Of a stretch of DNA of 64,000 nucleotides, positions 1 to 64,000 are shown piece after piece. This DNA is from Herminiimonas sp. (GTDB taxonomy: Bacteria; Pseudomonadota; Gammaproteobacteria; Burkholderiales; Burkholderiaceae_D), in contig JAQGMR010000042.1 of NCBI GenBank assembly GCA_028292265.1, positions 1-64,000 on the forward strand, in the 5' to 3' direction. The translations under genes and the position numbers were made by a program. Below the pieces are notes generated by a model. It was not told where the DNA came from. It searched no databases and saw nothing but the letters and a program-made list of their open reading frames with translations. Each line of letters begins with the position of its first letter. The first letter of the stretch is position 1.

Positions 1-1
1 G

Positions 2-2857
2 TTCATTGGCTGGGTACTCAATCCCGACCCGGCAAAACGGCCGTCGATGGCGGACGTCCTGAACCATGCCTTTCTCGCGAAAGAGCCTGATCAGGGTGCG
101 ATCGAGCTGATACATGAAACCGGCCAGCTGCAAGACTTCCTTGACTGGGGGCCTTCGGACATCCGCCAATTTTCAGCGGACACAGGAATTGAGGAGGTGC
201 AGGTCAGGGCGATGATCCAGTACCTGAGAGTCGGCCGTGACGATGGACCGGAAGCCGACATGCCGGACGGCGACACGATCGCAGGATTCGTAAACTCTTT
301 CAGGGATTTCATGGCCCGGCCGACGGAAGCTCCGCACGCAAGCTTCATTTTCGCTCTGCACGATCGGGTGGAAGCCTTCGCCACGGCGCATCCAAGTCTT
401 GTCGCCAACGCGCCAGGGAACGGCGCGAACGCCGGTGGCCCTGCAATCGTCGCGGCGCCGGATTCGGTCAAGGGCGTTCTCGGCAGGCTGGGCGAGATTA
501 AACCCGCAAAAGGCGCAAAAGCCTACGGGGTGGCGCCAGGCGAAACCGTCAAGGGCGTGAAAGATCCACAGTACGGCGTTCGCGTTCGTAACAAGGACCG
601 CAATGTCCTGCAGCGCATTACGGATCGCTTAACGGGGGCGAATGTCGCGCGCGGCAAGGCGGCACAGCAGTCGGTGGAACACCTGGTAAAACGATTTGAA
701 GACCAGCCTGGCGCGAAGGAAATCCTGGCAAACCTCCGCTCCACAATCCGCAATCCACGCAGAACGCTGCGAGTGGCGCAACTTGCCGATACCTTGACTG
801 CGCTTGTAAAAAAATTCGACCTCGACTCGCCTGACAACACGGCCCTCAAGGAGTTTGTCAGCAGAAAGGCGGCAGGCGTCCTTGACTTTGCCGAAGCAAC
901 CGGCATACCGGAAGAGCTTGTCGCCGTAATGCAGGCGCATCTCCGGCACCGCAGCGGACTGCTTGAGCGCAGCGCTTCCGAAAAGCCGCCTTCGCTGAAA
1001 CGCGTTGCGGATTTCGTCAGGAGCTTCGACCAATACATCCGTGAAGCGCCAACGGTGCTGACAGATCCTGCGATATTGGCCCTTGAATCCGAGGTTCGAG
1101 CCTTCACGCTTTCACGGCCCGACCTGTTGGACCTGCGGGCGGGGCTGGTGCATACGCCGGCGCTTGCGAAGAAGGTCACCTTCAGCACGGCGGCCAGATT
1201 GCTGGCCCAGCCAGGAAAGCTCGACCCAAAGCGCGCCGCCGATGCGGCGAAGCAGCTTGCGCGCTTGATCATCAGGAGCTTGCAGGACCCGGAAAACGCA
1301 GACCGCCACCTGCCCATGCTGTTTGCCTGTTCAAACGGCATGGAGTATCGCCGGGAATTGTTGAGCGCATTAAGGGTCGCGATCGCGGAACAAGGGCCAA
1401 ACCTGCGGCCAGGCGCCGTGCAATCGCCGCTTCGTCCAAAGAAGCTGGACACACGACTGGCAACGTTCTCGAAAGCGGTCTATGCAGAAGTGCTGAAGGG
1501 ATTGAAGGATCATTGCGACGGTGACGAAGTCATCGTGGCCAGCTCCGGGGCGAACTGGACTAAGGGCAAAGCGCTAAACGGGAATGGTGCCACTGCAGAC
1601 CTTTTCGTGTACGAGAATGGCGACGATACCGTGGTTGTGAAGGAGTTGAAACCTGTCAAGTCCCGCTTCACAGACTCGGTACCGATTGAACATTTTTGCG
1701 ATTTCGAAGAAGCGCGCCTTCACCGGCACATCAATGTAACTGCCGAGCATGTGGCGCCGTCTCTCTATAGCGTGGTGCAGTCCGACCAGGGGGGCGTCCG
1801 CTTTGTGATGGAACACGCGGTATACGGTGACTTGAACAGCTTCATTGCAACCAATTCCGGCGCTGCGGACCCCGTGCGCGATGACGCGGTGCATTCGCTC
1901 CTAAAGCAGGTTGCAGAAAACCTCTATGAGTTGCATACATTCGCGAACGTGGGACATGTCGATTTCAAGCCGGCAAACGTGCTCCTGACCAGAGGCGCGG
2001 GCGGTGCGGTGCTCGCGCAATTGACGGACTTCGGGGCATCGCGCGAGGGGAAAACCATGTTCCTGCGGGATGATCCGGTCGACAGCGCGCAGTGGAAATC
2101 GCCAGAGCGAGTTCCTGCGCTAAAAGTGCCGGATGCCCGTTTTTCTACACATGCCGCGGATGTCTGGGCATTTGGGGTGACGATGTACCAGATGTACGCC
2201 AAGGACGGGAACAATCCGTTTGACAGCACCAGCACCGGTTTCACATCCGGAATTGGCCCGAAGATCCTCGACTATGCGAAGAACTACTCGCCGACCGCTA
2301 TCTCTGGCAGCACTCTTGATTTTGTTGATAACAAAATACCAAAAGACGTCCGACCGATTATTCACTGGATATTGAACCCGGATCCAGTGGCGAGGCCAAC
2401 CATGGCGGAGATCCTGTTGCGCATGAAAGAGGCTTCTCCATTGAGCGTGGAGGCACACAATTTCATCCAGGCCAGCGTGGGCGCCGATCTCAACGTCGTA
2501 GCAGACGCAGCTGACGCTTCTGGTGGAAAGACCAGGACACCGACCGGGCCGAACAGTAGTGCGAGCGACCAGGAAAGTAGTTCCGGTGACGCTGCGCCAC
2601 CTGTGGCCCGCCGGGCGGTGAGGATTGACGGGAATGAAGAATCGTCCTCGGTCGTCGAATCGTCGGAGAACGCTCCGGAGAACAGACAATCACAGCGCGC
2701 ATCTCGCCCCGAGAGCGACTCCGATGTTCTAGTCCAGTCCTCGGAAAGCCCGTCGCCAAACGTGCGCGAGCGGCGCGCATCGGGGTCAGGAAGCGACTCA
2801 TCGGCTGAAGAGTCTCCGGACAGCGCGGACGAGTCGCAGCCGACTGGCACATTCTGA
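2..2857 (+). CDS. Multi-kinase Ser/Thr protein kinase, 5'-truncated by window edge
   Basis: The reading frame is open from the first bases of the window, so the ATG at 47 is not the start. Codons 2-46 encode the end of one kinase domain (WVLNPDPAKRPSM), which matches the end of a complete second kinase domain in the same protein (WILNPDPVARPTM). That second domain spans roughly 1540-2430. It shows a Gly-rich loop (LNGNGATADLFVYE), the VVKELK lysine, an HVDFKPANVLL catalytic loop (HRD replaced by HVD), the DFG motif, a KSPE activation-loop end and DVWAFG, so it looks active. Between the kinases lie two related alpha-helical segments (near 110-400 and 840-1150). The C-terminal 140 residues are a disordered Ser/Glu/Asp-rich tail. 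No membrane segment is visible in the 951 residues present. The substrate is unknown; a regulatory kinase or a secreted effector are both possible. Confidence 0.85.
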   Translation, partial: FIGWVLNPDPAKRPSMADVLNHAFLAKEPDQGAIELIHETGQLQDFLDWGPSDIRQFSADTGIEEVQVRAMIQYLRVGRDDGPEADMPDGDTIAGFVNSFRDFMARPTEAPHASFIFALHDRVEAFATAHPSLVANAPGNGANAGGPAIVAAPDSVKGVLGRLGEIKPAKGAKAYGVAPGETVKGVKDPQYGVRVRNKDRNVLQRITDRLTGANVARGKAAQQSVEHLVKRFEDQPGAKEILANLRSTIRNPRRTLRVAQLADTLTALVKKFDLDSPDNTALKEFVSRKAAGVLDFAEATGIPEELVAVMQAHLRHRSGLLERSASEKPPSLKRVADFVRSFDQYIREAPTVLTDPAILALESEVRAFTLSRPDLLDLRAGLVHTPALAKKVTFSTAARLLAQPGKLDPKRAADAAKQLARLIIRSLQDPENADRHLPMLFACSNGMEYRRELLSALRVAIAEQGPNLRPGAVQSPLRPKKLDTRLATFSKAVYAEVLKGLKDHCDGDEVIVASSGANWTKGKALNGNGATADLFVYENGDDTVVVKELKPVKSRFTDSVPIEHFCDFEEARLHRHINVTAEHVAPSLYSVVQSDQGGVRFVMEHAVYGDLNSFIATNSGAADPVRDDAVHSLLKQVAENLYELHTFANVGHVDFKPANVLLTRGAGGAVLAQLTDFGASREGKTMFLRDDPVDSAQWKSPERVPALKVPDARFSTHAADVWAFGVTMYQMYAKDGNNPFDSTSTGFTSGIGPKILDYAKNYSPTAISGSTLDFVDNKIPKDVRPIIHWILNPDPVARPTMAEILLRMKEASPLSVEAHNFIQASVGADLNVVADAADASGGKTRTPTGPNSSASDQESSSGDAAPPVARRAVRIDGNEESSSVVESSENAPENRQSQRASRPESDSDVLVQSSESPSPNVRERRASGSGSDSSAEESPDSADESQPTGTF

Positions 2858-2866
2858 GCGAACGTA

Positions 2867-3064
2867 GTGCAAAATGGACCTGACACCGCCAACCTGGCCG
2901 CCGCGAAAGAGGCTGCGGATATACCTCGGAAGCCGGTCAGATTGAATACCGCGTTGAATCCACATCTCAAGGCCAAGCGCCAGCGGCCGAAAGTCGGGGC
3001 GAACACGTTCGACGAGCCTGCGAAAGCAGTAAAGCCTTCTAAGCCCGACGCAAAGGACTCTTGA
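2867..3064 (+). CDS. Small hypothetical basic protein
   Basis: A possible 65-residue protein starts at a GTG ten bases after the kinase stop codon. It is Lys/Pro/Ala-rich and probably disordered, with no domain, signal peptide or membrane helix that I recognise. The close spacing suggests co-transcription with the kinase. No good Shine-Dalgarno sequence is visible, so this could be a chance reading frame in the 3' untranslated region. Confidence 0.33.
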   Translation: MQNGPDTANLAAAKEAADIPRKPVRLNTALNPHLKAKRQRPKVGANTFDEPAKAVKPSKPDAKDS

Positions 3065-3158
3065 TTACGTCGTTCGCCGCGCATCGCACCGGGACCGAAT
3101 GCGGAGCCAAGCAAACGATTGACGTTTCGGTCAACCGATGTTGTACGGCTTCGTGGCA

Positions 3159-3172
3159 TTGATAAAGATCAA
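3159..3172. promoter_or_regulatory. FNR/ANR box upstream of the PA2779-PA2778 pair
   Basis: TTGATAAAGATCAA is a perfect match to the FNR/ANR/DNR consensus TTGAT-N4-ATCAA. It lies 117 bases upstream of the ATG at 3290 in a non-coding stretch. A class II activator site would put the transcript start near 3207. No convincing -10 hexamer was found, so regulation by oxygen or nitric oxide is inference. Confidence 0.6.
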
Positions 3173-3289
3173 TGTCCGATTCCGTGCGACATGAAAGACT
3201 GAATTCCACGCTTGCAACCGCTCGGGTCGTCTCCAGACACCCGGCACAGCAAGTTGCCCGAGTCGACCAACCCTACAAGAAAGAAAACA

Positions 3290-3685
3290 ATGATCCGATC
3301 CCTGAAAAAACTATTTGTCACGTTCCTCATGTCCGCATTTACCCTGGTCGGCTTTATGCAGACGACGCAGGCTGCCATGATCGGCACCAACCAGATCCAG
3401 GCCGCCAATGCAGCGCAACACAATCGCGACCGGATTGCTGACGCCATGAACCGGCCGGAAATCATGTCGCAACTTGAAAAGATGGGCGTCAACAAGGTAG
3501 ATGCGCAGGCTCGCGTGGCCGCACTGACCGATGACGAAGCAGCCACGGTCGCGAACAAGATCGACAGTCTGCCGGCCGGTGGCGACAGTGTGATCGGCGT
3601 TCTGCTGTTCATCTTCGTCGTGCTCCTGATTACCGACATCCTCGGCTTGACGAAAGTGTTTCCGTTTACCCGCTCGGCAAGATAA
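3290..3685 (+). CDS. PA2779 family membrane protein
   Basis: The 131-residue protein begins with a cleavable signal peptide (residues 1-28, ending TTQAA). A helical region with Asn/Gln/Ala content follows, and a hydrophobic membrane segment lies near the C-terminus (about residues 104-121, IGVLLFIFVVLLITDILG). This is the layout of the PA2779 family, which is regularly found just upstream of a PA2778-type C39-like cysteine peptidase, as here (7-base gap). The ATG at 3290 is chosen because the signal peptide starts there; longer forms add an unlikely polar leader. The exact function is unknown; the pair is presumably an envelope peptidase and its membrane partner. Confidence 0.8.
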   Translation: MIRSLKKLFVTFLMSAFTLVGFMQTTQAAMIGTNQIQAANAAQHNRDRIADAMNRPEIMSQLEKMGVNKVDAQARVAALTDDEAATVANKIDSLPAGGDSVIGVLLFIFVVLLITDILGLTKVFPFTRSAR

Positions 3686-3692
3686 ACGCATC

Positions 3693-4673
3693 GTGTTTTC
3701 ATTGCAGCGTTCCCGGCGAGGCAGCTTGCCGGGAATCTTCGTTTTACTCTTGATATTCTGCTCGCTTGGTTTGGGCGGCTGCGCTTCCCAAACCTACGCC
3801 CTGTTGGGAAAGCCGGATGCCGGCTTGCCGCGCCACGCTGAAATTTCTTCGACCCCATTCTTTGCCCAGGAGCGATACCAGTGCGGCCCGGCCACGCTGG
3901 CGATGGCGCTTGGTGCCGCTGGTTTCAAGGTCGAGCCTGACTCCCTCGTGTCTCAAGTTTACGTGCCGCAGCGCGAGGGCAGCTTTGCGCCGGAAATGCT
4001 GGCCGCCACGCGTCGCAATGGCGCACTGGCCATGACAATTCCGCCGCGCATGACGGCGCTCCTGACGGAAGTCGCGGCCGGCAATCCGGTCGTGGTGCTG
4101 GAAAACCTGAGCCTGCCGATCCTCCCGGTTTGGCATTACGCCGTCGTAATCGGCTACGACCTCGACCGCCAGGAAGTGGTACTTCGCTCTGGCACAATTG
4201 AACGCTTGGAGATGTCGCTGTCCACCTTCGAGCACACCTGGAGCCGCGGAGATTATTGGGGCATGGTGGCCCTGCCGCCGGGGCGCTTGCCTGCAACGGC
4301 CGAGGAAGGCAATACCGCTGAAGCACTGGTTGCCTTTGAACAGGCCGGCGGCGCCGCGCGCGCGCGGCCGACCTGGGACGCTGCACTAAAGCGCTGGCCG
4401 CGAAACCTCACAATGCAAATGGGTAGCGGTAACGCGGCCTACGCTGCTGGCGACAAAGCAGCGGCTGCGCAGGCATTCCGCACCGCCAGCGAGGACCATC
4501 CCGACAGTGCAGCGGCCTTTAATAATCTGGCGTCGGTGCTGGCCGACATGGGGCAACTCGATATGGCACGGGACGCGGCCGACAAGGCAATTGCCCTTGG
4601 CGGCCCATGGCGCGATACGGCCCTTGCAACGAAGGCCGAAATCGAGGCCCGGAAAAGTAAAGCCGTCCGGTAG
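3693..4673 (+). CDS. PA2778 family C39-like cysteine peptidase with TPR domain (lipoprotein)
   Basis: The 326-residue protein starts with GTG. It has a lipoprotein signal with lipobox LGGC (Cys30). A papain-like C39 fold follows: catalytic Cys64 in RYQCGPATLAMA and catalytic His148 in VWHYAVVIGYD. The C-terminal third (about 205-320) has tetratricopeptide-like helices (AFNNLASVLADMGQLDMARDAADKA). This matches the PA2778 family, the usual partner of PA2779. It is predicted to be anchored in a membrane on the periplasmic side and to cleave or bind peptides; the substrate is unknown. A strong intrinsic terminator follows at once, closing the two-gene operon. Confidence 0.85.
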   Translation: MFSLQRSRRGSLPGIFVLLLIFCSLGLGGCASQTYALLGKPDAGLPRHAEISSTPFFAQERYQCGPATLAMALGAAGFKVEPDSLVSQVYVPQREGSFAPEMLAATRRNGALAMTIPPRMTALLTEVAAGNPVVVLENLSLPILPVWHYAVVIGYDLDRQEVVLRSGTIERLEMSLSTFEHTWSRGDYWGMVALPPGRLPATAEEGNTAEALVAFEQAGGAARARPTWDAALKRWPRNLTMQMGSGNAAYAAGDKAAAAQAFRTASEDHPDSAAAFNNLASVLADMGQLDMARDAADKAIALGGPWRDTALATKAEIEARKSKAVR

Positions 4674-4695
4674 ATTGGCGACGTAGTGAACTGAA

Positions 4696-4730
4696 CCCCA
4701 AAAGTTTGACACCAGCCTTTGGGGTTTTTT
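4696..4730 (+). terminator. Rho-independent terminator of the PA2779-PA2778 operon
   Basis: A CCCCAAA/TTTGGGG stem with a 15-base loop is followed by six T residues, 22 bases after the peptidase stop codon. Confidence 0.85.
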
Positions 4731-4889
4731 CATGTCCAAATTACCGGCTAAATGTTGGCCAGTGCCTGCCAAATCCTGCCGGCTACACGAGGACCGAATC
4801 CTTGGCGACATGGCCGGGACAACCTGGGGCAGCCTGGGACAGCCCGGGCAGCCGGCCTTCAGAATGCACACGGGTTAGTGACGAACAGT

Positions 4890-5513
4890 TCAGCCCTGTT
4901 TCGCCGCCAATTCCGCATCGCTTTCTCGAACCTGGATTGATGCTGGGCGCGCGTTGATCCGCTCGACATAAGCCATGATCTCCGGCAGCTCCGGCACCAG
5001 CTTGAAGCCCACCGTCCACCTCAGTGCAGTGCCCCACAGAACGTCAAGCGCAGTGAAGCGCTCGCCCAGCAGATAGGGACCTTTTGCCAGTTGCTGTGTC
5101 AGCGTGGACAGCATGGTGTCGTAGTCGCCATAAGGCGCGGTCGACGCCGGCGCCGGTTCGCGCTTCATGGCACGGTCAACCACCGCCGGCTCGAAACACG
5201 ATCCGTAGAACACCATCCAGCGCAGGTAAGGCCCCCGCAGTGGATCGCCGATTGCAGGTGCGAGCCCTGCTTCCGGATAAAGGTCAGCGAGGTAAAGGAA
5301 TATCGCCGGCTGCTCCGTCACCAACGCATCGCCATGCAAGATTGCCGGGACCTTGCCCATCGGGTTGATGGCGAGGTACGCAGGCTTGCGGTGTTCGCCA
5401 GCCTTCATGTTCAGGACATGCAGTTCGTAGTCCGCGCCGAGTTCTTCCAGCAGGATGCGGGTGCCGGTAGAGCGCGTATTGGGCGAGTGGAAGAGGGTAA
5501 CGTGACGGTTCAT
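4890..5513 (-). CDS. Glutathione S-transferase family protein
   Basis: The 207-residue protein has a full GST layout. The thioredoxin-like N-terminal domain includes the active-site region (SPNTRSTGTRILLEEL), the cis-Pro loop (GKVPAIL) and the glutathione-contacting EQPAIFLYL. The helical C-terminal domain includes GPYLLGERFTALDVLWG. Family length is normal. It likely conjugates or isomerises small electrophiles in the cytoplasm; the substrate cannot be told. It is a single gene, and the next minus-strand gene upstream is more than 300 bases away with a repeat array between them. Confidence 0.9.
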   Translation of the reverse strand: MNRHVTLFHSPNTRSTGTRILLEELGADYELHVLNMKAGEHRKPAYLAINPMGKVPAILHGDALVTEQPAIFLYLADLYPEAGLAPAIGDPLRGPYLRWMVFYGSCFEPAVVDRAMKREPAPASTAPYGDYDTMLSTLTQQLAKGPYLLGERFTALDVLWGTALRWTVGFKLVPELPEIMAYVERINARPASIQVRESDAELAAKQG

Positions 5514-5587
5514 CGGGGATCTCCTGGTAGATTTGAAGGAGATTACCGCAAGCGTGAAGCGACCGTATAACGGAAATGGTCAAGGCA

Positions 5588-5698
5588 GCGGTACGAGGCA
5601 TTCCGTAGAAAGCAGCCTGTGGAAAGCGACCCGTACAAAGCAGCCTTTACAGACCAGCCCATACAAAGCGGTTCGTACAGAGCAGCCTGCTAAAGGCC
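5588..5698. repeat. Degenerate 14-bp tandem array
   Basis: About eight imperfect copies of a 14-bp unit related to GCCCGTACAAAGCA. It lies in the 308-base gap between the GST start and the 3' end of the next minus-strand gene, about 125 bases past that gene's stop codon. Confidence 0.65.
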
Positions 5699-5780
5699 GT
5701 CGTATGTCACACGAAAGAAAACGGCGCCGCACTCCGTTGGGAGGGCTGCGCCGCTTCGCCTTGCTGCTGCGTTCCCACGA

Positions 5781-5817
5781 ATGACGCCCTGGAAGGTCCC
5801 AGAGCGTCATTTTTTTC
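5781..5817 (+). terminator. Orphan plus-strand intrinsic terminator, possible sRNA end
   Basis: ATGACGC-C-CTGG pairs with CCAG-A-GCGTCAT (11 pairs, one mismatch), followed by TTTTTT. No convincing plus-strand gene precedes it. The 70 bases upstream can form another GC-rich hairpin (TGGGA with TCCCA around 5738-5777), so a short plus-strand RNA may end here. The run of T is on the plus side only, so it is a poor terminator for the convergent minus-strand lipoprotein gene. Confidence 0.6.
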
Positions 5818-5821
5818 TGTC

Positions 5822-7834
5822 TTACTCCGCCCCGTTTCCAGCCAAGTACGTAGCATAGAAATGCGCGAACTCTCGGCCGACTGGATCGCGTGCAAACAGG
5901 TGCAGGCCATTCAGTTTTGCCGCGGCTACATAGGTGCTTGCAGCGTTGACAACGGTGCCGGTGCAATGCGCATCGGCATTCGTCTTTTTCACGCACGGAA
6001 TGGTCGCGGTCCTCGCGGTCGAGCCCACGGTCAGGCTGTCGTTAAAGGCATTGGCGCCGTTGACACCGCCCCACACCGTCAGGCTTGTCGGCGCCAAAGC
6101 ACCCGCGCCAACCGTCCAGTCCAGCGTCGGCCCGGTAGTGGGTGCATCGAAATACTTGTTCGCCGAACTTAGAGCGACCAGTTCAGTAAGATCCACGTCG
6201 GTCAGGTTCGCCATTTCTCGAAGCTTCAACTCGCTGATTGACAACGCGCGAGCCCGGGTCCGGTAGTTTTGCGTTGCGTCCGGCGTCGTGCTTGCATTGC
6301 CTGCGAGGTAGTAATCAAACTTCCACACCGACTGCTGTGCGAAGCCGGTGATGTCCGCGTCGGTCGACGCGGGCGAAGCGAAGTACAACGCGGTATCGTC
6401 GGCAGCCGGATCCAGGTTCACCTTGTCCGGGCTTACATAGACGCTGCGCATGCGCAAGAAGCTGGTGCCCGTAACGGTGCCTGCCTTGTCAAGTTGCAGA
6501 GTGCCGAAACCGGACTTTGGCTTGAGGGTCAGCGTTCCGCCTTTCGGTGTCGTCACGACGACCTTGCTGAAAATCGGATTGCCGTTGTTAAGCGTGTTGT
6601 TGACCGCGGGGACATAACCGGTGCTGTAGTAGTCCGAAGCCCTCTGGTTCACAAACGTGCGCAACTGGTGATACGGCTTGATCGCGCCGTCATAGATATA
6701 TTGGTTTCCGATCTGCTGCAGTTTGGTCGGCGCTGACGCCACATCGGGACGCACCGCAAAGGTGTCGTTGGTGACGTTGCCTGACGCGTCGGTGGCCCGG
6801 TACCCAATGACGATGTCGCCATTCGGACGGGTGAATTCATAGGTGCCTCGATCAAACACCAGGTTGTTGCCACCAGCCTTGAAGATATTTCCGAACGCGC
6901 CGTTGGCTGCGACGAGGTTGCCGTTGCTCTTGAAGGCGGTAGGGTCGTTGTTGACGAAGATTTCCTTGCAGGCGGCAGCCTTGATATCGGTTGCAACACC
7001 AGACTCCGGCACATTCACGCGGTCTGCCACCGGCAATGCATAGCAGGCATTCATCTTTGCCAGCAGCGCCGCAATCAGCGGTGCTGTCCCTGGCTTAACC
7101 AGATTGGCGGCTGTCACCGGCGGAAGGGGCGGGATGGCCGTGGTCGCATTGGAGAACTGGACCACGGTCGGCTGCACGCCGTCGGCGTCGGCCTGTCTAA
7201 CGGATACTTCGATATTGGAGGTTGTCGCGCTTGCAGGGGTGATCTTGATTGAAAGCGAATCGAGTACGCGGTCGGTGCCGGTGCCATTGGCGGCGAACGC
7301 GGTTGTAAGCGGGCTGCCAGTGGCGCCCAGGGCGTCCAGCAGTGGCTTCAGCAGGGCGACGATTTCGGCCACCTTGGCGCTGACAGTAAAGCTGGTCAGC
7401 AGGTTAGGGTTCGCCAGAAATTCGGCTGCCAGTTTGGTTGGGTCGCCGGAGGTGCCCAGGCGTGACGCAATCAGGTTTGTAATAGGGGTGATGTTGATGA
7501 CACCGGACGTCGCGTCTGGGGCCACGCTGACTAGGGTTTGGTCGTCACGCACCGCTTGCAGGACGAAGGGGCCGGCCGAGCCAGCCTTGAGCGTGATGGT
7601 GAAGCTGCCATCGGCCGCGCTGGTGCCACTGCCGACCACCGTGCCGGTCTTGTCGAGGACGCTGATGGCGGCACCGCCGAAGGGGGCGCCACTGGCCGCA
7701 GTGCCGCTGATGGTGGTCGTTGCCGCCAGCACGGGTGCAGGCGCGGCTGTGTCGCTTCCGCCGCTGCATCCGACGATCGTGATTGCCATCGCAATACTGA
7801 GTGCCGTTCTAACGCCAATCTTCCGCTGATCCAT
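5822..7834 (-). CDS. Large outer-membrane-type lipoprotein, function unknown
   Basis: The 670-residue protein starts with a lipoprotein signal (lipobox IVGC, Cys at about residue 23) and a Gly/Ser/Thr linker. A carboxypeptidase-regulatory-like beta domain follows (about 40-115: TTTISGTAASGAPFGGAAISV, residues read in part). A helical stretch (ITNLIASRLG onward) comes next, then a long beta-rich region. Proteins of this build are common in Burkholderiales and mostly uncharacterised. It is transcribed divergently from the response regulator at 8007; a perfect 16-bp palindrome lies between them. Surface or periplasmic location is likely and the role is unknown. Confidence 0.75.
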   Translation of the reverse strand: MDQRKIGVRTALSIAMAITIVGCSGGSDTAAPAPVLAATTTISGTAASGAPFGGAAISVLDKTGTVVGSGTSAADGSFTITLKAGSAGPFVLQAVRDDQTLVSVAPDATSGVINITPITNLIASRLGTSGDPTKLAAEFLANPNLLTSFTVSAKVAEIVALLKPLLDALGATGSPLTTAFAANGTGTDRVLDSLSIKITPASATTSNIEVSVRQADADGVQPTVVQFSNATTAIPPLPPVTAANLVKPGTAPLIAALLAKMNACYALPVADRVNVPESGVATDIKAAACKEIFVNNDPTAFKSNGNLVAANGAFGNIFKAGGNNLVFDRGTYEFTRPNGDIVIGYRATDASGNVTNDTFAVRPDVASAPTKLQQIGNQYIYDGAIKPYHQLRTFVNQRASDYYSTGYVPAVNNTLNNGNPIFSKVVVTTPKGGTLTLKPKSGFGTLQLDKAGTVTGTSFLRMRSVYVSPDKVNLDPAADDTALYFASPASTDADITGFAQQSVWKFDYYLAGNASTTPDATQNYRTRARALSISELKLREMANLTDVDLTELVALSSANKYFDAPTTGPTLDWTVGAGALAPTSLTVWGGVNGANAFNDSLTVGSTARTATIPCVKKTNADAHCTGTVVNAASTYVAAAKLNGLHLFARDPVGREFAHFYATYLAGNGAE

Positions 7835-7912
7835 TTTTTTTCTCCCTGCCCGCTGGTTGAACTGCCTTTTTAAGCTGCCGGGAAACTATAGTTGCTGCAG
7901 TTCAACCGCACA

Positions 7913-7928
7913 TCACATGGCCATGTGA
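7913..7928. promoter_or_regulatory. Perfect 16-bp palindrome in a divergent promoter region
   Basis: TCACATGGCCATGTGA is a perfect inverted repeat between the divergent lipoprotein (start 7834) and response regulator (start 8007). The half sites are in the opposite order to a CRP site (TGTGA-N6-TCACA). It is a candidate operator, perhaps for the adjacent LuxR-type regulator; this is inference. Confidence 0.5.
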
Positions 7929-8006
7929 GGTGACAACTTATTATTTGAGGCAGACTACGGCCACAAAACAGCCCGACCCGAAGGACAAAATGAAGCGAAA
8001 TTCCGA

Positions 8007-8693
8007 TTGATTACCGTGCTCGTGGTCGAAGACGACCCTGCGACCAGGGCGCGGCTATGCGACGCCATCGCCGGTCAACCGAACATGCGGTTGGGCGCCG
8101 CCTGTGACCGCGTGCTTCCGGCGCTGCACTGGCTGGATTCCAACCAGCCGGACCTCTTGCTAACGGACCTTGGCCTGCCCGACGGCAGCGGCATCGACGT
8201 CATCAAGCGCTGTGCGACACGCTACCCGGCCTGCAACATCCTCGTCATCACCATGTTTGGCGATGAAAAGAACGTGCTCTCTTCAGTGGAAGCTGGCGCG
8301 TCGGGCTACATTCTTAAGGACGCCGAGCAGCTTGATGTCAGTCGCGCCATGCGCGAGCTTCTTGCGGGTGGATCACCAATGAGCCCGGTTATAGCGCGCA
8401 AGGTGTTGAATCGCGCGCGCTTGTCTGAAACGTCGGTGGCCGCTTCTGAAACCGTGGTGGATGGGTCGCGCCAAGTAGCCTTGACCGGACGAGAGACCGA
8501 AGCCCTGAACCTGATCGCGCGCGGCTACACCTACGAAGAGACCGCGCGAAACCTCGCTATCTCCCTATCCACGGTCCAGACCTACGTTAAAAGCATCTAC
8601 GGTAAACTCGCTGTCAATTCGCGTAGCCAGGCAGTGCTGGAAGCGCATCGACAGGGACTGCTGCAGGATGACCTTTTCAACAAGCGAAAATAA
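8007..8693 (+). CDS. NarL/FixJ-family response regulator
   Basis: The 228-residue protein has an N-terminal receiver domain (acidic pair in VVEDDP, phospho-acceptor Asp in LLLTDLGLPDGSG, conserved Thr in VITMFG, conserved Lys in GYILKDA). The C-terminal LuxR-type helix-turn-helix (about 158-220) includes LTGRETEALNLIARG and STVQTYVKSIYGKL. The best start is a TTG at 8007; the receiver begins right after it and no in-frame ATG exists nearby. It should be phosphorylated by the kinase encoded next and regulate transcription. The divergent lipoprotein gene is a natural candidate target. Confidence 0.88.
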   Translation: MITVLVVEDDPATRARLCDAIAGQPNMRLGAACDRVLPALHWLDSNQPDLLLTDLGLPDGSGIDVIKRCATRYPACNILVITMFGDEKNVLSSVEAGASGYILKDAEQLDVSRAMRELLAGGSPMSPVIARKVLNRARLSETSVAASETVVDGSRQVALTGRETEALNLIARGYTYEETARNLAISLSTVQTYVKSIYGKLAVNSRSQAVLEAHRQGLLQDDLFNKRK

Positions 8694-10770
8694 TATCGCC
8701 ATAGGGGCCATGGGGGCTGCTCGCGGCCTGCCTGCCCGGTTGCACGGTGATTCGCCGGGTCGCTTCCGCTTCGGACTCTGCTTCAGCTTCAGCTTTCACC
8801 GCCATGTCCCCTTCCGTTTCTGTTTCGATTCCCGCCTTCCCATAAAAAGCATTCTGGAACTTTGGCTGCAACCGACCTGCCGCCTGCCGGGCTTTCGTGC
8901 ATGGGCTTCGCTCTTGCTCTTGATGTTTGCGGTAGTAGCGCCGACGCATGCAATGATGCAATTCGAGAGTGCTTCAGCAAGCTTCGAGCTCGAAAGCGGG
9001 GCGCCAGCGCGCACGCCGGCGACCGTGAAGCTGCCCTACAACTGGGACCGTGACATCGGCGGCATCAGCGGCAAAGGGCGCTTCACCATTCACTTCGCGG
9101 CAGACCCGGCCGGCGTGCAGCAAGCCCTGTTCATTCGCCGCGTGGGCAATTCGTTTGAAGCCACCGTGAACGGCGAGACCATTGCGCGGGTCGGCACTTA
9201 CGGCGACCGCTATTCCGACAGCTCCGCCAGGCCGCGTCTCTTGCTCATACCGCCGGGCCTGCTGCGCGCCCAAAACGAACTGATCATCACCATTGGCGCC
9301 ATGGCGAGCCGCAACGGCGGCCTCGGTGTTGTCTATGCCGGCACCGCCGACGAAATGCGTGAGATGTACGCCGATTCCCTGCGTTGGCGAAATTCGTCCT
9401 TCGGCGTGATGCTGGTAATCAGCTTCATTCTCGGCAGCTTCACCCTCCTGCTCTGGCTGCGCGAGCGCGACCCGCTCTACCTTTACTACGCAATCAGCGA
9501 GCTCCTGTGGGCGGTGCATATCGCCGGCGTACAACTCGAAACAGTGCCCTTCCCGTGGATCTGGTGGGGCATTCTGAATTACATCTGCTACGCCGTGTCG
9601 TCCGGATTTATCTGCAAGTTCGCGCTGACGCTGGTTGGGCGGCATGACGGCCTGCTCAAGCAGCTTTACGGGCTTCAGTTGTGGCTCTCGACCCCGGTCA
9701 TTGTTTTCGGCGTAATGAGCGGGCACCCTGGACTGATATCGGTGTGGCTTGGCATTACGGTGCTGCTTGCCACAGCCGTGGCGGGTGTCGTAATAAGACA
9801 GGCGCTGCGCGCCCGATCCACCGAGCAGCGTGTATTAGCGGTAGCGGTCGGCATTACCGCCGCCGCGGCGGTACACGACATGGTGATGTTCAGAATAATG
9901 AAAGGCTACGGTGGCTTCCCCTTGCTTGCTTTTGCATGGACGGCGCTTGGCATGGCGATGGCGTGGATCATTGCAGATCGCCTTCACAGATCCACGCAAT
10001 CGGTGTCGCGGATGAACAGCACCCTTGCCCAGCGCCTTGCAGAACGGGAGAAAGAACTAGAGCGGCTTTTCGATTCACGTGCAGCTCTCGACCGGCGCGA
10101 TGCCATCGTCGAGGAACGCCAGCGCATCATGCGCGACATGCACGACGGACTGGGCAGCCAGCTCGTCAGTGCCGTGCACCTTATGCGCGACCCCTACGTT
10201 TCGCGCGGCATGCTGACCGAGCAGTTGCAGGACGCGCTGGACCACCTGAAGATGACGGTGGACGCCATGCAAGACACCGATGGCGACATCGCCATGCTGC
10301 TCGGCGCACTCCGCTATCGGCTTGCGCCGCGGCTGGAAGCGATTGGCGTAAGCCTCAGCTGGGACGTGCGCACTTTGCCACCGGTCGACGACTGGACCAT
10401 AGAGAAGTCGCGACACCTGCAATTGATTTTGTTCGAAGCGATCTCGAATGTGATTGCGCATTCGCGGGCTTCGCAGGCGCATCTGAGCGCTGAGGTTTGT
10501 GGAGAGAACGGCCGCGAGGTGATTCGCATCACGTTGCGGGACAACGGAGTCGGGCTGCGGGAGAGTTCGGAGCTGACCGGTGGAGGTCAGGGCCTCGCTA
10601 ATATTCGGGCGCGGGCGGGGAGCATTGGAGCGGGGCTACGGATGGATTCGTCGGCGGATGGGACTGAGTTGCAGCTTGAGCTGCCGGTGCACCGGGCTGG
10701 AATGGCGAATCCCGCTTCGCCGGCGCCGAGATCGGAAGAAGCAACGGCTGCGTCCGCCACGCGGAACTAG
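8668..10770 (+). CDS. Sensor histidine kinase with DISM-type 7TM input (HisKA_3)
   Basis: The open frame begins at 8668, overlapping the response regulator. The first 65-75 residues are low-complexity, coded by a degenerate TTC-rich repeat (about 8758-8840), and precede a clear signal peptide (ASLLLLMFAVVAPTHA), so the real start is probably near 8850-8920. A periplasmic beta domain follows (about 95-235), then seven membrane helices (about 245-445), a coiled coil, a HisKA_3 dimerisation domain with phospho-acceptor His in RDMHDGLGSQL (about residue 492), and an ATPase domain (N box EAISNVIAHS, G box GGGQGLANIRARAG). This is the usual partner of a NarL-type regulator. The input signal is unknown. 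Confidence 0.85.
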   Translation: MTFSTSENNIAIGAMGAARGLPARLHGDSPGRFRFGLCFSFSFHRHVPFRFCFDSRLPIKSILELWLQPTCRLPGFRAWASLLLLMFAVVAPTHAMMQFESASASFELESGAPARTPATVKLPYNWDRDIGGISGKGRFTIHFAADPAGVQQALFIRRVGNSFEATVNGETIARVGTYGDRYSDSSARPRLLLIPPGLLRAQNELIITIGAMASRNGGLGVVYAGTADEMREMYADSLRWRNSSFGVMLVISFILGSFTLLLWLRERDPLYLYYAISELLWAVHIAGVQLETVPFPWIWWGILNYICYAVSSGFICKFALTLVGRHDGLLKQLYGLQLWLSTPVIVFGVMSGHPGLISVWLGITVLLATAVAGVVIRQALRARSTEQRVLAVAVGITAAAAVHDMVMFRIMKGYGGFPLLAFAWTALGMAMAWIIADRLHRSTQSVSRMNSTLAQRLAEREKELERLFDSRAALDRRDAIVEERQRIMRDMHDGLGSQLVSAVHLMRDPYVSRGMLTEQLQDALDHLKMTVDAMQDTDGDIAMLLGALRYRLAPRLEAIGVSLSWDVRTLPPVDDWTIEKSRHLQLILFEAISNVIAHSRASQAHLSAEVCGENGREVIRITLRDNGVGLRESSELTGGGQGLANIRARAGSIGAGLRMDSSADGTELQLELPVHRAGMANPASPAPRSEEATAASATRN

Positions 10771-11192
10771 CGGCCTGGGATTAGAGCGGCAACGAACTCG
10801 CGGAAGTGCGCGCCCGCCGCCATGCCGCCTTTCGCCTTGAAGAGTTCACTCAAGTCCAGCGCGGCAGCGCCAAGCGACCTTGCCGCCACCGCCATTTCGG
10901 CATAGGCGCCGGTCGAGAGAACGCCGGTGGAGACCCGTACGCAGACGAATGGAATGCCGGCCAGGTGCGGCGTGGAGTTGCAATGGGTAAGCAGGTCGAC
11001 CAACCGGCTTTCGTCGAACCGAAAACCGCAAATGATCAATTGAAAGGGTTGTGAGGCAAGAGCAGCCTTGGCTTCAGCAACGTTGCGTGGAAAGACGAGC
11101 GAGTAGTGCGCCCCCAAGGTCGCCTTGATGGCGTCGACAGAGTCTGCGGCCACAGCGGCTAGCACGTTTAACTGGTTTGGGGTTCCGGGCAT
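10767..11192 (-). CDS. Degenerate receiver-like protein
   Basis: The 141-residue protein has the size and alternating beta/alpha pattern of a CheY-like receiver (LNVLAAVA, FQLIICGFRFDESRL, IPFVCVRV). The acidic pair and the phospho-acceptor Asp are missing; the strand-3 end reads IICG. It is probably a phosphorylation-independent pseudo-receiver. It overlaps the 3' end of the sensor kinase by 4 bases on the opposite strand, so the two genes converge. Its role is unknown; it may interact with the neighbouring two-component pair. Confidence 0.6.
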   Translation of the reverse strand: MPGTPNQLNVLAAVAADSVDAIKATLGAHYSLVFPRNVAEAKAALASQPFQLIICGFRFDESRLVDLLTHCNSTPHLAGIPFVCVRVSTGVLSTGAYAEMAVAARSLGAAALDLSELFKAKGGMAAGAHFREFVAALIPGR

Positions 11193-11338
11193 GGCTGGGG
11201 CGCGGGGTCGGACTGGTGTTGATGGGAATAATACATTGTTAATGAAGTGCGGAAGGCGATATCACCTGCCAAGTGGCGCAAATCGCCGAAGTTCGCAGCG
11301 CGGCTGGCGCTTCGAAAGGCACACAGCTCGCGGATAAT

Positions 11339-13432
11339 CTATAGCACTAGGGTGAATGCGGTCTGTATGCCTGTCGCATCGTCGCCCGACTTCTTCGGCT
11401 TGCTACGGTCGACCGTCTTCTGCGGATTTTTTAGAAGAACGGCCCCGCAGTCCTGTAGGTGTTCCGCCAGGGCGTCAACCTCGGTCGGCGACCTCGAAAT
11501 ATCCTGTTCACGACCATTCGGCACCCAAATCACCATCCCTTCGCGCGCTCTAGTCAACAGGACGCGGTACTTATTCAGGACATAGGTTCGCTCTCGAGGC
11601 GACTTGACCGCGTTCCACTTCGTACCCTTGAATTTTTGCGGTGTTAGTTGCCCGGCTTTTATGGCTAAGTCCCACGACCAGCACAGACCTACGCGGTCCA
11701 GCTCGAGCCCCTGGCATTCAAACTCCGTCGCAGCCACCTCCAAAGCGTGGGATGAACGAAGATCGTCTTTATCGCCTGTGAACCACAAGGGAAAATCCAC
11801 GCCCTTTCTGAAGTCGGCGGACACTTCGATTCCGTAGGGTCGGAGGCGGGTGCCGCCGGAACTTGCAAGCAGCCCACATCGTCTAGTTCCGGCTGTTGTT
11901 TTCCACAGCCAGTCTCGTGCTGTTTCAAGGTCGCGCGTGACGAAGATCGGGAAGTCTACGGTGCTGATTTTCGCCCTGGCCGATTTTGGGTCCCCTTTAA
12001 GAACCGCGTCGACCCATGCAGCGTGGCCGAAGGCACGATGCGAACGTAGCGGAACGTCCAAATGCAGATGTGGCGTAATGCAAAGTCCCGCATGGGCGGT
12101 TTTCGCCCCGCTTAACTCCGCTGCGATCGGACTGCAATGTACTTCCCAGTGGGAGAAGTTTTCGTCTCGTGCACTAAGCCACTCTGCCACCCCGGCTTCA
12201 CCGTCATGAATCTCTTGGCCATTTCCGCATAGCGCTATCACCACTGCGCCGTCGTCATGGCGATCTAGTACGTGCATGATCTGCCAAGGTTCCGATTTTT
12301 GGAACGCATTCCCAGCCCCCTCATTCTTTATCTCGCCCGGCGCACGGGCCTTGTTGGCCATCTTTTGAATTTTGCTGCAGTCCCAGGCTCGCTGAGCCTC
12401 GTCGAAAATAACGACATGCTCTGAGGGAGGCTCGACTCGATGTAGCGACTCAGCGAGGTACGAATGCACGCTGTGGACCAAAGCCTCAGCGTGGTTCTTC
12501 GCACTCGATTTAGAAACGCCGTTCTGGGCGGCGTAGTCTTTTGTAAGCGCCGTTCGTAGAACCTTGAGAAGCGGGCCGTTACCGGACATAAAAACGGTCA
12601 GCCATGCACTCTGGTTTAACCTCTCCAAGTGGGCGACCTGCAGTCCTAGCAACGTCTTTCCAGCGCCAGGAACGCCGGTTAGTAGACATAAAACCTTCTT
12701 TCTATTTTGGCGAGACCGACCAATCAGGTCTTCGACAAAGTTAACGGTCGCTGCAATGGCCGCACTTTCGGCGAGCGTCTGAGAGATTTCCTCTACATTG
12801 TGTTTGCTGAAGAGTCGAACGGCAGCGTCGATTACACCGGGGATCGGTTTGTATTGGCTTGTCGCCCAAGCTTTCGGATCGATTAGGCTGACACCTGCTT
12901 TCAGCTCATCCGCCACCGACCGCGATACTTCGGCGACGAGTGTCTCGATCCCGAGCACACGCAAGTCGCGGATAGCGGGACTAGCTGAAACCGGTACGGT
13001 GTCGGCGCCGATCTTCGCAGTCGGACAAAGAATGGGCACTATAAATTTGCCAGCGGACTCCGCGTGGTAATAGGCGAGGTCGAGCGCATAGTCCATTGTC
13101 TGGGCGATGTCTGCCGGATTCGAGCTATCTGCCCCGACCTTAAATTCTAGTAGCAGGACACTACTCGAAAGCAGTATCGCAGCATCGATTCGCTTTTCCC
13201 GTCTCGGAATCCGATACTCCAACACGATGCCGATTGAGCCCGACCGAGGGTAGTGCGCGAGCGCCGCAGCAATGCGCCGCAGGATAATCAGCTCTTGGCG
13301 CCAGGCGCCAATCTGGTTATGGGCCACTTGGGTGAAGCCGGAAACGGAATCACTCCTTAACAACCTATCGACAATTTCTTCGTCGGCAGTTCTATTAAGT
13401 TCGTCGACGGTAAGCGTGACATAGGCGACCAT
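11339..13432 (-). CDS. PD-(D/E)XK-like nuclease fused to DUF2075-type SF1 helicase/ATPase
   Basis: The 697-residue protein has two parts. Residues 1-130 resemble a PD-(D/E)XK nuclease core: Glu72 (VLEYRI), Asp83 (RIDAAIL) and Glu96-x-Lys98 (LLEFKVG). The remainder is an SF1-type NTPase: Walker A GVPGAGKT near residue 255, Walker B FDEAQ near 342, and motif VI-like YRVLLTRAREGMVIW near 650. This is the layout of DUF2075 (Schlafen-group-3-like helicase) proteins. The gene is less GC-rich than its surroundings and lies next to a toxin-antitoxin pair, so lateral transfer and a defence role are plausible but unproven. It stands alone, with no methylase or specificity subunit beside it. Confidence 0.8.
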   Translation of the reverse strand: MVAYVTLTVDELNRTADEEIVDRLLRSDSVSGFTQVAHNQIGAWRQELIILRRIAAALAHYPRSGSIGIVLEYRIPRREKRIDAAILLSSSVLLLEFKVGADSSNPADIAQTMDYALDLAYYHAESAGKFIVPILCPTAKIGADTVPVSASPAIRDLRVLGIETLVAEVSRSVADELKAGVSLIDPKAWATSQYKPIPGVIDAAVRLFSKHNVEEISQTLAESAAIAATVNFVEDLIGRSRQNRKKVLCLLTGVPGAGKTLLGLQVAHLERLNQSAWLTVFMSGNGPLLKVLRTALTKDYAAQNGVSKSSAKNHAEALVHSVHSYLAESLHRVEPPSEHVVIFDEAQRAWDCSKIQKMANKARAPGEIKNEGAGNAFQKSEPWQIMHVLDRHDDGAVVIALCGNGQEIHDGEAGVAEWLSARDENFSHWEVHCSPIAAELSGAKTAHAGLCITPHLHLDVPLRSHRAFGHAAWVDAVLKGDPKSARAKISTVDFPIFVTRDLETARDWLWKTTAGTRRCGLLASSGGTRLRPYGIEVSADFRKGVDFPLWFTGDKDDLRSSHALEVAATEFECQGLELDRVGLCWSWDLAIKAGQLTPQKFKGTKWNAVKSPRERTYVLNKYRVLLTRAREGMVIWVPNGREQDISRSPTEVDALAEHLQDCGAVLLKNPQKTVDRSKPKKSGDDATGIQTAFTLVL

Positions 13433-13667
13433 AGGAGATGCCGTGCAAAAGATTGCATCGTAGCATCATAGAAGGTCGATTGTCGTCGTTGAGGGCGATG
13501 TGCGGCGTCAAACGGGTTGGCTTCAATACTTCGCCGCTTGCTCGCCGTTCGTTTTCCGAAGGCCGCCTCGATTACAAGCGGCTAGTTGACCGATATGGAA
13601 TTTAAGCGGACGGGAGGAAGGCTGAAATGCCGAACAAAATCTGATACAGCGGGACGGTGCAAAGCTG

Positions 13668-14030
13668 CTACCGCTTTGCTAGCGAAGCGTCGCCGTTAAG
13701 CCGCGCAGCCATAAGTCTTCTTTCGAGTTTCTCGCGCGTGTTCCTTCGCCGGTCCGATAACACAAGCACATAAATCTCGCGCGAATTGAATCGGTAGAGA
13801 ATGCGATAGAGACCGCACGTTATGAGCCGATTGCCGAGGATACCCAGTTCCTCTAAGTGACCCGCGCGTTCACCAAGTTCTGGATTGGGAGATAGTCCCT
13901 CTAGAATTAGAACCATCTCGGCCAGCATTTTGTTCGCCGCCAAAGCGCCGTCCTTTTCCGACACAGAGCCGACCATATCGGCGAGATCCTGTTCCGCGCC
14001 TTCTGTAAGTAGAACCATGTGGCGCATCAA
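13668..14030 (-). CDS. RelE/ParE family toxin
   Basis: The 120-residue protein has the RelE/ParE fold pattern: EGAEQDLADMVGSV at the N-terminal helix, then LGNRLITCGLYRILYRFNSRE and a strand (IYVLVLSDRRRN). The start overlaps the antitoxin stop by four bases (ATGA), the normal translational coupling of such pairs. It probably inhibits translation or gyrase when free; which one cannot be told from the sequence. Confidence 0.85.
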   Translation of the reverse strand: MMRHMVLLTEGAEQDLADMVGSVSEKDGALAANKMLAEMVLILEGLSPNPELGERAGHLEELGILGNRLITCGLYRILYRFNSREIYVLVLSDRRRNTREKLERRLMAARLNGDASLAKR

Positions 14031-14302
14031 CGTCTTCCGATTTGATCACGCAGTTGCGTCACGACTTCCGATACGCGCTTAGTTTTCCCGGCTTTGATCT
14101 CCATATTTGCGAGAGCGATCACCTTCAACAAGTTGAGTGGTTCTAAGATATTTTCATAGCTTCCAGCGTCCAAAAGGACGGCTTTCATAGCGCCGTTTCG
14201 CGTGATGATGTAGGGGTCGCGCCGTCGCAAGTTATCGCGCGGGTTGGCGGAGATGACTGGCTCATTGCAGGCGTCAGACGGGCGATGGATTGTGTGCTCC
14301 AT
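14027..14302 (-). CDS. Phd/YefM family antitoxin
   Basis: The 91-residue protein shows the Phd/YefM pattern: an N-terminal DNA-binding half with DPYIITRNGAMKAVLLD followed by a helix (YENILEPLNLLKVIAL) and a charged toxin-binding tail. The ATG at 14302 is chosen because a GGAGAG ribosome-binding site lies just upstream; the longer frame to 14392 has none. It should neutralise the toxin encoded next and repress its own promoter. Confidence 0.85.
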   Translation of the reverse strand: MEHTIHRPSDACNEPVISANPRDNLRRRDPYIITRNGAMKAVLLDAGSYENILEPLNLLKVIALANMEIKAGKTKRVSEVVTQLRDQIGRR

Positions 14303-15012
14303 GGTGACTCTCCGGATGGTTTGGAAGCACTCAATATATCCTGGTATAAGCAGCGATTGCAGTCCTCGTAAAGGATTAGTGTGGTCTAACAACGAGACAA
14401 AAACGGGATCGCGTGGCCGATGAATGAGGGATCGAAATGCATCCTTTCGGACGATACTTCTAGGGGGCCGTATCGTTGGACGTTTACCTATGTTCGCTCA
14501 CCACAACTAGGCTGCACGGCAGGGTAAATATGAATCGGCTGATGAAGTCGCATTGATGCCGAGATCGCCTTTGGATTCGGGTGAAGTTGTTCCGCAGTCG
14601 GCTTAGCGCGTTGGCATCGCTTGCATGGGGCATTTTTGTGGGAAATCGGACCCTTGTTCAATGCGACTGCGGTAGTGCATCGAGCTGCTTGGACTCTGCT
14701 GGAGCGGTTTCGAGCTCCAGCGACAGACAGAGCGCTTTGGTGCCTAGCCGGTTCAGGCGGCCGCCGCGTTTCTCGCGCCATCCCAGACTTCGGAGTAAAT
14801 GCGACGGCGCGTACCCGCACAGGCCGTATTGCGGCCCGACAACAAAATTACCCAGTAATTGCTTATCAGCAATAAATTCTTGTGCGTAGTGCCATTGTGC
14901 AATATAGTCCTCGGGGAGTGACTGTGCTATTGCATCGGCCACTTGAATGTCGCCGCTCGGGCTATGTAGCGAAGGAGCGGCGCAGTCGTCTTCAGACGGC
15001 AAAAGGCAAACT
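14303..15012. other. Gene-poor interval between toxin-antitoxin pair and rpfR
   Basis: About 700 bases with no convincing gene apart from a weak minus-strand frame (14658-14942, listed separately). No repeats longer than a few bases, no integrase remnant and no clear terminator were seen. It presumably holds the promoters of the antitoxin (minus) and rpfR (plus). Confidence 0.5.
14658..14942 (-). CDS. Doubtful small hypothetical protein
   Basis: A 94-residue frame starting at a GTG (14942). The composition is protein-like (SLPEDYIAQWHYAQEFIADKQLLG near the N-terminus, read in part) and aromatic-rich, but I recognise no family and see no good ribosome-binding site. It could be a remnant of a larger gene or chance. 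Confidence 0.22.
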   Translation of the reverse strand: MADAIAQSLPEDYIAQWHYAQEFIADKQLLGNFVVGPQYGLCGYAPSHLLRSLGWREKRGGRLNRLGTKALCLSLELETAPAESKQLDALPQSH

Positions 15013-17016
15013 ATGACCCGTACGCTTTCACAGGAAGAATCGCCGCTCCATCTGTATTTCGGAACCACAACGCCGTACTGGCAGCTGTGCGCCGATAGCA
15101 ATGCCCTACAGTTTGCAAGTGAGGATCGGAGTGCGGTAAATGTCGCCGTTGCACTGCAGGCGGAGCAGGCTAGCGCTTTGCGAAGCATGACTGGCGCCAC
15201 GTCGCATGTGGATATGACGTTGAGCTTATATGGCGAGCCCATACGAATGCACTTGGTCGGCCGACGGATCGACAAGATGCGCTGGGCAGGGACTGCGACC
15301 GACTATCTCGACACGGCAAGCGTCGTGCGCAGTCTGATTGCCGTCATTTCGTCTTCCGAGCAGGTCGTCTCTGAAGTGAATTCTCTCGTGGTCCTGGTTG
15401 ACAGCGAATTGAAAATTCGGCGGTTTAACCGTCTCTGCGAAGAGCTGACTGGCCTGACTGAGGCCGAAGTGCTTGGACGCGACGTGCACGACGGATTTAT
15501 CGCTGAGTCTGACGTGGACGCGGCGCGCATTAACATGAAAGCATTCTTTGCAACCGGTCACTCGTTTGAGGCTGAGCGCCCATGCATCGGCAAAAACGGC
15601 ATGCGCCAGATTTTATGGAGAAACAAGATGGTCCGCAGCGGCAGCGGGCCCTCGGAATGGTATCTCGTCTGCTCCGGGACAGACGTCACTGAAGAGCGCC
15701 GCGCGCAGGCCCGCCTGGTCGATTTGGCCAATAATGATGCGTTGACGAGGCTGCCGAACCGGCACGCGGTGCAAGAACTGATCACCCGCATGGTCGGCAG
15801 TGGCGATCCGTTTGGCATCATGTTCATCGATCTGGATAACTTCAAGAACGTAAATGACCACTATGGCCACTTGGTGGGCGATTCCCTGATCCAGTCGTCG
15901 GCCATCGCCATCAAGGCTTGCCTCGGGGAGGGCGACGTTCTGGCCAGATTAGGCGGTGACGAGTTCCTGGCAGTCGTGAAGGAACCTGCGTCGCGCAATC
16001 TGGAGGACGCGGCACAGCGCATCATGTCGCGCATGAAGACGTCCTTCAATCTCGAACGATGCGAGGTCTACAGCAGTTGCTCAATTGGGATCGCCATGTA
16101 CCCACAACATGGCACCACGCATGAAGAGTTAGTGCGAAACGCCGACACCGCCTTGTATGTCGCCAAGAGCAAGGGTCGCCATACCTATCGTACCTTCGAA
16201 GCGGAAATGAACCGCAAGGTTGCGGAGCGAGTCTGGCTCGACACCAATTTGCGCAAGGCGCTGGAGGAAGATCAGTTCGAGCTTTTCTATCAGCCCAAAG
16301 TAAATCTTCGGACCGGCATGATGGCCGGCGTCGAGGCGCTAGTGCGCTGGAATTCGCCGGAGCGTGGATTGATAATGCCCGCGGATTTCATTCCTTATGC
16401 AGAAGAATCCGGCATCATCGTCGAGCTTGGCAAATGGGTAATGGAGGAGGCGGCGCGGCAGACTGGCCGATGGAAGAAGCGCGGTCTGGAGATTCCAATT
16501 GCCATTAACTTGTCAGCACGTCAGCTGCGCAGTGCCACCCTGGTAGAGGACTTCACCGCCGCGGTCCTGCGTGCAGATATTGAGCCGAGCATGCTCGGCC
16601 TGGAGTTGACCGAAAGCTGCATGGCTGATGACGAGGCGCTTGCTCATCGCGTCATGCGCGAATTTCGCGCCCTCGGCGTAACGATGTATCTCGACGATTT
16701 CGGAACCGGCTACTCATCGATATCGCAACTTTCGAGAATGCCGATGGATGTCCTGAAACTCGATCGCACTTTCATTAATTCGATTCATACCGACCTCCGG
16801 GCGCGCGCCCTGGTGCGCTCAATGGTCGCGGTCGCTCAGGAATTAAAGCTGAAAGTCGTGGCCGAAGGCGTGGAAACCCGTCAGCAAGCCGAATTCTTGC
16901 GTGAGTTGAATGTGGAATTCGCGCAAGGATACCTTTTCGCTTATCCCATGTCCGCCAAGGGTGTCGAGGCGTGGATGGCGCCGGCGGCATCCGCGCCTTT
17001 GCGTGTGGTCGCGTAA
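15013..17016 (+). CDS. rpfR: RpfR/PdeR-type DSF receptor, PAS-GGDEF-EAL c-di-GMP enzyme
   Basis: The 667-residue protein has the full order of RpfR (E. coli PdeR/YciR): an N-terminal RpfF-interaction-type domain (about 1-100, ending MRWAGTATDYLDT), a PAS domain (about 120-240: FNRLCEELTGL, LVCSGTDVTEERRAQ), GGDEF (intact RLGGDEF near 314) and EAL (intact VEALVRW near 441; DDFGTGYSS present). It closely follows my recollection of PdeR through the N-terminal and PAS parts. The ATG at 15013 has an upstream AAAGG and gives the family length. In Burkholderia and Cronobacter the PAS domain binds cis-2-unsaturated fatty acids and stimulates phosphodiesterase activity. The rpfF neighbour, convergent and 15 bases away, supports the same role here. 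Confidence 0.93.
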   Translation: MTRTLSQEESPLHLYFGTTTPYWQLCADSNALQFASEDRSAVNVAVALQAEQASALRSMTGATSHVDMTLSLYGEPIRMHLVGRRIDKMRWAGTATDYLDTASVVRSLIAVISSSEQVVSEVNSLVVLVDSELKIRRFNRLCEELTGLTEAEVLGRDVHDGFIAESDVDAARINMKAFFATGHSFEAERPCIGKNGMRQILWRNKMVRSGSGPSEWYLVCSGTDVTEERRAQARLVDLANNDALTRLPNRHAVQELITRMVGSGDPFGIMFIDLDNFKNVNDHYGHLVGDSLIQSSAIAIKACLGEGDVLARLGGDEFLAVVKEPASRNLEDAAQRIMSRMKTSFNLERCEVYSSCSIGIAMYPQHGTTHEELVRNADTALYVAKSKGRHTYRTFEAEMNRKVAERVWLDTNLRKALEEDQFELFYQPKVNLRTGMMAGVEALVRWNSPERGLIMPADFIPYAEESGIIVELGKWVMEEAARQTGRWKKRGLEIPIAINLSARQLRSATLVEDFTAAVLRADIEPSMLGLELTESCMADDEALAHRVMREFRALGVTMYLDDFGTGYSSISQLSRMPMDVLKLDRTFINSIHTDLRARALVRSMVAVAQELKLKVVAEGVETRQQAEFLRELNVEFAQGYLFAYPMSAKGVEAWMAPAASAPLRVVA

Positions 17017-17031
17017 CGCCAAGGCGGTCGG

Positions 17032-17895
17032 TCAGTCGCTCGCGAGCGCCCGCGAGCGCCTGTTTTGGAGCATCACCAGCCGCTCCATGTAGGCCAGATC
17101 CTTTTCCTTGAGAAGAAATGCCGAACGCGCCCAGTCTTCGGCAATATCCATCAACTCGTCCCGTGCCACGGCCTGTACACGCCGCCGCGCACGCAACATG
17201 CCTCGGATACCGTTCAACTTAGGACGGATTTGATCGATGAACGTCCGGGTGGCTATATACGCGCCGTCGGGCTCGAATAGCAGGTCCACCAGTCCCTTGT
17301 CGGCGTGCCATTCGGCGGTATGGGCTTCACCCGACATGATGAGCTTTTCTGCGAGATGGCGACTTACCTTGCGGCTCACCAGCGAGTGCGCGCCCATGCC
17401 GGGGTAGAGATTGAACGCCACTTCGGGAAACCCCAACCTGGCATCCGATTGCGCCAGGATAAAATCGTGGGCGAGGGCACCCTCGAACCCGCCGCCCAGG
17501 GCGGAACCCTCAATCATGGCGAGTGAAATGATGCCGACGCCAAAACCTGTAAGCAGCTCCCATGATGCATCGATGCAGGAGCGGGCATACTGCACCAGCG
17601 CGTGGCGATCGCCAGAGCGTATGTTGGCCACGAAATAGGACAGGTCACCGCCCACATTGAATATGCCAGGGACGACGGAACCGGTTACGAGGAAATCAAT
17701 GGGGACTTCGGCTTTTCGCAGAGCATGTGCGAGGCTTTCGATGTCGCGCAACACCTCTGGGCTAAAGCACGGCCTTGGTTGCGCCCGAAGCATTGCCCAG
17801 ACGACGTTGCGCTCCGCCTCATACCAAACCGTCATGTTCGACAGTGAGCCGGCCTCATGGAAGGTTCGGCAATGAGGGTGGTCTTTCAGCTCCAT
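17032..17895 (-). CDS. rpfF: DSF synthase (crotonase family)
   Basis: The 287-residue crotonase-fold protein matches RpfF. It has the EGSALGGGFEGALAHD oxyanion-hole/active-site segment with Glu138, and LGFPEVAFNLYPGMGA with Glu158. These two glutamates keep the 20-residue spacing of the catalytic pair in Xanthomonas RpfF (141 and 161). The C-terminal RNRRVQ-type helical tail of DSF synthases is also present. RpfF dehydrates 3-hydroxyacyl-ACP and releases the free cis-2 fatty acid by thioesterase activity. It is convergent with rpfR and followed upstream (same strand, 10-base gap) by a fatty acid desaturase, so the desaturase and rpfF are probably co-transcribed. Confidence 0.93.
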   Translation of the reverse strand: MELKDHPHCRTFHEAGSLSNMTVWYEAERNVVWAMLRAQPRPCFSPEVLRDIESLAHALRKAEVPIDFLVTGSVVPGIFNVGGDLSYFVANIRSGDRHALVQYARSCIDASWELLTGFGVGIISLAMIEGSALGGGFEGALAHDFILAQSDARLGFPEVAFNLYPGMGAHSLVSRKVSRHLAEKLIMSGEAHTAEWHADKGLVDLLFEPDGAYIATRTFIDQIRPKLNGIRGMLRARRRVQAVARDELMDIAEDWARSAFLLKEKDLAYMERLVMLQNRRSRALASD

Positions 17896-17905
17896 CGCGC
17901 GTCAG

Positions 17906-19021
17906 TCAAGACTGCGTCGCAAACGCATTGGGCGTCACGATCGTTCGGGCGCTGGCACTGGTAGGCCGCCCATTGAAGTCGAGCCAGCAGCGCCGATCGT
18001 AGTCATAGAGCTTGCATATCCGCATGGTCCGCACAAGAAAACCCAATGAGAAATCCTCCACGATGGCCTGCTCGCCCATCAGCCTGTTCAATTTTTCCTG
18101 TGCATCCCACAGTGCATAGCAGGGGATCGCCGGATACACATGGTGCGCCGGATGTTCAAAGAAATTATGGGCAAGTGCCGCCGCCATCTTCGGCAGGCGC
18201 AAGTGGACCGTGATGTGTTCCTGACCTGACCCGGCCCTGCGGTCTGCCTCCGTTTTGAACCACGGGATATCCGGGTGCGTATGGTTGAAGTACAGCGATG
18301 CGGCGAGAACAGTCTGGAAAATGAAGAACGGCCCGATAAAACCGAGCAGCACTGCCACGGTGGCCGAGGTCGCGCTGTAATGCGGTGCCATCAAGAGCGC
18401 CGTCATCAACACGGCGAAGTAGATCAGGAGCCAGGTGAAGTGCTTCCACGCCGACGCCCGATGTGCCGCCGGCAGGAAAGCGCGTGGCATCAGTTTTACC
18501 TTCCACCAGCGCTGGCAAATGTAGTAGACGCCAAAAGCTGCAATATTGGGTGACCGGCAAAACCGCACCCAGAGCCGAGCCGACCACGGAAGCGCGTCGT
18601 ACGCTTGTTTTGAGAGCGGCCGATAGGAATCCACATGCTCGCCGTTGGTGTGGGGATGATGAAGTGAGTGGTGGTCATAGACCCACAGCCGGTAATTGAA
18701 CAGGCATGGCGTGAACGACAGCACACTGATGAGCCAGTTCAGTCGACGTGATGAAGTCAGGCTGTTGTGCGCGCCGTCGTGCGCAAGGGTCGCGAGATTT
18801 GCCATCTTGATGCCGGCAACGGCCGACGCGACGATCTTCAGCGCCATCCACGGGACGAACACGACGGCCGCCATGGCACTCCAAAACAGGAGGTAATCCA
18901 CGGAAAACAATACGATTCCTCGTCGTGTGTCTGGCTTCGCAAACTTGGCCATTTCGGTGACAAGCATGCGATGTGTCGGATGGCGCGCGAATTGGTTGTT
19001 TGGTTGGAATACGGGCATCAA
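17906..19021 (-). CDS. Membrane fatty acid desaturase
   Basis: The 371-residue protein has the three histidine boxes of the membrane di-iron desaturases: HDGAH, HHSLHH and HPAHHV. Four or more hydrophobic segments surround them (for example LLFWSAMAAVVFVPWMAL and LLIYFAVLMTALLMA). It inserts a double bond into an acyl chain in the inner membrane. The gene lies 10 bases upstream of rpfF on the same strand. It may supply an unsaturated acyl precursor, giving a doubly unsaturated DSF, or adjust membrane lipids with cell density; both are inference. Confidence 0.88.
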   Translation of the reverse strand: MMPVFQPNNQFARHPTHRMLVTEMAKFAKPDTRRGIVLFSVDYLLFWSAMAAVVFVPWMALKIVASAVAGIKMANLATLAHDGAHNSLTSSRRLNWLISVLSFTPCLFNYRLWVYDHHSLHHPHTNGEHVDSYRPLSKQAYDALPWSARLWVRFCRSPNIAAFGVYYICQRWWKVKLMPRAFLPAAHRASAWKHFTWLLIYFAVLMTALLMAPHYSATSATVAVLLGFIGPFFIFQTVLAASLYFNHTHPDIPWFKTEADRRAGSGQEHITVHLRLPKMAAALAHNFFEHPAHHVYPAIPCYALWDAQEKLNRLMGEQAIVEDFSLGFLVRTMRICKLYDYDRRCWLDFNGRPTSASARTIVTPNAFATQS

Positions 19022-19168
19022 AAGTTAATGAGGAGTAATTTGGCTTGCAGGATACCAGCATCCCAGATCGTGTCCTAGTGTTCAGGAGACCCCGACGGCA
19101 GGTTCGTGCTTTCCGTGGGCCAGATTGCGGTATTGTTATGGCTCGCCGTTCCTGCACATTCAACCAAC

Positions 19169-19633
19169 ATGAAGCCACTAATCAGCGTTTTTGCCGATCC
19201 GAATCCGGACTGCGAAATCGTAACCACGCGCAAGGTGCCGTGGCAGTGCGACCAGGTGTTCGACGCCTTCAGCGACCCGGACCAGTTAACGAAATGGTGG
19301 GGGCCGAAGGGTTTCACCAGCACCTTCGAAGAATTCGATTTTGAGCCGGGCGGCGCGTGGCGATTCGTCTTGCATGGGCCGGACGGCGTTAGCTATCGGA
19401 ATGACTGCATCTTCATGGAAATCGTGAAATGCGAGCGGGTCGTGCTCCATCATCAGACGGATCCGGAGTTTTTTCTGGGGATTTTTCTGGAGGAAGAAGG
19501 CGATGGCACGGCCATCACCTGGCGCATGCGGTTCAAGTCAACAGCGGTGCGTGACCAGGTAATCAAGTATGCCGCCGAGGCGAATGAACAGAACCTGGAT
19601 CGCCTGGAGCGGGTCCTCGCTGGCGATTGGTAA
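19169..19633 (+). CDS. SRPBCC (AHSA1-like) family protein
   Basis: The 154-residue protein has the START-like fold pattern of AHSA1-type proteins: an N-terminal strand (VTTRKVPWQCDQVFDAFSDP read in part), the WWGPKGF motif, FEPGGAWRF and a C-terminal helix (NEQNLDRLERVL). The ATG at 19169 fits the family length; the longer frame adds an unrelated hydrophobic leader. It is a probable ligand-binding protein of unknown ligand, divergent from the desaturase. Confidence 0.85.
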   Translation: MKPLISVFADPNPDCEIVTTRKVPWQCDQVFDAFSDPDQLTKWWGPKGFTSTFEEFDFEPGGAWRFVLHGPDGVSYRNDCIFMEIVKCERVVLHHQTDPEFFLGIFLEEEGDGTAITWRMRFKSTAVRDQVIKYAAEANEQNLDRLERVLAGDW

Positions 19634-19784
19634 GTCCGTTCTTTGAAACCGGGTCCCTTCGAGGGATCGGCGTCAAAAGCACCCAATTTGAAGACGACAC
19701 TTACAACCCCAGCGACGGATCCAGTTCCTGGCATCGTCGCGACCCGAGCACGGCTACGGCGACGCCCTGTTCAGCCAGCCAGTA

Positions 19785-20294
19785 TTAAAACTGGCCCATG
19801 AAATCCTTCTTGCCGATTTCCACGCCGTTGTGGCGCAGGATGTTGTAAGCGGTAGTGACGTGGAACAGGAACTGCGGCAAGCCATAGCTCAACAGATAGG
19901 CCTGGCCGTTGAGGCGCTTCTCTTTCGGCGTGCCGGGGCGGAGCACAATCTCGCGGCCCTCGTTGCCGTCGATCTGGGCTGGCAGGATGCCGTCAATGAA
20001 GGCAATCGTCTTCGCCAGCAGTGCGCGCAATTCCGGGAAGGTCTTTTCCTTGTCGTCATACACCGGCACCTCGATGCCAGCAAGCCTGGCGCTCGCGCCC
20101 TTTGCAAAGTCCACGGCGATCTGCACTTGCCGCACCAGCGCCAGCATGTCCGGGAACAGCCGCGCCTGCAGCAACGCGTCGTGGTCGATCGATTTTCCGG
20201 TGGCGTGCGCCTCGGCCTTGGCCAGCACCGCGTCAAGGCTGTTAAGGAATTGGCGGAACACGGGAACAGAGGCGGCGTAAAGGGAAATGGTCAT
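19785..20294 (-). CDS. DUF1993 family protein
   Basis: The 169-residue helical protein matches the DUF1993 family in length and pattern: an N-terminal YAASVPVFRQFLNSLDAVL, a central RLFPDMLALVRQVQIAVDFAKG, and a C-terminal LPQFLFHVTTAYNILRHNGVEIGK. The family resembles DinB-like four-helix bundles; no function is established. The ATG at 20294 gives the usual family start. It is a single gene. Confidence 0.88.
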   Translation of the reverse strand: MTISLYAASVPVFRQFLNSLDAVLAKAEAHATGKSIDHDALLQARLFPDMLALVRQVQIAVDFAKGASARLAGIEVPVYDDKEKTFPELRALLAKTIAFIDGILPAQIDGNEGREIVLRPGTPKEKRLNGQAYLLSYGLPQFLFHVTTAYNILRHNGVEIGKKDFMGQF

Positions 20295-20448
20295 GGGGTC
20301 CTTGGGACGAGTCAAATGATGATTTAAGACGATGAGAGAAAAGACGACGCGACAGGGCAGGGACAGGACAGGCTCGGCATGATGCCGGGCCTTTCTCGTT
20401 TCCCGGCGTTGCGCGGGACACTGTGGCGGCGCGGAAGGCCGCCGCGAG

Positions 20449-20724
20449 TTACTTCAGATGATTCGAAATGAGCTTCGTCATTTCAAACATCGACACCTGT
20501 TTCTTGCCATCGAAGACGGCTTCGAGCTTGGCGTCGGCATTGATCATGCGTTTGTTTGCCGGATCCTGCAGGTTGTGTTCCTTGATGTAGGTCCAGACCT
20601 TTTTCGTGATTTCGGTACGCGGGACCGGATCGGCGCCGATGACGGCGGCCAACGTGGCGGATGGTGTGACGGGCTTCATGAAGCCCGTGTTTGGCTTGGT
20701 TTCTTTCTTTGCTTCTGTGGCCAT
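20449..20724 (-). CDS. SWIB/MDM2 domain protein
   Basis: The 91-residue protein has a short Lys-rich leader (about 1-15) followed by a complete SWIB domain: FMKPVTPSATLAAVIG, PRTEITKKVWTYIKEHNL, ANKRMINADAKLEAVFDG and a terminal MFEMTKLISNHLK. SWIB domains are best known from eukaryotic chromatin-remodelling complexes and chlamydial proteins, but short stand-alone copies are common in betaproteobacteria. A nucleoid or DNA-associated role is usually supposed but not shown. A minus-strand intrinsic terminator lies only about 25-60 bases upstream of its ATG. Confidence 0.9.
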   Translation of the reverse strand: MATEAKKETKPNTGFMKPVTPSATLAAVIGADPVPRTEITKKVWTYIKEHNLQDPANKRMINADAKLEAVFDGKKQVSMFEMTKLISNHLK

Positions 20725-20749
20725 GAATTACTCCAAAGTGCGCTGCATC

Positions 20750-20787
20750 TAAAAATAAAACCCCGCGGTCGATTTCTCTGGCGGGGC
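20750..20787 (-). terminator. Intrinsic terminator just upstream of the SWIB gene
   Basis: Read on the minus strand, CCCCGC pairs with GCGGGG (14-base loop), followed by TTTTATTTTT. No recognisable gene ends here on the minus strand. It may end a short RNA starting near 20890, where a TATATT hexamer is seen, or act as an attenuator for the SWIB gene. Confidence 0.65.
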
Positions 20788-21001
20788 TTGACTGTCGTCC
20801 GTGAGACCGGAACGTTCAAAGGATTCTAACCTACTTCTGCCGCCTGCCCGCGTCCGGAAACTGGGACATGCATTGGTCTCTGCAACGGAACTAAATATAA
20901 GATGGAGAAGTGGGCAAGGAAAACCAGCAACAAATGATCCGTGGAAACGAGTAAGCGCCAGTTCGCGAGATGGGCCCACATGAATCCCGATTAACGCGAA
21001 C

Positions 21002-21034
21002 GTGACAGCCGCAGGACGAATCCTCGGCTGTCAC
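21002..21034. other. Strong hairpin downstream of the rcnB-like gene
   Basis: GTGACAGCCG pairs with CGGCTGTCAC, with an inner AGGA/TCCT stem closed by a CGAA loop and one bulged C. It lies 36 bases past the stop codon of the minus-strand RcnB-like gene. There is no T-run, so it is an mRNA 3'-end structure or a weak terminator rather than a classical one. Confidence 0.55.
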
Positions 21035-21069
21035 ACCCGCAATTCAGACGGGCGGCAAGAACGTCTGCG

Positions 21070-21516
21070 TTAGCCGCCTAGATGAATCTGGAAGATGACG
21101 CCGGTCGGTATCGCGACAAGGACATAGTCGCCTCCGGCTTGCACCCATTGGTATCCCCGTGGCGGCGCCGACAGGCGGTGACTGCGCCAGTCGTTGACCA
21201 CGTATTGACGATGGCGGTACTCGGGCGGAAGTCGCTGGCCGCGGTAAAAATTATGGCCCGGGCCAGCGCCACGTTCGTCGTGACGCTGCTCTACCCGCTG
21301 CGGCGGTCCGCGACGCACCGGTCCACGGCCCTCGTCACGTGCCGGCGGTCCGCGATGCAGACCCTGGTCGCCGTTGCCACGGTTGTCACGGCCTCGGTCG
21401 TCTTGGCCGCGATCCTGACCGCCCCGGTCATGGCCGCTGTTTCCCTGCGCTAGTGCAGTGCCACCAGAAATCAACGTAAGTGCCGCAATCGCGGTCAGAA
21501 GTGCTTTCTTGTTCAT
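21070..21516 (-). CDS. RcnB family periplasmic protein
   Basis: The 148-residue protein has a signal peptide (residues 1-23, ending ALAQ). A disordered Gly/Asp/Arg-rich stretch follows (about 24-80), and then the RcnB domain near the C-terminus: FYRGQRLPPEYRHRQYVV, DWRSHRLSAPPRGYQWVQ and GDYVLVAIPTGVI. RcnB of E. coli modulates nickel and cobalt homeostasis in the periplasm; many family members in other bacteria have no proven metal role. It is a single gene with no RcnA neighbour in the window. Confidence 0.85.
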   Translation of the reverse strand: MNKKALLTAIAALTLISGGTALAQGNSGHDRGGQDRGQDDRGRDNRGNGDQGLHRGPPARDEGRGPVRRGPPQRVEQRHDERGAGPGHNFYRGQRLPPEYRHRQYVVNDWRSHRLSAPPRGYQWVQAGGDYVLVAIPTGVIFQIHLGG

Positions 21517-21836
21517 ATTCGCTCCAGTAGTGAGAAGGGCCTAATTGTCTCTTTGGGACTTGGATGCTGGCAGAGAGTTTCTTCGTTGCTGAGGGGAGCA
21601 TAGCGATTAAGACAGCCCGGGTATGTGCGCTGTCGCACGATAGAAATAGTGAAAATCCTGCCTGCTAAACCGCGCGGCGCCGCGAATCGGTTTGCTGCAT
21701 TGCGCAACAAGTCGCGGGAACAGTGGAGGCGATACGGCGTCAAACGGTTCCTAGCTGTGTTTCGGGAGAACGTTATAGCGAGAACCACTTCCTTAAAACT
21801 TCCCAAACGGGGCCGCTAAAGCCGGCCTGAAAAGAA

Positions 21837-21933
21837 GCAGGGGCGGAAACTGCCAGCGCAACACTGGGTGTTGTTCGTCCCGTCACTTCGGTGACCCTGC
21901 AGAAAAAGCGGCCTGACAAGCCGCTTTTTCTTT
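21837..21933 (+). ncRNA. Candidate structured small RNA
   Basis: A compact set of hairpins ends in a strong terminator. GCAGGG (21837-21842) pairs with CCCTGC (21895-21900) and encloses GGCGG/CTGCC, CAACAC-TGG-GTGTTG (21859-21873) and GTCAC-TTCG-GTGAC (21882-21895, a UUCG tetraloop). A perfect terminator follows. No plus-strand gene lies upstream, so this is not an ordinary 3' end. The next gene, a diguanylate cyclase, starts 35 bases after it. It does not match the GEMM c-di-GMP riboswitch as I recall it. It could be an sRNA or a leader attenuator. Confidence 0.45.
21903..21933. terminator. Perfect bidirectional intrinsic terminator
   Basis: AAAAAGCGGC and GCCGCTTTTT form a 10-bp perfect stem with a 7-base loop, flanked by A and T runs on both sides. 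Confidence 0.9.
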
Positions 21934-21967
21934 GCGGAATCGGATTCGGCATCGGCTAATATTCGGT

Positions 21968-23599
21968 ATGAGCCTACACCGCGTCCTGAATAGCCTGGTT
22001 ACCCGCATCATCGTTTTCGGCGTTTTGATGGTCATTTTCGGTGCGGTCGCGCGCTATGCGATGTTGTCGAACTTTCTCCGGAAGGATCTGATTGCCGTTG
22101 TGTCGGAACAGGAGCTGGCTCTGGCCCGATCCATCGCCAGCGATATCCAGTACAAAGTGAATCAGCGTCAGTTGTTCCTCGACCAGTTGGCAGCAACGCT
22201 GCCAACTGCGCTGCTGTCGAACCCGACGCTCCTGCGGGATTGGCTGGAAGAGCGGCACCGCTTGCAGCCGCTGTTTACGCTTGGCCTGCTGGTGGCCAAT
22301 ACCGACGGCAAGGTAGTGTCTGATTTTCCACCGGTGCCCGGACGGGTCGGCACGTCGCTTGCGCAGGCTGGGCATTTCCGTACTGCGCTCAAGGGCGAGT
22401 CTTCAATCGGTCGCGCGTTAGTGGGGCCCACTACCCTCCAGCCCTTGCTACCCATGGCAGCGCCAGTGCGAGATAGCGGCGGCGCCGTTCGAGCGGTCTT
22501 GATGGGCGCAACCGCGCTCACTGGCCCTGGCTTCATCGGCCGGCTGGAGCAAGAGCGCGTGGGCAAGTTCGGCAGCTTTCTTGTGATCTCGCCGAACGAT
22601 CAACTTTTCCTGACCGCCAGCGATGCCACCATGGTGTTGAAACCGACACCGCCCACTGGCGTAAATCTTCTGCATGATCGCGCGATGAAAGGCTTCCGGG
22701 GCAGTGGCATGACGGTCAACGCGCAAGGCGGCGAGGAAATCTCGGGCATTGCTTCTGTGCCGGGTACCAGCTGGTTCGTTGTCGCGCGGATGCCAACCTC
22801 TGAAGCCCTCGCCACCCTTGATCGTGTTCGCACTTTCGAAATCCAGCGAAGCGCTATCGGTATCTTGTTCGTGGTGCTTGTAGTGGGGCTGATGGTCGGC
22901 TGGATGCTGCGCCCGTTACATCGTGCTGCCGAACAGGCCAAAGGGATGGCCCGCGGCGAGCTACCGCTTCAGCCGTTGCAGACGGGGCGTGACGATGAGG
23001 TCGGCAACATGACCCGTGCCTTCAACCGGCTGCTGGAAAAATTGACTAGCAGCCAGGCCGCGCTGGAATTGATAGCACACCGGGACACGCTGACCGGCTT
23101 GCCGAATCGGGCTCTGCTGGCGGACCGAATGCAACAGGCGCTCGCCCGCGCCCAGCGCAATTCCACCCAGATGGCGGTCTTGTTCCTTGACCTCGATGGA
23201 TTCAAGGCCATCAACGACACGCTCGGACATGAGGCAGGGGACGAAGCGTTGCGTGTGATTTCAAAACGACTGACGGCTGTAATACGCGAAACAGACACTC
23301 TTGCACGCGTCGGCGGCGATGAATTTGTATTGATCGCCGGCGACCTGCGCGACGATGCCGAAGCCGGGGCCCGTGTCCTTGCCACCAAGTGTATCGACGC
23401 CGTTTCCCCTGCGCTGATTCTGAAAGAGCGCCCTTGCCAGATGAGTGTCTCGATTGGCGTTGCTTTGGCAGGTGGAGATGGCAACGCCGATTCCTTACTT
23501 GTTGACGCCGACGATGCCATGTATCGCGCCAAACAGAGCGGCCCGGGCCGCTTCGTCATGGCACCGTACCGCCAGGAAGACATCTCCCTGGTCGGCTGA
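21968..23599 (+). CDS. Membrane diguanylate cyclase (Cache-HAMP-GGDEF)
   Basis: The 543-residue protein has a first membrane helix (about 8-30), a periplasmic dCache sensor (about 35-280), a second helix (SAIGILFVVLVVGLMVGWML), a HAMP segment (GRDDEVGNMTRAFNRLLEKL) and a GGDEF domain (about 375-540). The active motif is intact (RVGGDEF). The product-inhibition site RxxD is present five residues before it (RETD), so active, feedback-inhibited cyclase is expected. ATG 21968 is chosen because the membrane helix follows directly; the earlier in-frame ATG lies inside the terminator region. Confidence 0.9.
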   Translation: MSLHRVLNSLVTRIIVFGVLMVIFGAVARYAMLSNFLRKDLIAVVSEQELALARSIASDIQYKVNQRQLFLDQLAATLPTALLSNPTLLRDWLEERHRLQPLFTLGLLVANTDGKVVSDFPPVPGRVGTSLAQAGHFRTALKGESSIGRALVGPTTLQPLLPMAAPVRDSGGAVRAVLMGATALTGPGFIGRLEQERVGKFGSFLVISPNDQLFLTASDATMVLKPTPPTGVNLLHDRAMKGFRGSGMTVNAQGGEEISGIASVPGTSWFVVARMPTSEALATLDRVRTFEIQRSAIGILFVVLVVGLMVGWMLRPLHRAAEQAKGMARGELPLQPLQTGRDDEVGNMTRAFNRLLEKLTSSQAALELIAHRDTLTGLPNRALLADRMQQALARAQRNSTQMAVLFLDLDGFKAINDTLGHEAGDEALRVISKRLTAVIRETDTLARVGGDEFVLIAGDLRDDAEAGARVLATKCIDAVSPALILKERPCQMSVSIGVALAGGDGNADSLLVDADDAMYRAKQSGPGRFVMAPYRQEDISLVG

Positions 23600-23928
23600 C
23601 CGCCAGCAGTTTCATCATGAACACTTCCGCGCTCGACTGACCGGAGGCCGCAGCGTGCACGCCACGCGGCAGCGACACCATCACGGTTGATGCCTGCCCA
23701 CAATAACGCCACACTGGACGCCACACCGGCCTGTTGCCCCGAGGCCAATCGCATGAGCCCGGTCAATACAGTGTTGGCGGACAAACGTAGAGTGCAGGGA
23801 AGGCAAGGGCGCATAGCGCTCATAGCGCTCATAGCACTCATATCGCTTCTATCGCTCGTATTGTTTGTTGCAAGTTAAAGCTTGCCGCAGGCCGGCGTGG
23901 CGGTGGTTCGGACACGGCGGAGAAAAGT
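23600..23928. other. Non-coding interval with a repeat array
   Basis: No gene is supported here. It holds a 9-bp tandem array (listed separately). A minus-strand stretch around 23690-23780 translates to something vaguely transporter-like but cannot be assigned. The promoter of the Wza-like gene should lie near its 3' end. Confidence 0.5.
23812..23856. repeat. 9-bp tandem array
   Basis: Five copies of CATAGCGCT-like units (CATAGCGCT twice, CATAGCACT, CATATCGCT, TCTATCGCT). It lies downstream of the cyclase gene and 70 bases before the Wza-like gene. Confidence 0.8.
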
Positions 23929-25086
23929 ATGAAAATAGTTTCCAGACTTAATTCAGCACTGTGGGCAGCGGCACTGGCTTTGCCGCTCCTGAGTGGTTGC
24001 GCATCGGTAGGCCCGGGCATGCATTTCGAATCGGTCCGTTCCGCCAGTAATGCAGCGGATGAGCGTGAAGCCGCCGCAGACATACCAACGGAATTCAAGC
24101 CGATCACACCGGCGCTGGTGAAGAGCGAGAACGCGCTGCGCGAAAAACGCAAGTCGCAGGACGTCAGCAAGCTGGTCGGCACCGGCGGACCCTACAAGAT
24201 AGAGAGCGGCGACATGCTTTCGATCGTCGTCTGGGACCACCCTGAACTGTCGGGCGCGGCGCTCATTGCCCCGGCCAATATGGCCGCCGGCGCTGCCGGC
24301 CCGGCCGCCAACAACACGCCGTCGGCACCTTTCGTGGTGGACCACCAGGGCATGGTTCAGTTTCCCTATGCCGGCCCACTTAAGCTGGCCGGCCTGACAG
24401 AGGAAGAAGCCCGCACGCTGCTCTCCACCCGCCTTTCCAAGTACATCAACAAGCCCAACATCACGCTGCGCGTGCAGTCTTACCGCAGCAAGCGCGTGTA
24501 TGTCGATGGCGAAGTGAAGGTTCCAGGGCTGCAAGCCATCAACGACATTCCAATGACGATGATTGAAGCCATCAACCGCGCTGGTGGCCTGCTTCCGACG
24601 GCAGACCAAAGCCAGATAGCGTTGATCCGGCAGGGGGTTACCTATCCGATCAGCCTGCCTCAACTGGTGCAGAAGGGCATCAACCCGGCCAGTATCATGA
24701 TGGTCAACGGCGATGTGCTGCGGGTCCTGTCGCGTGACGAAAGCAAGGTTTTTGTTTCCGGCGAAGTGACGCAACCGCGCGCGTTATTGATGCACAACGG
24801 TCGACTCACGCTGAATGAAGCTTTGGGCGAGTCCGGTGGCGTGAGTACGATTTCCGGCGACGCCAGCCAGATCTATGTTGTTCGCAAGTCTCCCACCAAC
24901 CCAGTCGTATACCGGCTGGATGCAAAGGCGCCTGGCGCGCTCGCCATGGCGGAAGCGTTTGAACTGGATCCGAAGGATGTCGTGTACGTAGCGGCGACGC
25001 CGCTGGCTAACTGGCACAGGACCATCAGCCAAATCCTGCCGGACGCGGTCTCTGGCGCGCTCGCCGCCATAACGCGCCCGTTCTGA
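23929..25086 (+). CDS. Polysaccharide export outer-membrane lipoprotein (Wza/BexD family)
   Basis: The 385-residue protein has a lipoprotein signal (lipobox LSGC). The Poly_export domain follows (about 85-190: YKIESGDMLSIVVWDHPEL, VDHQGMVQFPYAGPLKLAGLT read in part), and then two SLBB-type repeats (VYVDGEVKVPGLQAI; VFVSGEVTQPRALL), all in the Wza order. A Gly/Ala/Asn-rich insert sits inside the export domain near residues 115-135. It forms the outer-membrane channel for capsule or exopolysaccharide. No other export genes (Wzc, glycosyltransferases) are adjacent, so it acts with a locus elsewhere. The c-di-GMP genes nearby fit biofilm regulation. Confidence 0.92.
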   Translation: MKIVSRLNSALWAAALALPLLSGCASVGPGMHFESVRSASNAADEREAAADIPTEFKPITPALVKSENALREKRKSQDVSKLVGTGGPYKIESGDMLSIVVWDHPELSGAALIAPANMAAGAAGPAANNTPSAPFVVDHQGMVQFPYAGPLKLAGLTEEEARTLLSTRLSKYINKPNITLRVQSYRSKRVYVDGEVKVPGLQAINDIPMTMIEAINRAGGLLPTADQSQIALIRQGVTYPISLPQLVQKGINPASIMMVNGDVLRVLSRDESKVFVSGEVTQPRALLMHNGRLTLNEALGESGGVSTISGDASQIYVVRKSPTNPVVYRLDAKAPGALAMAEAFELDPKDVVYVAATPLANWHRTISQILPDAVSGALAAITRPF

Positions 25087-25501
25087 TGCTCGCTTGATCC
25101 GAAGCCGCGCTTGCGGGCGCGGTTGGTCGGTGAGGACGCCACCGTAACCGCGCTGTAAAGCGGTTGCGGCCTCGCCGAGGTCAGTACCCCACGGCGGTCG
25201 TGAATCTGCATGTGGCCACGACCCAACGTTGCACAGTCTCACGGTCGTCATGACCTGAACTCAGCGACGAGACTGCATTGCCACCGCGTCCAGGCCGCGC
25301 TGAGGCACCAGCCGTCGATGCAGGAGTGCGCAGTTCCCTCCGACAATGTAAGATTTGGGGTGCGCGAAAACCGCCGCCCGGCCAGCCGACCATTCTTGGC
25401 GGCCAGCGCCACCGGCTGCGCTACAAGACCTGGCTTAACGGCCGGTCACGAAGAAGTCCCGCAAGTCAATCATCGTAGTCACTACCCTGAAGGCCGTACC
25501 C
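25087..25501. other. 415-base interval with no supported gene
   Basis: No reading frame with believable protein composition was found on either strand. A short inverted repeat (ACCGC/GCGGT near 25143-25163) is present. Nothing else was recognised. Confidence 0.5.
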
Positions 25502-26227
25502 ATGAAATTGCACGCTATCGCCAGCCTCGCCTGCATCGCCACCGCCCTTGCCGGTTGCGGCGGGGCGACGACCCAGTCAATCAATTCGGCTGAGGGGTTC
25601 TGGGCCGGTACTGTTGTCAGCAACGGCAACCCCGCTGTGCTGGCCGTGCTGGAAGACGGACAGGCGTTCGGCCTTGCAAGCAATGCAGCAGGCGTTACCG
25701 AAGGCTTCTACGGCAGCATCGTCGGCAACGGCACTGGGCTTCGTGGTGGGTCGGGCAGGGACTTGCTTCCCGCCGCGCAAACCGTCACAAACATTACCTG
25801 GTCCGGCAGCGTCGCAAACAAGTCCACCATTACGGCGACCACCAGTTCCGGAGCAACAATTGCTGCCAACTACAATGCCGCCTATGACCAAACCTCCAAT
25901 ATTGCCAACGTCGCCGGAAACTATAGCGGCGTCGGCTTTACTGGCAATGCCGGCGGCTCGCAGTCCGTTGCCGTGGCCATCGATTCGAACGGCGCTCTCG
26001 CCCTCACTGCGCCGTTGTGTACCGGGACGGCGACAGTCATTGGACGCGGCAACGGCAAAAATATCTTCAACGTACGCATCGGGTTTTCTGGCGCTTCATG
26101 TCCCTTGTTTGATGGAGGAACCACAGTCGGCGTCGTGTTCGTCGACCAGTCGGTTGCACCAAAGCGCCTCTACATCATGACGATGGCGAACGACGCCTCC
26201 GACGGGTTCTTCTGGACTGGAGTCTAG
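25502..26227 (+). CDS. Hypothetical lipoprotein
   Basis: The 241-residue protein has a lipoprotein signal (lipobox LAGC, Cys19) and a beta-rich mature part with many Gly/Ser/Thr/Asn residues (EGFWAGTVVSNGNPAVLAV, TNITWSGSV, GNYSGVGFTG). The EGFWxG start and repeating strand pattern are shared with small Burkholderiales lipoproteins of unknown function. The smaller lipoprotein at 27770 has a similar start (LSGVWGG), so they may be distant relatives. Envelope location is likely. Confidence 0.72.
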   Translation: MKLHAIASLACIATALAGCGGATTQSINSAEGFWAGTVVSNGNPAVLAVLEDGQAFGLASNAAGVTEGFYGSIVGNGTGLRGGSGRDLLPAAQTVTNITWSGSVANKSTITATTSSGATIAANYNAAYDQTSNIANVAGNYSGVGFTGNAGGSQSVAVAIDSNGALALTAPLCTGTATVIGRGNGKNIFNVRIGFSGASCPLFDGGTTVGVVFVDQSVAPKRLYIMTMANDASDGFFWTGV

Positions 26228-26300
26228 CGGCCGAAAGAGTGAGCTGACGGGGCCGAAATTCTGCGACAGACAGTCTGGCGGCAACGAAGTAGATCGACTC

Positions 26301-26327
26301 AGCGACACCAGCGACACCAGCGACAAA
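26301..26327. repeat. 9-bp tandem array
   Basis: Three copies of AGCGACACC (the last AGCGACAAA), 73 bases after the lipoprotein stop codon and just before the PLD gene. Confidence 0.6.
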
Positions 26328-26352
26328 CCGGAGCCCGGAGCGCAGCCGAAAA

Positions 26353-27645
26353 ATGGTTTTCAGCTACTTTAATATCCTCGCACTGCTCTCCATCGCGGTC
26401 GTTGCAGCACTAACGTTTGTCGTTCTCTTCGAACCTGGCCTTGACTACCGCATTAGCGTGCCGTTGCCGGCGCCGGATTCGGAGGAATTCTTCCGCGTGC
26501 TGAGTGCTGTGGTCGATGAACCGGCGCTGCAGATTGTTGACCACGAGGTGTTAACCGATGGCCTCGCTTTCTATGACGCACAGCTCGAAGCGATCCGCGG
26601 CGCGCAGTCGACCGTTCATCTTGAAGCCTTCATTTTCCACACCACCCCGATAGGCGATCGTTTCCTCGAAGCCTTGACCGAGCGCGCCGCTGCGGGGGTC
26701 AAGGTGCGCGTGGTGGTGGACGCCGTTGGCAGCATGCTGACGCGCGACCGTTATTTCGCGGGGCTGCGCAAAGCGGGTGGCGAAGTCGCGTGGTATCAGC
26801 CATTTCGCTGGTACACCCTGAAGCGCTTGAACAATCGCACCCACCGGGAGTTGATGGTTGTGGATGGAAAGACCGGGTTCATCGGCGGCGCCGGCATCGG
26901 CACTGCCTGGGCCGAGGGGGAGCGCGGGCAACGGCCGTGGCGCGATACGGTGGTGCGCCTGTCGGGGCCCATTGCAGCGGCACTGCAGACTGCTTTTGTT
27001 GAGAACTGGCTGGAGGCGGCTGGAGAAATCTTGACCGACCGGGTGGTGTACCCGGCGCAAAACACGCATCTGCAAGCGACGGTCATGCATGAAAAACTGA
27101 GCATAGTTGTGGCCAGTGCGCCGTCAGCCGGTCGCGCAACGCGGGCGCGTATCCTGTTCCAGATGGTGTTGGGGGCGGCGCGCTCCAGCATCTGCATCAA
27201 CTCACCCTATTTCTTGCCAGACCGTGCGCTGCGGCGTGAATTGCTGCGCGCGGTTGAGCGCGGCGTAAAAGTCACCGTTGTCGTCCCTGGAGTCCACAAC
27301 AACCACCTCATGACGCGCATCGCAAGCCGACGCCACTATGGCGAATTGCTCGAAGGTGGGGTTGCGATTCACGAGTACGAGCCAGGAATGATTCACGCCA
27401 AGATCCTGATTGTGGACGCGCTCTGGTCCGTCATTGGCTCGACCAATTTTGACAATCGTTCCTTTGGCTTGAATGATGAAGTCAACCTCGCCGCGATGGA
27501 CCGCGACCTCGCGCAGCGGCTCATGGTGGACTTTGAAAACGACCTCCGCCGCAGCCGACGTGTCGAGCTTGCGGAATGGCAGCGACGTTCGCTGGGGGAG
27601 CGCGCATTGGCAACGGTGGGCGTGTTGGTGGAGCGCCAGCAATGA
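26353..27645 (+). CDS. Phospholipase D-family protein, probable cardiolipin synthase
   Basis: The 430-residue protein has an N-terminal membrane helix (about 3-25) and two PLD domains. The second HKD motif is intact (IHAKILIVD, then IGSTNFDNRS). The first reads HRELMVVDGKTGFIGGAG, with Glu where the canonical Lys of HxKxxxxD stands. That variant may be typical of this subfamily or may alter activity. Cardiolipin synthases of this class join phosphatidylglycerol molecules in the inner membrane. The ATG at 26353 begins directly at the membrane helix. Confidence 0.85.
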   Translation: MVFSYFNILALLSIAVVAALTFVVLFEPGLDYRISVPLPAPDSEEFFRVLSAVVDEPALQIVDHEVLTDGLAFYDAQLEAIRGAQSTVHLEAFIFHTTPIGDRFLEALTERAAAGVKVRVVVDAVGSMLTRDRYFAGLRKAGGEVAWYQPFRWYTLKRLNNRTHRELMVVDGKTGFIGGAGIGTAWAEGERGQRPWRDTVVRLSGPIAAALQTAFVENWLEAAGEILTDRVVYPAQNTHLQATVMHEKLSIVVASAPSAGRATRARILFQMVLGAARSSICINSPYFLPDRALRRELLRAVERGVKVTVVVPGVHNNHLMTRIASRRHYGELLEGGVAIHEYEPGMIHAKILIVDALWSVIGSTNFDNRSFGLNDEVNLAAMDRDLAQRLMVDFENDLRRSRRVELAEWQRRSLGERALATVGVLVERQQ

Positions 27646-27769
27646 CGGTGCAAATTTATGCCGGCTGCGTCATGAGCCTCTCGGGCGCCCGGCCAGAGTG
27701 TTGATTATTCGCGTGGCCGCTGCCAGGCGCAATGTTAAGCTCAGGCCTGAACAATTACCGGCTCAACTC

Positions 27770-28195
27770 GTGATATCTCGCTTCTTTTCTGTGCTTGCCG
27801 CGGCACTGTGTCTCAGTCTTGCCGCCTGTGGTGGTGGTAGCGGCGGCGTTGCAATCGTTTTGCCAACCCTTTCCGGTGTCTGGGGTGGACAGCATATTGG
27901 GTTGACCATCTCGGATTCCGGCGCAAGCCTGGCATACGACTGTGCGCACGGCACGATCGACGGCCAGATCCGTCTTGACCAGACCGGACGATTCAGCGTG
28001 AACGGCATTCACATCATCGGACAGCCTGGGCCGACAACGCCTGGCGCCACCATCAATTCTCATCCGGCGCGCTATGACGGACAGGTGCAGCAGGACAGTC
28101 TTTCCCTGACCGTCACACTGACGGACACTGGCCAGAATGTCGGCACCTTTCTGCTGACACGAAATGGGACGGCGCAGGTATTTGCCTGCCTTTAG
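27770..28195 (+). CDS. Small hypothetical lipoprotein
   Basis: The 141-residue protein starts at a GTG and has a lipoprotein signal (lipobox LAAC, about residue 21). A compact beta-rich domain follows (LSGVWGGQHIGLTISDSG, FSVNGIHIIGQPG, LSLTVTLTDTG). It is probably exported to the outer membrane. The function is unknown. An 8-bp tandem array starts five bases past its stop codon. Confidence 0.7.
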   Translation: MISRFFSVLAAALCLSLAACGGGSGGVAIVLPTLSGVWGGQHIGLTISDSGASLAYDCAHGTIDGQIRLDQTGRFSVNGIHIIGQPGPTTPGATINSHPARYDGQVQQDSLSLTVTLTDTGQNVGTFLLTRNGTAQVFACL

Positions 28196-28200
28196 GGCTG

Positions 28201-28248
28201 CAAACTAGCAAACCAGCAAACCAGCAAACCAGCAAACCAGCAAACTGC
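28201..28248. repeat. 8-bp tandem array
   Basis: Six nearly perfect copies of CAAACCAG, beginning five bases after a stop codon. Confidence 0.9.
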
Positions 28249-28328
28249 GCTGGCGTGCCGGAGGCTTGGGCTAGCGGTGGCAGGCCGGAAGCAGATCGCC
28301 GGTGCGGTCCCTCCGACGTGCATGGTAC

Positions 28329-28760
28329 TCAGAACCGGCTGGGGCGGTACTTGTGGTTCGCGACGATGGTGGTTGATCCAACCAGGCTGTTCAAGCCCAG
28401 CACCAGTTGCGTTAGCTTGTCATCGGGAAGCGTCCATATCTGCGACCGCGGCGCCTCGATGCCGGTCGCGGCAGTGATCACGGGCGCAGCCCATTGCGCT
28501 TCCGGCGTGACGTCGAGCAGGACAGCGTCGACGCTGGTATGCATGAAGATCTGGCCGCCATGGTCGAGCCAGAAACAGACGCCGTATCCGGAGGCATTGG
28601 CCCGATTGACCGAGCGCTGCAACGACTGGTCGAGTTGTTGTATCCAGGCTTCGGCATCCTGCTGAGTCTTGAGGTCGTTCCAGCGGGCTCTGGTTGCCTC
28701 TTCGATCTCGTCCGCGGCGACGTCGTGCGATGGGTCTTGCGAATCTTGTTCGGTGTTCAT
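28329..28760 (-). CDS. Hypothetical protein
   Basis: The 143-residue soluble protein has an acidic N-terminus (about 1-30), a helical centre (ARWNDLKTQQDAEAWIQQLDQSL) and a beta part (GYGVCFWLDHGGQIFMHTS, then QIWTLPDDKLTQLVLGLNSLVG). I recognise no family. The codon use and composition look real. It is a single gene; no operon partner. Confidence 0.65.
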   Translation of the reverse strand: MNTEQDSQDPSHDVAADEIEEATRARWNDLKTQQDAEAWIQQLDQSLQRSVNRANASGYGVCFWLDHGGQIFMHTSVDAVLLDVTPEAQWAAPVITAATGIEAPRSQIWTLPDDKLTQLVLGLNSLVGSTTIVANHKYRPSRF

Positions 28761-28912
28761 CGAGGGAGTTTACACCGCACCAGCGTCATGCCGCAGCCTT
28801 TCCGCCGACGCTCTCGGTTGCGGCGATCGGCTACCGATTGCCTTAACCGGGTTCTACTCTCGAAATCCCCTGTTGAGGTCCGCTTATGCGGTTCCCCTTT
28901 AGGTCTGTAGGG

Positions 28913-28981
28913 AACTGCTGGGGAGTCTTCTGGCGACTGCTTCTGGGGTCTGCTGGTAACTGCTTCTGAGCCTGCCGGTGG
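28913..28981. repeat. Degenerate 23-bp repeats
   Basis: Three imperfect units of about 23 bp, each beginning ACTGCT and containing CTGG/TCTG runs. They lie 42 bases past the stop codon of the minus-strand MarR gene. Weak. Confidence 0.4.
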
Positions 28982-29022
28982 TGCCTGCACGAGGTTGCAC
29001 GGCAGCCCGCTGCGCTGTTCTG

Positions 29023-29601
29023 CTACGTCGCCACAACCTTCGTCAGGCTCGCTATAAATTCCGGGGCGACCCGTTTGAGTTCATCGCGGTGGGCAGCCGC
29101 CAGCCGCGACACCAATTCTTCGCCGCGCTCGGTAAACTCGAGTGTGACATGGCGCCGATCTTCGTCTGACGGGCCTCGCTTAAGCAGGCCTTCCTTCGCC
29201 AGGCGGTCAACCAGCCCGACTGCGCTGTTGTGCTTCACAATAAGGCGCTGTGCCAGGTCGGTTATTGTCATGCCGGCAGGGCCGTCGTGCACCCGGAGCA
29301 AAACCAGCGCCTGGTACTGCTGCGAGGTGAGGCCTGCGCCTTCGCAAAGCAGCTCGCTGAAGTGCAGGAACTGCCGTATCGACATGCGGAAACTTGCCAG
29401 TTGGCGTAGATCATGCAGTTCCAAGAATGCACCTCCATTGCGCTTAGCGTCACCATCAAACAAGAATAGGGAGTCGCTGGCAGCAATTGCCACTTCGACC
29501 ACTGCGTCTAACGATACTCGTTGCGGTCCCTTTCGCCAATTACATTCTCCCGGCGCGCCCAGTTTTTTCGCGCTATCGGGCAAGGTAGAATGGCATTCCA
29601 T
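29023..29601 (-). CDS. MarR family transcriptional regulator
   Basis: The winged-helix MarR domain occupies about the last 145 residues: LTSQQYQALVLLRVHDG, MTITDLAQRLIVKHNSAVGLVDRLAKEG (recognition helix, read in part), and the wing DRRHVTLEFTERGEEL. The start is uncertain. ATG 29601 is the first Met of a plausible length, but no Shine-Dalgarno precedes it and it would lie 17 bases from the divergent small gene. A shorter form beginning nearer the MarR domain is possible. The target and ligand are unknown; the divergent small gene is the obvious first candidate. Confidence 0.82.
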   Translation of the reverse strand: MECHSTLPDSAKKLGAPGECNWRKGPQRVSLDAVVEVAIAASDSLFLFDGDAKRNGGAFLELHDLRQLASFRMSIRQFLHFSELLCEGAGLTSQQYQALVLLRVHDGPAGMTITDLAQRLIVKHNSAVGLVDRLAKEGLLKRGPSDEDRRHVTLEFTERGEELVSRLAAAHRDELKRVAPEFIASLTKVVAT

Positions 29602-29618
29602 GGCGCAGAGGAGAATGC

Positions 29619-29780
29619 ATGAATCCCGAACCTGAAGGCGACTCACTCGATGAAGAGATGGAGCTCGAACTCGACAATCTCCTGCCGGCGCGGCGCCGCA
29701 ACCAGGACGATATTGGCACCCTCGAGTTTTACGACAGGCAGGATCGACTCGCACACGATCTGCCGAATAAAGCTCGGTAA
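29619..29780 (+). CDS. Small 53-residue acidic protein
   Basis: A short gene with a good AGGAG ribosome-binding site six bases before its ATG. The product starts MNPEPEGDSLDEEMELELDN and continues with a basic stretch (LLPARRRNQDD) and a charged tail. No signal peptide or membrane helix is seen, and no family is recognised. It is divergent from the MarR gene, with overlapping upstream regions, so it may be regulated by it. Confidence 0.55.
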   Translation: MNPEPEGDSLDEEMELELDNLLPARRRNQDDIGTLEFYDRQDRLAHDLPNKAR

Positions 29781-29964
29781 TGCCGGCGGCAGCCACATTG
29801 CTCCAACTGCGTTTCACTGCCAAAGAATTTTGCATGACGTCAACGCCGGCTAATCAGTCCTGGCAACAACGCACTGGGCCGCTGAAATCGCAAGTGAGCA
29901 CCTTTCCTGCGCGCCGCGAAAAAGCTCTGCACAATCAACTCGAACCTTGAACCGAAAGAAGTCT

Positions 29965-30300
29965 ATGGCCATACCCACAGCAATACTGATTGAAGCGGCA
30001 CCCCGGATTTTTGAGGCGGCCATGGGCGCGCTAGACAAATGGAAGTCGCGACCCAAACCCGAGCCCGTCGACCCGTCCGCGGACCCGCGTGCGCAACTTG
30101 CCGCCATCGTGGCAAGACTCCAGGCCCTTGAAGACACCGAATCGAGCCAGGCAGAAGTGGTGAAGAACATCGCGGGACAGCTACAGGGTCTCTCGGCCGG
30201 CCTTGCGGAATGGTCCCGAAAAACGACGACTGCGCTATGGATCGCCGGCGTTGCTGTGGCCGCTTCAATCGTGGCAATTGCTGTCGCTGCGCTGCGCTAG
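29965..30300 (+). CDS. Small tail-anchored membrane protein with coiled coil
   Basis: The 111-residue protein has an amphipathic N-terminus, a Pro-rich stretch (WKSRPKPEPVDPSADPRAQ), a coiled-coil-like helix (LAAIVARLQALEDTESSQAEV) and one C-terminal membrane helix (ALWIAGVAVAASIVAIAVAAL). The ATG at 29965 has GAAAGAAG upstream and is preferred to the TTG at 29947. The function is unknown. Confidence 0.65.
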   Translation: MAIPTAILIEAAPRIFEAAMGALDKWKSRPKPEPVDPSADPRAQLAAIVARLQALEDTESSQAEVVKNIAGQLQGLSAGLAEWSRKTTTALWIAGVAVAASIVAIAVAALR

Positions 30301-30357
30301 CTTCTGGCATCGCTCACTAGGAACGACGATCAGGGTGACAGGTGTACTGAATCGATG

Positions 30358-30450
30358 TATCCATGAATTCATAAAGCCGTAAATTCATGAATCCATGAAT
30401 CCATGAATCGATTAGTGGGTAGATTCATGAATTAATGAATCCGTGAATCT
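30358..30450. repeat. 8-bp ATGAATCC array
   Basis: An AT-richer stretch with about ten imperfect copies of ATGAATCC and close variants (CATGAATC, ATGAATTC, GTGAATCT), 58 bases after the small membrane protein's stop codon. Confidence 0.75.
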
Positions 30451-30543
30451 ACGATCTATAAAATCACTGCAGACGTCCTATGCGCGTGAAAAACTAAAAT
30501 AAGGCGCAACGCTTCGGTTGAAGCGCCTCGACAGGAGACAAAG

Positions 30544-31518
30544 TTGACTTCAAATAAATTTGCTGTTGCCGCTCTGCTTGGCATGGCGCTTGCAGCTTCC
30601 GCCGAGGCGCAACAGGCCTTCCCAAACAAGCCCGTCACCGTGATCGTGCCGTATGCCCCGGGCGGCGGCGTGGACATCATGATCCGTGCGGTGGCTGCCG
30701 AACTGACCCAGAAGTGGGGCAAGACCGTCATCGTAGAAAACAAGCCGGGCGCAGGCACGCTGATCGGCGCCGAGTTCGTCGCGCGCGCCGCCCCGGATGG
30801 CTACACCTTGCTGGCCACTGTGGACCAGACCATCGTGGCCAACCGCTTCCTCTACAAGAAGCTGCCCTACGATCCGGACAAAAGCTTTGCACCAATCTCC
30901 ATGATGGTGGAAAGCGACCACATCCTGATCGCGAAAAACAACCTGCCCGTGAACGATCTGCGTGAACTGGTGGCGACCGCCAAACGTGAAAAGGGCAAGC
31001 TCAACTATGGCTCCTATGGCGAAGGCAGCCAGCCAATGCTGGTGTACTCGCTGCTCAATGAACGCGAGGGTTTGGATATTCTGCAAGTGCCGTACAAGGG
31101 GATTGCTCCGGTGATGACGGCTTTGATCGCGGGCGAAGTTGACATGGCAACGGCCAGTGCCGGCGTGGCGGGCGAACTGCTGCGAAGCAAACGCATCAAG
31201 GCATTGGCCATCGCGGGCAAGAAACGCTCGCCGCAATTCCCGGACGTGCCCACTACCGCCGAGCAGGGCTATCCCTACCTCCGCTCAACCGTCTGGTACG
31301 GTCTGCTGGGACCAGCGGCCATGCCGCCCGATATTGTCAGCAAGATTAACGCCGACGTTACCGCCATCCTGAAAAGCCCCGGGTTCATCGAGCGCCAGGT
31401 CACCGCGCGCGGCTTGACGCTGGTAGCAAATACGCCCAAGGAATTCGCTGCACGGATCCAGGAAGACGCAGCGTCGACCAGGGAGATGGTCACCGCGGCA
31501 AAGATCGTTCCGCAGTGA
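30544..31518 (+). CDS. Bug/TctC family periplasmic solute receptor
   Basis: The 324-residue protein has a signal peptide (ending AEAQ) and the Bug-family features: FPNKPVTVIVPYAPGGGVDI at the start of the mature protein, then VENKPGAGTLIGAEFVARAAPDGYT and LDILQVPYKG. It starts at a TTG preceded by GGAG. Such proteins bind carboxylates in the periplasm and usually work with tripartite tricarboxylate transporters, although many are orphans, as here. Its position before the gentisate-type genes suggests an aromatic acid or its breakdown product as ligand. Confidence 0.9.
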   Translation: MTSNKFAVAALLGMALAASAEAQQAFPNKPVTVIVPYAPGGGVDIMIRAVAAELTQKWGKTVIVENKPGAGTLIGAEFVARAAPDGYTLLATVDQTIVANRFLYKKLPYDPDKSFAPISMMVESDHILIAKNNLPVNDLRELVATAKREKGKLNYGSYGEGSQPMLVYSLLNEREGLDILQVPYKGIAPVMTALIAGEVDMATASAGVAGELLRSKRIKALAIAGKKRSPQFPDVPTTAEQGYPYLRSTVWYGLLGPAAMPPDIVSKINADVTAILKSPGFIERQVTARGLTLVANTPKEFAARIQEDAASTREMVTAAKIVPQ

Positions 31519-31587
31519 AGGGGATCCGCAGAGGCGGGTCGAAAGGATCCGGTTTAATAAGCCGAACGCACAAAGGTGAATGAAGTG

Positions 31588-31680
31588 AGGCCGGTGCAGT
31601 AAGGCGACTGCAGTAAGGCGACTGCAGTAAGGCGACTGCAGTGAGGCGGACAAGGTAAGGCCGGTGCACCAAGACCGGTG
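31588..31680. repeat. 14-bp tandem array
   Basis: About six and a half copies of AGGCGACTGCAGTA, three of them perfect or nearly so in the middle and variants (AGGCCGGTGCAGTA) at both ends. It lies between the Bug gene stop (31518) and the monooxygenase start. Confidence 0.88.
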
Positions 31681-31711
31681 TGAGATCGAAAATTTAGTTC
31701 AAGGAATCCAG

Positions 31712-33373
31712 TTGAAGGAATTTGATACCGAAGTACTGGTCGTCGGCGCCGGGCCGGTTGGCCTGGCACTGGCCGGTGACCTCGGCTGGCGCGGACGGCA
31801 ATGCATCGTGCTGGACCAGGGCGACGGCTCTATCTTCCAGCCCAAGATGGACATGGTGGGCATCCGCACCATGGAGTTTTGCCGTCGCTGGGGCATCGTT
31901 AGTGATGTTGAGGCGAGCCCCTACAACCGCGACTACCCGCAGGACAACGTCTATCTCACTTCGCTGAATGGCTATGAACTGGGTCGTCAGCCCATGCCTT
32001 CCATGCGCGACGAACAGCCACCGCCAGAGAGCCCACAGAAACGCGAGCGCTGCCCGCAGAATATGTTCGACCCCATCCTGCGCAAGTTCGCCCAATCGCA
32101 ATCTAGCGTCCGCCTTCTGTACCGCCATGACTTCAAGTCGTTCCAGCAGGATGCCGACGGCGTCACCGCCAGCGTGGTCGACCTCGACAGCAACCGCGAA
32201 TTTTCGATACGGGCGCGCTACCTGGTTGGCTGCGACGGCGCCCGAAGCACCGTGCGTGAACAGATCGGCATACCGATGCAGGGCAGGGGCGTACTGACCT
32301 ACACGACCAACGTAATCTTCCGCTGCCCGCAGTTCAATAGCCTGCATGACAAGAAGCCGGGCTACCGCTACATGTTCGTTGGGCCGGACGGCATGTGGGC
32401 CACCATCGTCGCCATCAACGGCCACGAGAACTGGCGCATGTCCATCATTGGCGGCGAGCAGGAGAAGGTGCATTACACAGAGCCGCAACTGGTCGCGTTC
32501 GCGCACAAGGCAATGGGCCGCGCTTTTGATTTAGAAATACTCAGCGTGCTGCGCTGGACCCGCATGGAACTCGTTGCGGACCGCTATCGCGAAGGCCGAG
32601 CCTTCATCTGCGGTGATGCCTGCCATTTGACCTCGCCGACTGGCGGGCTCGGCATGAACACCGGCATCGGTGATGCGGTCGATTTGTCATGGAAGCTCGA
32701 TGCCACGCTGGCGGACTGGGGCGGACCGGCGATGCTGGAGTCCTACGGCGTTGAACGCAGGCCGATCGCAGTACGCATCACGCGTTTCTCCACCGGCAAT
32801 CTGCATACAATGAAGGAAACCAAAAGCAGCCCGCTACTCTCCGAAGCGTCGCCGGAGGGTGAAGAAAACCGCCGCCGGGTCGGGCACGCGCTCAGCGAAG
32901 GCATGAAGCGGGAATGGTTTTCGATGAACATGAATCTCGGTTATCGCTACGTCGATTCGCCGCTCAATATCTACAACGAGCCGGAAAGCCGCGACCAGAT
33001 CAATGCCGAATACGAGGACGGCATGCACTACCGCCAGACTTCGCGTCCGGGCTGTCGAGCGCCGCATGCATGGCTGGAGGATGGCCGCTCGACGCTTGAC
33101 CTGTTTGGCAGCGGTTTCCTGCTGCTCGCCTTCGGCGAGGCCGGCAGTGAGGCCGCACCACTTATCGAAATCGCGCAGGCGCAAGGCGTGCCGCTAAAGC
33201 TGGTATCGGTGGCAGAGCCTGCAGTGCGGGCGCTTTATGAAAAGCGCTTCGTGCTGGTCCGTCCAGATGGTCATGTTGCCTGGCGCAGCGACGCCTTGCC
33301 AGCAAACGCCAACACCATCCTCGCGACAATTACGGGAAACACAAGGACACACAATGAAACTGTTTCGATTTAA
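31712..33373 (+). CDS. FAD-dependent aromatic monooxygenase (PheA/TfdB/MhpA type)
   Basis: The protein of about 553 residues has the GxGxxG FAD-binding motif (VVGAGPVGLALAGDL), the DG motif (VGCDGARSTVR) and the GD motif (FICGDACHLTSPTGGLGMN), followed by the thioredoxin-like C-terminal domain of the phenol-hydroxylase group. The TTG at 31712 is preferred because AAGGA lies just upstream and the Rossmann fold follows directly; the longer frame runs into the repeat array. It hydroxylates an aromatic ring with NAD(P)H and O2. The neighbouring genes suggest a product of gentisate type, for example from 3-hydroxybenzoate; the substrate is inference. Confidence 0.87.
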   Translation: MKEFDTEVLVVGAGPVGLALAGDLGWRGRQCIVLDQGDGSIFQPKMDMVGIRTMEFCRRWGIVSDVEASPYNRDYPQDNVYLTSLNGYELGRQPMPSMRDEQPPPESPQKRERCPQNMFDPILRKFAQSQSSVRLLYRHDFKSFQQDADGVTASVVDLDSNREFSIRARYLVGCDGARSTVREQIGIPMQGRGVLTYTTNVIFRCPQFNSLHDKKPGYRYMFVGPDGMWATIVAINGHENWRMSIIGGEQEKVHYTEPQLVAFAHKAMGRAFDLEILSVLRWTRMELVADRYREGRAFICGDACHLTSPTGGLGMNTGIGDAVDLSWKLDATLADWGGPAMLESYGVERRPIAVRITRFSTGNLHTMKETKSSPLLSEASPEGEENRRRVGHALSEGMKREWFSMNMNLGYRYVDSPLNIYNEPESRDQINAEYEDGMHYRQTSRPGCRAPHAWLEDGRSTLDLFGSGFLLLAFGEAGSEAAPLIEIAQAQGVPLKLVSVAEPAVRALYEKRFVLVRPDGHVAWRSDALPANANTILATITGNTRTHNETVSI

Positions 33374-34175
33374 TCAGGGCCGCATTGGCGTTGGCATCGG
33401 CGACGAAGCGTGGGACATCACGGACGCGCTTGGGATTGATGTGGCGATGTGGCCGCCGGTGCAGATGGTGCAGCTGATCGCCGACTTTGACCGTCGCATG
33501 AAAGACATTACCTCGCATCCCAAGGCGAAACGCGTAGACCTTGCTTCGGTGCGGCTTGAAGTGCCGATCGAATGGCCGAACAAGCTGTTGGCCTACCCGG
33601 TCAACTACATCAAGCACGGCCAGGAAATGAACTCGAAGAACCGCGCCGACTTGAATGGGTTCTTCATGAAGGCAAATTCCTCGCTGTCTGGCCCGAACGA
33701 TCCGATCGTCCTGCCCGATCTGCCGGGTCGCGAAATCCACCATGAATGTGAGCTTGGCATTGTGATCGGGCAGGGCGGCAGGAACATCAGTCGGGAAGAC
33801 GCATTCAAGCATGTCTTCGGCTATGCCTGCCTGATCGACATGGTGGTGCGTGGCAGCGAAGAGCGTGTCATGCGCAAATCCTACGACAGCTTTTGCCCGT
33901 TCGGGCCGTGGATCGTGACGGCTGACGAAGTGCCGGATCCGACCAATCTGCAGGCACGCTTGTGGGTCAACGGCGAGCTTCGGCAGAACGCGAATACACG
34001 CGATCTGATCGTCGATATCCCGGGCATGATCGAACTTGCCTCACGAGTCGCCACGCTCTATCCGGGCGACATCATCGCCACCGGCACGCCGGAAGGCGTC
34101 GGCCCCGTCAAGCGCGGCGACCGGGTGCGCATCGCCATTGAGCACGTCGGGGAAATGACCCTGGACGTGAAATAG
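33354..34175 (+). CDS. Fumarylacetoacetate hydrolase family protein (acylpyruvase type)
   Basis: The 273-residue protein has the FAH fold core: metal-binding Glu residues in IHHECELGIVIG, the FGYACLIDMVVR region, SFCPFGPW, and GDIIATGTPEGVGPV near the end. The ATG at 33354 has AAGGA upstream and overlaps the monooxygenase by 20 bases, so translation is coupled. In gentisate pathways this family hydrolyses maleylpyruvate or fumarylpyruvate to pyruvate plus maleate or fumarate. No maleylpyruvate isomerase lies beside it. Confidence 0.9.
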   Translation: MKLFRFNQGRIGVGIGDEAWDITDALGIDVAMWPPVQMVQLIADFDRRMKDITSHPKAKRVDLASVRLEVPIEWPNKLLAYPVNYIKHGQEMNSKNRADLNGFFMKANSSLSGPNDPIVLPDLPGREIHHECELGIVIGQGGRNISREDAFKHVFGYACLIDMVVRGSEERVMRKSYDSFCPFGPWIVTADEVPDPTNLQARLWVNGELRQNANTRDLIVDIPGMIELASRVATLYPGDIIATGTPEGVGPVKRGDRVRIAIEHVGEMTLDVK

Positions 34176-34209
34176 GAAACCATCGCCAGCGCGCGAAAAA
34201 GGAAAGCCC

Positions 34210-35280
34210 GTGTCCTCGTCCCCGTCGTCATCCTTGCCCCTGTCTGCATCCGCATCTGCATCTGCATCCGGGTCCGCATCCGCACCGCCATCCCCGTCCA
34301 CAGACTCCATTGCCAGCTCGGCTCCGCCGGTCGTCGACTTCGACGCCGCAACGGACCTCAATGAGTTGTATTCGTTGCTCGACCGTGTCCAGATGAAGAA
34401 CGGCTGGGCCAAGCCCACCCCATCGATTTACCCGGAACCAAAAAAACCTTTCGTGCCGGCGCATTGGCGCTATGCCGACGCGCGCGCCGCGCTGCATGCC
34501 GCCGGCCGGTTGGTTGGTACCGAGTGGGCCGAGCGCCGCAACCTCATCATGGCCAATCCGATTCCAGGCAACGACTATGCGACCGTGCGTACCTTGGTCG
34601 GCGCCTACCAGATGGTCAAGGGCGGCGAGTCGGCGCGCAGTCATCGACACACGCCCAACGCCATGCGGATCGTGCTGGAAGCCGCGCCCAACACATTTAC
34701 CATCGTCGATGGCAAGAAGATCCCGATGTTGCCGGGCGACGTGCTCCTGACGCCGAACTGGCATTACCACGGCCACACCAACGAGAGCACGCAGGATGCC
34801 TACTGGATCGACGTGCTCGATGCGCCGTTAGTGCAATTCCTCGGCCCCATGTTTTTCAACGTGCATCCAGACCGGCTGGAACCTGCAGACGAAATCGACA
34901 GCCGCTCGCCAATGCGATTTGCTTATGCGGACTACAAACCCGCGCTGCTGCTGGCGGACGAAATTGCACGCGGCGTTCGGACGTTGGAGCTTGGACCTTC
35001 GGCACTTCCCACGTTCGACCGCGTAGCGGTGCACCTCGCCGCTGGCACAAAGTGGTCGTGTCAGCGCAGCACCGTCAACCAGATATTTACCGTGATTGAA
35101 GGCCAAGGCGAATCCTCGATTGAAGGTCAGCGTTATGCGTGGTCGGCCGGCGACATGATGGTGGTCCCGTCGTGGTACGAGCAGGAGCACGTCGCGCAAG
35201 AGAATGCGGTGTTGCTGCGTGTGTCCGACGAACCGGTCATGCGCATGCTGGGGTGGTACCGTCAGCAGCCGTGCGACTGA
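34210..35280 (+). CDS. Gentisate 1,2-dioxygenase-like cupin
   Basis: The 356-residue bicupin matches gentisate 1,2-dioxygenase in length and motifs: SHRHTPNAMRIVLEA and the iron-binding NWHYHGHTNES in the first cupin, and a second cupin near VIEGQGESSIEGQRYAWSAGD. It opens the ring of gentisate with O2. The GTG start has AAGGAAAG upstream. Residues 2-36 are an unusual Ser/Ala/Pro-rich leader coded by a 6-bp GCATCC/GCATCT repeat (34243-34290). It is the last gene of the Bug-monooxygenase-FAH operon. Confidence 0.85.
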   Translation: MSSSPSSSLPLSASASASASGSASAPPSPSTDSIASSAPPVVDFDAATDLNELYSLLDRVQMKNGWAKPTPSIYPEPKKPFVPAHWRYADARAALHAAGRLVGTEWAERRNLIMANPIPGNDYATVRTLVGAYQMVKGGESARSHRHTPNAMRIVLEAAPNTFTIVDGKKIPMLPGDVLLTPNWHYHGHTNESTQDAYWIDVLDAPLVQFLGPMFFNVHPDRLEPADEIDSRSPMRFAYADYKPALLLADEIARGVRTLELGPSALPTFDRVAVHLAAGTKWSCQRSTVNQIFTVIEGQGESSIEGQRYAWSAGDMMVVPSWYEQEHVAQENAVLLRVSDEPVMRMLGWYRQQPCD

Positions 35281-35499
35281 TTGCAGGCGTTTGGGGCCGG
35301 TGCGGAGCAGCGCCTCCAGCGCGGGCCTTTTGCGGCGCTGGCCGGAACAGGCGTCCGCGTCGAAAAATATTACACTTCAAATTGCACGTCCTAATAATCC
35401 TGCATAAACCATTAATAATAAAGGATATATATTTTCGGCATGATTAATGCTTGGTAACTTCTGATTTTAACAATTAAAACTCAAAAACCAAGGATTACT

Positions 35500-36090
35500 A
35501 TGTTGCTCATAAGAATAAAGACGCTTGCTGCGCTCCTAGTCGTGCTGCTGGGCGCGCCTGCGTATGCGTCAGTCGTCGCGCACTTGCATGAAGAGTTCGC
35601 ATCGGGCGCCGTCTATAACGGCGACTTGACGTTTGCAGACAACTACGCAGCGCTGCTTTCAGCAAACGGCGCCTTGTCCGGTACTGGGTACGGCGTGCCG
35701 CTGGCGATGAACTTTGTTTGGTTAGAAGGCGTGCTGCCAGGCAAGAACCAGACCGACGTGCCGGGCCGTCTGAACGACTGGCTGGCGGACGGACCGCTCG
35801 GGAAGACGACCATCGGCATCGTCTGGGAATTTCCATCCGCCCAACTGGTGCTCGATCTTGCTGCATCGAACGCGGAGTGGGATACCGCAATCTACGGCAC
35901 AAGTTACTTCGCCGGACTCACAGTGTTCGACGCCAACGGGGCAGTAATCACTTCCGATGCAGCGGTCAGACACACCTTGGGTGGGGATACCCTCCCACCG
36001 CCAAACAGGGTTCCTGAACCGGGCAGCATCCTGCTGCTTGGCACAGGCATTGCCGCGCTGTTCGGCATGCGGCGGCGCAAGGCCGCATAA
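35500..36090 (+). CDS. PEP-CTERM sorting-signal exported protein
   Basis: The 196-residue protein has a signal peptide (residues 1-24, ending AYAS) and a C-terminal PEP-CTERM tail: VPEPGSILLLGTGIAALFG followed by MRRRKAA. Exosortase (EpsH/XrtA type) recognises this tail. The mature part is an unassigned beta-rich domain. The upstream 150 bases are much more AT-rich than the rest of the window. PEP-CTERM proteins go with exopolysaccharide biofilm systems, which fits the Wza-like gene at 23929. Confidence 0.9.
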   Translation: MLLIRIKTLAALLVVLLGAPAYASVVAHLHEEFASGAVYNGDLTFADNYAALLSANGALSGTGYGVPLAMNFVWLEGVLPGKNQTDVPGRLNDWLADGPLGKTTIGIVWEFPSAQLVLDLAASNAEWDTAIYGTSYFAGLTVFDANGAVITSDAAVRHTLGGDTLPPPNRVPEPGSILLLGTGIAALFGMRRRKAA

Positions 36091-36115
36091 TCGGCCTTTC
36101 TCGAAGGCTGTACTG

Positions 36116-36139
36116 CTGGCGTCCGAGTAAGGACGCCAG
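36116..36139. terminator. Hairpin after the PEP-CTERM gene
   Basis: CTGGCGTCC and GGACGCCAG form a perfect 9-bp stem with loop GAGTAA, 25 bases after the stop codon. The T-run is weak (TTGTG). Confidence 0.5.
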
Positions 36140-36159
36140 TTGTGCGCGCACGAGGGCTA

Positions 36160-36450
36160 TCTACCTGCCCACATTGCGCGATGCCGTGCAGCCGACATGG
36201 CCGCGCTCCGCGACCGCCTTCGGGCGTCAGCACACCAACACGTCCTCCGTTACCAGCGCCCAAAACATCCGTCTGTGTTCGCGCCATATTTCGTACAGAA
36301 GTCGCATTTGACGTCGTCGCAGGCGCACGAGCGCGTCATGGCTTTCTGAGCGTCGCGGAACGGCAGGCCTTTCTTCATCAGGTAGCCGGCCAAGTGCGTG
36401 GCAGCGGCTTGGCCCTGCAGCGCGGACCCGCGCATCGCTTCCGGCTTGAC
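36160..36450 (-). pseudogene. argH: Decayed argH (argininosuccinate lyase) 3'-end remnant
   Basis: On the minus strand, one frame (about 36450-36295) reads [37 protein letters not shown] (quoted in parts: [31 protein letters not shown]). This is close to the ArgH segment [37 protein letters not shown] as I recall it. Further on, other frames give VLTPEG and RGHVGCTASRNV, similar to the ArgH C-terminal VLTLEG and NHIGGTAPAQV. The frame changes and the lack of the N-terminal two thirds show a broken copy. The functional argH must be elsewhere. Confidence 0.7.
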
Positions 36451-36621
36451 CGCGACGGCGCCGGACGTCGCTACGCCAACCGCCCGTCGCGCGCTCCGGA
36501 CCGGCCTAACGCCGCATTTGCCAATTCCCCCCGCCCCCCTTTTGCACGTTAGCTGTGGCACCATCCGCCATACCGGATCGACCGGGACGGCTGTTAAAAC
36601 AGGGCGCCTGCCGCTTTCATC
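36451..36621. other. Interval before the cyclase gene
   Basis: GC-rich, with C- and G-runs and no supported gene. It should contain the promoter of the cyclase at 36622. Confidence 0.4.
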
Positions 36622-38697
36622 TTGAACAAGAAACGCTCGCTGCCGTCCCTTTCTTCAAAGCTGACCTTGTGGTTTGCCGCCTTCGCATTAGGCCTGACGG
36701 TAGTCACCGCAGTGCTGGTCGAGGACGCAGCGACCGAGGCCTTGCAAGCCAAGACAGGCGCATCGCTGGGCGACCTGGCAAGGCACTCAACGCGCGAACT
36801 GGATAGCAGCCTGCGCGAACGCTACAACGATATCCGCATCCTCGCGATGCGGCCCGATGTCGTCGACAGCAGTGCGCCGCCGGCGGCGCGGCAGCGCGTG
36901 CTGGAAGAGCTCCAGTCCGTTTACCGCCACTATGCCTGGATCGGCGTTACGGACGCGCGCGGCAAGGTTATCGCCGCAACGGGGGGCGTCCTCGCCGGCA
37001 CCGACGCTTCGGCCCGGTCCTGGTGGAGCAATGCGCAAAAGGGCAAGCATCTGGGCGACGTCCACGATGCGCTTCAGCTTGCCAGCAAGTTGCCGTATCG
37101 GTCCGGCGAGCCGTGGCGATTCGTCGACATCTCCTTTCCCTATTACGACGCTGCCGGACGCTTTGGCGGTGTGGTCTGCGCCCACATGAGTTGGGAGTGG
37201 GCACATGAAATCGACGAAGCCATTTTCGAGCCGAACCGGGAACATGGCCAAGTCGATTCCATCATCGTGCGCGCCGACGGCCTTGTGCTGCTTGGACCGG
37301 AAAAGCTGCAGGGACAGGTCCTTGCCACGCCAAGCCTTCAGGATGCGCGCGCCGGAAAATCAGCCTATCGCGTCGAGCGGTGGCCCGACGGAAAAGACTA
37401 CGTTGTGGGCATTAGTCGCAGCGGCCCGGTTGCGAGCGAGCCCGGCCTCAACTGGACGGTGCTGGTCCGCCAGGATGCAGGCGAAGCGTTTGCCCCGATC
37501 AAGAACATTCGTCGCCGGGTACTGTGGAGTGGTTTGCCGTTCGTGCTGGTGGCGTCACTGATTGGCTGGCTAAGCGCGCGCCGCATCACGCGTCCCCTCG
37601 CCAAGCTCGCCGAAAGTGCGCGCCATGTGCGACTTGGTCGCGAGCATGTCATTCTGCCTTGTGTGCTGGGTTATCGCGAAATTGAGGAGATGACAAAGTC
37701 GCTGCAAGCGATGGTTCGAAATGGCGAGAAGCAGCGCGCCAATCTGCTGGCGCTGAATAGCACACTTGAATCGCGGGTGCGGGAGCGGACCGAGGCGCTG
37801 GCGTTGAGCGAGTCGCGCCTGCGTACCATCGCCGACGGCATGCCGGCCCTGATCGCCTATGTCGACTGTGACCTGCGCTACAAATTCTGCAATCGAATTT
37901 ACGAAGACTGGTTTGGAAAGAGTTCGGCGGACGTCATGGGCCACACCATTAAGGAAGTCCTGGGGGCCGAGCTTTTCGCGCTTATTGCAGACCGGCTGGA
38001 CATTGCGCTGCGGGGCGAGACCGTGATGTTTGAACAAAGGCGCCCTCACAAGGGTGGGGTTCAGTTCATCAAGATCGCCTACATACCAGAGCGTGATACA
38101 AGCGGCGCGGTAACCGGCCTGTACATCATGGCGCATGACATTTCGGAGATGAAGCATATTCAGTTGAACCTGGAGCGGGATGTTTTGCACGACGCGCTCA
38201 CCGGATTGCCGAACCGACAGGCGCTCATGCTGGAACTGGACCGGATCGAAGTGCGGGCGCGGCGGCATAAAAACTCTTATGCGGTCCTGTTCCTCGACGT
38301 CGATCGCTTCAAGGACATTAACGATAACCACGGCCACGGCGCGGGCGACGAGGCACTGATCGGATTTGCGAAACGGTTAAAGGGCGCGGTCCGCGAATCG
38401 GACCTCGTTGCACGGCTTGGCGGCGACGAATTCGTCGTGCTGGTGGGCGACCTGGACGCGTCTGCGGATTGCATTACGGCGGTGGCGGAAAAAATCCTTC
38501 TCGCGCTGCGTGATCCGATCGCCATTCAAGGCATGCCGGTGATCCTTTCCACCAGTATTGGTATCGCGATTCCTTGCCATGAGCGGGAGCCGGCCGCTGA
38601 GATATTACGGCGGGCTGACCAGGCGATGTACGAAGCCAAGGCTGCTGGCAGGAATACCATCCGACTCTCGCGCACGGCAGCCCTTTCTGTCGTGTGA
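36622..38697 (+). CDS. Membrane diguanylate cyclase (dCache-HAMP-PAS-GGDEF)
   Basis: The 691-residue protein has an N-terminal membrane helix (about 14-33), a large periplasmic dCache sensor (about 40-285), a second helix (SGLPFVLVASLIGWL), a HAMP segment and coiled coil, a PAS domain (about 395-515: MPALIAYVDCDLRYKFCNR) and a GGDEF domain (about 530-685). The motif RLGGDEF is intact and the RxxD inhibition site is present (RESD). It starts with TTG at 36622; no clear ribosome-binding site is seen, so the start is tentative. The ligand is unknown. Confidence 0.88.
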   Translation: MNKKRSLPSLSSKLTLWFAAFALGLTVVTAVLVEDAATEALQAKTGASLGDLARHSTRELDSSLRERYNDIRILAMRPDVVDSSAPPAARQRVLEELQSVYRHYAWIGVTDARGKVIAATGGVLAGTDASARSWWSNAQKGKHLGDVHDALQLASKLPYRSGEPWRFVDISFPYYDAAGRFGGVVCAHMSWEWAHEIDEAIFEPNREHGQVDSIIVRADGLVLLGPEKLQGQVLATPSLQDARAGKSAYRVERWPDGKDYVVGISRSGPVASEPGLNWTVLVRQDAGEAFAPIKNIRRRVLWSGLPFVLVASLIGWLSARRITRPLAKLAESARHVRLGREHVILPCVLGYREIEEMTKSLQAMVRNGEKQRANLLALNSTLESRVRERTEALALSESRLRTIADGMPALIAYVDCDLRYKFCNRIYEDWFGKSSADVMGHTIKEVLGAELFALIADRLDIALRGETVMFEQRRPHKGGVQFIKIAYIPERDTSGAVTGLYIMAHDISEMKHIQLNLERDVLHDALTGLPNRQALMLELDRIEVRARRHKNSYAVLFLDVDRFKDINDNHGHGAGDEALIGFAKRLKGAVRESDLVARLGGDEFVVLVGDLDASADCITAVAEKILLALRDPIAIQGMPVILSTSIGIAIPCHEREPAAEILRRADQAMYEAKAAGRNTIRLSRTAALSVV

Positions 38698-38908
38698 TTG
38701 CTTCTATCGCCGGGTTGGAACGATGTGGCTCGCCGCCGCACGGGCGAAGGGCAAAAGGCACTCTCATGTCAATTCAACAAACCCGGTGCTTTTGCGGCCG
38801 GGAATCGGTGTATATTTTCGCTTGCCCGATTGACCGGCCGGGGAGCCGGAAACGAATTTCGAAATTCGCTATTCCACAACCGGCTCCTTCAAAAGATCCA
38901 GCACAGAA

Positions 38909-41137
38909 ATGAAGATTCGCGCTTACATTGCTCTTTGCGTCCTTGCCATTCTCGTTCCCGTGATTCTTTTCTCATGGGTCGCGATGTCCGACATGCAAAA
39001 TAGCGCGCGCGACGCTGCCATACGCGGCCTGAAGGAAACCGCACATTCCACCGCGCTGATCGTCGACCGCGAACTCTATAGTGCGGAAACCGCATTGAAG
39101 GTGTTGCAATCCTCGGCTTATCTTGCGAACGGCGATTACGCCGGGTTCTACGACCAGGCAAGAACCGTCAACGTTGGCAATACCCGGTGGGTCGTGCTGC
39201 TTGCGGAGAGCGGGCAGCAGCTCGTGAACACGCGCGTATCATACGGCACAGCCTTGCCCCCGCTAACACAGCAACGCGCCGACGAAACCCGGAAACAGCT
39301 TGACGCTGGCAAAACTCTTATTTCGAACCTTGTTCCCGGCACGCTCGACAATTCGCTACGGACGGAGATCACCGTGCCGGTTCAGACCTCGGGCGGCAAG
39401 CGATACCTGCTTGGCATCGTCTTCTCCACCGACCATTTCCGGCTGGCCATTGCCGACAATGGCACACCGAAAGACTGGGTTGTTGCGATCATCGACGGCC
39501 AGGGAAACTTCATTTCGCGCAGCCTTGATCCAGCGAAGAAGATTGGCACCCCGGCGCGGCCAGAGCTGGTTGCCGCTGCTCGGGCCCAGCACAGCGGTGA
39601 GATACAACACCCCACCCTGGAAGGCATGGAGTCTTACGATGCCTTCACCCGCCCATCGATCGGCCCCTGGTTTGTTGCAGTCGCCGCGCCGGTCGCCGGC
39701 ATCCAGGCGGCGGCCCGGCGGGCAGCCAGCCTCGCCCTGTTCGGCCTGGGTATTGCGCTGCTCTTTTCAACCCTCGTGGCCAGTGTTTTCGCGCGGAAGC
39801 TGCTGAAGTCGATAAAGCGGGCGACGGCATCGGCCACCTTGCTTGGTGCCGGCGAGACACCGACTTATTACCACTCGGGGCTGATTGAGGTCGACCAGCT
39901 TCACGACTCTCTGGCGCGCGCCGCCACCATGCTGGTTGCCGAAAAGTCGCGCCGTGAGGCGGCAGAGACGGAGCGACAATCGCTGCTTGCCAGCGAGCGC
40001 GCCGCGCGCAGCCTGGCGGAGCGGCAGAACAAGGCAAAGGATGACTTCCTGGCCATGCTCGGACATGAGTTGCGAAATCCACTCAGCGCAATTTCGGCAT
40101 CCATATCGCTGATCAAGCTGGCTGGAAGTGGCTCCGTCCAGGCGGAGCGCGCCTTGCAAGTTATTGCTCGCCAGTCCGGCCACCTTGGCCGCATCGTTGA
40201 GGACTTGCTCGATACCGCACGCATGATGGCCGGAAAGGTCGTGTTGTCGCCGACGCGCATTGACCTGGCCGCCGCGGTCCGTGCCGCGCTCGAGGCGCAG
40301 TCCAACGCCGGCACGTTGCAACATCTCACGGTCGAAGTCACCACCAAGCCGACCTGGGTTGAGGCCGACCCGACCCGCATTGACCAGATCGTCACCAACC
40401 TTCTCACCAATGCCGGAAAATACACGCCGCCCGGGGGGCGTATCACGATCGAGGTGGGAGCAGAAGCAGGCAACGGCGTCCTGTCTGTGGCAGACACTGG
40501 CGTCGGCATGGAGCCCGCGTTGCTGTCCACGGTGTTCGAACCCTTTGTGCAGGGTCAGCGGCCCCTTGACCGCGCAGGGGGCGGACTGGGCATTGGCCTC
40601 ACCATGGTCAAGAACCTGGCGGAGCTTCATGGCGGCTCGGTCCACGCTGAAAGCGCCGGTCCTTCCAAAGGCAGCCGCTTTACCTTGACGCTACCGCTGA
40701 CTTCCGCACCGGAACTGGATCCACCACGCGTTGATTTCAAGGCGCCGGAATTTGTGGCGCAACATCTGCGCAAGCGCATTCTCCTTATTGAAGACAACGT
40801 CGACAGTCGCCAGATGATTGCGATCCTGCTGCGGATTCAGGGGCATGAGGTAATCGAAGCCGGGACCGGTGGCGAAGGGGTGCGGCAGGCACTCTCGGCG
40901 CAGCCTGATATCGCCATCATCGATATCGGCTTGCCCGACATGGATGGCTATGAAGTCGCCCGGGCGATACGCGCTTCGGAGGCGGGCTTAAAAATCCGGC
41001 TGGTGGCGCTAACGGGATATGGCATGGCCGGCGATATCGAGCGCGCCATGCAAGCCGGCTTTGCCGAACACATCACCAAGCCGGTCAACATGGAATCGCT
41101 CTTGCGCGGTCTGGTGCAGCCGGCCGTGGCCAGCTGA
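38909..41137 (+). CDS. Hybrid sensor histidine kinase/response regulator
   Basis: The 742-residue protein has two membrane helices (about 5-25 and 275-300) around a Cache-type periplasmic domain. A HisKA domain (His near 386 in MLGHELRNPL), a HATPase domain (NLLTNAGKYTPPGG, DTGVGM, GGGLGIGL) and a C-terminal receiver follow. In the receiver the phospho-acceptor Asp is near 671 in IIDIGLPDMDG, with VALTGYG and the Lys in HITKPV. All catalytic motifs look intact. No partner regulator lies next to it. The stop codon directly abuts that of the convergent dehydratase gene, with no intergenic base. Confidence 0.92.
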   Translation: MKIRAYIALCVLAILVPVILFSWVAMSDMQNSARDAAIRGLKETAHSTALIVDRELYSAETALKVLQSSAYLANGDYAGFYDQARTVNVGNTRWVVLLAESGQQLVNTRVSYGTALPPLTQQRADETRKQLDAGKTLISNLVPGTLDNSLRTEITVPVQTSGGKRYLLGIVFSTDHFRLAIADNGTPKDWVVAIIDGQGNFISRSLDPAKKIGTPARPELVAAARAQHSGEIQHPTLEGMESYDAFTRPSIGPWFVAVAAPVAGIQAAARRAASLALFGLGIALLFSTLVASVFARKLLKSIKRATASATLLGAGETPTYYHSGLIEVDQLHDSLARAATMLVAEKSRREAAETERQSLLASERAARSLAERQNKAKDDFLAMLGHELRNPLSAISASISLIKLAGSGSVQAERALQVIARQSGHLGRIVEDLLDTARMMAGKVVLSPTRIDLAAAVRAALEAQSNAGTLQHLTVEVTTKPTWVEADPTRIDQIVTNLLTNAGKYTPPGGRITIEVGAEAGNGVLSVADTGVGMEPALLSTVFEPFVQGQRPLDRAGGGLGIGLTMVKNLAELHGGSVHAESAGPSKGSRFTLTLPLTSAPELDPPRVDFKAPEFVAQHLRKRILLIEDNVDSRQMIAILLRIQGHEVIEAGTGGEGVRQALSAQPDIAIIDIGLPDMDGYEVARAIRASEAGLKIRLVALTGYGMAGDIERAMQAGFAEHITKPVNMESLLRGLVQPAVAS

Positions 41138-42136
41138 CTAGTTATTGCCGCGGTCTGCAGAATTTGCTTGAGAATCGGCCTCGGCCAGCAGTCTTCCAAA
41201 CACCGCAAGATCGATATTGCCGCCGCTTAGGATGACACCGACGCGTTTGCCACGCAGGGGCAGCCCCGAGGCCAGCGCGCCCGCATAACCAAGGCAACCG
41301 GTCGGTTCCACAATCAGCTTCATGCGCTCTGACAGAAAACGCATCGCGTCTACCAGTTGCGCATCGGTGGCGGTAAGAATGTCGGCTGCCCGTTCCTTGA
41401 TAATCTGGAACGGCATTTTCCCCAGGCACTGCGTTTGCGCGCCATCTGCGATGGTCGCCGGCGTCGGGATGCGTACTAGTTGGCCCGCGCGCAGGGATTG
41501 CTGGCCATCGTTGCCAGCGGCTGGCTCCACACCAAACACTTTGCACGAAGCGGAACCGATTGAGGCGGCCAGCAGCGACCCCGCCAGCAATCCGCCACCG
41601 CCAACCGGCACGAACAGGTAGTCAAGCGGCCCGACTTCGTCGAACAGTTCCAGCGCCGCAGTGCCCTGGCCGGCGATGATATCGGCATGGTCATAGGGCG
41701 GCAGCAGCGTCAGGCCGCGCGAGCCGACCAGGTCGTCGGCAATTTTTTCGCGATCGTCCTGCACCCGGTCGTAAAAAATGACTTCGGCGCCATAGCCCCG
41801 CGTCGCCGTGGTCTTGATGCGCGGTGCGTCGTGCGGCATGACGATCACGGCCGGAATGCCCAGCATGCGGGCCGAGAGTGCAACCGCCTGCGCATGATTG
41901 CCGGTCGAAAAGGCCACCACGCCATGCCGGCGCTGCGCTTCGTTGAACTGGCAAAGCGCGTTGAATGCGCCGCGAAACTTGAAAGCGCCGACCCGTTGCA
42001 GATTTTCACACTTGAAGAAGAAGCTTGCGCCAGATTCCTGGTCGGCCGTACGGGAGTTCAGGACCGGGGTTTTGTTGGCCTGGCCAGCCAGCCGTCCTGC
42101 TGCGGCCACGACATCGGCATGGGTGGGTGGCGTCAC
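41138..42136 (-). CDS. Threonine dehydratase-like PLP enzyme
   Basis: The 332-residue fold-type II PLP enzyme has the PLP-binding Lys in AFKFRGAFNAL, the STGNHAQAVAL loop and the VGGGGLLAGSL phosphate-binding loop. It is short, without an ACT regulatory domain, so it is a catabolic type serine/threonine dehydratase or a 3-hydroxyaspartate ammonia-lyase. GTG 42136 is preceded by GGAG. It lies 35 bases after an aspartate dehydrogenase gene on the same strand. That pairing favours a role in amino-dicarboxylate metabolism, but the substrate cannot be read from the sequence. Confidence 0.85.
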   Translation of the reverse strand: MTPPTHADVVAAAGRLAGQANKTPVLNSRTADQESGASFFFKCENLQRVGAFKFRGAFNALCQFNEAQRRHGVVAFSTGNHAQAVALSARMLGIPAVIVMPHDAPRIKTTATRGYGAEVIFYDRVQDDREKIADDLVGSRGLTLLPPYDHADIIAGQGTAALELFDEVGPLDYLFVPVGGGGLLAGSLLAASIGSASCKVFGVEPAAGNDGQQSLRAGQLVRIPTPATIADGAQTQCLGKMPFQIIKERAADILTATDAQLVDAMRFLSERMKLIVEPTGCLGYAGALASGLPLRGKRVGVILSGGNIDLAVFGRLLAEADSQANSADRGNN

Positions 42137-42171
42137 ATTATTCTCCGGAGGCTGTGCGTGCTGACAGGCTA

Positions 42172-42975
42172 TTAGGCAACGACGAAAGTGCCGCTGAGAT
42201 TGGTGAGGCTGCGCACCAGGCTGAACGGTGCCAGCATTGATGTTTTGGGGTTCTCCGGCAGCGTCTTGCCGAGGATCGAGACGTCGATCTCGCCGAACGC
42301 GCCGCTGGCCTGTATGCGATGACGATTGCCGGTTGCGGCCGGGTCGGCGGTCAGGCGAACTTCGGTCTTGTCGAAGCCGACCCCGGCAAGCGCCACCGCC
42401 GCAGCCACGTTCGCATTTTGCGGGAACAGCAAGGCTGCCGTGCGCGCATTGCCGGTATAGAACACGGTGGCTTCCTTGAGGCTCTGGAGGTCGATCATGC
42501 TCTCGGCCGGCGTGCCCTTCCAGGCCAGCGGCGCCTTGTTGGACGTATAGACGACGCGGTCGAGGCCGGCGAAGCGCGCCGCGCCCAGCACATCGAGCCC
42601 ACCCAGCGCGCCGGCGGGAATTCGCACCTTGGCACCGGAGGCTTTTGCCGCGTCGCGTAACGCGGTTTCGATAGCAGCGTCGGCCAGCGCGCCGACCGAT
42701 GCCACTAGCAGGTCTACGCCAGCCGCCAGCACTTGCGGGCCTGCCGCCTTCAATGCCGCATGCCCGGCGCACTCAATGACGAGATCGAGCTTGCCCGACA
42801 TAAGCTGCTCTACCGAGGCTGCAAGCCGCACATCATCCGGTAGCCTGGCGCGAACGCTGTCATGCAACTCGGCGCGCTCCATGATGGCAACCACGCGGAT
42901 GTCCTTCGCGTGCTCACCTATGAGCCGGTACAGTGTCTGGCCGATGGCACCAAAGCCAATAATTCCAATTTCCAT
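42172..42975 (-). CDS. L-aspartate dehydrogenase
   Basis: The 267-residue protein has an N-terminal Rossmann motif (IGIIGFGAIGQTLYRL) and the aspartate dehydrogenase pattern further on: ECAGHAALKA, VASVGALAD, RIPAGALGGLD and LFPQNANVAAAVALAGVGFD. The enzyme converts L-aspartate and NAD(P)+ to iminosuccinate, or the reverse. It is probably the thirteenth gene of the long minus-strand train, 72 bases after livF. In other bacteria such enzymes feed NAD synthesis or recycle nitrogen; a role in a hydroxyaspartate-type route with the next gene is possible. Confidence 0.85.
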   Translation of the reverse strand: MEIGIIGFGAIGQTLYRLIGEHAKDIRVVAIMERAELHDSVRARLPDDVRLAASVEQLMSGKLDLVIECAGHAALKAAGPQVLAAGVDLLVASVGALADAAIETALRDAAKASGAKVRIPAGALGGLDVLGAARFAGLDRVVYTSNKAPLAWKGTPAESMIDLQSLKEATVFYTGNARTAALLFPQNANVAAAVALAGVGFDKTEVRLTADPAATGNRHRIQASGAFGEIDVSILGKTLPENPKTSMLAPFSLVRSLTNLSGTFVVA

Positions 42976-43047
42976 TAATCACCCGTTGCGTAAACAGACT
43001 TAGCCAAGTTGGGAGGAGCGGACAGACAGCCCGCAAAAAGCTTCGTG

Positions 43048-43848
43048 CTATCCGCCGAGATAGGCATTCAGCAAATCCGGATTGTTCAGCAGATTTTCAG
43101 AGCGGTCGCTGGCCTTGATGGCGCCGGTTTCAAAAACATAGGCGCGGGAGGCTACCGCCAGCGCATTGTGAATGTTCTGCTCAACCAGTAGCACCGTCAC
43201 GCCATGGCGATTGATTTCCCGCACGACTTCAAATACTTCATCCGCCATCTTCGGTGACAGGCCGAGGCTCGGTTCGTCGAGCATCAAGAGGCGCGGCTCC
43301 GACATGAGTGCGCGTCCGATGGCGAGCATCTGCTGTTCCCCACCCGACAGCGTGCCAGCCAGTTGCCGCTCGCGTTCCTTCAGGCGTGAGAACCGATGGA
43401 AGGCGATGGCGAGACGGCGCTCCACTTCCGACTTTGACTTGACGAGGTAGGCGCCCAGCATCAGGTTCTCACGCACCGTCATTTCGGGCCACACGTGGCG
43501 CTCTTCCGGGCAGTGCGCAATGCCCGCGGCAACCACGCGCTCGGCTGCCATGCCGGCGATCGGCTTGCCGTCCCAGACGATCTGGCCAGAAGCCGGTTTC
43601 AGTAAACCAGAAATGGCGCGCAGGGTGGTGCTCTTGCCAGCGCCGTTAGCGCCAATCAATGCCACCACCTCGCCCGCGTTGACATGCAGCGAGATGCCGT
43701 GCAGGGCTTCGGCCTTGCCGTAGCAAACATGGATGTCCTGGACCGACAGCAGTGGCGGCGCGGCGGCAACGGTGGCGGAAGCACCTGCGGCAGCGCCGGC
43801 GGCTTTCGCTTCTCGCGCAGCGCTCGGGACGGAATCTTCAATCAACAT
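43048..43848 (-). CDS. livF: Branched-chain-type ABC transporter ATPase LivF
   Basis: The 266-residue ATPase has Walker A GANGAGKSTTL, signature LSGGEQQML and Walker B LMLDEPSLGLSP, as in LivF. The first 30 residues are an extra Ala-rich leader not typical of the family. The ATG overlaps the livG stop by one base. It is one of the two ATPases of a Liv-type importer. Confidence 0.92.
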   Translation of the reverse strand: MLIEDSVPSAAREAKAAGAAAGASATVAAAPPLLSVQDIHVCYGKAEALHGISLHVNAGEVVALIGANGAGKSTTLRAISGLLKPASGQIVWDGKPIAGMAAERVVAAGIAHCPEERHVWPEMTVRENLMLGAYLVKSKSEVERRLAIAFHRFSRLKERERQLAGTLSGGEQQMLAIGRALMSEPRLLMLDEPSLGLSPKMADEVFEVVREINRHGVTVLLVEQNIHNALAVASRAYVFETGAIKASDRSENLLNNPDLLNAYLGG

Positions 43849-44624
43849 CAGTTCTTCGCCTTTCCCAGATAGGCTTCGATCACCTTCTGGTTGCCCTGGA
43901 TTTCGGCCGGCGTGCCTTCCGCCAGCTTTTCACCGAAGTTCATCACGACCAGCCGGTCCGACACGCCCATCACCAGGCTCATGTTGTGTTCCACCACCAC
44001 GATGGCCTCGACTCGCGAGGCCCGAACCGACTTCAATACCTTGCCAAAGGCCAGCGCCTCCTGGCTATTCAACCCGGCAGCCGGCTCGTCCAGCATCAGC
44101 ACCGAGGGGCTTGCGGCCAATGCGACAGCCACTTCCAGCAAACGCAATTCGCCGCACGACAGCAGGCTGGCCGGCGCGTTAATGCGCTCATTAAGACCCA
44201 TGATTTCAACGATTTCGGCAGCGCTGTCGCGCACTTCGCGCTCCATGCGTCCGACATGAGCGCGTGGAAAAAACGTATCGAACAGCGACTGGCGTGCGGC
44301 CATGTAATGCCCGGCCAGCACGTTCTCAAAGACCGACAGGCGCTTCTGCACATTGGTCTTCTGAAAGCTGCGAACAATGCCGCGCTGCGCTATGGTGTGC
44401 GGCGCATCTCCGGTAATGTCCTTGTTGCGAAAAAGAACGCGCCCCGTGGTTGGCTTGTAGAAGCCGGTAATGAGATTGAAGCAGGTCGTCTTGCCCGCGC
44501 CGTTCGGCCCGATCAGGCCGAGAATCTCGCCGGGCATAACGGTGAAGCTGATGTCCTTGACCGCGGTAATGCCGCCGAAGCGCTTGCTGACCGCATCGAC
44601 GCTTAACAATGGCTGGGCGCTCAT
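43848..44624 (-). CDS. livG: Branched-chain-type ABC transporter ATPase LivG
   Basis: The 258-residue ATPase has Walker A GPNGAGKTTCFNLI, signature LSCGELRLLE and Walker B LMLDEPAAGLN, with the longer C-terminus of LivG. The signature has Cys in place of the second Gly-adjacent position, a tolerated variation. It overlaps livM by four bases. Confidence 0.92.
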   Translation of the reverse strand: MSAQPLLSVDAVSKRFGGITAVKDISFTVMPGEILGLIGPNGAGKTTCFNLITGFYKPTTGRVLFRNKDITGDAPHTIAQRGIVRSFQKTNVQKRLSVFENVLAGHYMAARQSLFDTFFPRAHVGRMEREVRDSAAEIVEIMGLNERINAPASLLSCGELRLLEVAVALAASPSVLMLDEPAAGLNSQEALAFGKVLKSVRASRVEAIVVVEHNMSLVMGVSDRLVVMNFGEKLAEGTPAEIQGNQKVIEAYLGKAKN

Positions 44625-45622
44625 GCCGCGGTGCTCCTTGCTTCAACTGCTACCGGCGCGCTGCCATCCGGCGCCGCGGGCCGCTGCTCGCGCTGCTCGC
44701 GGCGCCGGTTGCGATAACCCATCAGGCCATTCGGCAGGAATAGCACAATCGCCATCACCACCAGCCCGAAGATTGAAAGCCGCAGTTCTTTTGCCTCACG
44801 CAGATACTCTTCCAGCAGTGTCACGATCAGGGCACCGACCAGCGGGCCGACCAGCGTTCCCTTGCCGCCGACCAGCACGACGATGATCATGGTGGCGACA
44901 AACGAGAAGCCAAAGATGGCGGAGTCCACAAAGGAAATGTAGTGGGCATAGAAGCCGCCTGCCAGTCCCGCCAGCAGTGCGCCCAGCACGAACGCCACCA
45001 TCGCATAGCGGAAGGGGCGGATGCCCACCGACTGCGCGACGTAGCGGTTCTCACGCACCGTGACGGCGGCACGGCCCACGCTCGAGTAGACAAAGCGGTA
45101 GGACATGTAGAGCGCAAAGGCAGTGATCGCCAGCGCGATATAGAAGTAGGTCTGCTTGGCAAACAGGTTCGACGCATTTGCGAGCATTTTTGGTTGCGCG
45201 ATGCCCGCAATGCCCATCGGTCCGTTGGTCAGCGATACCCAGTTATTGGCGAGCAAACGCAGCACTTCGGAGAACGCAAGCGTAACAATGACGAAGAACG
45301 GTCCCTGCAGCCGTAGCGTCACAGCACCGATCGCAAGGCCGAAGAATGCCGCCACAATGCCGGCCAGCGGTATCGACAGCCAGACCGGGCAACCGAGCGT
45401 TTGCGTCAGCAGCGCCGAGGTATAGGCGCCAATGCCAAGGAAGGCAGTCTGGCCAAGGGAAAATTCGCCGACGTAACCCATCACCAGATTGAGGCTGGTG
45501 CCAAGCACGGCATAGAACAGGAACAGGATTCCGATATGCAGCAGGTATTGATCTTTCACCAGCAGCGGAAACAGGAGTGCCGCCGCGATGAAGGCAAACA
45601 GGGCGTTGCGTTCAAATTTCAT
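44621..45622 (-). CDS. livM: Branched-chain-type ABC transporter permease LivM
   Basis: The 333-residue inner-membrane permease has about eight to nine hydrophobic segments and the LivM motif region GYVGEFSLGQTAFLGIGAY. The cytoplasmic EAA-like loop is near VRENRYVAQSVGIRP. It has an Arg-rich C-terminal tail. It pairs with LivH to form the channel of the importer. Confidence 0.92.
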   Translation of the reverse strand: MKFERNALFAFIAAALLFPLLVKDQYLLHIGILFLFYAVLGTSLNLVMGYVGEFSLGQTAFLGIGAYTSALLTQTLGCPVWLSIPLAGIVAAFFGLAIGAVTLRLQGPFFVIVTLAFSEVLRLLANNWVSLTNGPMGIAGIAQPKMLANASNLFAKQTYFYIALAITAFALYMSYRFVYSSVGRAAVTVRENRYVAQSVGIRPFRYAMVAFVLGALLAGLAGGFYAHYISFVDSAIFGFSFVATMIIVVLVGGKGTLVGPLVGALIVTLLEEYLREAKELRLSIFGLVVMAIVLFLPNGLMGYRNRRREQREQRPAAPDGSAPVAVEARSTAA

Positions 45623-45641
45623 TTGTTCACCATGACACTGA

Positions 45642-46514
45642 CTAAGCCCTTTCGGCCCGCGTTGAAAACAGGCCGTAGGGCCGGAACACCAGCGTCAGAA
45701 TCACGATGATGAAACCGACGATATCAACCAGACCGGTGGACAGGTAGCCGCCCCACATGGCTTCCGCCACGCCGAGGATCAGGCCGCCGACGATGGCGCC
45801 GGCAAAGCTGCCCATGCCGCCAAGGATGACGACCACGAAGGCCTTCAGGCTGACGATGCCGCCGACGGTGACCTGGGCCACGTAAATCGATCCCAGCAGC
45901 ATGCCGGAAATGGCAGCCAGCGTGGCGCCAAGCGCAAAGGTCGATGCATAGACATGCGCTGTATTGATTCCAGCCAGGCGCGCCGCCATCGGGTCCTGAA
46001 AGGTTGCGCGCATGGCGCGTCCGAGGCGGGTCTTACGAATCAGCAGGTGCGCGCCGACGATGGCGACGGCGCAAGACGCAACCGCGAACAGCCGCAGTTT
46101 CGTCAACACGATCGGTCCAAGGAACAACGGAGCGTTGCTCATTGGCCCAACTACTTTCTGCGGCGCCGTGCCGACGATCAGCATGCCGGTATTCATGAGG
46201 AATATCGACAGGCCGATCGTCAACAGGATGCCGGGCTCTTCCCCCTGGTCACGCACGCGCTCGATCAGGAAGCGGTCGACCAGCCAGCCGAACGCAGCCA
46301 TCACGATTGCCACGACGGCCAGGCCGGAAAAGAAATCCAGCCCGAGCGTCGAGGTAACGTACCAGCCAAGCAATCCCCCCATCATGTAAAACTCGCCATG
46401 GGCAAAATTGACGACCCGCATCAGGCCGAAGATCAGCGTCAGTCCAAGCGCCGAGAGCGCATAGAAGACACCGGACACCAGCCCGTTTGCGAGGAATTGC
46501 AGGAAAAGATCCAT
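45642..46514 (-). CDS. livH: Branched-chain-type ABC transporter permease LivH
   Basis: The 290-residue permease has eight hydrophobic segments. Family motifs present are VVNFAHGEFYMMGG near the N-terminus, MRATFQDPMAARLAGI in the cytoplasmic loop and VVILGGMGSFAGAIVGG. The gap to livM is 19 bases. Confidence 0.92.
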   Translation of the reverse strand: MDLFLQFLANGLVSGVFYALSALGLTLIFGLMRVVNFAHGEFYMMGGLLGWYVTSTLGLDFFSGLAVVAIVMAAFGWLVDRFLIERVRDQGEEPGILLTIGLSIFLMNTGMLIVGTAPQKVVGPMSNAPLFLGPIVLTKLRLFAVASCAVAIVGAHLLIRKTRLGRAMRATFQDPMAARLAGINTAHVYASTFALGATLAAISGMLLGSIYVAQVTVGGIVSLKAFVVVILGGMGSFAGAIVGGLILGVAEAMWGGYLSTGLVDIVGFIIVILTLVFRPYGLFSTRAERA

Positions 46515-46552
46515 CTTTTATTTATTCCAGTGGTCGTGATCGCCTTACGGCA

Positions 46553-47692
46553 TTACTTCGGCATTTCCACCGGCGCCATTTGAACGACTTCCGGCACCTT
46601 GTTGCGGATCTGTACCAGCACTACATTGAAGCCCCACGCCTGGCCTGTCTGCGTGAACTTGAATTTGCCGTTCGGGCCTTCATAGTCGGTAGCGTGCAGC
46701 GCCGCAGTGATCTTCTCGGCGTCGGTCGACTTGGCGCGCTCGATCGCATCCATCAGAATATTGAGCGAGTTGTAGCCAGCCGCGCCGTACTTGCCCGGAT
46801 TTTCCTTGTTGCGCAGCACATAAGACTTGACGAAGGCTTCGTTCTTTGGCGTCTTCATCGTGGCGGAGTAGGGGACGGCCGCATAGATGCCTTCAGCCGC
46901 CGGGCCTGCCAGCGAAATGAAGTCCGAGGTTGCCCACGAGCCCACGCCAAAAACCTTGATGTTCAGGCCGAGTTCCTTGATCTGCTTGACCAGGATCGAG
47001 CCGTCCTGTGTTTCCGCCGCGACGAACACGCCGTCGGCCTTGGATGCCTTCAGCTTGGTAAGCAAGGTGTAGAAGTCGGTGGTGCCATGGTCGAAATATT
47101 CCGTCATGGTGGTCTTGCCGCCGAGCGCCGTCATTTGCTTCGAGAATTCGTCGACACCGCCGCGGCCCCAGTCGTCGTTCACGCCGATGTAGGCGATGTT
47201 TTTCAGGTTGAGGTTGGTGTAGATGATCTTGGCGAAGGTCTTGGCCAGCAGCGCATCAGTTTCCGTAGCGCGGAAGAAGTATTTGTAGCCTTTCTCGGTA
47301 AGGTCCGCCTTGGATGACACGCCGGTCACCATTGGCAGCTTGTACTTCTCGGTAACGGGAATGACGGCAGCAGTTGCGGAGCTGCAGAAGGCGCCGGAAA
47401 TGGCGACGACCTTGTCTTTCTGGATCAGCTTTTCAGCGGCATTGACCGAGTTGGCCGGCTTGCACTGACCATCTTCAATCACCAGTTCTATCTTCTTGCC
47501 GAGCACGCCGCCCTTGGCGTTGCGCTCATCCACTGCCTGCTTCGAGCCAGCTACGTCGGCCGTGCCGTTGTAGGCAACTGAACCTGTTAGCGGCTGCACC
47601 AGGCCGATCTTGATGGTTTCCTGCGCGTGCGCCGTGGCAGCCAACAACAATCCTGCCGCACCGAGCGCCTTGACGAGAGTCTTCTTTTGCAT
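46553..47692 (-). CDS. Liv-type ABC transporter substrate-binding protein
   Basis: The 379-residue periplasmic protein has a signal peptide (ending AHAQ) and the type I binding-protein fold: IKIGLVQPLTGSVAYNG, DERNAKGGVLGKKIELVIEDGQ and GVNDDWGRGGVDEF. The ligand cannot be read off. The genomic setting suggests an aromatic or N-containing acid rather than a branched-chain amino acid. Confidence 0.9.
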   Translation of the reverse strand: MQKKTLVKALGAAGLLLAATAHAQETIKIGLVQPLTGSVAYNGTADVAGSKQAVDERNAKGGVLGKKIELVIEDGQCKPANSVNAAEKLIQKDKVVAISGAFCSSATAAVIPVTEKYKLPMVTGVSSKADLTEKGYKYFFRATETDALLAKTFAKIIYTNLNLKNIAYIGVNDDWGRGGVDEFSKQMTALGGKTTMTEYFDHGTTDFYTLLTKLKASKADGVFVAAETQDGSILVKQIKELGLNIKVFGVGSWATSDFISLAGPAAEGIYAAVPYSATMKTPKNEAFVKSYVLRNKENPGKYGAAGYNSLNILMDAIERAKSTDAEKITAALHATDYEGPNGKFKFTQTGQAWGFNVVLVQIRNKVPEVVQMAPVEMPK

Positions 47693-47781
47693 ACTTCCTC
47701 CACTGTGGTTAATGTCGCTTCAATCCCATCTTTGCCTGCGCACCTGCGCGCCTGCGTTTGCGGGCCCGCATATCGGCCTTG

Positions 47782-48558
47782 TCAACGCCCTAACAACTTC
47801 CTGAAAAACCCTGTGATCTTGTCCTTCAGAATTGACCACAGCAGGTTACCTGCATCCAGCTGATTTGGCGTAGTCGGCAATGGACGCGGGCGCGGCGGCG
47901 AGGCGGGTTGCTGTAGCGGCGGCTGCGGCTGCTGCATGCCGGCTGCAGGCCCCACGCTCGTCGCTCCCCCGTTCGTCGCTCCCGTGCTTGCCGCCCCAAC
48001 GCTCGCCGCCTCATGCACGCCCGAGGCATGCGACGACTCTGCAGTGCCGGACGTTTCAACCATTGCCGCCGCATCCGCCGCGTCCGCCGCAAACGAAGCC
48101 TCGTCATGCGCCAATTGCGCTTCGAACTGCTGCACGAACGCATTCGTCATGCGGTTCGCAATCTCTTGCATGACTGCCGCCTTGCCGAACTGCGCCAATG
48201 CGCCGGCAAGGTTGATGTCGGAATGAATATCAACCTGCGAGGCGCCGGGCGTTGCCTGCGAAGGCCGCACTTGATACGTCATCTTCGCAGTCACGCGCGA
48301 GCTGCTTTTCACGTCCGCGCCCTTGCCAGTCACGATCGCGATTTTTTCTTCCGGCTTGCGCTCGATTGCAATCAACCCGTCAAAGCTTGCGGCCAGCGGA
48401 CCGACCTTGATCGCGAGCTTGCCCTTGTACTGGTCCGGGCTGATTTCCTCAACGATCGAGGCCCCCGGCAGGCAGCTTGCCACCAGACGGACGTCGGACA
48501 GGCCGCGCCAAACTGTATCGGGCGCATGCGCCGTTTCAAAAGTTTTAGTGAGTTCCAT
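47782..48558 (-). CDS. CoxG-like (SRPBCC) protein with Pro/Ala-rich tail
   Basis: The N-terminal 150 residues form a CoxG domain (FETAHAPDTVWRGLSDVRL, LPGASIVEEIS, LAIKVGPLAASFDG). A long Ala/Gly/Thr then Pro-rich linker follows (about 165-235), coded partly by a 15-bp-like repeat near 47956-48010. A short C-terminal amphipathic helix (LWSILKDKITGFFRKLLGR) could bind a membrane. CoxG proteins recruit molybdenum hydroxylases such as CO dehydrogenase to the membrane, so this one probably serves the hydroxylase at 52624-56299. ATG 48558 fits the domain start. Confidence 0.85.
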   Translation of the reverse strand: MELTKTFETAHAPDTVWRGLSDVRLVASCLPGASIVEEISPDQYKGKLAIKVGPLAASFDGLIAIERKPEEKIAIVTGKGADVKSSSRVTAKMTYQVRPSQATPGASQVDIHSDINLAGALAQFGKAAVMQEIANRMTNAFVQQFEAQLAHDEASFAADAADAAAMVETSGTAESSHASGVHEAASVGAASTGATNGGATSVGPAAGMQQPQPPLQQPASPPRPRPLPTTPNQLDAGNLLWSILKDKITGFFRKLLGR

Positions 48559-48607
48559 GCTTTGGTTCCAATTCGTTTTGCTTTTTTCGCTGTGTTGATT
48601 GCCGGTG

Positions 48608-50029
48608 TCAGTAGCTTGCGCAGGCGCGCGCGCCAGTGCGTGGATCGGCAGCGGCTTCGATTGATCCATCGGTCGCAACTCGCACCAGTTGCTGCACCGA
48701 GCGCAGCGAAAGCGGCGACACGGCGCGCGGCTTGAACTTCGCATCGTCAAGTGATGCGCCCGGCTCGGCCGAGTAGTCGCCTTTGTCGTCCACGCCCCAG
48801 CGCGGCGCCGTCACCGTTTGCGCGAGCGTCTTCCCGTCCAGCAGATTCGATACCGATTGCACGTTCCATGGCAACTGGTTCACGCCGCCCGGGGTCGCGC
48901 CGAAAGTCATGCCGGACTTGTCCAGCAGAGCCCAGGCATGCAGGGTTGTGGGCGGCGTCTTGCCAGCAGCCGGCGCATTGGCCGAGCCAGGGCGCGCCTG
49001 TAAGTCAAAGCCGCGTCCCGGCCGGTTGTTCAGCACCAAACCATTGGAGAGCACCACACCGGAGCCAAAGCGCGGAAATGAATTGCTGTGAACGATCACA
49101 ACCACGTTGCCTTCCTGGTCCGCCGCTGTCACGACAGAAGTACCGCCGTCGCGTCCGTCGCGACCACGTTCGCGCGCAGCCGCACGCAATTCCGCGACCA
49201 CGGTTGCCTGCTGCTCCGCGCCGTTCTCCAGCCTGGCGATGGCATCGACCAGCAACTGACCGTGGGTTGGCGCGGGTATGGCGAACAATTGTCGACCTTC
49301 CTTCAACGCGACCTCGGTTGCGGCGCAGATGCGGGCAGGGCGAATTTGCAGGTCCTGTTCCGTCAAAAAGCCGCCGCGCTCCGCCAGTTCGCTTACCAAC
49401 TGAGCGCCGGCGCCACCGAAAAAAAGTTCTGGACCTGATGAGGCAAAATCTTCCAGCAACGCGGCAAGGCCGGGCAGGCGCAGTACGTCATCAACTTCTG
49501 GTTGGGGTTGCGAAAGGTAGACGCAGCCCGGGCTCCACCGCGTGAGCAAGTCGCGTGCTTCTGGCAGATAGCTGAGGCTGGTCCGGGTCCAGCGCACGCC
49601 ATTGCATGCGGCCGTGACCGCTGGACCGATCAGTGTGGAAAGCGGTAGCCGGCCCAGGCCGTGCAGCGTGGCATAGCCATCTGGCGCACCAGGCACGCCG
49701 ACCGAGTTGGCGCCGAGCTTTTCGAGCTTGTGTCCCTGTGCCAGGCTGGCCGCGCCGGTACCGATGCTGAGCAGCGCGCGGACCGGCCCGCCGGCAACAC
49801 GGAACAGAGCCACGACGTCGCCTGCCAAACCACACTTCATCGGCAAAGCAATCGTTTCAACAAAGCATGCGGCCAGCGCCGCATCGAATGCATTGCCGCC
49901 GAGCGCAAAGGTACTGATGCCGGCGGCGGCGGCTTGCGGCACCGCCGATGTCACGGCCTGGCGACCACGCACGACGCAGCTTTCCTGCAGGCGGGCCAGC
50001 GCGGCGTCCATGGTCGGCACGGCGCTCAT
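48608..50029 (-). CDS. Gamma-glutamyltransferase family protein
   Basis: The 473-residue protein has the GGT/Ntn-hydrolase pattern: ALGGNAFDAALAACFVETIALP near the N-terminus, then GVPGAPDGYATLH. The auto-cleavage nucleophile Thr appears in GGTSVVTAADQEGN, with SGVVLSNGLVLNNR after it. No signal peptide is seen, so it is cytoplasmic, unlike classical Ggt. It overlaps the aldehyde dehydrogenase by four bases. In this operon it may hydrolyse an amide or glutamyl bond of an intermediate; that is inference. Confidence 0.85.
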   Translation of the reverse strand: MSAVPTMDAALARLQESCVVRGRQAVTSAVPQAAAAGISTFALGGNAFDAALAACFVETIALPMKCGLAGDVVALFRVAGGPVRALLSIGTGAASLAQGHKLEKLGANSVGVPGAPDGYATLHGLGRLPLSTLIGPAVTAACNGVRWTRTSLSYLPEARDLLTRWSPGCVYLSQPQPEVDDVLRLPGLAALLEDFASSGPELFFGGAGAQLVSELAERGGFLTEQDLQIRPARICAATEVALKEGRQLFAIPAPTHGQLLVDAIARLENGAEQQATVVAELRAAARERGRDGRDGGTSVVTAADQEGNVVVIVHSNSFPRFGSGVVLSNGLVLNNRPGRGFDLQARPGSANAPAAGKTPPTTLHAWALLDKSGMTFGATPGGVNQLPWNVQSVSNLLDGKTLAQTVTAPRWGVDDKGDYSAEPGASLDDAKFKPRAVSPLSLRSVQQLVRVATDGSIEAAADPRTGARACASY

Positions 50030-51468
50030 CCGAGCTTGATCCCGGTGAACTTCAGTTGCGTCAATTCCTCGATCGCATACTTCACGCCTTCGCGGCCAAT
50101 GCCGCTTTGCTTCATGCCGCCGAACGGGTACATGTCGAGCCGGAAGCGGCTGGCTTCATTGACCCACAGCGCGCCGACGTCGAACTCTTCCGAAAACCGG
50201 AAGGCCGCCGCGAGGCTCTGCGTAAACACTGCGCCCTGCAAGCCGAATGGAGAGTCGTTTGCAAGCTCCAGTGCGTGATCAATGTCGCGTACCGGCATGA
50301 CCAGCGCAAGCGGACCGAAGGCTTCGTCCCTCCATAGTTTGGCTTCACGTGGCACGCCGGTGACGATGCCAGGTGAAACGGTGCAGCCGTCCTGCGTCGG
50401 AGCCAGGGCGCAGGTCGCGCCGCGCTCTGTTGCGTCACGCACCATGCCCATGACGCGCTCGGCCGCCTGGATCGAGACCATCGGGCCGAGATCGGTTGCA
50501 TCGTCGCGTGAGTGCCCGACCTTGAGCTTCTTTGCGGCAGTCACAAACTTTGCGAGGAAGGCTTCGTATACAGATTGCTCGACCAGAACGCGCTGCGCAG
50601 AGATGCATTGCTGGCCGCTCGCTTCGAACGCCGCCGCCGCAATCTTCTGTGCTGCATCGTCGATGTTGGCGTCGGCCAGCACAACGTTGGCGGCGTTCGA
50701 GCCAAGTTCGGAAACGAATTTTTTGTTGCCGGCGTGGCGCATTAGCGCTTCGCCGCCTGCCGTACCGCCAGTAAAGCTCACGGCCCGCACTAGCGGATGG
50801 CTGACCAGTGCGACAGCGGCTTCCTTGTCGCCAGTGACGACGTTAAACAGTCCCGCCGGAAAGCCGGCCTTGACCAGTGCCTCGGCCAGCGCCACCGCGA
50901 CGCGCGTGCCGGCCGGGGCCGGCTTGCACACCACCGCATTGCCGGCGGCGAGTGCGGGTGCCAGCTTTTGCACCAGAAGGTTGATCGGTGCATTGAACGG
51001 CGTAATGGCGGCCACAACGCCGTAGGGGACATGGCGCGTAAAGCCAAAGTGGCCAGCGCCGTTGGGGGTCGCATCGACCGGCACTACCTCACCGGAAAGC
51101 TGCACAACGGCGGCGGCACAGGCACGTGCAAACGCGGCGCCGCGGCCCGCCTCGAATTTCGAAACGCGCAAGGGTTTGCCGACATCGTCGCAGATCAGTT
51201 CGGCGAATAAGGCGGCGTTCTTGTCGAGCGTGTCGGCAAGCAGATGCAGCCATGCCGCGCGCTGCGCCAGCGTGGCACGCCGGTGTAACAGCCACGCGCG
51301 GTGCGCACTTTGAACCGCCTGGTCCAGCACGGCGGGAGAGGTTTCGTCGATGTCGAATGTAGGCCGGTTCTCCTGTGGCGCCACAAAGACAAAGTGCGCC
51401 TCACCAGCGGCAACGACAACGCCATCGATGCAGGGCGTAACACGGGGCAGCGGACTGGTTGACGTCAT
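50026..51468 (-). CDS. NAD(P)-dependent aldehyde dehydrogenase
   Basis: The 480-residue enzyme has the family motifs: TPFNAPINLLVQKLAPALAAGN, FTGG, the catalytic Glu in SELGSNAANVV and the catalytic Cys in ASGQQCISAQRV, and PFGGMKQSGIGREG at the end. It would oxidise a (semi)aldehyde to an acid, probably the ring-cleavage product made by the neighbouring dioxygenase. It overlaps the dioxygenase gene by four bases. Confidence 0.9.
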   Translation of the reverse strand: MTSTSPLPRVTPCIDGVVVAAGEAHFVFVAPQENRPTFDIDETSPAVLDQAVQSAHRAWLLHRRATLAQRAAWLHLLADTLDKNAALFAELICDDVGKPLRVSKFEAGRGAAFARACAAAVVQLSGEVVPVDATPNGAGHFGFTRHVPYGVVAAITPFNAPINLLVQKLAPALAAGNAVVCKPAPAGTRVAVALAEALVKAGFPAGLFNVVTGDKEAAVALVSHPLVRAVSFTGGTAGGEALMRHAGNKKFVSELGSNAANVVLADANIDDAAQKIAAAAFEASGQQCISAQRVLVEQSVYEAFLAKFVTAAKKLKVGHSRDDATDLGPMVSIQAAERVMGMVRDATERGATCALAPTQDGCTVSPGIVTGVPREAKLWRDEAFGPLALVMPVRDIDHALELANDSPFGLQGAVFTQSLAAAFRFSEEFDVGALWVNEASRFRLDMYPFGGMKQSGIGREGVKYAIEELTQLKFTGIKLG

Positions 51469-52535
51469 TCCGCCACCTTTCTCAGTCGCTCGATCTGCAT
51501 GTTGGCAAGGAACGGCACGAGAGGATGCGCGCCCATTGCGGCAACCGCCGGCATGTCGAGCTTGATCAGTGCCGCGCGTTGGGCTGGGGCGAGCTTGAAG
51601 CGGTCGGCATAGCCCTCGGGATCGTCGAGGTAGGCGGTGCGCGCCTGCGGCTCATGCGCCAGCGCGTGGAAGGCCGCAATCATCTGCACCAGTTCCGGCT
51701 TCAGTTGCGGATAGTGCGGGTCGCCGCCTTCCGGCACTGGGCTGTACCAGCCTAGCGAAGCATAGTTGTGATGCCAGCTGGGGTTCATCTGGCAAACGTC
51801 AGGAACCCGTTCGCCCAGAGCGCCAGCCGCTACCGCCCAGCAGCGCAGCTCGATATTGCCGGTCTCGTCGAGTTCCTTTTCATCGTAGCCGATGAGGGAT
51901 TTGAGTTTGCCTTCGCGCAGCTTGTCGAGTACGCGGTTGTCCCAAGCGAGTTCCGGGTTTGAATAGCGGTCGGTGCCGGGGAAATGCGACATGCCGCCCG
52001 AAGCCACCACGACTGTGCGCAAGCCAAGCCGGGTTACCGCGTTGGCGAGAGCGTTACCGAACGCGTAGCAGCGCTCCATCGTCGGTTGCGGCGGCAGATA
52101 GGCATTCACGTAGATCGGCAGCACTGGCACGCTCGGCTCAATGCCGAGGTGCGCAAGCGGAATGCCGAGGGCGTAGTCGATTTCGGCGGTGCTAGTGAAG
52201 GCCGGATCGAATCCGGCGCGGTAAAGCTGACGCACCAGTTCAAAGGAAATTTCGCTTGGCACCGCATGTGAAAACTCGCGGCCGGCAAAATGCCCGGTGG
52301 CGCGGCCGCCCACATGCATCGTGAAGGGCGGTGCGCACTGATGGAAGAATTGCTGGGCATGGTCGTTGGCGATCATGATCCACAGGTCCGGCTTGAGCGC
52401 CTTGAGGCCGGTTGCAATGCGGGTCGCCACATCGCGCACTTCCTGCACCGTGCCCTTGTCCTCAGTGTCGGGCATGGTAAAGAATTGCGGCGCGTGCGGC
52501 AGCATTGCGCCGCCGAGGATTGTTGTCGTGCTCAT
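51465..52535 (-). CDS. Extradiol ring-cleavage dioxygenase, LigB-LigA fusion
   Basis: The 356-residue protein has a LigB-type class III extradiol dioxygenase domain (about 1-270). Candidate metal and acid-base histidines are in MLPHAPQF, NDHAQQFF and GGMSHFPG. A C-terminal LigA-like helical domain follows (about 280-350: DPEGYADRFKLAPAQRAAL, MGAHPLVPFL). This beta-alpha fusion order is known from gallate dioxygenase and relatives, but the protein is shorter than those as I recall. It cleaves a catechol-like ring, or a hydroxylated N-heterocycle, next to the hydroxyls. The hydroxylase genes upstream probably make its substrate. Confidence 0.85.
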   Translation of the reverse strand: MSTTTILGGAMLPHAPQFFTMPDTEDKGTVQEVRDVATRIATGLKALKPDLWIMIANDHAQQFFHQCAPPFTMHVGGRATGHFAGREFSHAVPSEISFELVRQLYRAGFDPAFTSTAEIDYALGIPLAHLGIEPSVPVLPIYVNAYLPPQPTMERCYAFGNALANAVTRLGLRTVVVASGGMSHFPGTDRYSNPELAWDNRVLDKLREGKLKSLIGYDEKELDETGNIELRCWAVAAGALGERVPDVCQMNPSWHHNYASLGWYSPVPEGGDPHYPQLKPELVQMIAAFHALAHEPQARTAYLDDPEGYADRFKLAPAQRAALIKLDMPAVAAMGAHPLVPFLANMQIERLRKVAE

Positions 52536-52623
52536 GCGTTGATACTCCCGGACGTGGAATTTCTCTTGTCGATGACGGACGAGCTTGCAGCCACCATTTC
52601 AGCGCTGCTGCAGGTCGCTTGCA

Positions 52624-53096
<473 letters not shown>

Positions 53097-53100
<4 letters not shown>

Positions 53101-53924
53101 GGTCGTTTCAGGTGGTCGATTGCACGGCACACGGCGGTGCTGTGCAGGATGATCTTGTGGGCAGGGAAATCGCGGTCAGTGGAGGCCAATTCCTGGCGGA
53201 CGGTTGCGGCGAGGTCCGACGCACTCGCATTGGCCAGTATTGCCTGCGCTGTCCTGGTTAGCACCAGCGGCGCGCCGTCCACGGCTCCCAGCACGACGCG
53301 TGCCATGCCGGCTGCGGGGTCGGCCACGGCCATGGCAAGCGAGTCGGCATATTCGCCGGTCTTGCGCATCACTTTGTAGTAACCCCATTTCGTGCTGCTG
53401 GAAAGCCTCGGTATCTCAATGCCAGTCAGCAGTTCGCCTTCCTCCAGCACCGTCACATAGGAGCCGACAACGAAGTCGATCGCGGTGACGGAACGCGTGC
53501 CGCTTGCGCTGGCGAGGTGCAGCGTTGCATTCAGCAGCACTGTGGTGGTGAGCCAGTCGGCCGCCGGATCGGCCAGCGCAAGCGCACCGCCGATGGTGCC
53601 GCGATTGCGTACGGCGCGGTAGGCAAAGCGGCCCGCGACATGGCGCATCAGGCCGTTGCTGCTGTCGGGTACGCGCCCGTCTTCAAAGTCGGCATGCCGC
53701 AACATGGCGCCATACAAAACGCTGGCACCAAGATCCTTCGCTTCGCGCAACGCCGCGATATGGGTCAGGTCCACCACCAGATCGGCTGGCGCCAGGCGCA
53801 GGTTCAGCATTGGCACCAGCGACTGGCCGCCAGCCAGCGGACGCGCCGAACCGGAAGCAGCCAGGGCGTTCAGGGTCTGCTCCAGGCCTTCAAACTGTTC
53901 AAACTCGAATGCACCGGCCTTCAT
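53097..53924 (-). CDS. Molybdenum hydroxylase medium subunit, FAD-binding
   Basis: The 275-residue protein has the FAD motifs of the medium subunit: ARPLAGGQSLVPMLNLRL and RNRGTIGGALALADPAAD (the TIGG loop). The C-terminal CO-dehydrogenase flavoprotein domain starts near LTRTAQAI. It passes electrons from the iron-sulfur subunit to the acceptor. It is translationally coupled to its neighbours. Confidence 0.93.
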
Positions 53925-56299
53925 AGTGCGGCTCCCTTCACGCCCTGGGCGGCTGCAATTGCGGTCAGCAGGCGGTCCGGTGTGAGCGGCGTTTCGCCAA
54001 TCTCCACGCCCATGTGGCGCAGCGCGTCATTGACGGCGTTAATGACCACCGCGGGGGGCGCAATGGCCCCGCCTTCACCCATGCCCTTGATGCCGAAGCG
54101 GGTATGCGGCGAGGGTGTTTCCATGTGCAGCACACGTACGTCCGGCACTTCAGTGGGGCCGGGAATGATGTAGTCAAGGAAGGTGGACGCCATGGGCTGA
54201 CCGTTTTCGTCGTAAGGAATTTCTTCATAAAGCGCCGTGCCGAGGCCCTGCGCCACGCCGCCAACTACCTGCGCTTCCACAATCATTGGATTGACCATGG
54301 TGCCGCAGTCATGGCAGACGACATAGTCGAGCACCTCGACTAAGCCGGTGCCGACGTCAACCGCCACCACGCAGGCGTGGGTCGCATAGGAAAACGCGCC
54401 ACTGCTGCGCGAAGGCTGGTACACCGCCGACACTTCAAGCGCCGGGTCCATGCCTTCAGGCAGGCGCTCCGGATGGAGGTAGGCCGCCTCGGCAATGGCG
54501 GAGAAGGGGACCGACTGTGTGCCGGAGATTGCCGCGCCACCCTGCAGCGTGATGGCCTCGACCGGCACCTTCATCATGTGCGCCGCGATCGCCCGCATCT
54601 TGTCTGCAAGCTGGCTGCAGGCAAGCGACACGGCGCCGCCCGACATCGTCATGCTGCGTGAGGCGAAGGTGCCCATGCCGTACGGTGAGACTGAACTGTC
54701 GCCATGGCGCACGGTGACGTTTTCAACCGCAATGCCAAGCTCCTGATGCGCCACCTGCGCCAGCGTTGTTTCGAGTCCCTGGCCGTGATTCTGGATGCCG
54801 ACATACAGCACCAGTTGCCCGTCCGGGGTGAAGCGCGCCAGTGCTGGTTCGAAGCCGAACACCACTGGCAGGCCACGTGCCACCCACTCGGCCGTGCCGT
54901 GCGCGGATTGCTCGGTATAGCTGGCGCTTCCGACGCCGATAAAGCGGCCATCGGCTTCGCCGGCCTGTTGGCGGCGCCGCGCCGCAGCGAAGTCGATCGC
55001 TTCAATGGCGCGTCGGGCGCATTCCGGATAATCACCACTGTCGTACAGCTTGTGTGTCGCGGTCTTGTAAGGCATGTCGGACGGCTTGACCATGTTCTCG
55101 ATCCGCACTTCTTCCGGATTGCGGTCGACAGCGCGTGCCACCGCATCAATCAGGGTTTCGATTGCGAAGCAGGCGCCGGTGCGACCGACCCCGCGATACG
55201 GACCCAGCGGCGACTTGTTGGTGCAAATCGAAATGGCCTTGCCGTGATAAACCGGTACGTCGTACGGACCGGTCATGATGCCGCATGCCATGCCCGCTTC
55301 CATGGAGGCCGTCCAGGGCCAAACCGAGTAGGCGCCTGCATCGACCATCACCGTGGCTTCAATGCCGAGCACCTTGCCGCGCCGGTCGGCATAGGCGACG
55401 AGGTCATAGCGATGCTCGCGCGCATGGGGCGATGCGATAAGGTGTTCGCGCCGGTCTTCCAGCCACCGTACTGGCTTCCTGAGCTTCATCGCCAGCGCGG
55501 CGATGGCCAGTTCTTCCGGGTTGAAATTGTTCTTGATGCCGAAGCCGCCGCCGACGTCAGGCGCGACCACCCGCAACTTGCTTTCGGCCAGCCCCAGCGA
55601 TTGCGCAAGGATGGTGCGGATCACATGCGGAAACTGGGTCGAACTATAGACCACCAGTTCGTCCATGCGCTGGTCGTAATAGGCCAGCACGCCACGGGTC
55701 TCCATGGAGATGCCGGCGTGGCGTCCCATGCGCAATTTCTTTTCGACCCGAATCGGGGCGCTTGCGCGCACGGCGGCAATGTCGCCGGTCTCGATCTTTG
55801 TTTCGACATAGACGTTCTTGTCCCAGTGCTCATGGATCAGCGGAGCGCCCGGCTTCTGCGCGTCGGCCATGTCGGCAATGGGTTGGAGTTCGTCGAAGTC
55901 GACCAGACATTCCTGGGCAATGTCTTCCGCTTCCGCGCGCGTTGGCGCGACGCACATGGCGATGATGTCGCCGACGAAGCGCACCTTGTCTTTTGCCAGC
56001 GCGTGGTAGTCGGACTTCTGGAAGCCAGCGGCAGCGCCAAAGGCAACGATCGGCTTGATCCAGTCGAAGTCGGCGGCAGTGAAGACGGCGCCCTTGCGGG
56101 ACTCTGGCACGTCGATGCCAAGTAGCCTGGCGTGAGCGACTGGGCTGCGCAAAAAATGCACGTCCAGCGTTCCAGGTATGTTGAGGTCGGCCAGGTACTC
56201 GCCTTTCCCGTCGAGCAGGCGGCGATCTTCGCGCCGCTTGACCGACATGCCGACGCCTTCGGGACGGGAAACGGTCAGGTTGTTTACTTTTGCGTCCAC
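53921..56299 (-). CDS. Molybdenum hydroxylase large subunit (xanthine oxidase family)
   Basis: The protein of about 792 residues has the large-subunit order: VKRREDRRLLDGKGEYLADL, the Q-loop region DVGGGFGIKNNFNPEEL, GPYRGVGRTGACFAIE and the terminal IKGMGEGGAIAPPAVVINAV with the catalytic Glu. The form I CO dehydrogenase active-site loop AYRCSFR is absent (GPYRGVGR here), so it is not a true CO dehydrogenase but probably hydroxylates an N-heterocycle or aldehyde. GTG 56299 is preferred; the longer frame runs through the promoter palindrome. It needs a molybdopterin cytosine dinucleotide cofactor; no maturation genes are nearby. Confidence 0.92.
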   Translation of the reverse strand: MDAKVNNLTVSRPEGVGMSVKRREDRRLLDGKGEYLADLNIPGTLDVHFLRSPVAHARLLGIDVPESRKGAVFTAADFDWIKPIVAFGAAAGFQKSDYHALAKDKVRFVGDIIAMCVAPTRAEAEDIAQECLVDFDELQPIADMADAQKPGAPLIHEHWDKNVYVETKIETGDIAAVRASAPIRVEKKLRMGRHAGISMETRGVLAYYDQRMDELVVYSSTQFPHVIRTILAQSLGLAESKLRVVAPDVGGGFGIKNNFNPEELAIAALAMKLRKPVRWLEDRREHLIASPHAREHRYDLVAYADRRGKVLGIEATVMVDAGAYSVWPWTASMEAGMACGIMTGPYDVPVYHGKAISICTNKSPLGPYRGVGRTGACFAIETLIDAVARAVDRNPEEVRIENMVKPSDMPYKTATHKLYDSGDYPECARRAIEAIDFAAARRRQQAGEADGRFIGVGSASYTEQSAHGTAEWVARGLPVVFGFEPALARFTPDGQLVLYVGIQNHGQGLETTLAQVAHQELGIAVENVTVRHGDSSVSPYGMGTFASRSMTMSGGAVSLACSQLADKMRAIAAHMMKVPVEAITLQGGAAISGTQSVPFSAIAEAAYLHPERLPEGMDPALEVSAVYQPSRSSGAFSYATHACVVAVDVGTGLVEVLDYVVCHDCGTMVNPMIVEAQVVGGVAQGLGTALYEEIPYDENGQPMASTFLDYIIPGPTEVPDVRVLHMETPSPHTRFGIKGMGEGGAIAPPAVVINAVNDALRHMGVEIGETPLTPDRLLTAIAAAQGVKGAAL

Positions 56300-56370
56300 A
56301 AGGAGCCTTTTGCGCTGCGGTTGGTATATTGTCGAGCCGACACCCGTTGTGGGCGGCGACCGCGGAACGT

Positions 56371-56386
56371 ATATCGTATACGATAT
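56371..56386. promoter_or_regulatory. GntR/FadR-type operator palindrome
   Basis: ATATCGTATACGATAT is a perfect 16-bp palindrome whose core TCGTATACGA fits the FadR-subfamily GntR consensus t.GTa-tAC.a. It lies 72 bases upstream of the hydroxylase operon start and 189 bases before the divergent patatin gene. No GntR gene lies in the window. Confidence 0.7.
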
Positions 56387-56574
56387 CTGTGCGCCGGTGA
56401 TATGAAAATGTCGTCTCCTGGCGGTTTGCGGCACACTAAACGCGGAGCACCGGCGTTGAGATCGGTGCGGCGCCGCACAGCCAGCCTCACCGGCGCGGCG
56501 TACAACACGCAATCCAGAGCGCGCCTGGCCAGCCTGACATGGCGGCATCGCGCTTGCTGTATCCACGGAGAGAA

Positions 56575-57729
56575 ATGAAAACGATCAATAAACTAAACCC
56601 CGCGAACCTGCGGGTGGTGCTGGTTTTGCAGGGCGGCGGCGCACTCGGCGCCTATCAGGCCGGCGTCTACCAGGCCATGCATGAACACGATCTGACGCCG
56701 GACTGGGTTGTCGGCACCTCGATTGGCGCAATCAATGCGGCACTCCTGGCCGGCAACCCGAGGCCGACCCGCCTTCAGCGCTTAAAGGAATTTTGGGAAG
56801 GCGTTTCACACCATGACAGCTTCGATCCCAATCAACTTCAGGATTCGCAGCGACGTTCCAATGTCTGGCTGTCATCGATCGACACCGTACTGCGCGGCGT
56901 ACCGGGTTTCTTCATGCCGCGCCTGTTCAGCCTGTTCCCGGCCGGGGTGGCGGTTGCACCGGATGCCGCTAGCTATTACGACACCACCCCACTCGGCGAA
57001 ACGCTCGAGAGCCTGGTTGATTTTAATTATCTCAACCAGTCAGGCGGCATGCGCCTCACGGTCAACGCCGTTGGCGTCAAGACTGGTGAGCTGGTCAGTT
57101 TTGATACGGCCTCGCAGACGCTGAACGCCGACCATGTGCGCGCAAGCGGCGCGCTGCCGCCCGGCTTTCCTCCGGTACGCGTTGAGGGCGAGCTCTATTG
57201 GGATGGCGGGCTGTATTCCAATACGCCGCTGGAAACCGTGCTGGCGGACGTGCCGCATGTCGATACGCTTTGCTTCATGGTCGACCTGTGGAGCGCGGAT
57301 GGGCCAGAGCCAACCACGCTCGACGAAGTTCAGACACGACAGAAAGACGTGATGTTCGCCTCCCGTTCACAACGCCACATTGACGACTACCTGCGCACCC
57401 ACAACCTGCGGACCAGGATGCGTGCACTCCATGCGCTGCTGCCGAAAAGCGCAAGGAGCAAGGCCAGCGCGGACGAGCTTGCCGAACTCGGTTGCGACAG
57501 CACGATCCATGTGGTGCGGGTGCCGTATTCCGGGCGCGACTGGCATATGGCGTCGAAGGATATTAATTTCTCGCGCGGCTCGATTGCTTGGCGCTGGGAC
57601 CAGGGCTATCAGGACGCGTTGCGCGCCATCGCCCAAGCCGGTTGGCTGACTGAAGTCTCCGAAGAAACCGGCCTCGTGGTGCATGAACTGCCGCCGCGCC
57701 CGGTAGAACTGGCAGTCAAAACAGGCTGA
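56575..57729 (+). CDS. Patatin-like phospholipase
   Basis: The 384-residue protein has the patatin catalytic features: oxyanion loop GGGALGAYQ (about 20-28), nucleophile Ser49 in GTSIG and the catalytic Asp in WDGGLYSN. The C-terminal third (FASRSQRHIDDYLRTHNLR onward) looks like the DUF3734 extension found in many betaproteobacterial patatins. ATG 56575 has GGAGAG upstream. It hydrolyses acyl esters. The neighbouring 3-hydroxybutyrate and acetoacetate genes make a link with polyhydroxybutyrate or ketone-body use plausible. Confidence 0.9.
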   Translation: MKTINKLNPANLRVVLVLQGGGALGAYQAGVYQAMHEHDLTPDWVVGTSIGAINAALLAGNPRPTRLQRLKEFWEGVSHHDSFDPNQLQDSQRRSNVWLSSIDTVLRGVPGFFMPRLFSLFPAGVAVAPDAASYYDTTPLGETLESLVDFNYLNQSGGMRLTVNAVGVKTGELVSFDTASQTLNADHVRASGALPPGFPPVRVEGELYWDGGLYSNTPLETVLADVPHVDTLCFMVDLWSADGPEPTTLDEVQTRQKDVMFASRSQRHIDDYLRTHNLRTRMRALHALLPKSARSKASADELAELGCDSTIHVVRVPYSGRDWHMASKDINFSRGSIAWRWDQGYQDALRAIAQAGWLTEVSEETGLVVHELPPRPVELAVKTG

Positions 57730-57753
57730 GCGCGGGCGGGGGCAGTGAATGCG

Positions 57754-57795
57754 GCGGCGACATGGCAATACCTCTGCCATGTCGCCGCTTTTTTA
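57754..57795. terminator. Strong intrinsic terminator after patatin
   Basis: GCGGCGACATGGCA and TGCCATGTCGCCGC form a perfect 14-bp stem followed by TTTTTTA, 24 bases past the patatin stop codon. Confidence 0.93.
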
Positions 57796-57851
57796 TACCA
57801 CTGGTACGGGCACTGCTAATGCGCTATTCACTGCTGCACTGTCGTGTTCGC

Positions 57852-57929
57852 CGCCGCATTGATTGCAGCATTGATTCCCGCAGTGACTGCCGAACTTAAT
57901 GCCGCAATTACTGCCGCAATTACTGCATA
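57852..57929. repeat. 12-bp tandem array touching a stop codon
   Basis: About six copies of GCCGCAATTACT and variants (GCCGCATTGATT, GCAGCATTGATT, GCCGAACTTAAT). It starts inside the last codons of the minus-strand 3-hydroxybutyrate dehydrogenase and runs on past its stop. Confidence 0.8.
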
Positions 57930-58702
57930 TGCCAGCCGTGGCTGACAAGAATTGACTGCCCGCTTAATGCCGTCGAGGGAAATGCCGCCAGCCAAAGCGC
58001 GGTCTGCGCCACGTCTTGCGTGGTGGTGAATTCGCCGTCGATGGTTTCCTTCAGCATGACGTTCTTGATAACCTCCGCCTCGCTGATATGCAGGGCGGCG
58101 GCCTGCTCGGGAATCTGCTTGTCGACGAGTGGCGTGCGCACGAAGCCCGGGCAGATTACGTTGGCGCGAATGTGGTCCTTGGCGCCTTCCTTTGCTGCGA
58201 CCCGTGCCAGCCCCAGCAAGCCGTGTTTGGCCGCGACATAGGCACTCTTGAGCGGTGAAGCCTCGTGTGAATGCACGGATCCCATGTAGATGATCGCGCC
58301 GCCCTTGCCGGCCTTGATCATTTCGCGCATGCAGGCACGTGTGGTCAGGAAAGCGCCATCGAGATGGATCGCCAGCATCTTCTTCCAATTGTCAAAAGTG
58401 AAGTCAACGATCGGGCTGATGATCTGTATGCCTGCATTGCTAATGAGGATGTCCACGCCGCCAAAGGCGGCCACCACTGCAGCCACGCCCTGGTCGACTT
58501 GTGCTTCGCTTGTTACGTCCATCGCCACCGCCATCGCGCGGCCGCCGGACCGCTTGATTTCCTCGGCCGTTGCGCTGGCCGCGTCGAGCGCGAGATCGGC
58601 GATTACAACACTGGCTCCTTCGCGTGCGTATTCGATTGCGATCTCGCGACCGATGCCGCTGGCGGCGCCCGTAATAATGGCGACCTTGTCCTTGAGTTGC
58701 AT
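57920..58702 (-). CDS. bdhA: 3-hydroxybutyrate dehydrogenase (SDR family)
   Basis: The 260-residue short-chain dehydrogenase has the [11 protein letters not shown]-binding motif, NAGIQ, catalytic Ser in GSVHSHEAS, and YVAAKHG (Tyr and Lys). The NAGIQ and YVAAKHG forms are typical of 3-hydroxybutyrate dehydrogenases. It interconverts 3-hydroxybutyrate and acetoacetate. ATG 58702 begins directly at the Rossmann fold. It is followed upstream, 10 bases away, by the acetoacetate decarboxylase gene, which uses its product. Confidence 0.9.
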
Positions 58703-58712
58703 GATGTTTTCC

Positions 58713-59459
58713 TTACCGTTTCTGGTTGAGATAATCGTGTGCCACGAATCCGAGCGGCAGCGTGAGATCCGCCACAATATGGGTGGCCGAAAGAACTTCG
58801 AGTACCGGCAGTTTTGCCACCGGCGCCAGCGCATGCGGATTCAGGTCCAGCGCGCCGGGTCCAGTCCACGCGCCCTTGACAACGACGTCGCACAATCGAT
58901 ATTGCACCAGTTCGCAAATGCGGGCTTTGCCATCGACATGCGGGATGATTTTTAGCAGGAAGGAGGGTGCTTCGAGTGACTTTTTCGCCGCCTCAGAATC
59001 GAGCAGGCAATGCTTGAAGCCCATGGAGCCGGTAGCGACCCGGAAATCGCTGTAGTCGAGTGTGCCAACCAGGGTGTCTTTATGAACGCGCAATTCCGGA
59101 TCGCCGAGTTTTTTGGGGAAGCCCCAGAGTTCGCGTCCGGCGGCGATCGGTGGATGGTCGTTCAAATACATGCTGAGCACGAAGCCGCCCGAGACGCCAT
59201 CCAGGCTGACGGGAATGACTTGCCCGGCTTCGCAATAGTGACCGAAGCCAGTTGAGTCGGGCATGTTGATGAACTCGAAACGGACCACCGGTTCAATCAA
59301 CTTTAGTGGCTCGGGAATCAACTTGCGCAGCGCTTCCGGATCGGTCCGGTAGCTGATGATCAGGTATTCCCGATCCACAAAACGATATGGGCCAGGCGGA
59401 TACGCCGGATTGTCGAATGGCATGGCAAACGCATTGCGGCGGACTTCGTCTTCAGTCAT
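58713..59459 (-). CDS. adc: Acetoacetate decarboxylase
   Basis: The 248-residue protein matches acetoacetate decarboxylase in length and motifs. Examples are [20 protein letters not shown] near the N-terminus and [16 protein letters not shown] with the Schiff-base lysine region, followed by MGFKHCLLD. It converts acetoacetate to acetone and CO2. ATG 59459 is the family start. It forms a two-gene operon with bdhA. Confidence 0.92.
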
Positions 59460-59577
59460 GAGTATTGGAGGGGCACAAGGGTGGGTGCGGCAGCGCGACA
59501 ACGCTGCCGGTGTGGCTATGGCGTCATGGCCGCGCGGTGCTCAACTGCAGTGAGCCTGCGCCATGACGGTTTGCTGG

Positions 59578-59910
59578 CTATCGACGTGATCCGCGCGCCT
59601 GTTGCCTTGCTTCGGCCATCGCTTCGTCGTAGTGCATGGCGGCCCGGCGCAGGCAAACCGAGCGCTCGGAACGGGCGCTGCGGTCTTGTTTACAGTCCGC
59701 TAAAGCTTCCTTGTATGCCGCACCGGCTTCCTTCTGCGATGTCTGGAAATGCGCGCGTGGTGTCGTGTCTTCCTGGTACCAGCGCGCCGGATCGCGGTCT
59801 TGCATTGATTCGCCACGCGACGGGCCCGCAGCCCAACCGGAATGGATCATCAAGGCGCCGGCCGCGATGGCGATGGCGGTCCGAATTGCGTTTTTTGTAG
59901 TGGTGTTCAT
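59578..59910 (-). CDS. Small secreted protein of unknown function
   Basis: The 110-residue protein has a signal peptide (ending GWAA) and a mature part rich in charged residues with two cysteines (ALADCKQDRSARSERSVCLRRAA read in part) that may form a disulfide. AAGGAG lies just before the ATG. Similar small periplasmic proteins are frequent in Burkholderiales; no function is known to me. Confidence 0.7.
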   Translation of the reverse strand: MNTTTKNAIRTAIAIAAGALMIHSGWAAGPSRGESMQDRDPARWYQEDTTPRAHFQTSQKEAGAAYKEALADCKQDRSARSERSVCLRRAAMHYDEAMAEARQQARGSRR

Positions 59911-59930
59911 GAAAGCTCCTTGGATGGGTT

Positions 59931-60083
59931 TTAAAGTCGGCCGGTCAGCAACATGACGATCAGGACGACGACGATCAGGCCGGTCACACCGCTCGGGCCA
60001 TAGCCCCATTTCCGGCTGTGGGACCAGGTCGGCAATGCGCCGATGAGGATGAGGACGAGGACGATCAATAGAATGGTGCTCAT
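59931..60083 (-). CDS. DUF3309 family small membrane protein
   Basis: The 50-residue protein starts MSTILLIVLVLILIGALPTW and continues SHSRKWGYGPSGVTG before a second hydrophobic segment (LIVVVLIVMLLTG). This is the DUF3309 pattern of two membrane helices with a conserved Trp/Gly/Pro loop. It is probably in an operon with the secreted protein at 59578 (20-base gap). The function is unknown; such proteins are often stress-associated. Confidence 0.8.
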   Translation of the reverse strand: MSTILLIVLVLILIGALPTWSHSRKWGYGPSGVTGLIVVVLIVMLLTGRL

Positions 60084-60201
60084 TGCTTGCTCCTGAAAAA
60101 ATTATTGTGGTGTAGTGCAAAGTGTCATAACGACGGCTCAGCTTGCCCGGAAATTTTTGTCGGGACGCTCAGTCCCGTTCCCTGCACGCTACAAGCCAAA
60201 A

Positions 60202-60822
60202 TTAATATCGGTAGGCCCGGCCGTCAGCGATTCGGACCCGGTCACCAACGCGCAACTCGTACACGCTGTCTTGCGTAACCGCGGTGGTGTCACCGTTGTC
60301 GAGACGAACGCGAATCTGGTACATGTCCGGCGCCGGCGCATTGCGGTTTCGTTCGACGCTGTTGCCCACGTAGGCGCCGCCCAGCGCGCCGGCAAGCGTT
60401 GCCGCCGTATTTCCATTGCCGCCGCCAACCTGATTACCTAGCAGGCCGCCGACCAGTCCACCGACAATAGCGCCGGCGCCACTCGTCCCTGGCGAGGAAC
60501 GAATGCCGTCGATCGATTCAATCGAGCCGTAGTAGACGGCGTTGGCTTGATACTGCGATTGATTCTGGCCCTGATACTGGCCTGGATTCTGACCTTGATA
60601 TTGGCCCTGGTACGGCCCTGGATTCTGGCCTTGATATGGACCTTGATATGGACCCTGATATGGACCTTGATACGAGGACTGATTCGGAGATTGGTACTGG
60701 GCCGGATACGCCGACGACGGGTACGCGCCGGGGTAGGCCGGCTGCGAATCATAGGTTGCACAGCCACCGAGTACGCCGGTTGTAACGACCAGCAGCGCGC
60801 CAACTTTCAGTACTGAATTCAT
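60202..60822 (-). CDS. Glycine-zipper 2TM lipoprotein with Gln/Pro/Tyr-rich repeats
   Basis: The 206-residue protein has a lipoprotein signal (lipobox LGGC), a low-complexity segment of YQGPYQGQ-type repeats (about 45-95), and a glycine-zipper 2TM domain of the SlyB/OmpA-associated type (GAGAIVGGLVGGLLGNQVGGGNG, read in part; then LAGALGGAYVGNS). A small beta domain with RVRLDNGDTTAV closes it. It is probably an outer-membrane structural lipoprotein induced by envelope stress. The repeat segment is made of 9-12-bp DNA units and may vary in length between strains. Confidence 0.85.
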   Translation of the reverse strand: MNSVLKVGALLVVTTGVLGGCATYDSQPAYPGAYPSSAYPAQYQSPNQSSYQGPYQGPYQGPYQGQNPGPYQGQYQGQNPGQYQGQNQSQYQANAVYYGSIESIDGIRSSPGTSGAGAIVGGLVGGLLGNQVGGGNGNTAATLAGALGGAYVGNSVERNRNAPAPDMYQIRVRLDNGDTTAVTQDSVYELRVGDRVRIADGRAYRY

Positions 60823-61105
60823 GCGTGTCTCCCTTTAAGGTATGTGGCAAGAATAGCGGTGCGGCCTTGCAGGGTATGTACGGTGCCGCACCGAGAGGGG
60901 AAGGGCAAAGTGGAGGGCGGAGGAAGGCGGGCCTCGTTGTGTATGTCACCGCACAGAACATGCGCTGATCTCTGGAGATAATCATTTCCGCAATGCCGGT
61001 GCTGTCGGCGCTGCGCCACCATATCGATGCTTCGTCGCCGTGGGTGGTGCAGCCAGTCAGGCTGACACCGGACCGAAAACATCACATACAAGAAAGAGGG
61101 AAACC

Positions 61106-61252
61106 ATGCTCTATACAATCGCCGTCATCCTGCTAATCCTTTGGGTCCTGGGCCTGGTCACGTCCACTACGATCGGTGGCTTCATCCATATCCTGCTGGT
61201 GGTCGCCGTAGTTATGGTGCTGGTCAAATTGATTAGTGGCCGCGGCATCTAG
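61106..61252 (+). CDS. Lmo0937-family small membrane protein
   Basis: The 48-residue protein has two hydrophobic helices (LYTIAVILLILWVLGLVTS and FIHILLVVAVVMVLVKLI) around the STTIGG turn, as in lmo0937-family proteins. AGAGGG lies before the ATG at 61106. The role is unknown; such proteins are often stress-induced. Confidence 0.82.
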   Translation: MLYTIAVILLILWVLGLVTSTTIGGFIHILLVVAVVMVLVKLISGRGI

Positions 61253-61880
61253 ATTGCAGCGGCAAGAGCTGGCGGCCCTGCGTTTCGGACCGCCAGCATC
61301 GTTCCTACTCAGCGGTTTTCTCGTTCATGTACTGGCGGCCAGTCAGTAAGTAGAACTGATGAGCAAAGCAGCAAAGCAGCAAGGCAGCAAGGCAGCAAAG
61401 CAGCAAACCCAGTAAATCAGCAAGTCACCGCATCTCAGCAAGTTCTCAAATCTCAGCAAGTCATCAGACGTCAGCAAGTCATCAAATCTCAGCGGGTCAT
61501 CAGATCTCAGCAAAGGTGCCGACCAAAATAGCCGCGGCCACCAGCGCGGCTTGTCCATGCCCTGGCGCCTCAACCGCCCCTCCAGTCCGCAGCATTTGAT
61601 TTGCATGGCCTCCGCGCTCTCTCCATTTCTCATCGGCTCCCGTCCGGTCCAACGATTTCTCGTTACCGATCTCCTCGCCAAATTGCAATTCGTATCGGCG
61701 CAACCACGTTTGCGTTCCTATGTACGCAAGCGAACGGATAGCCGTACGGCAATAGTGGATAACGGAAGCGTCGGCGAGGGATTTTCCTTCGTCATCCGGA
61801 TGAATGGGGTGGACATGAGCCGCCCTCTCGAAAAAACCGGTGCCGGGGTTCCGGCAGCACCGATCACACAAGGAAACAAA
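61253..61880. other. 628-base interval with tandem repeats
   Basis: It contains a GC-rich hairpin (CTGGCGG/CCGCCAG around 61270-61296), then the array at 61361-61514. A minus-strand frame (61500-61871) is open but ends within the repeats and is not supported. The promoter of the ice-binding-like gene should be near 61800. Confidence 0.5.
61361..61514. repeat. Composite tandem array (8-bp and about 18-bp units)
   Basis: Five to six copies of AGCAAAGC/AGCAAGGC are followed by about five units of 17-20 bp built on TCTCAGCAAGTCATCA. The array lies 109 bases past the lmo0937-like gene. The change from a short to a longer unit that keeps the CAGCAA core suggests stepwise expansion. Confidence 0.82.
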
Positions 61881-62750
61881 ATGGTCAAATTTGAGTCGCT
61901 GTCGAAGCCGTCGATATGGACGATGACACTACTGGTCAGCGCAATGGTGGCCGGATGTGGCGGTGGAAGTGACAGCACGGCTTCAGTCGGCGTTGGCGGA
62001 TCCGCAAGCCTGACAACCACACCTGGCGCTGGAACCGGTACTGGCACTCTCAATGCAGGCGCCGGCGGCAATGGCAGCGGCAGCGGCACCGTGGCCGGTC
62101 GTGGCCCCGCTGCGGTGGACCTGCGGAGCTCGAGCAATTTCGCAATCCTGGCACAGTCGGCGATCACCAACGTGCCGACGTCGGCCGTCACCGGTGACGT
62201 TGGCTTGAGTCCCGCTACCGGTGCCGGAATTGGCCTGAGCTGTGCCCAGGTAACGGGCGTTATTTACACCGCTGACGCGGCTGGTCCCCTGCCTTGCCGC
62301 GTAAACGATGCGACACGGCTTACCGCTGCAATCGCCGATAAGGGCACCGCCTATACCGACGCGGCAGGTCGCGCGCCGGACTATACCGAACTGGCGTCCG
62401 GGAACCTAGGCGGACTGAACCTTAGCCCGGCCACTTACAAGTGGAGTACGCCCGTGCTGATTCCGACTGACGTCACCCTTACCGGTGGCCCGAACGACGT
62501 CTGGATATTCCAGGTGGCGCAAGGCATGACCGTCGGTTCCGGCGTGAAGGTGATTCTTGCTGGCGGTGCGCTGCCCCAGAACATTTTTTGGCAAACCTTT
62601 GGCGCTGCTGAAATCGGCACCACCGCCCAGTTCAAGGGCGTGATCCTGTCGCAAACATCGATCGCCATGAAGACAGGCGCATCCATCAACGGCAGGCTGA
62701 TGGCGGGTACGGCCGTGACGCTCGACCAGAACGTCGTTACCAAACCTTAA
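61881..62750 (+). CDS. Ice-binding-like (DUF3494) lipoprotein
   Basis: The 289-residue protein has a lipoprotein signal (lipobox VAGC), a Gly/Thr/Ser-rich linker (about 30-75) and a DUF3494 domain. The domain shows VDLRSSSNFAILAQSAITN at its start, then DVGLSPATG and a C-terminal beta-solenoid (QNIFWQTFGAAEIGT, AQFKGVILSQTSIAMKTGASINGRLMAGTAVTL read in parts). Proven members bind ice; others are adhesion or surface proteins. AAGGA precedes the ATG at 61881. Cold tolerance is possible but not shown. Confidence 0.9.
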   Translation: MVKFESLSKPSIWTMTLLVSAMVAGCGGGSDSTASVGVGGSASLTTTPGAGTGTGTLNAGAGGNGSGSGTVAGRGPAAVDLRSSSNFAILAQSAITNVPTSAVTGDVGLSPATGAGIGLSCAQVTGVIYTADAAGPLPCRVNDATRLTAAIADKGTAYTDAAGRAPDYTELASGNLGGLNLSPATYKWSTPVLIPTDVTLTGGPNDVWIFQVAQGMTVGSGVKVILAGGALPQNIFWQTFGAAEIGTTAQFKGVILSQTSIAMKTGASINGRLMAGTAVTLDQNVVTKP

Positions 62751-62858
62751 CGGCATTGTTTGCAGGACATGTTTCGTAACGCGCCTTACCGTTCGAGTGT
62801 TCCGACCCGGCGCGTTATGAAGTTCAATGAGTTGACTCTAACAACAGGAGTACCCGTC

Positions 62859-63212
62859 ATGAAGAAATCTCTTTCCGTATCAGCAGGCTTGATCGCCTGC
62901 GCCACGCTAGTGCTCGCGGCCTCGTCCGCCATGGCAGCCAATGTTGACATCAACATTGGCGTTCCTGGCGTGTATGCGCAACCACAACCGGTCTACGTTC
63001 AGCCCCGTACGGTGTACGTGCAACCGCGGCCGGTCTATGTACATCCGCAGTACGAAAACGATTGGCGCGAGCGCCAGGTACGTGCCGTCGAGTGGCGCGA
63101 CAATCCACGCAACCATGGCCAGGCGGTTAGCGCTGCCGTGCATGAGCGCAACGATGAGCGCAAGTACGAGAAGAACAAGCACAAGGAAGGCAAGCACCAC
63201 GGGCATGACTGA
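62859..63212 (+). CDS. Small secreted protein with VYVQPRP repeats
   Basis: The 117-residue protein has a signal peptide (ending AMAA), a repeat region with PVYVQP/TVYVQP/PVYVHP copies (about 40-65) and a Lys/His-rich C-terminus (KNKHKEGKHHGHD) that could bind metal. AGGAG precedes the ATG. Similar proteins with VYVxP repeats are common in Oxalobacteraceae and of unknown role. Confidence 0.75.
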   Translation: MKKSLSVSAGLIACATLVLAASSAMAANVDINIGVPGVYAQPQPVYVQPRTVYVQPRPVYVHPQYENDWRERQVRAVEWRDNPRNHGQAVSAAVHERNDERKYEKNKHKEGKHHGHD

Positions 63213-63317
63213 CGCGACGATGGATCGCGATGCGCGACGCATCCGGGCATAACAAATAGCTGCACGACTGCACAACACCAGAACACCAGAACAATTTACT
63301 AAAACAAGGGGAACACC

Positions 63318-64000
63318 ATCAAAACCATTAAAACCATCAAGAGCGGCCGCGTTTTACACCTCGCCCTGCTACCGGTACTTGCACTGTCCGTCATGGCGGG
63401 TGAAGCAAGCGCGCAGCAATATAACGGCCAACAGCAATACAACGGTCAACAGCAATACAGCGGCCAGCAGCAATACAACGGACAGCAACCTACGCCGCAA
63501 TATACGCAGCGTCGTGCCAACCCTTCCAACGCACCGCGCATCGAAGGCTTTAATGTGAATGAAGTGGCGAGACTGGTGCCCGGCGAAGAACTCGACTTCA
63601 GCGTTTTTGGCACGCCAGGCGGCACAGCGACCCTGCGTATTGCTGGCGCGCGCCGCAACTTGAATCTGGTTGAAGTCGAGCCGGGCCAATACGAAGGCAC
63701 TTACACCATCGGTTCACAAGACAAGATCGTGGCCCGCAGTGCGGTCACGGCGAATCTGCGGATTGGCAATCAGGTGGCCAGCGCCGTCCTGAGCGAGTCC
63801 TTGCAAGTAGGCGTCGGTGCTCACACGCCGGATCCGGCCAACGCGAACAATCCAAAGATTTCGCGCTTTGACGTACGGCCAACCAATGATCTGGTTGGTG
63901 GCAACGTGCTGCCTTTCACGCTCTTCGGTACGCCAGGCGGCAAGGCGGAGATCACAATCGCGGGCTCGCGCGGCGTGTTCTTCCTGCCTGAAGTGCGGAG
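63318..64000 (+). CDS. Secreted repeat-domain protein, 3'-truncated, apparent ATC start
   Basis: A coding frame with clear protein character runs to the window end, but no ATG, GTG or TTG lies where the start should be. An AAGGGG site (63306-63311) precedes ATC at 63318. Reading that as the start gives a typical signal peptide (KTIKTIKSGRVLHLALLPVLAL, shown in part, ending ASA). The first in-frame ATG lies inside the signal peptide. Four QQQYNG-type repeats follow, then two related beta-domains of about 100 residues (FSVFGTPGGTATLRIAG and FTLFGTPGGKAEITIAG). The function is unknown. Confidence 0.7.
   Translation, partial: MKTIKTIKSGRVLHLALLPVLALSVMAGEASAQQYNGQQQYNGQQQYSGQQQYNGQQPTPQYTQRRANPSNAPRIEGFNVNEVARLVPGEELDFSVFGTPGGTATLRIAGARRNLNLVEVEPGQYEGTYTIGSQDKIVARSAVTANLRIGNQVASAVLSESLQVGVGAHTPDPANANNPKISRFDVRPTNDLVGGNVLPFTLFGTPGGKAEITIAGSRGVFFLPEVR

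Follow-up and report, generated by a model that had tools for sequence, protein, structure and literature searches.

Burkholderia is counted among the few satellite-rich bacteria in sections of the survey by Subirana and Messeguer (Subirana and Messeguer, 2019; PMC6749651). For B. pseudomallei, passages of a study of its tandem arrays describe them as clustered and 68-75% intergenic (U'Ren, 2007; PMC1853098). Parts of the former survey also mention unrelated, scattered satellites in Methanobrevibacter ruminantium. A 2025 survey of bacteria and archaea (PMC12699852) reports, in the portion considered here, a weak enrichment of short tandem repeats upstream and downstream of genes, and part of its discussion describes a preference downstream of transcript ends. 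Our search of the literature on tandem repeats in Oxalobacteraceae, judged by titles and the first lines of abstracts, returned no paper on such arrays.

Here we analysed arrays of this kind in a 64,000-bp stretch of DNA (the window), which is part of a genome of 4,853,548 bp in 76 contigs that is 91.8% complete. We put the probability at roughly 80% that the arrays are unrelated to one another and mostly intergenic, that they were born on the spot by duplication and slippage, and that they are kept mainly behind genes by tolerance.

Results

Tandem arrays in the window

A first-pass annotation of the window had named nine places with short tandem arrays and put nearly all of them 5-215 bases after stop codons. 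TRF found an array at 9/9 of these places (Table 1), and in our own gene models, combined with Pfam matches, each follows a predicted stop codon at a distance of 4-212 nt. The proposed siting in 3′ flanks stands in that all nine arrays follow stops, but it is incomplete, as several, such as those ending at 26325 and 31661, also lie just before the next start. The genes upstream of two of the arrays (27791-28195 and 29965-30300) are predicted and have no Pfam match. The placement of the array at 61362-61513 relies on the DUF5670 gene, which is supported by Pfam and was missed by our gene caller. The arrays at 4816-4853 and 34243-34299 were detected at a TRF score of at least 50.

Several other features of the window were recorded. 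The gene that carries the coding array at 60548-60710 has a glycine-zipper (17-kDa antigen-like) domain. Positions 61551-62750 encode a predicted ice-binding protein (Pfam PF11999), and positions 35500-36090 a PEP-CTERM protein (PF07589). The segment 28379-28591 has DNA matches of about 66-77% identity in many genomes of the family; it falls within a minus-strand ORF (28329-28760) without a Pfam match. A comparison of positions 26353-28700 with a plasmid collection returned one record, with 4% covered.

Table 1. Tandem arrays and a terminator-like hairpin in the window. Where two or more periods are given they are separated by a slash.
Coordinates	Strand	Feature	Unit and copies	Neighbourhood	Source or remark
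4816-4853		19-bp duplication	1.9 copies	convergent gap behind 3726-4673	absent from the first-pass list
5603-5687		14-bp degenerate array	6.1 copies, 64% matches	134 nt behind stop of minus-strand gene 5822-7834; 89 nt before start of minus-strand GST gene 4890-5513	TRF
23812-23847		9-bp array	CATAGCGCT, 4 copies	212 nt behind stop 23599; 81 nt before ATG 23929 of polysaccharide-export (SLBB) gene, or 171 nt if its start is 24019	TRF
26300-26325		9-bp array	CAGCGACAC, 2.9 copies	72 nt behind stop 26227; 27 nt before ATG 26353 of phospholipase-D-like gene	
28200-28245		8-bp array	GCAAACCA, 5.8 copies, 97% matches	4 nt behind predicted stop 28195	
28925-28968		23-bp duplication	only 1.9 copies	54 nt behind stop (29023) of minus-strand MarR gene	
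30348-30449		8/40-bp array	TGAATCCA	47 nt behind predicted stop 30300; ahead of TctC receptor gene	
31573-31661		14/28-bp array	TGCAGTAAGGCGAC	54 nt behind TctC stop; 50 nt before likely TTG start 31712 of FAD monooxygenase gene	
34243-34299		6/18/24-bp array		intergenic by our gene calls, yet within longer ORF 34210-35280	absent from the first-pass list
57753-57789	+	intrinsic terminator-like hairpin	15 pairs and T run	behind patatin gene; before array 57878-57926 and separate from it	
57878-57926		12-bp array	CCGCAATTACTG	overlaps stop of minus-strand 3-hydroxybutyrate dehydrogenase gene 57920-58702; convergent gap with patatin gene	
61362-61513		two joined arrays, 8 bp then 18/36 bp	AGCAAAGC, then TCAGCAAGTCATCAAATC	109 nt behind stop of DUF5670 gene 61040-61252; 91 nt before 61605	TRF
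60548-60710		coding array	triplet period	in a predicted gene	TRF
62978-63048		coding array	triplet period	in a second predicted gene	TRF
63414-63481		coding array	triplet period	in a third predicted gene	TRF

Arrays across the genome

The search was extended to a sample of 1,504,758 bp that includes the window and makes up 31% of the genome. Genes in the sample were called by our own script, which combines a periodic Markov model with the filling of long gaps. It gave 1,173 genes and 81.6% coding DNA; small genes such as the DUF5670 gene at 61040-61252 escape it, and the starts are approximate. At TRF scores of at least 60, 61 of the 97 arrays lie between genes (22.1 per 100 kb) and 36 within genes (2.9 per 100 kb), a rate ratio of 7.5 (p 5e-22). 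Lowering the cut-off to 50 raises the numbers to 87 in intergenic DNA (31.5 per 100 kb) and 67 within genes (5.5 per 100 kb). In a first-order shuffle of the first 1.16 Mb, used as a single control at scores of at least 50, there were 0 intergenic arrays versus 76 observed, and 6 in genes. Head-to-tail copies of short units are well above chance relative to this control, as expected of minisatellite or VNTR arrays. The periods are wide-ranging, mostly 6 to 40 bp, and the arrays are clustered along the genome (variance/mean 1.69 in 70 bins of 15-20 kb, p 0.0003). One contig (G000:C12:1-244) opens inside an 8-bp array (CCGAAGCA) of about 20 copies, suggesting that arrays may cause breaks in the assembly and that our counts may be too low.

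The first-pass annotation had seen in these arrays a genome-wide habit of growing repeats in 3′ flanks and had proposed a genome-wide run of a tandem-repeat finder. Our run on 31% of the genome revealed arrays throughout the sample, together with an enrichment in 3′ flanks. The genome-wide part of the proposal is therefore borne out, and a preference for 3′ flanks exists, but the arrays are primarily intergenic, and the 3′ bias is secondary to their excess over coding DNA.

Position within the gaps between genes

Convergent gaps have the highest density of arrays at scores of at least 50, with 51.0 per 100 kb, followed by tandem gaps with 32.5 and divergent gaps with 14.7. The 74 of 87 arrays that could be assigned to a gap class comprise 17 convergent, 49 tandem and 8 divergent ones, versus 10.3, 46.8 and 16.9 expected by length (p 0.011). 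Within tandem gaps, the 30 arrays with scores of at least 60 have a mean position of 0.357 on a scale from 0 at the stop to 1 at the start (p 0.0028). Behind stops, arrays cover 2.4-2.7% of the DNA between +40 and +100 nt, with the top value of 2.7% at +60 to +80 nt. In the 200 nt before starts the coverage is 0.5-1.3%: it is 0.9-1.3% at first and drops to 0.5% in the final 20 nt. Inside the genes, next to their stops and starts, it is 0.1-0.8%. Perfect two-copy duplications, which were counted without TRF, gave a profile of the same shape, with 0.7-0.8% at +20 to +120 nt behind stops versus at most 0.54% before starts.

The direction was the same in every repeat of the analysis with four gene sets and two cut-offs, and convergent gaps exceeded divergent gaps 1.6- to 7-fold. 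The p values ranged from 0.0007 to 0.45 for the gap class and from 0.0024 to 0.12 for the position in tandem gaps, and the bias was weaker under stricter gene calls. The 3′ bias is thus moderate and dependent on the gene calls. A strand asymmetry relative to the flanking genes was not supported, with A exceeding T in 26/45 tandem-gap arrays (p 0.39); the GC skew gave p 0.046.

The 3′ excess could be mutational and not selective, if transcription termination or head-on polymerase traffic raised the rates of breakage and slippage behind genes. The coverage peak at 40-100 nt behind stops and the high density in convergent gaps would agree with such an origin, as would the hairpin-forming units, with z below -2 in 29% of 100 strands from 50 arrays versus 7% of 100 control strands. 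However, terminator-like hairpins were detected in few flanks, 7/65 with arrays and 25/527 without (p 0.07), and the z distribution as a whole does not differ from that of the controls (p 0.20). In addition, folding per base is weaker in the arrays than in other intergenic DNA (p 0.005), and six pooled relatives show no clear bias. A mutational cause of the 3′ excess is therefore possible but rather doubtful.

Comparison with relatives

The relatives are six genomes of other genera in the family, with about 96-200 kb sampled from each and pooled. At scores of at least 60, the present genome has 61 arrays in 276 kb of intergenic DNA versus 14 in 182 kb in the relatives, a 2.87-fold difference in density (p 0.00013). 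The ratio is 2.6 at scores of at least 50, with 87 arrays here and 22 in the relatives; two of these 22 occupy matching positions close to the ends of two contigs of genome G012 with equal period and score, and are probably one repeat counted twice. The 17 of 22 arrays that could be placed showed no clear bias with respect to gap class (3 convergent, 10 tandem and 4 divergent versus 2.0, 9.3 and 5.7 expected), a comparison of low power. The mean position of the relatives' arrays, 0.60, leans in the opposite direction, and there was no clear peak of duplications behind their stops. Sixteen loci of named genomes (217 kb) contain 4 intergenic arrays at scores of at least 60, or 15.8 per 100 kb, suggesting that other betaproteobacteria may approach the present density. 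The excess is clear against the six relatives, but not against every betaproteobacterium.

Loss of a repair gene was considered as the cause of the high density and rejected. MutS and RecJ are present in the genome. The ExoI C-terminal family (PF08411) had no match in it, at 91.8% completeness, but its absence is common elsewhere: its distribution across the order is patchy, with the family present in 10/24 genomes and absent from 13/23 other genomes. It is present in 5/6 of the genomes used for the density comparison, the sixth, G018, being outside that search. An absence of ExoI may nevertheless provide a lead to the array density.

Origin of the arrays

If the arrays were born on the spot, the first step would be a tandem duplication of whatever sequence happens to be at the site. 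Replication slippage would then extend the array locally, and the products would persist mainly behind genes, where growth alters neither a protein nor a promoter. Growth by slippage, as the first-pass annotation had assumed, fits the data. Local birth is favoured by the unrelated units and by the lack of arrays in two orthologous gaps of other genera. It had also described diverged units at the array ends as a sign of decay; in 25 arrays the difference between edge (0.79) and middle (0.83) was not significant (p 0.12). We infer that slippage and a raised duplication rate in the lineage produced the arrays, and that the 3′ bias stems from relaxed selection and not from a targeted mechanism.

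The array at 57878-57926 illustrates how a seed could arise. In the sense of the dehydrogenase gene its unit reads CAG TAA TTG CGG, which contains the last codon and the stop of the gene. The end of the dehydrogenase protein is conserved, and the coding end is therefore the likely seed of the array. A duplication spanning a stop does not alter the protein, as translation still ends at the first copy. Among ten dehydrogenase 3′ ends, three have stop-spanning duplications, and their units differ (12 bp here and, in two other genera, 9 bp in G019 and 7 bp in G014); the two-copy case of 7 bp in G014 could be due to chance. A 12-bp stop-spanning duplication was also present in 2/9 of the phospholipase-like 3′ ends, both from one genus. 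The two genes were picked for their location in the window, so these counts are suggestive and do not give a rate. The best organism-named protein matches of the dehydrogenase come from Glaciimonas and Janthinobacterium, suggesting that the genome is that of an Oxalobacteraceae-like betaproteobacterium.

It is conceivable that gene ends act as nurseries, in which orthologs repeatedly and independently seed arrays from their last codons and stop that grow into the 3′ flank, at a high rate in a lineage that may lack the single-strand exonuclease ExoI. We consider this extension unlikely and put it forward tentatively. In our sample, 8/1,145 stops and 2/1,142 starts lie within arrays, a difference that is not significant (p 0.11), and perfect duplications span five stops versus one start (p 0.22); in the relatives, perfect duplications were found at 3/695 stops and 3/694 starts. 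Since array coverage peaks at 40-100 nt behind the stop, birth across stop codons would explain only a minority of the arrays.

Unit periods and coding repeats

At scores of at least 50, 45/87 arrays between genes have a period that is not a multiple of three, versus 8/67 in genes. The scarcity of such periods in coding DNA is expected from selection against frameshifts, and 59/67 of the coding arrays have triplet periods. Triplet periods are in excess between genes as well (42/87, p 0.004), and some of these arrays may lie in missed genes or be of coding origin. Could the intergenic arrays mostly be decayed or unrecognised coding repeats? Besides the triplet excess, the failure of our caller to recognise at least one real small gene (61040-61252) would be in line with this. 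Against it, the other 45 periods are not divisible by three, 6/9 of the listed arrays in the window have 8-, 14- or 23-bp units, and some units, such as TGAATCCA and TGCAGTAAGGCGAC, contain stop codons. A general derivation from coding repeats is thus improbable.

Unit sequences and possible functions

The first-pass annotation had described the unit sequence as different each time, and our comparison agrees. The 61 arrays include 55 units with a period of at most 30 bp, and in a gapless comparison only 1/99 same-length pairs of these units were at least 75% alike. The unit GCAAACCA occurs as three exact copies in 1/293 other genomes of the family, none of which is marked as belonging to the same genus, and at one locus there. 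A motif shared between units was also considered and rejected: the most frequent 4-, 5- and 6-mers have counts like those seen in random intergenic units. Single 6-mers stand out, for example GCAGTA, which is present in 5 units versus 0.4 expected, uncorrected for the number tested.

The position of the arrays behind genes, and the strong folding of a few of them, would be compatible with functional RNA or DNA elements, such as terminators, protectors of RNA 3′ ends or arrays of protein-binding sites. The array at 31573-31661 has z values of -3.6 and -4.3 and that at 30348-30449 a z value of -4.3 on the reverse strand; both contain short palindromes in their sequence. The proposed effects on termination, mRNA 3′ ends or chromosome structure nevertheless found no support in our data. 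Terminator-like hairpins are rare at the array flanks, and in the seven flanks that have one it lies before the array in four, overlaps it in two and follows it in one. Hairpins with a T run are thus not a feature of the arrays, and the clear terminator at 57753-57789 lies outside its array. No RNA family matched the window in Rfam at gathering thresholds, RNA structure gave a mixed picture with no general signal, and neither the weak folding per base nor the lack of a shared unit points to a function. In addition, arrays are absent from two orthologous gaps in other genera, both shorter: the TctC-monooxygenase gap in G054, which corresponds to the gap of the 31573-31661 array, and the patatin-dehydrogenase gap in G012. 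In G002 there is likewise no array behind the DUF5670 or dehydrogenase genes, although its DUF5670 gap is not strictly equivalent, as a match to the ice-binding gene was not found in the stretch examined. Sections of a study of back-up stop codons report no compelling evidence for their selection in bacteria (PMC6764699), which speaks against a role as safety stops as the reason for which the duplicated stops of the present genome are retained. A functional role for the arrays in general is therefore very unlikely.

A derivation of the arrays, as copies or remnants, from a single mobile element or repeat family has their number in its favour but can practically be dismissed, in agreement with the first-pass annotation: the units are unrelated, a 401-bp query around the 28200 array matched its own genome only at itself, and sequence shared at many loci was found neither in the comparison of units nor with this query.

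Discussion

The few bacteria in which home-grown tandem arrays are known are here joined by a further, densely repeated genome. The probable local birth by duplication and slippage, followed by tolerance behind genes, also offers a testable reason for the siting of the arrays, since duplications that span a stop are invisible to the protein. Gene ends can in this way supply fresh non-coding sequence and length variation, and the arrays are candidate markers for strain typing in the lineage.

How do these arrays compare with those described elsewhere? The TAACTGA heptamers of Beggiatoaceae also form many short intergenic arrays per genome, but parts of that report (PMC4679880) describe a single heptamer common to the arrays, most of which sit immediately upstream of starts, whereas the arrays here have no common unit and are biased to positions behind genes. 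The satellites of M. ruminantium are likewise unrelated and scattered. They differ in belonging to an archaeon, and the statement in that part of the survey concerns long units (>30 nt) under a rule of four repeats of a decamer (PMC6749651). Relative to the short tandem repeats in the portion of the many-genome survey cited above (PMC12699852), the present units are mostly longer, and their 3′ excess is stronger than weak.

Intergenic VNTR loci of close likeness are described from Burkholderia (B. pseudomallei and B. mallei), a genus that is probably of the same bacterial order as the present genome. As far as sections of the two reports go (PMC1853098; PMC6749651), both have many short-unit arrays, mostly intergenic, with triplet units favoured in genes and with clustering along the chromosome (variance/mean 1.7 here). 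The majority of our arrays are likewise intergenic, and triplets likewise prevail in genes. The two differ in their units. About a third of the Burkholderia arrays share a unit in the portions of those reports used here, whereas the present units, with periods mostly of 6 to 40 bp, are almost all unique; the 1/99 pairs come from a gapless comparison in the 31% sample, which is not the rule of the paper. The arrays represent, at unusual density, a known and mostly ordinary phenomenon, intergenic minisatellite or VNTR arrays as known in Burkholderia, and not a new system.
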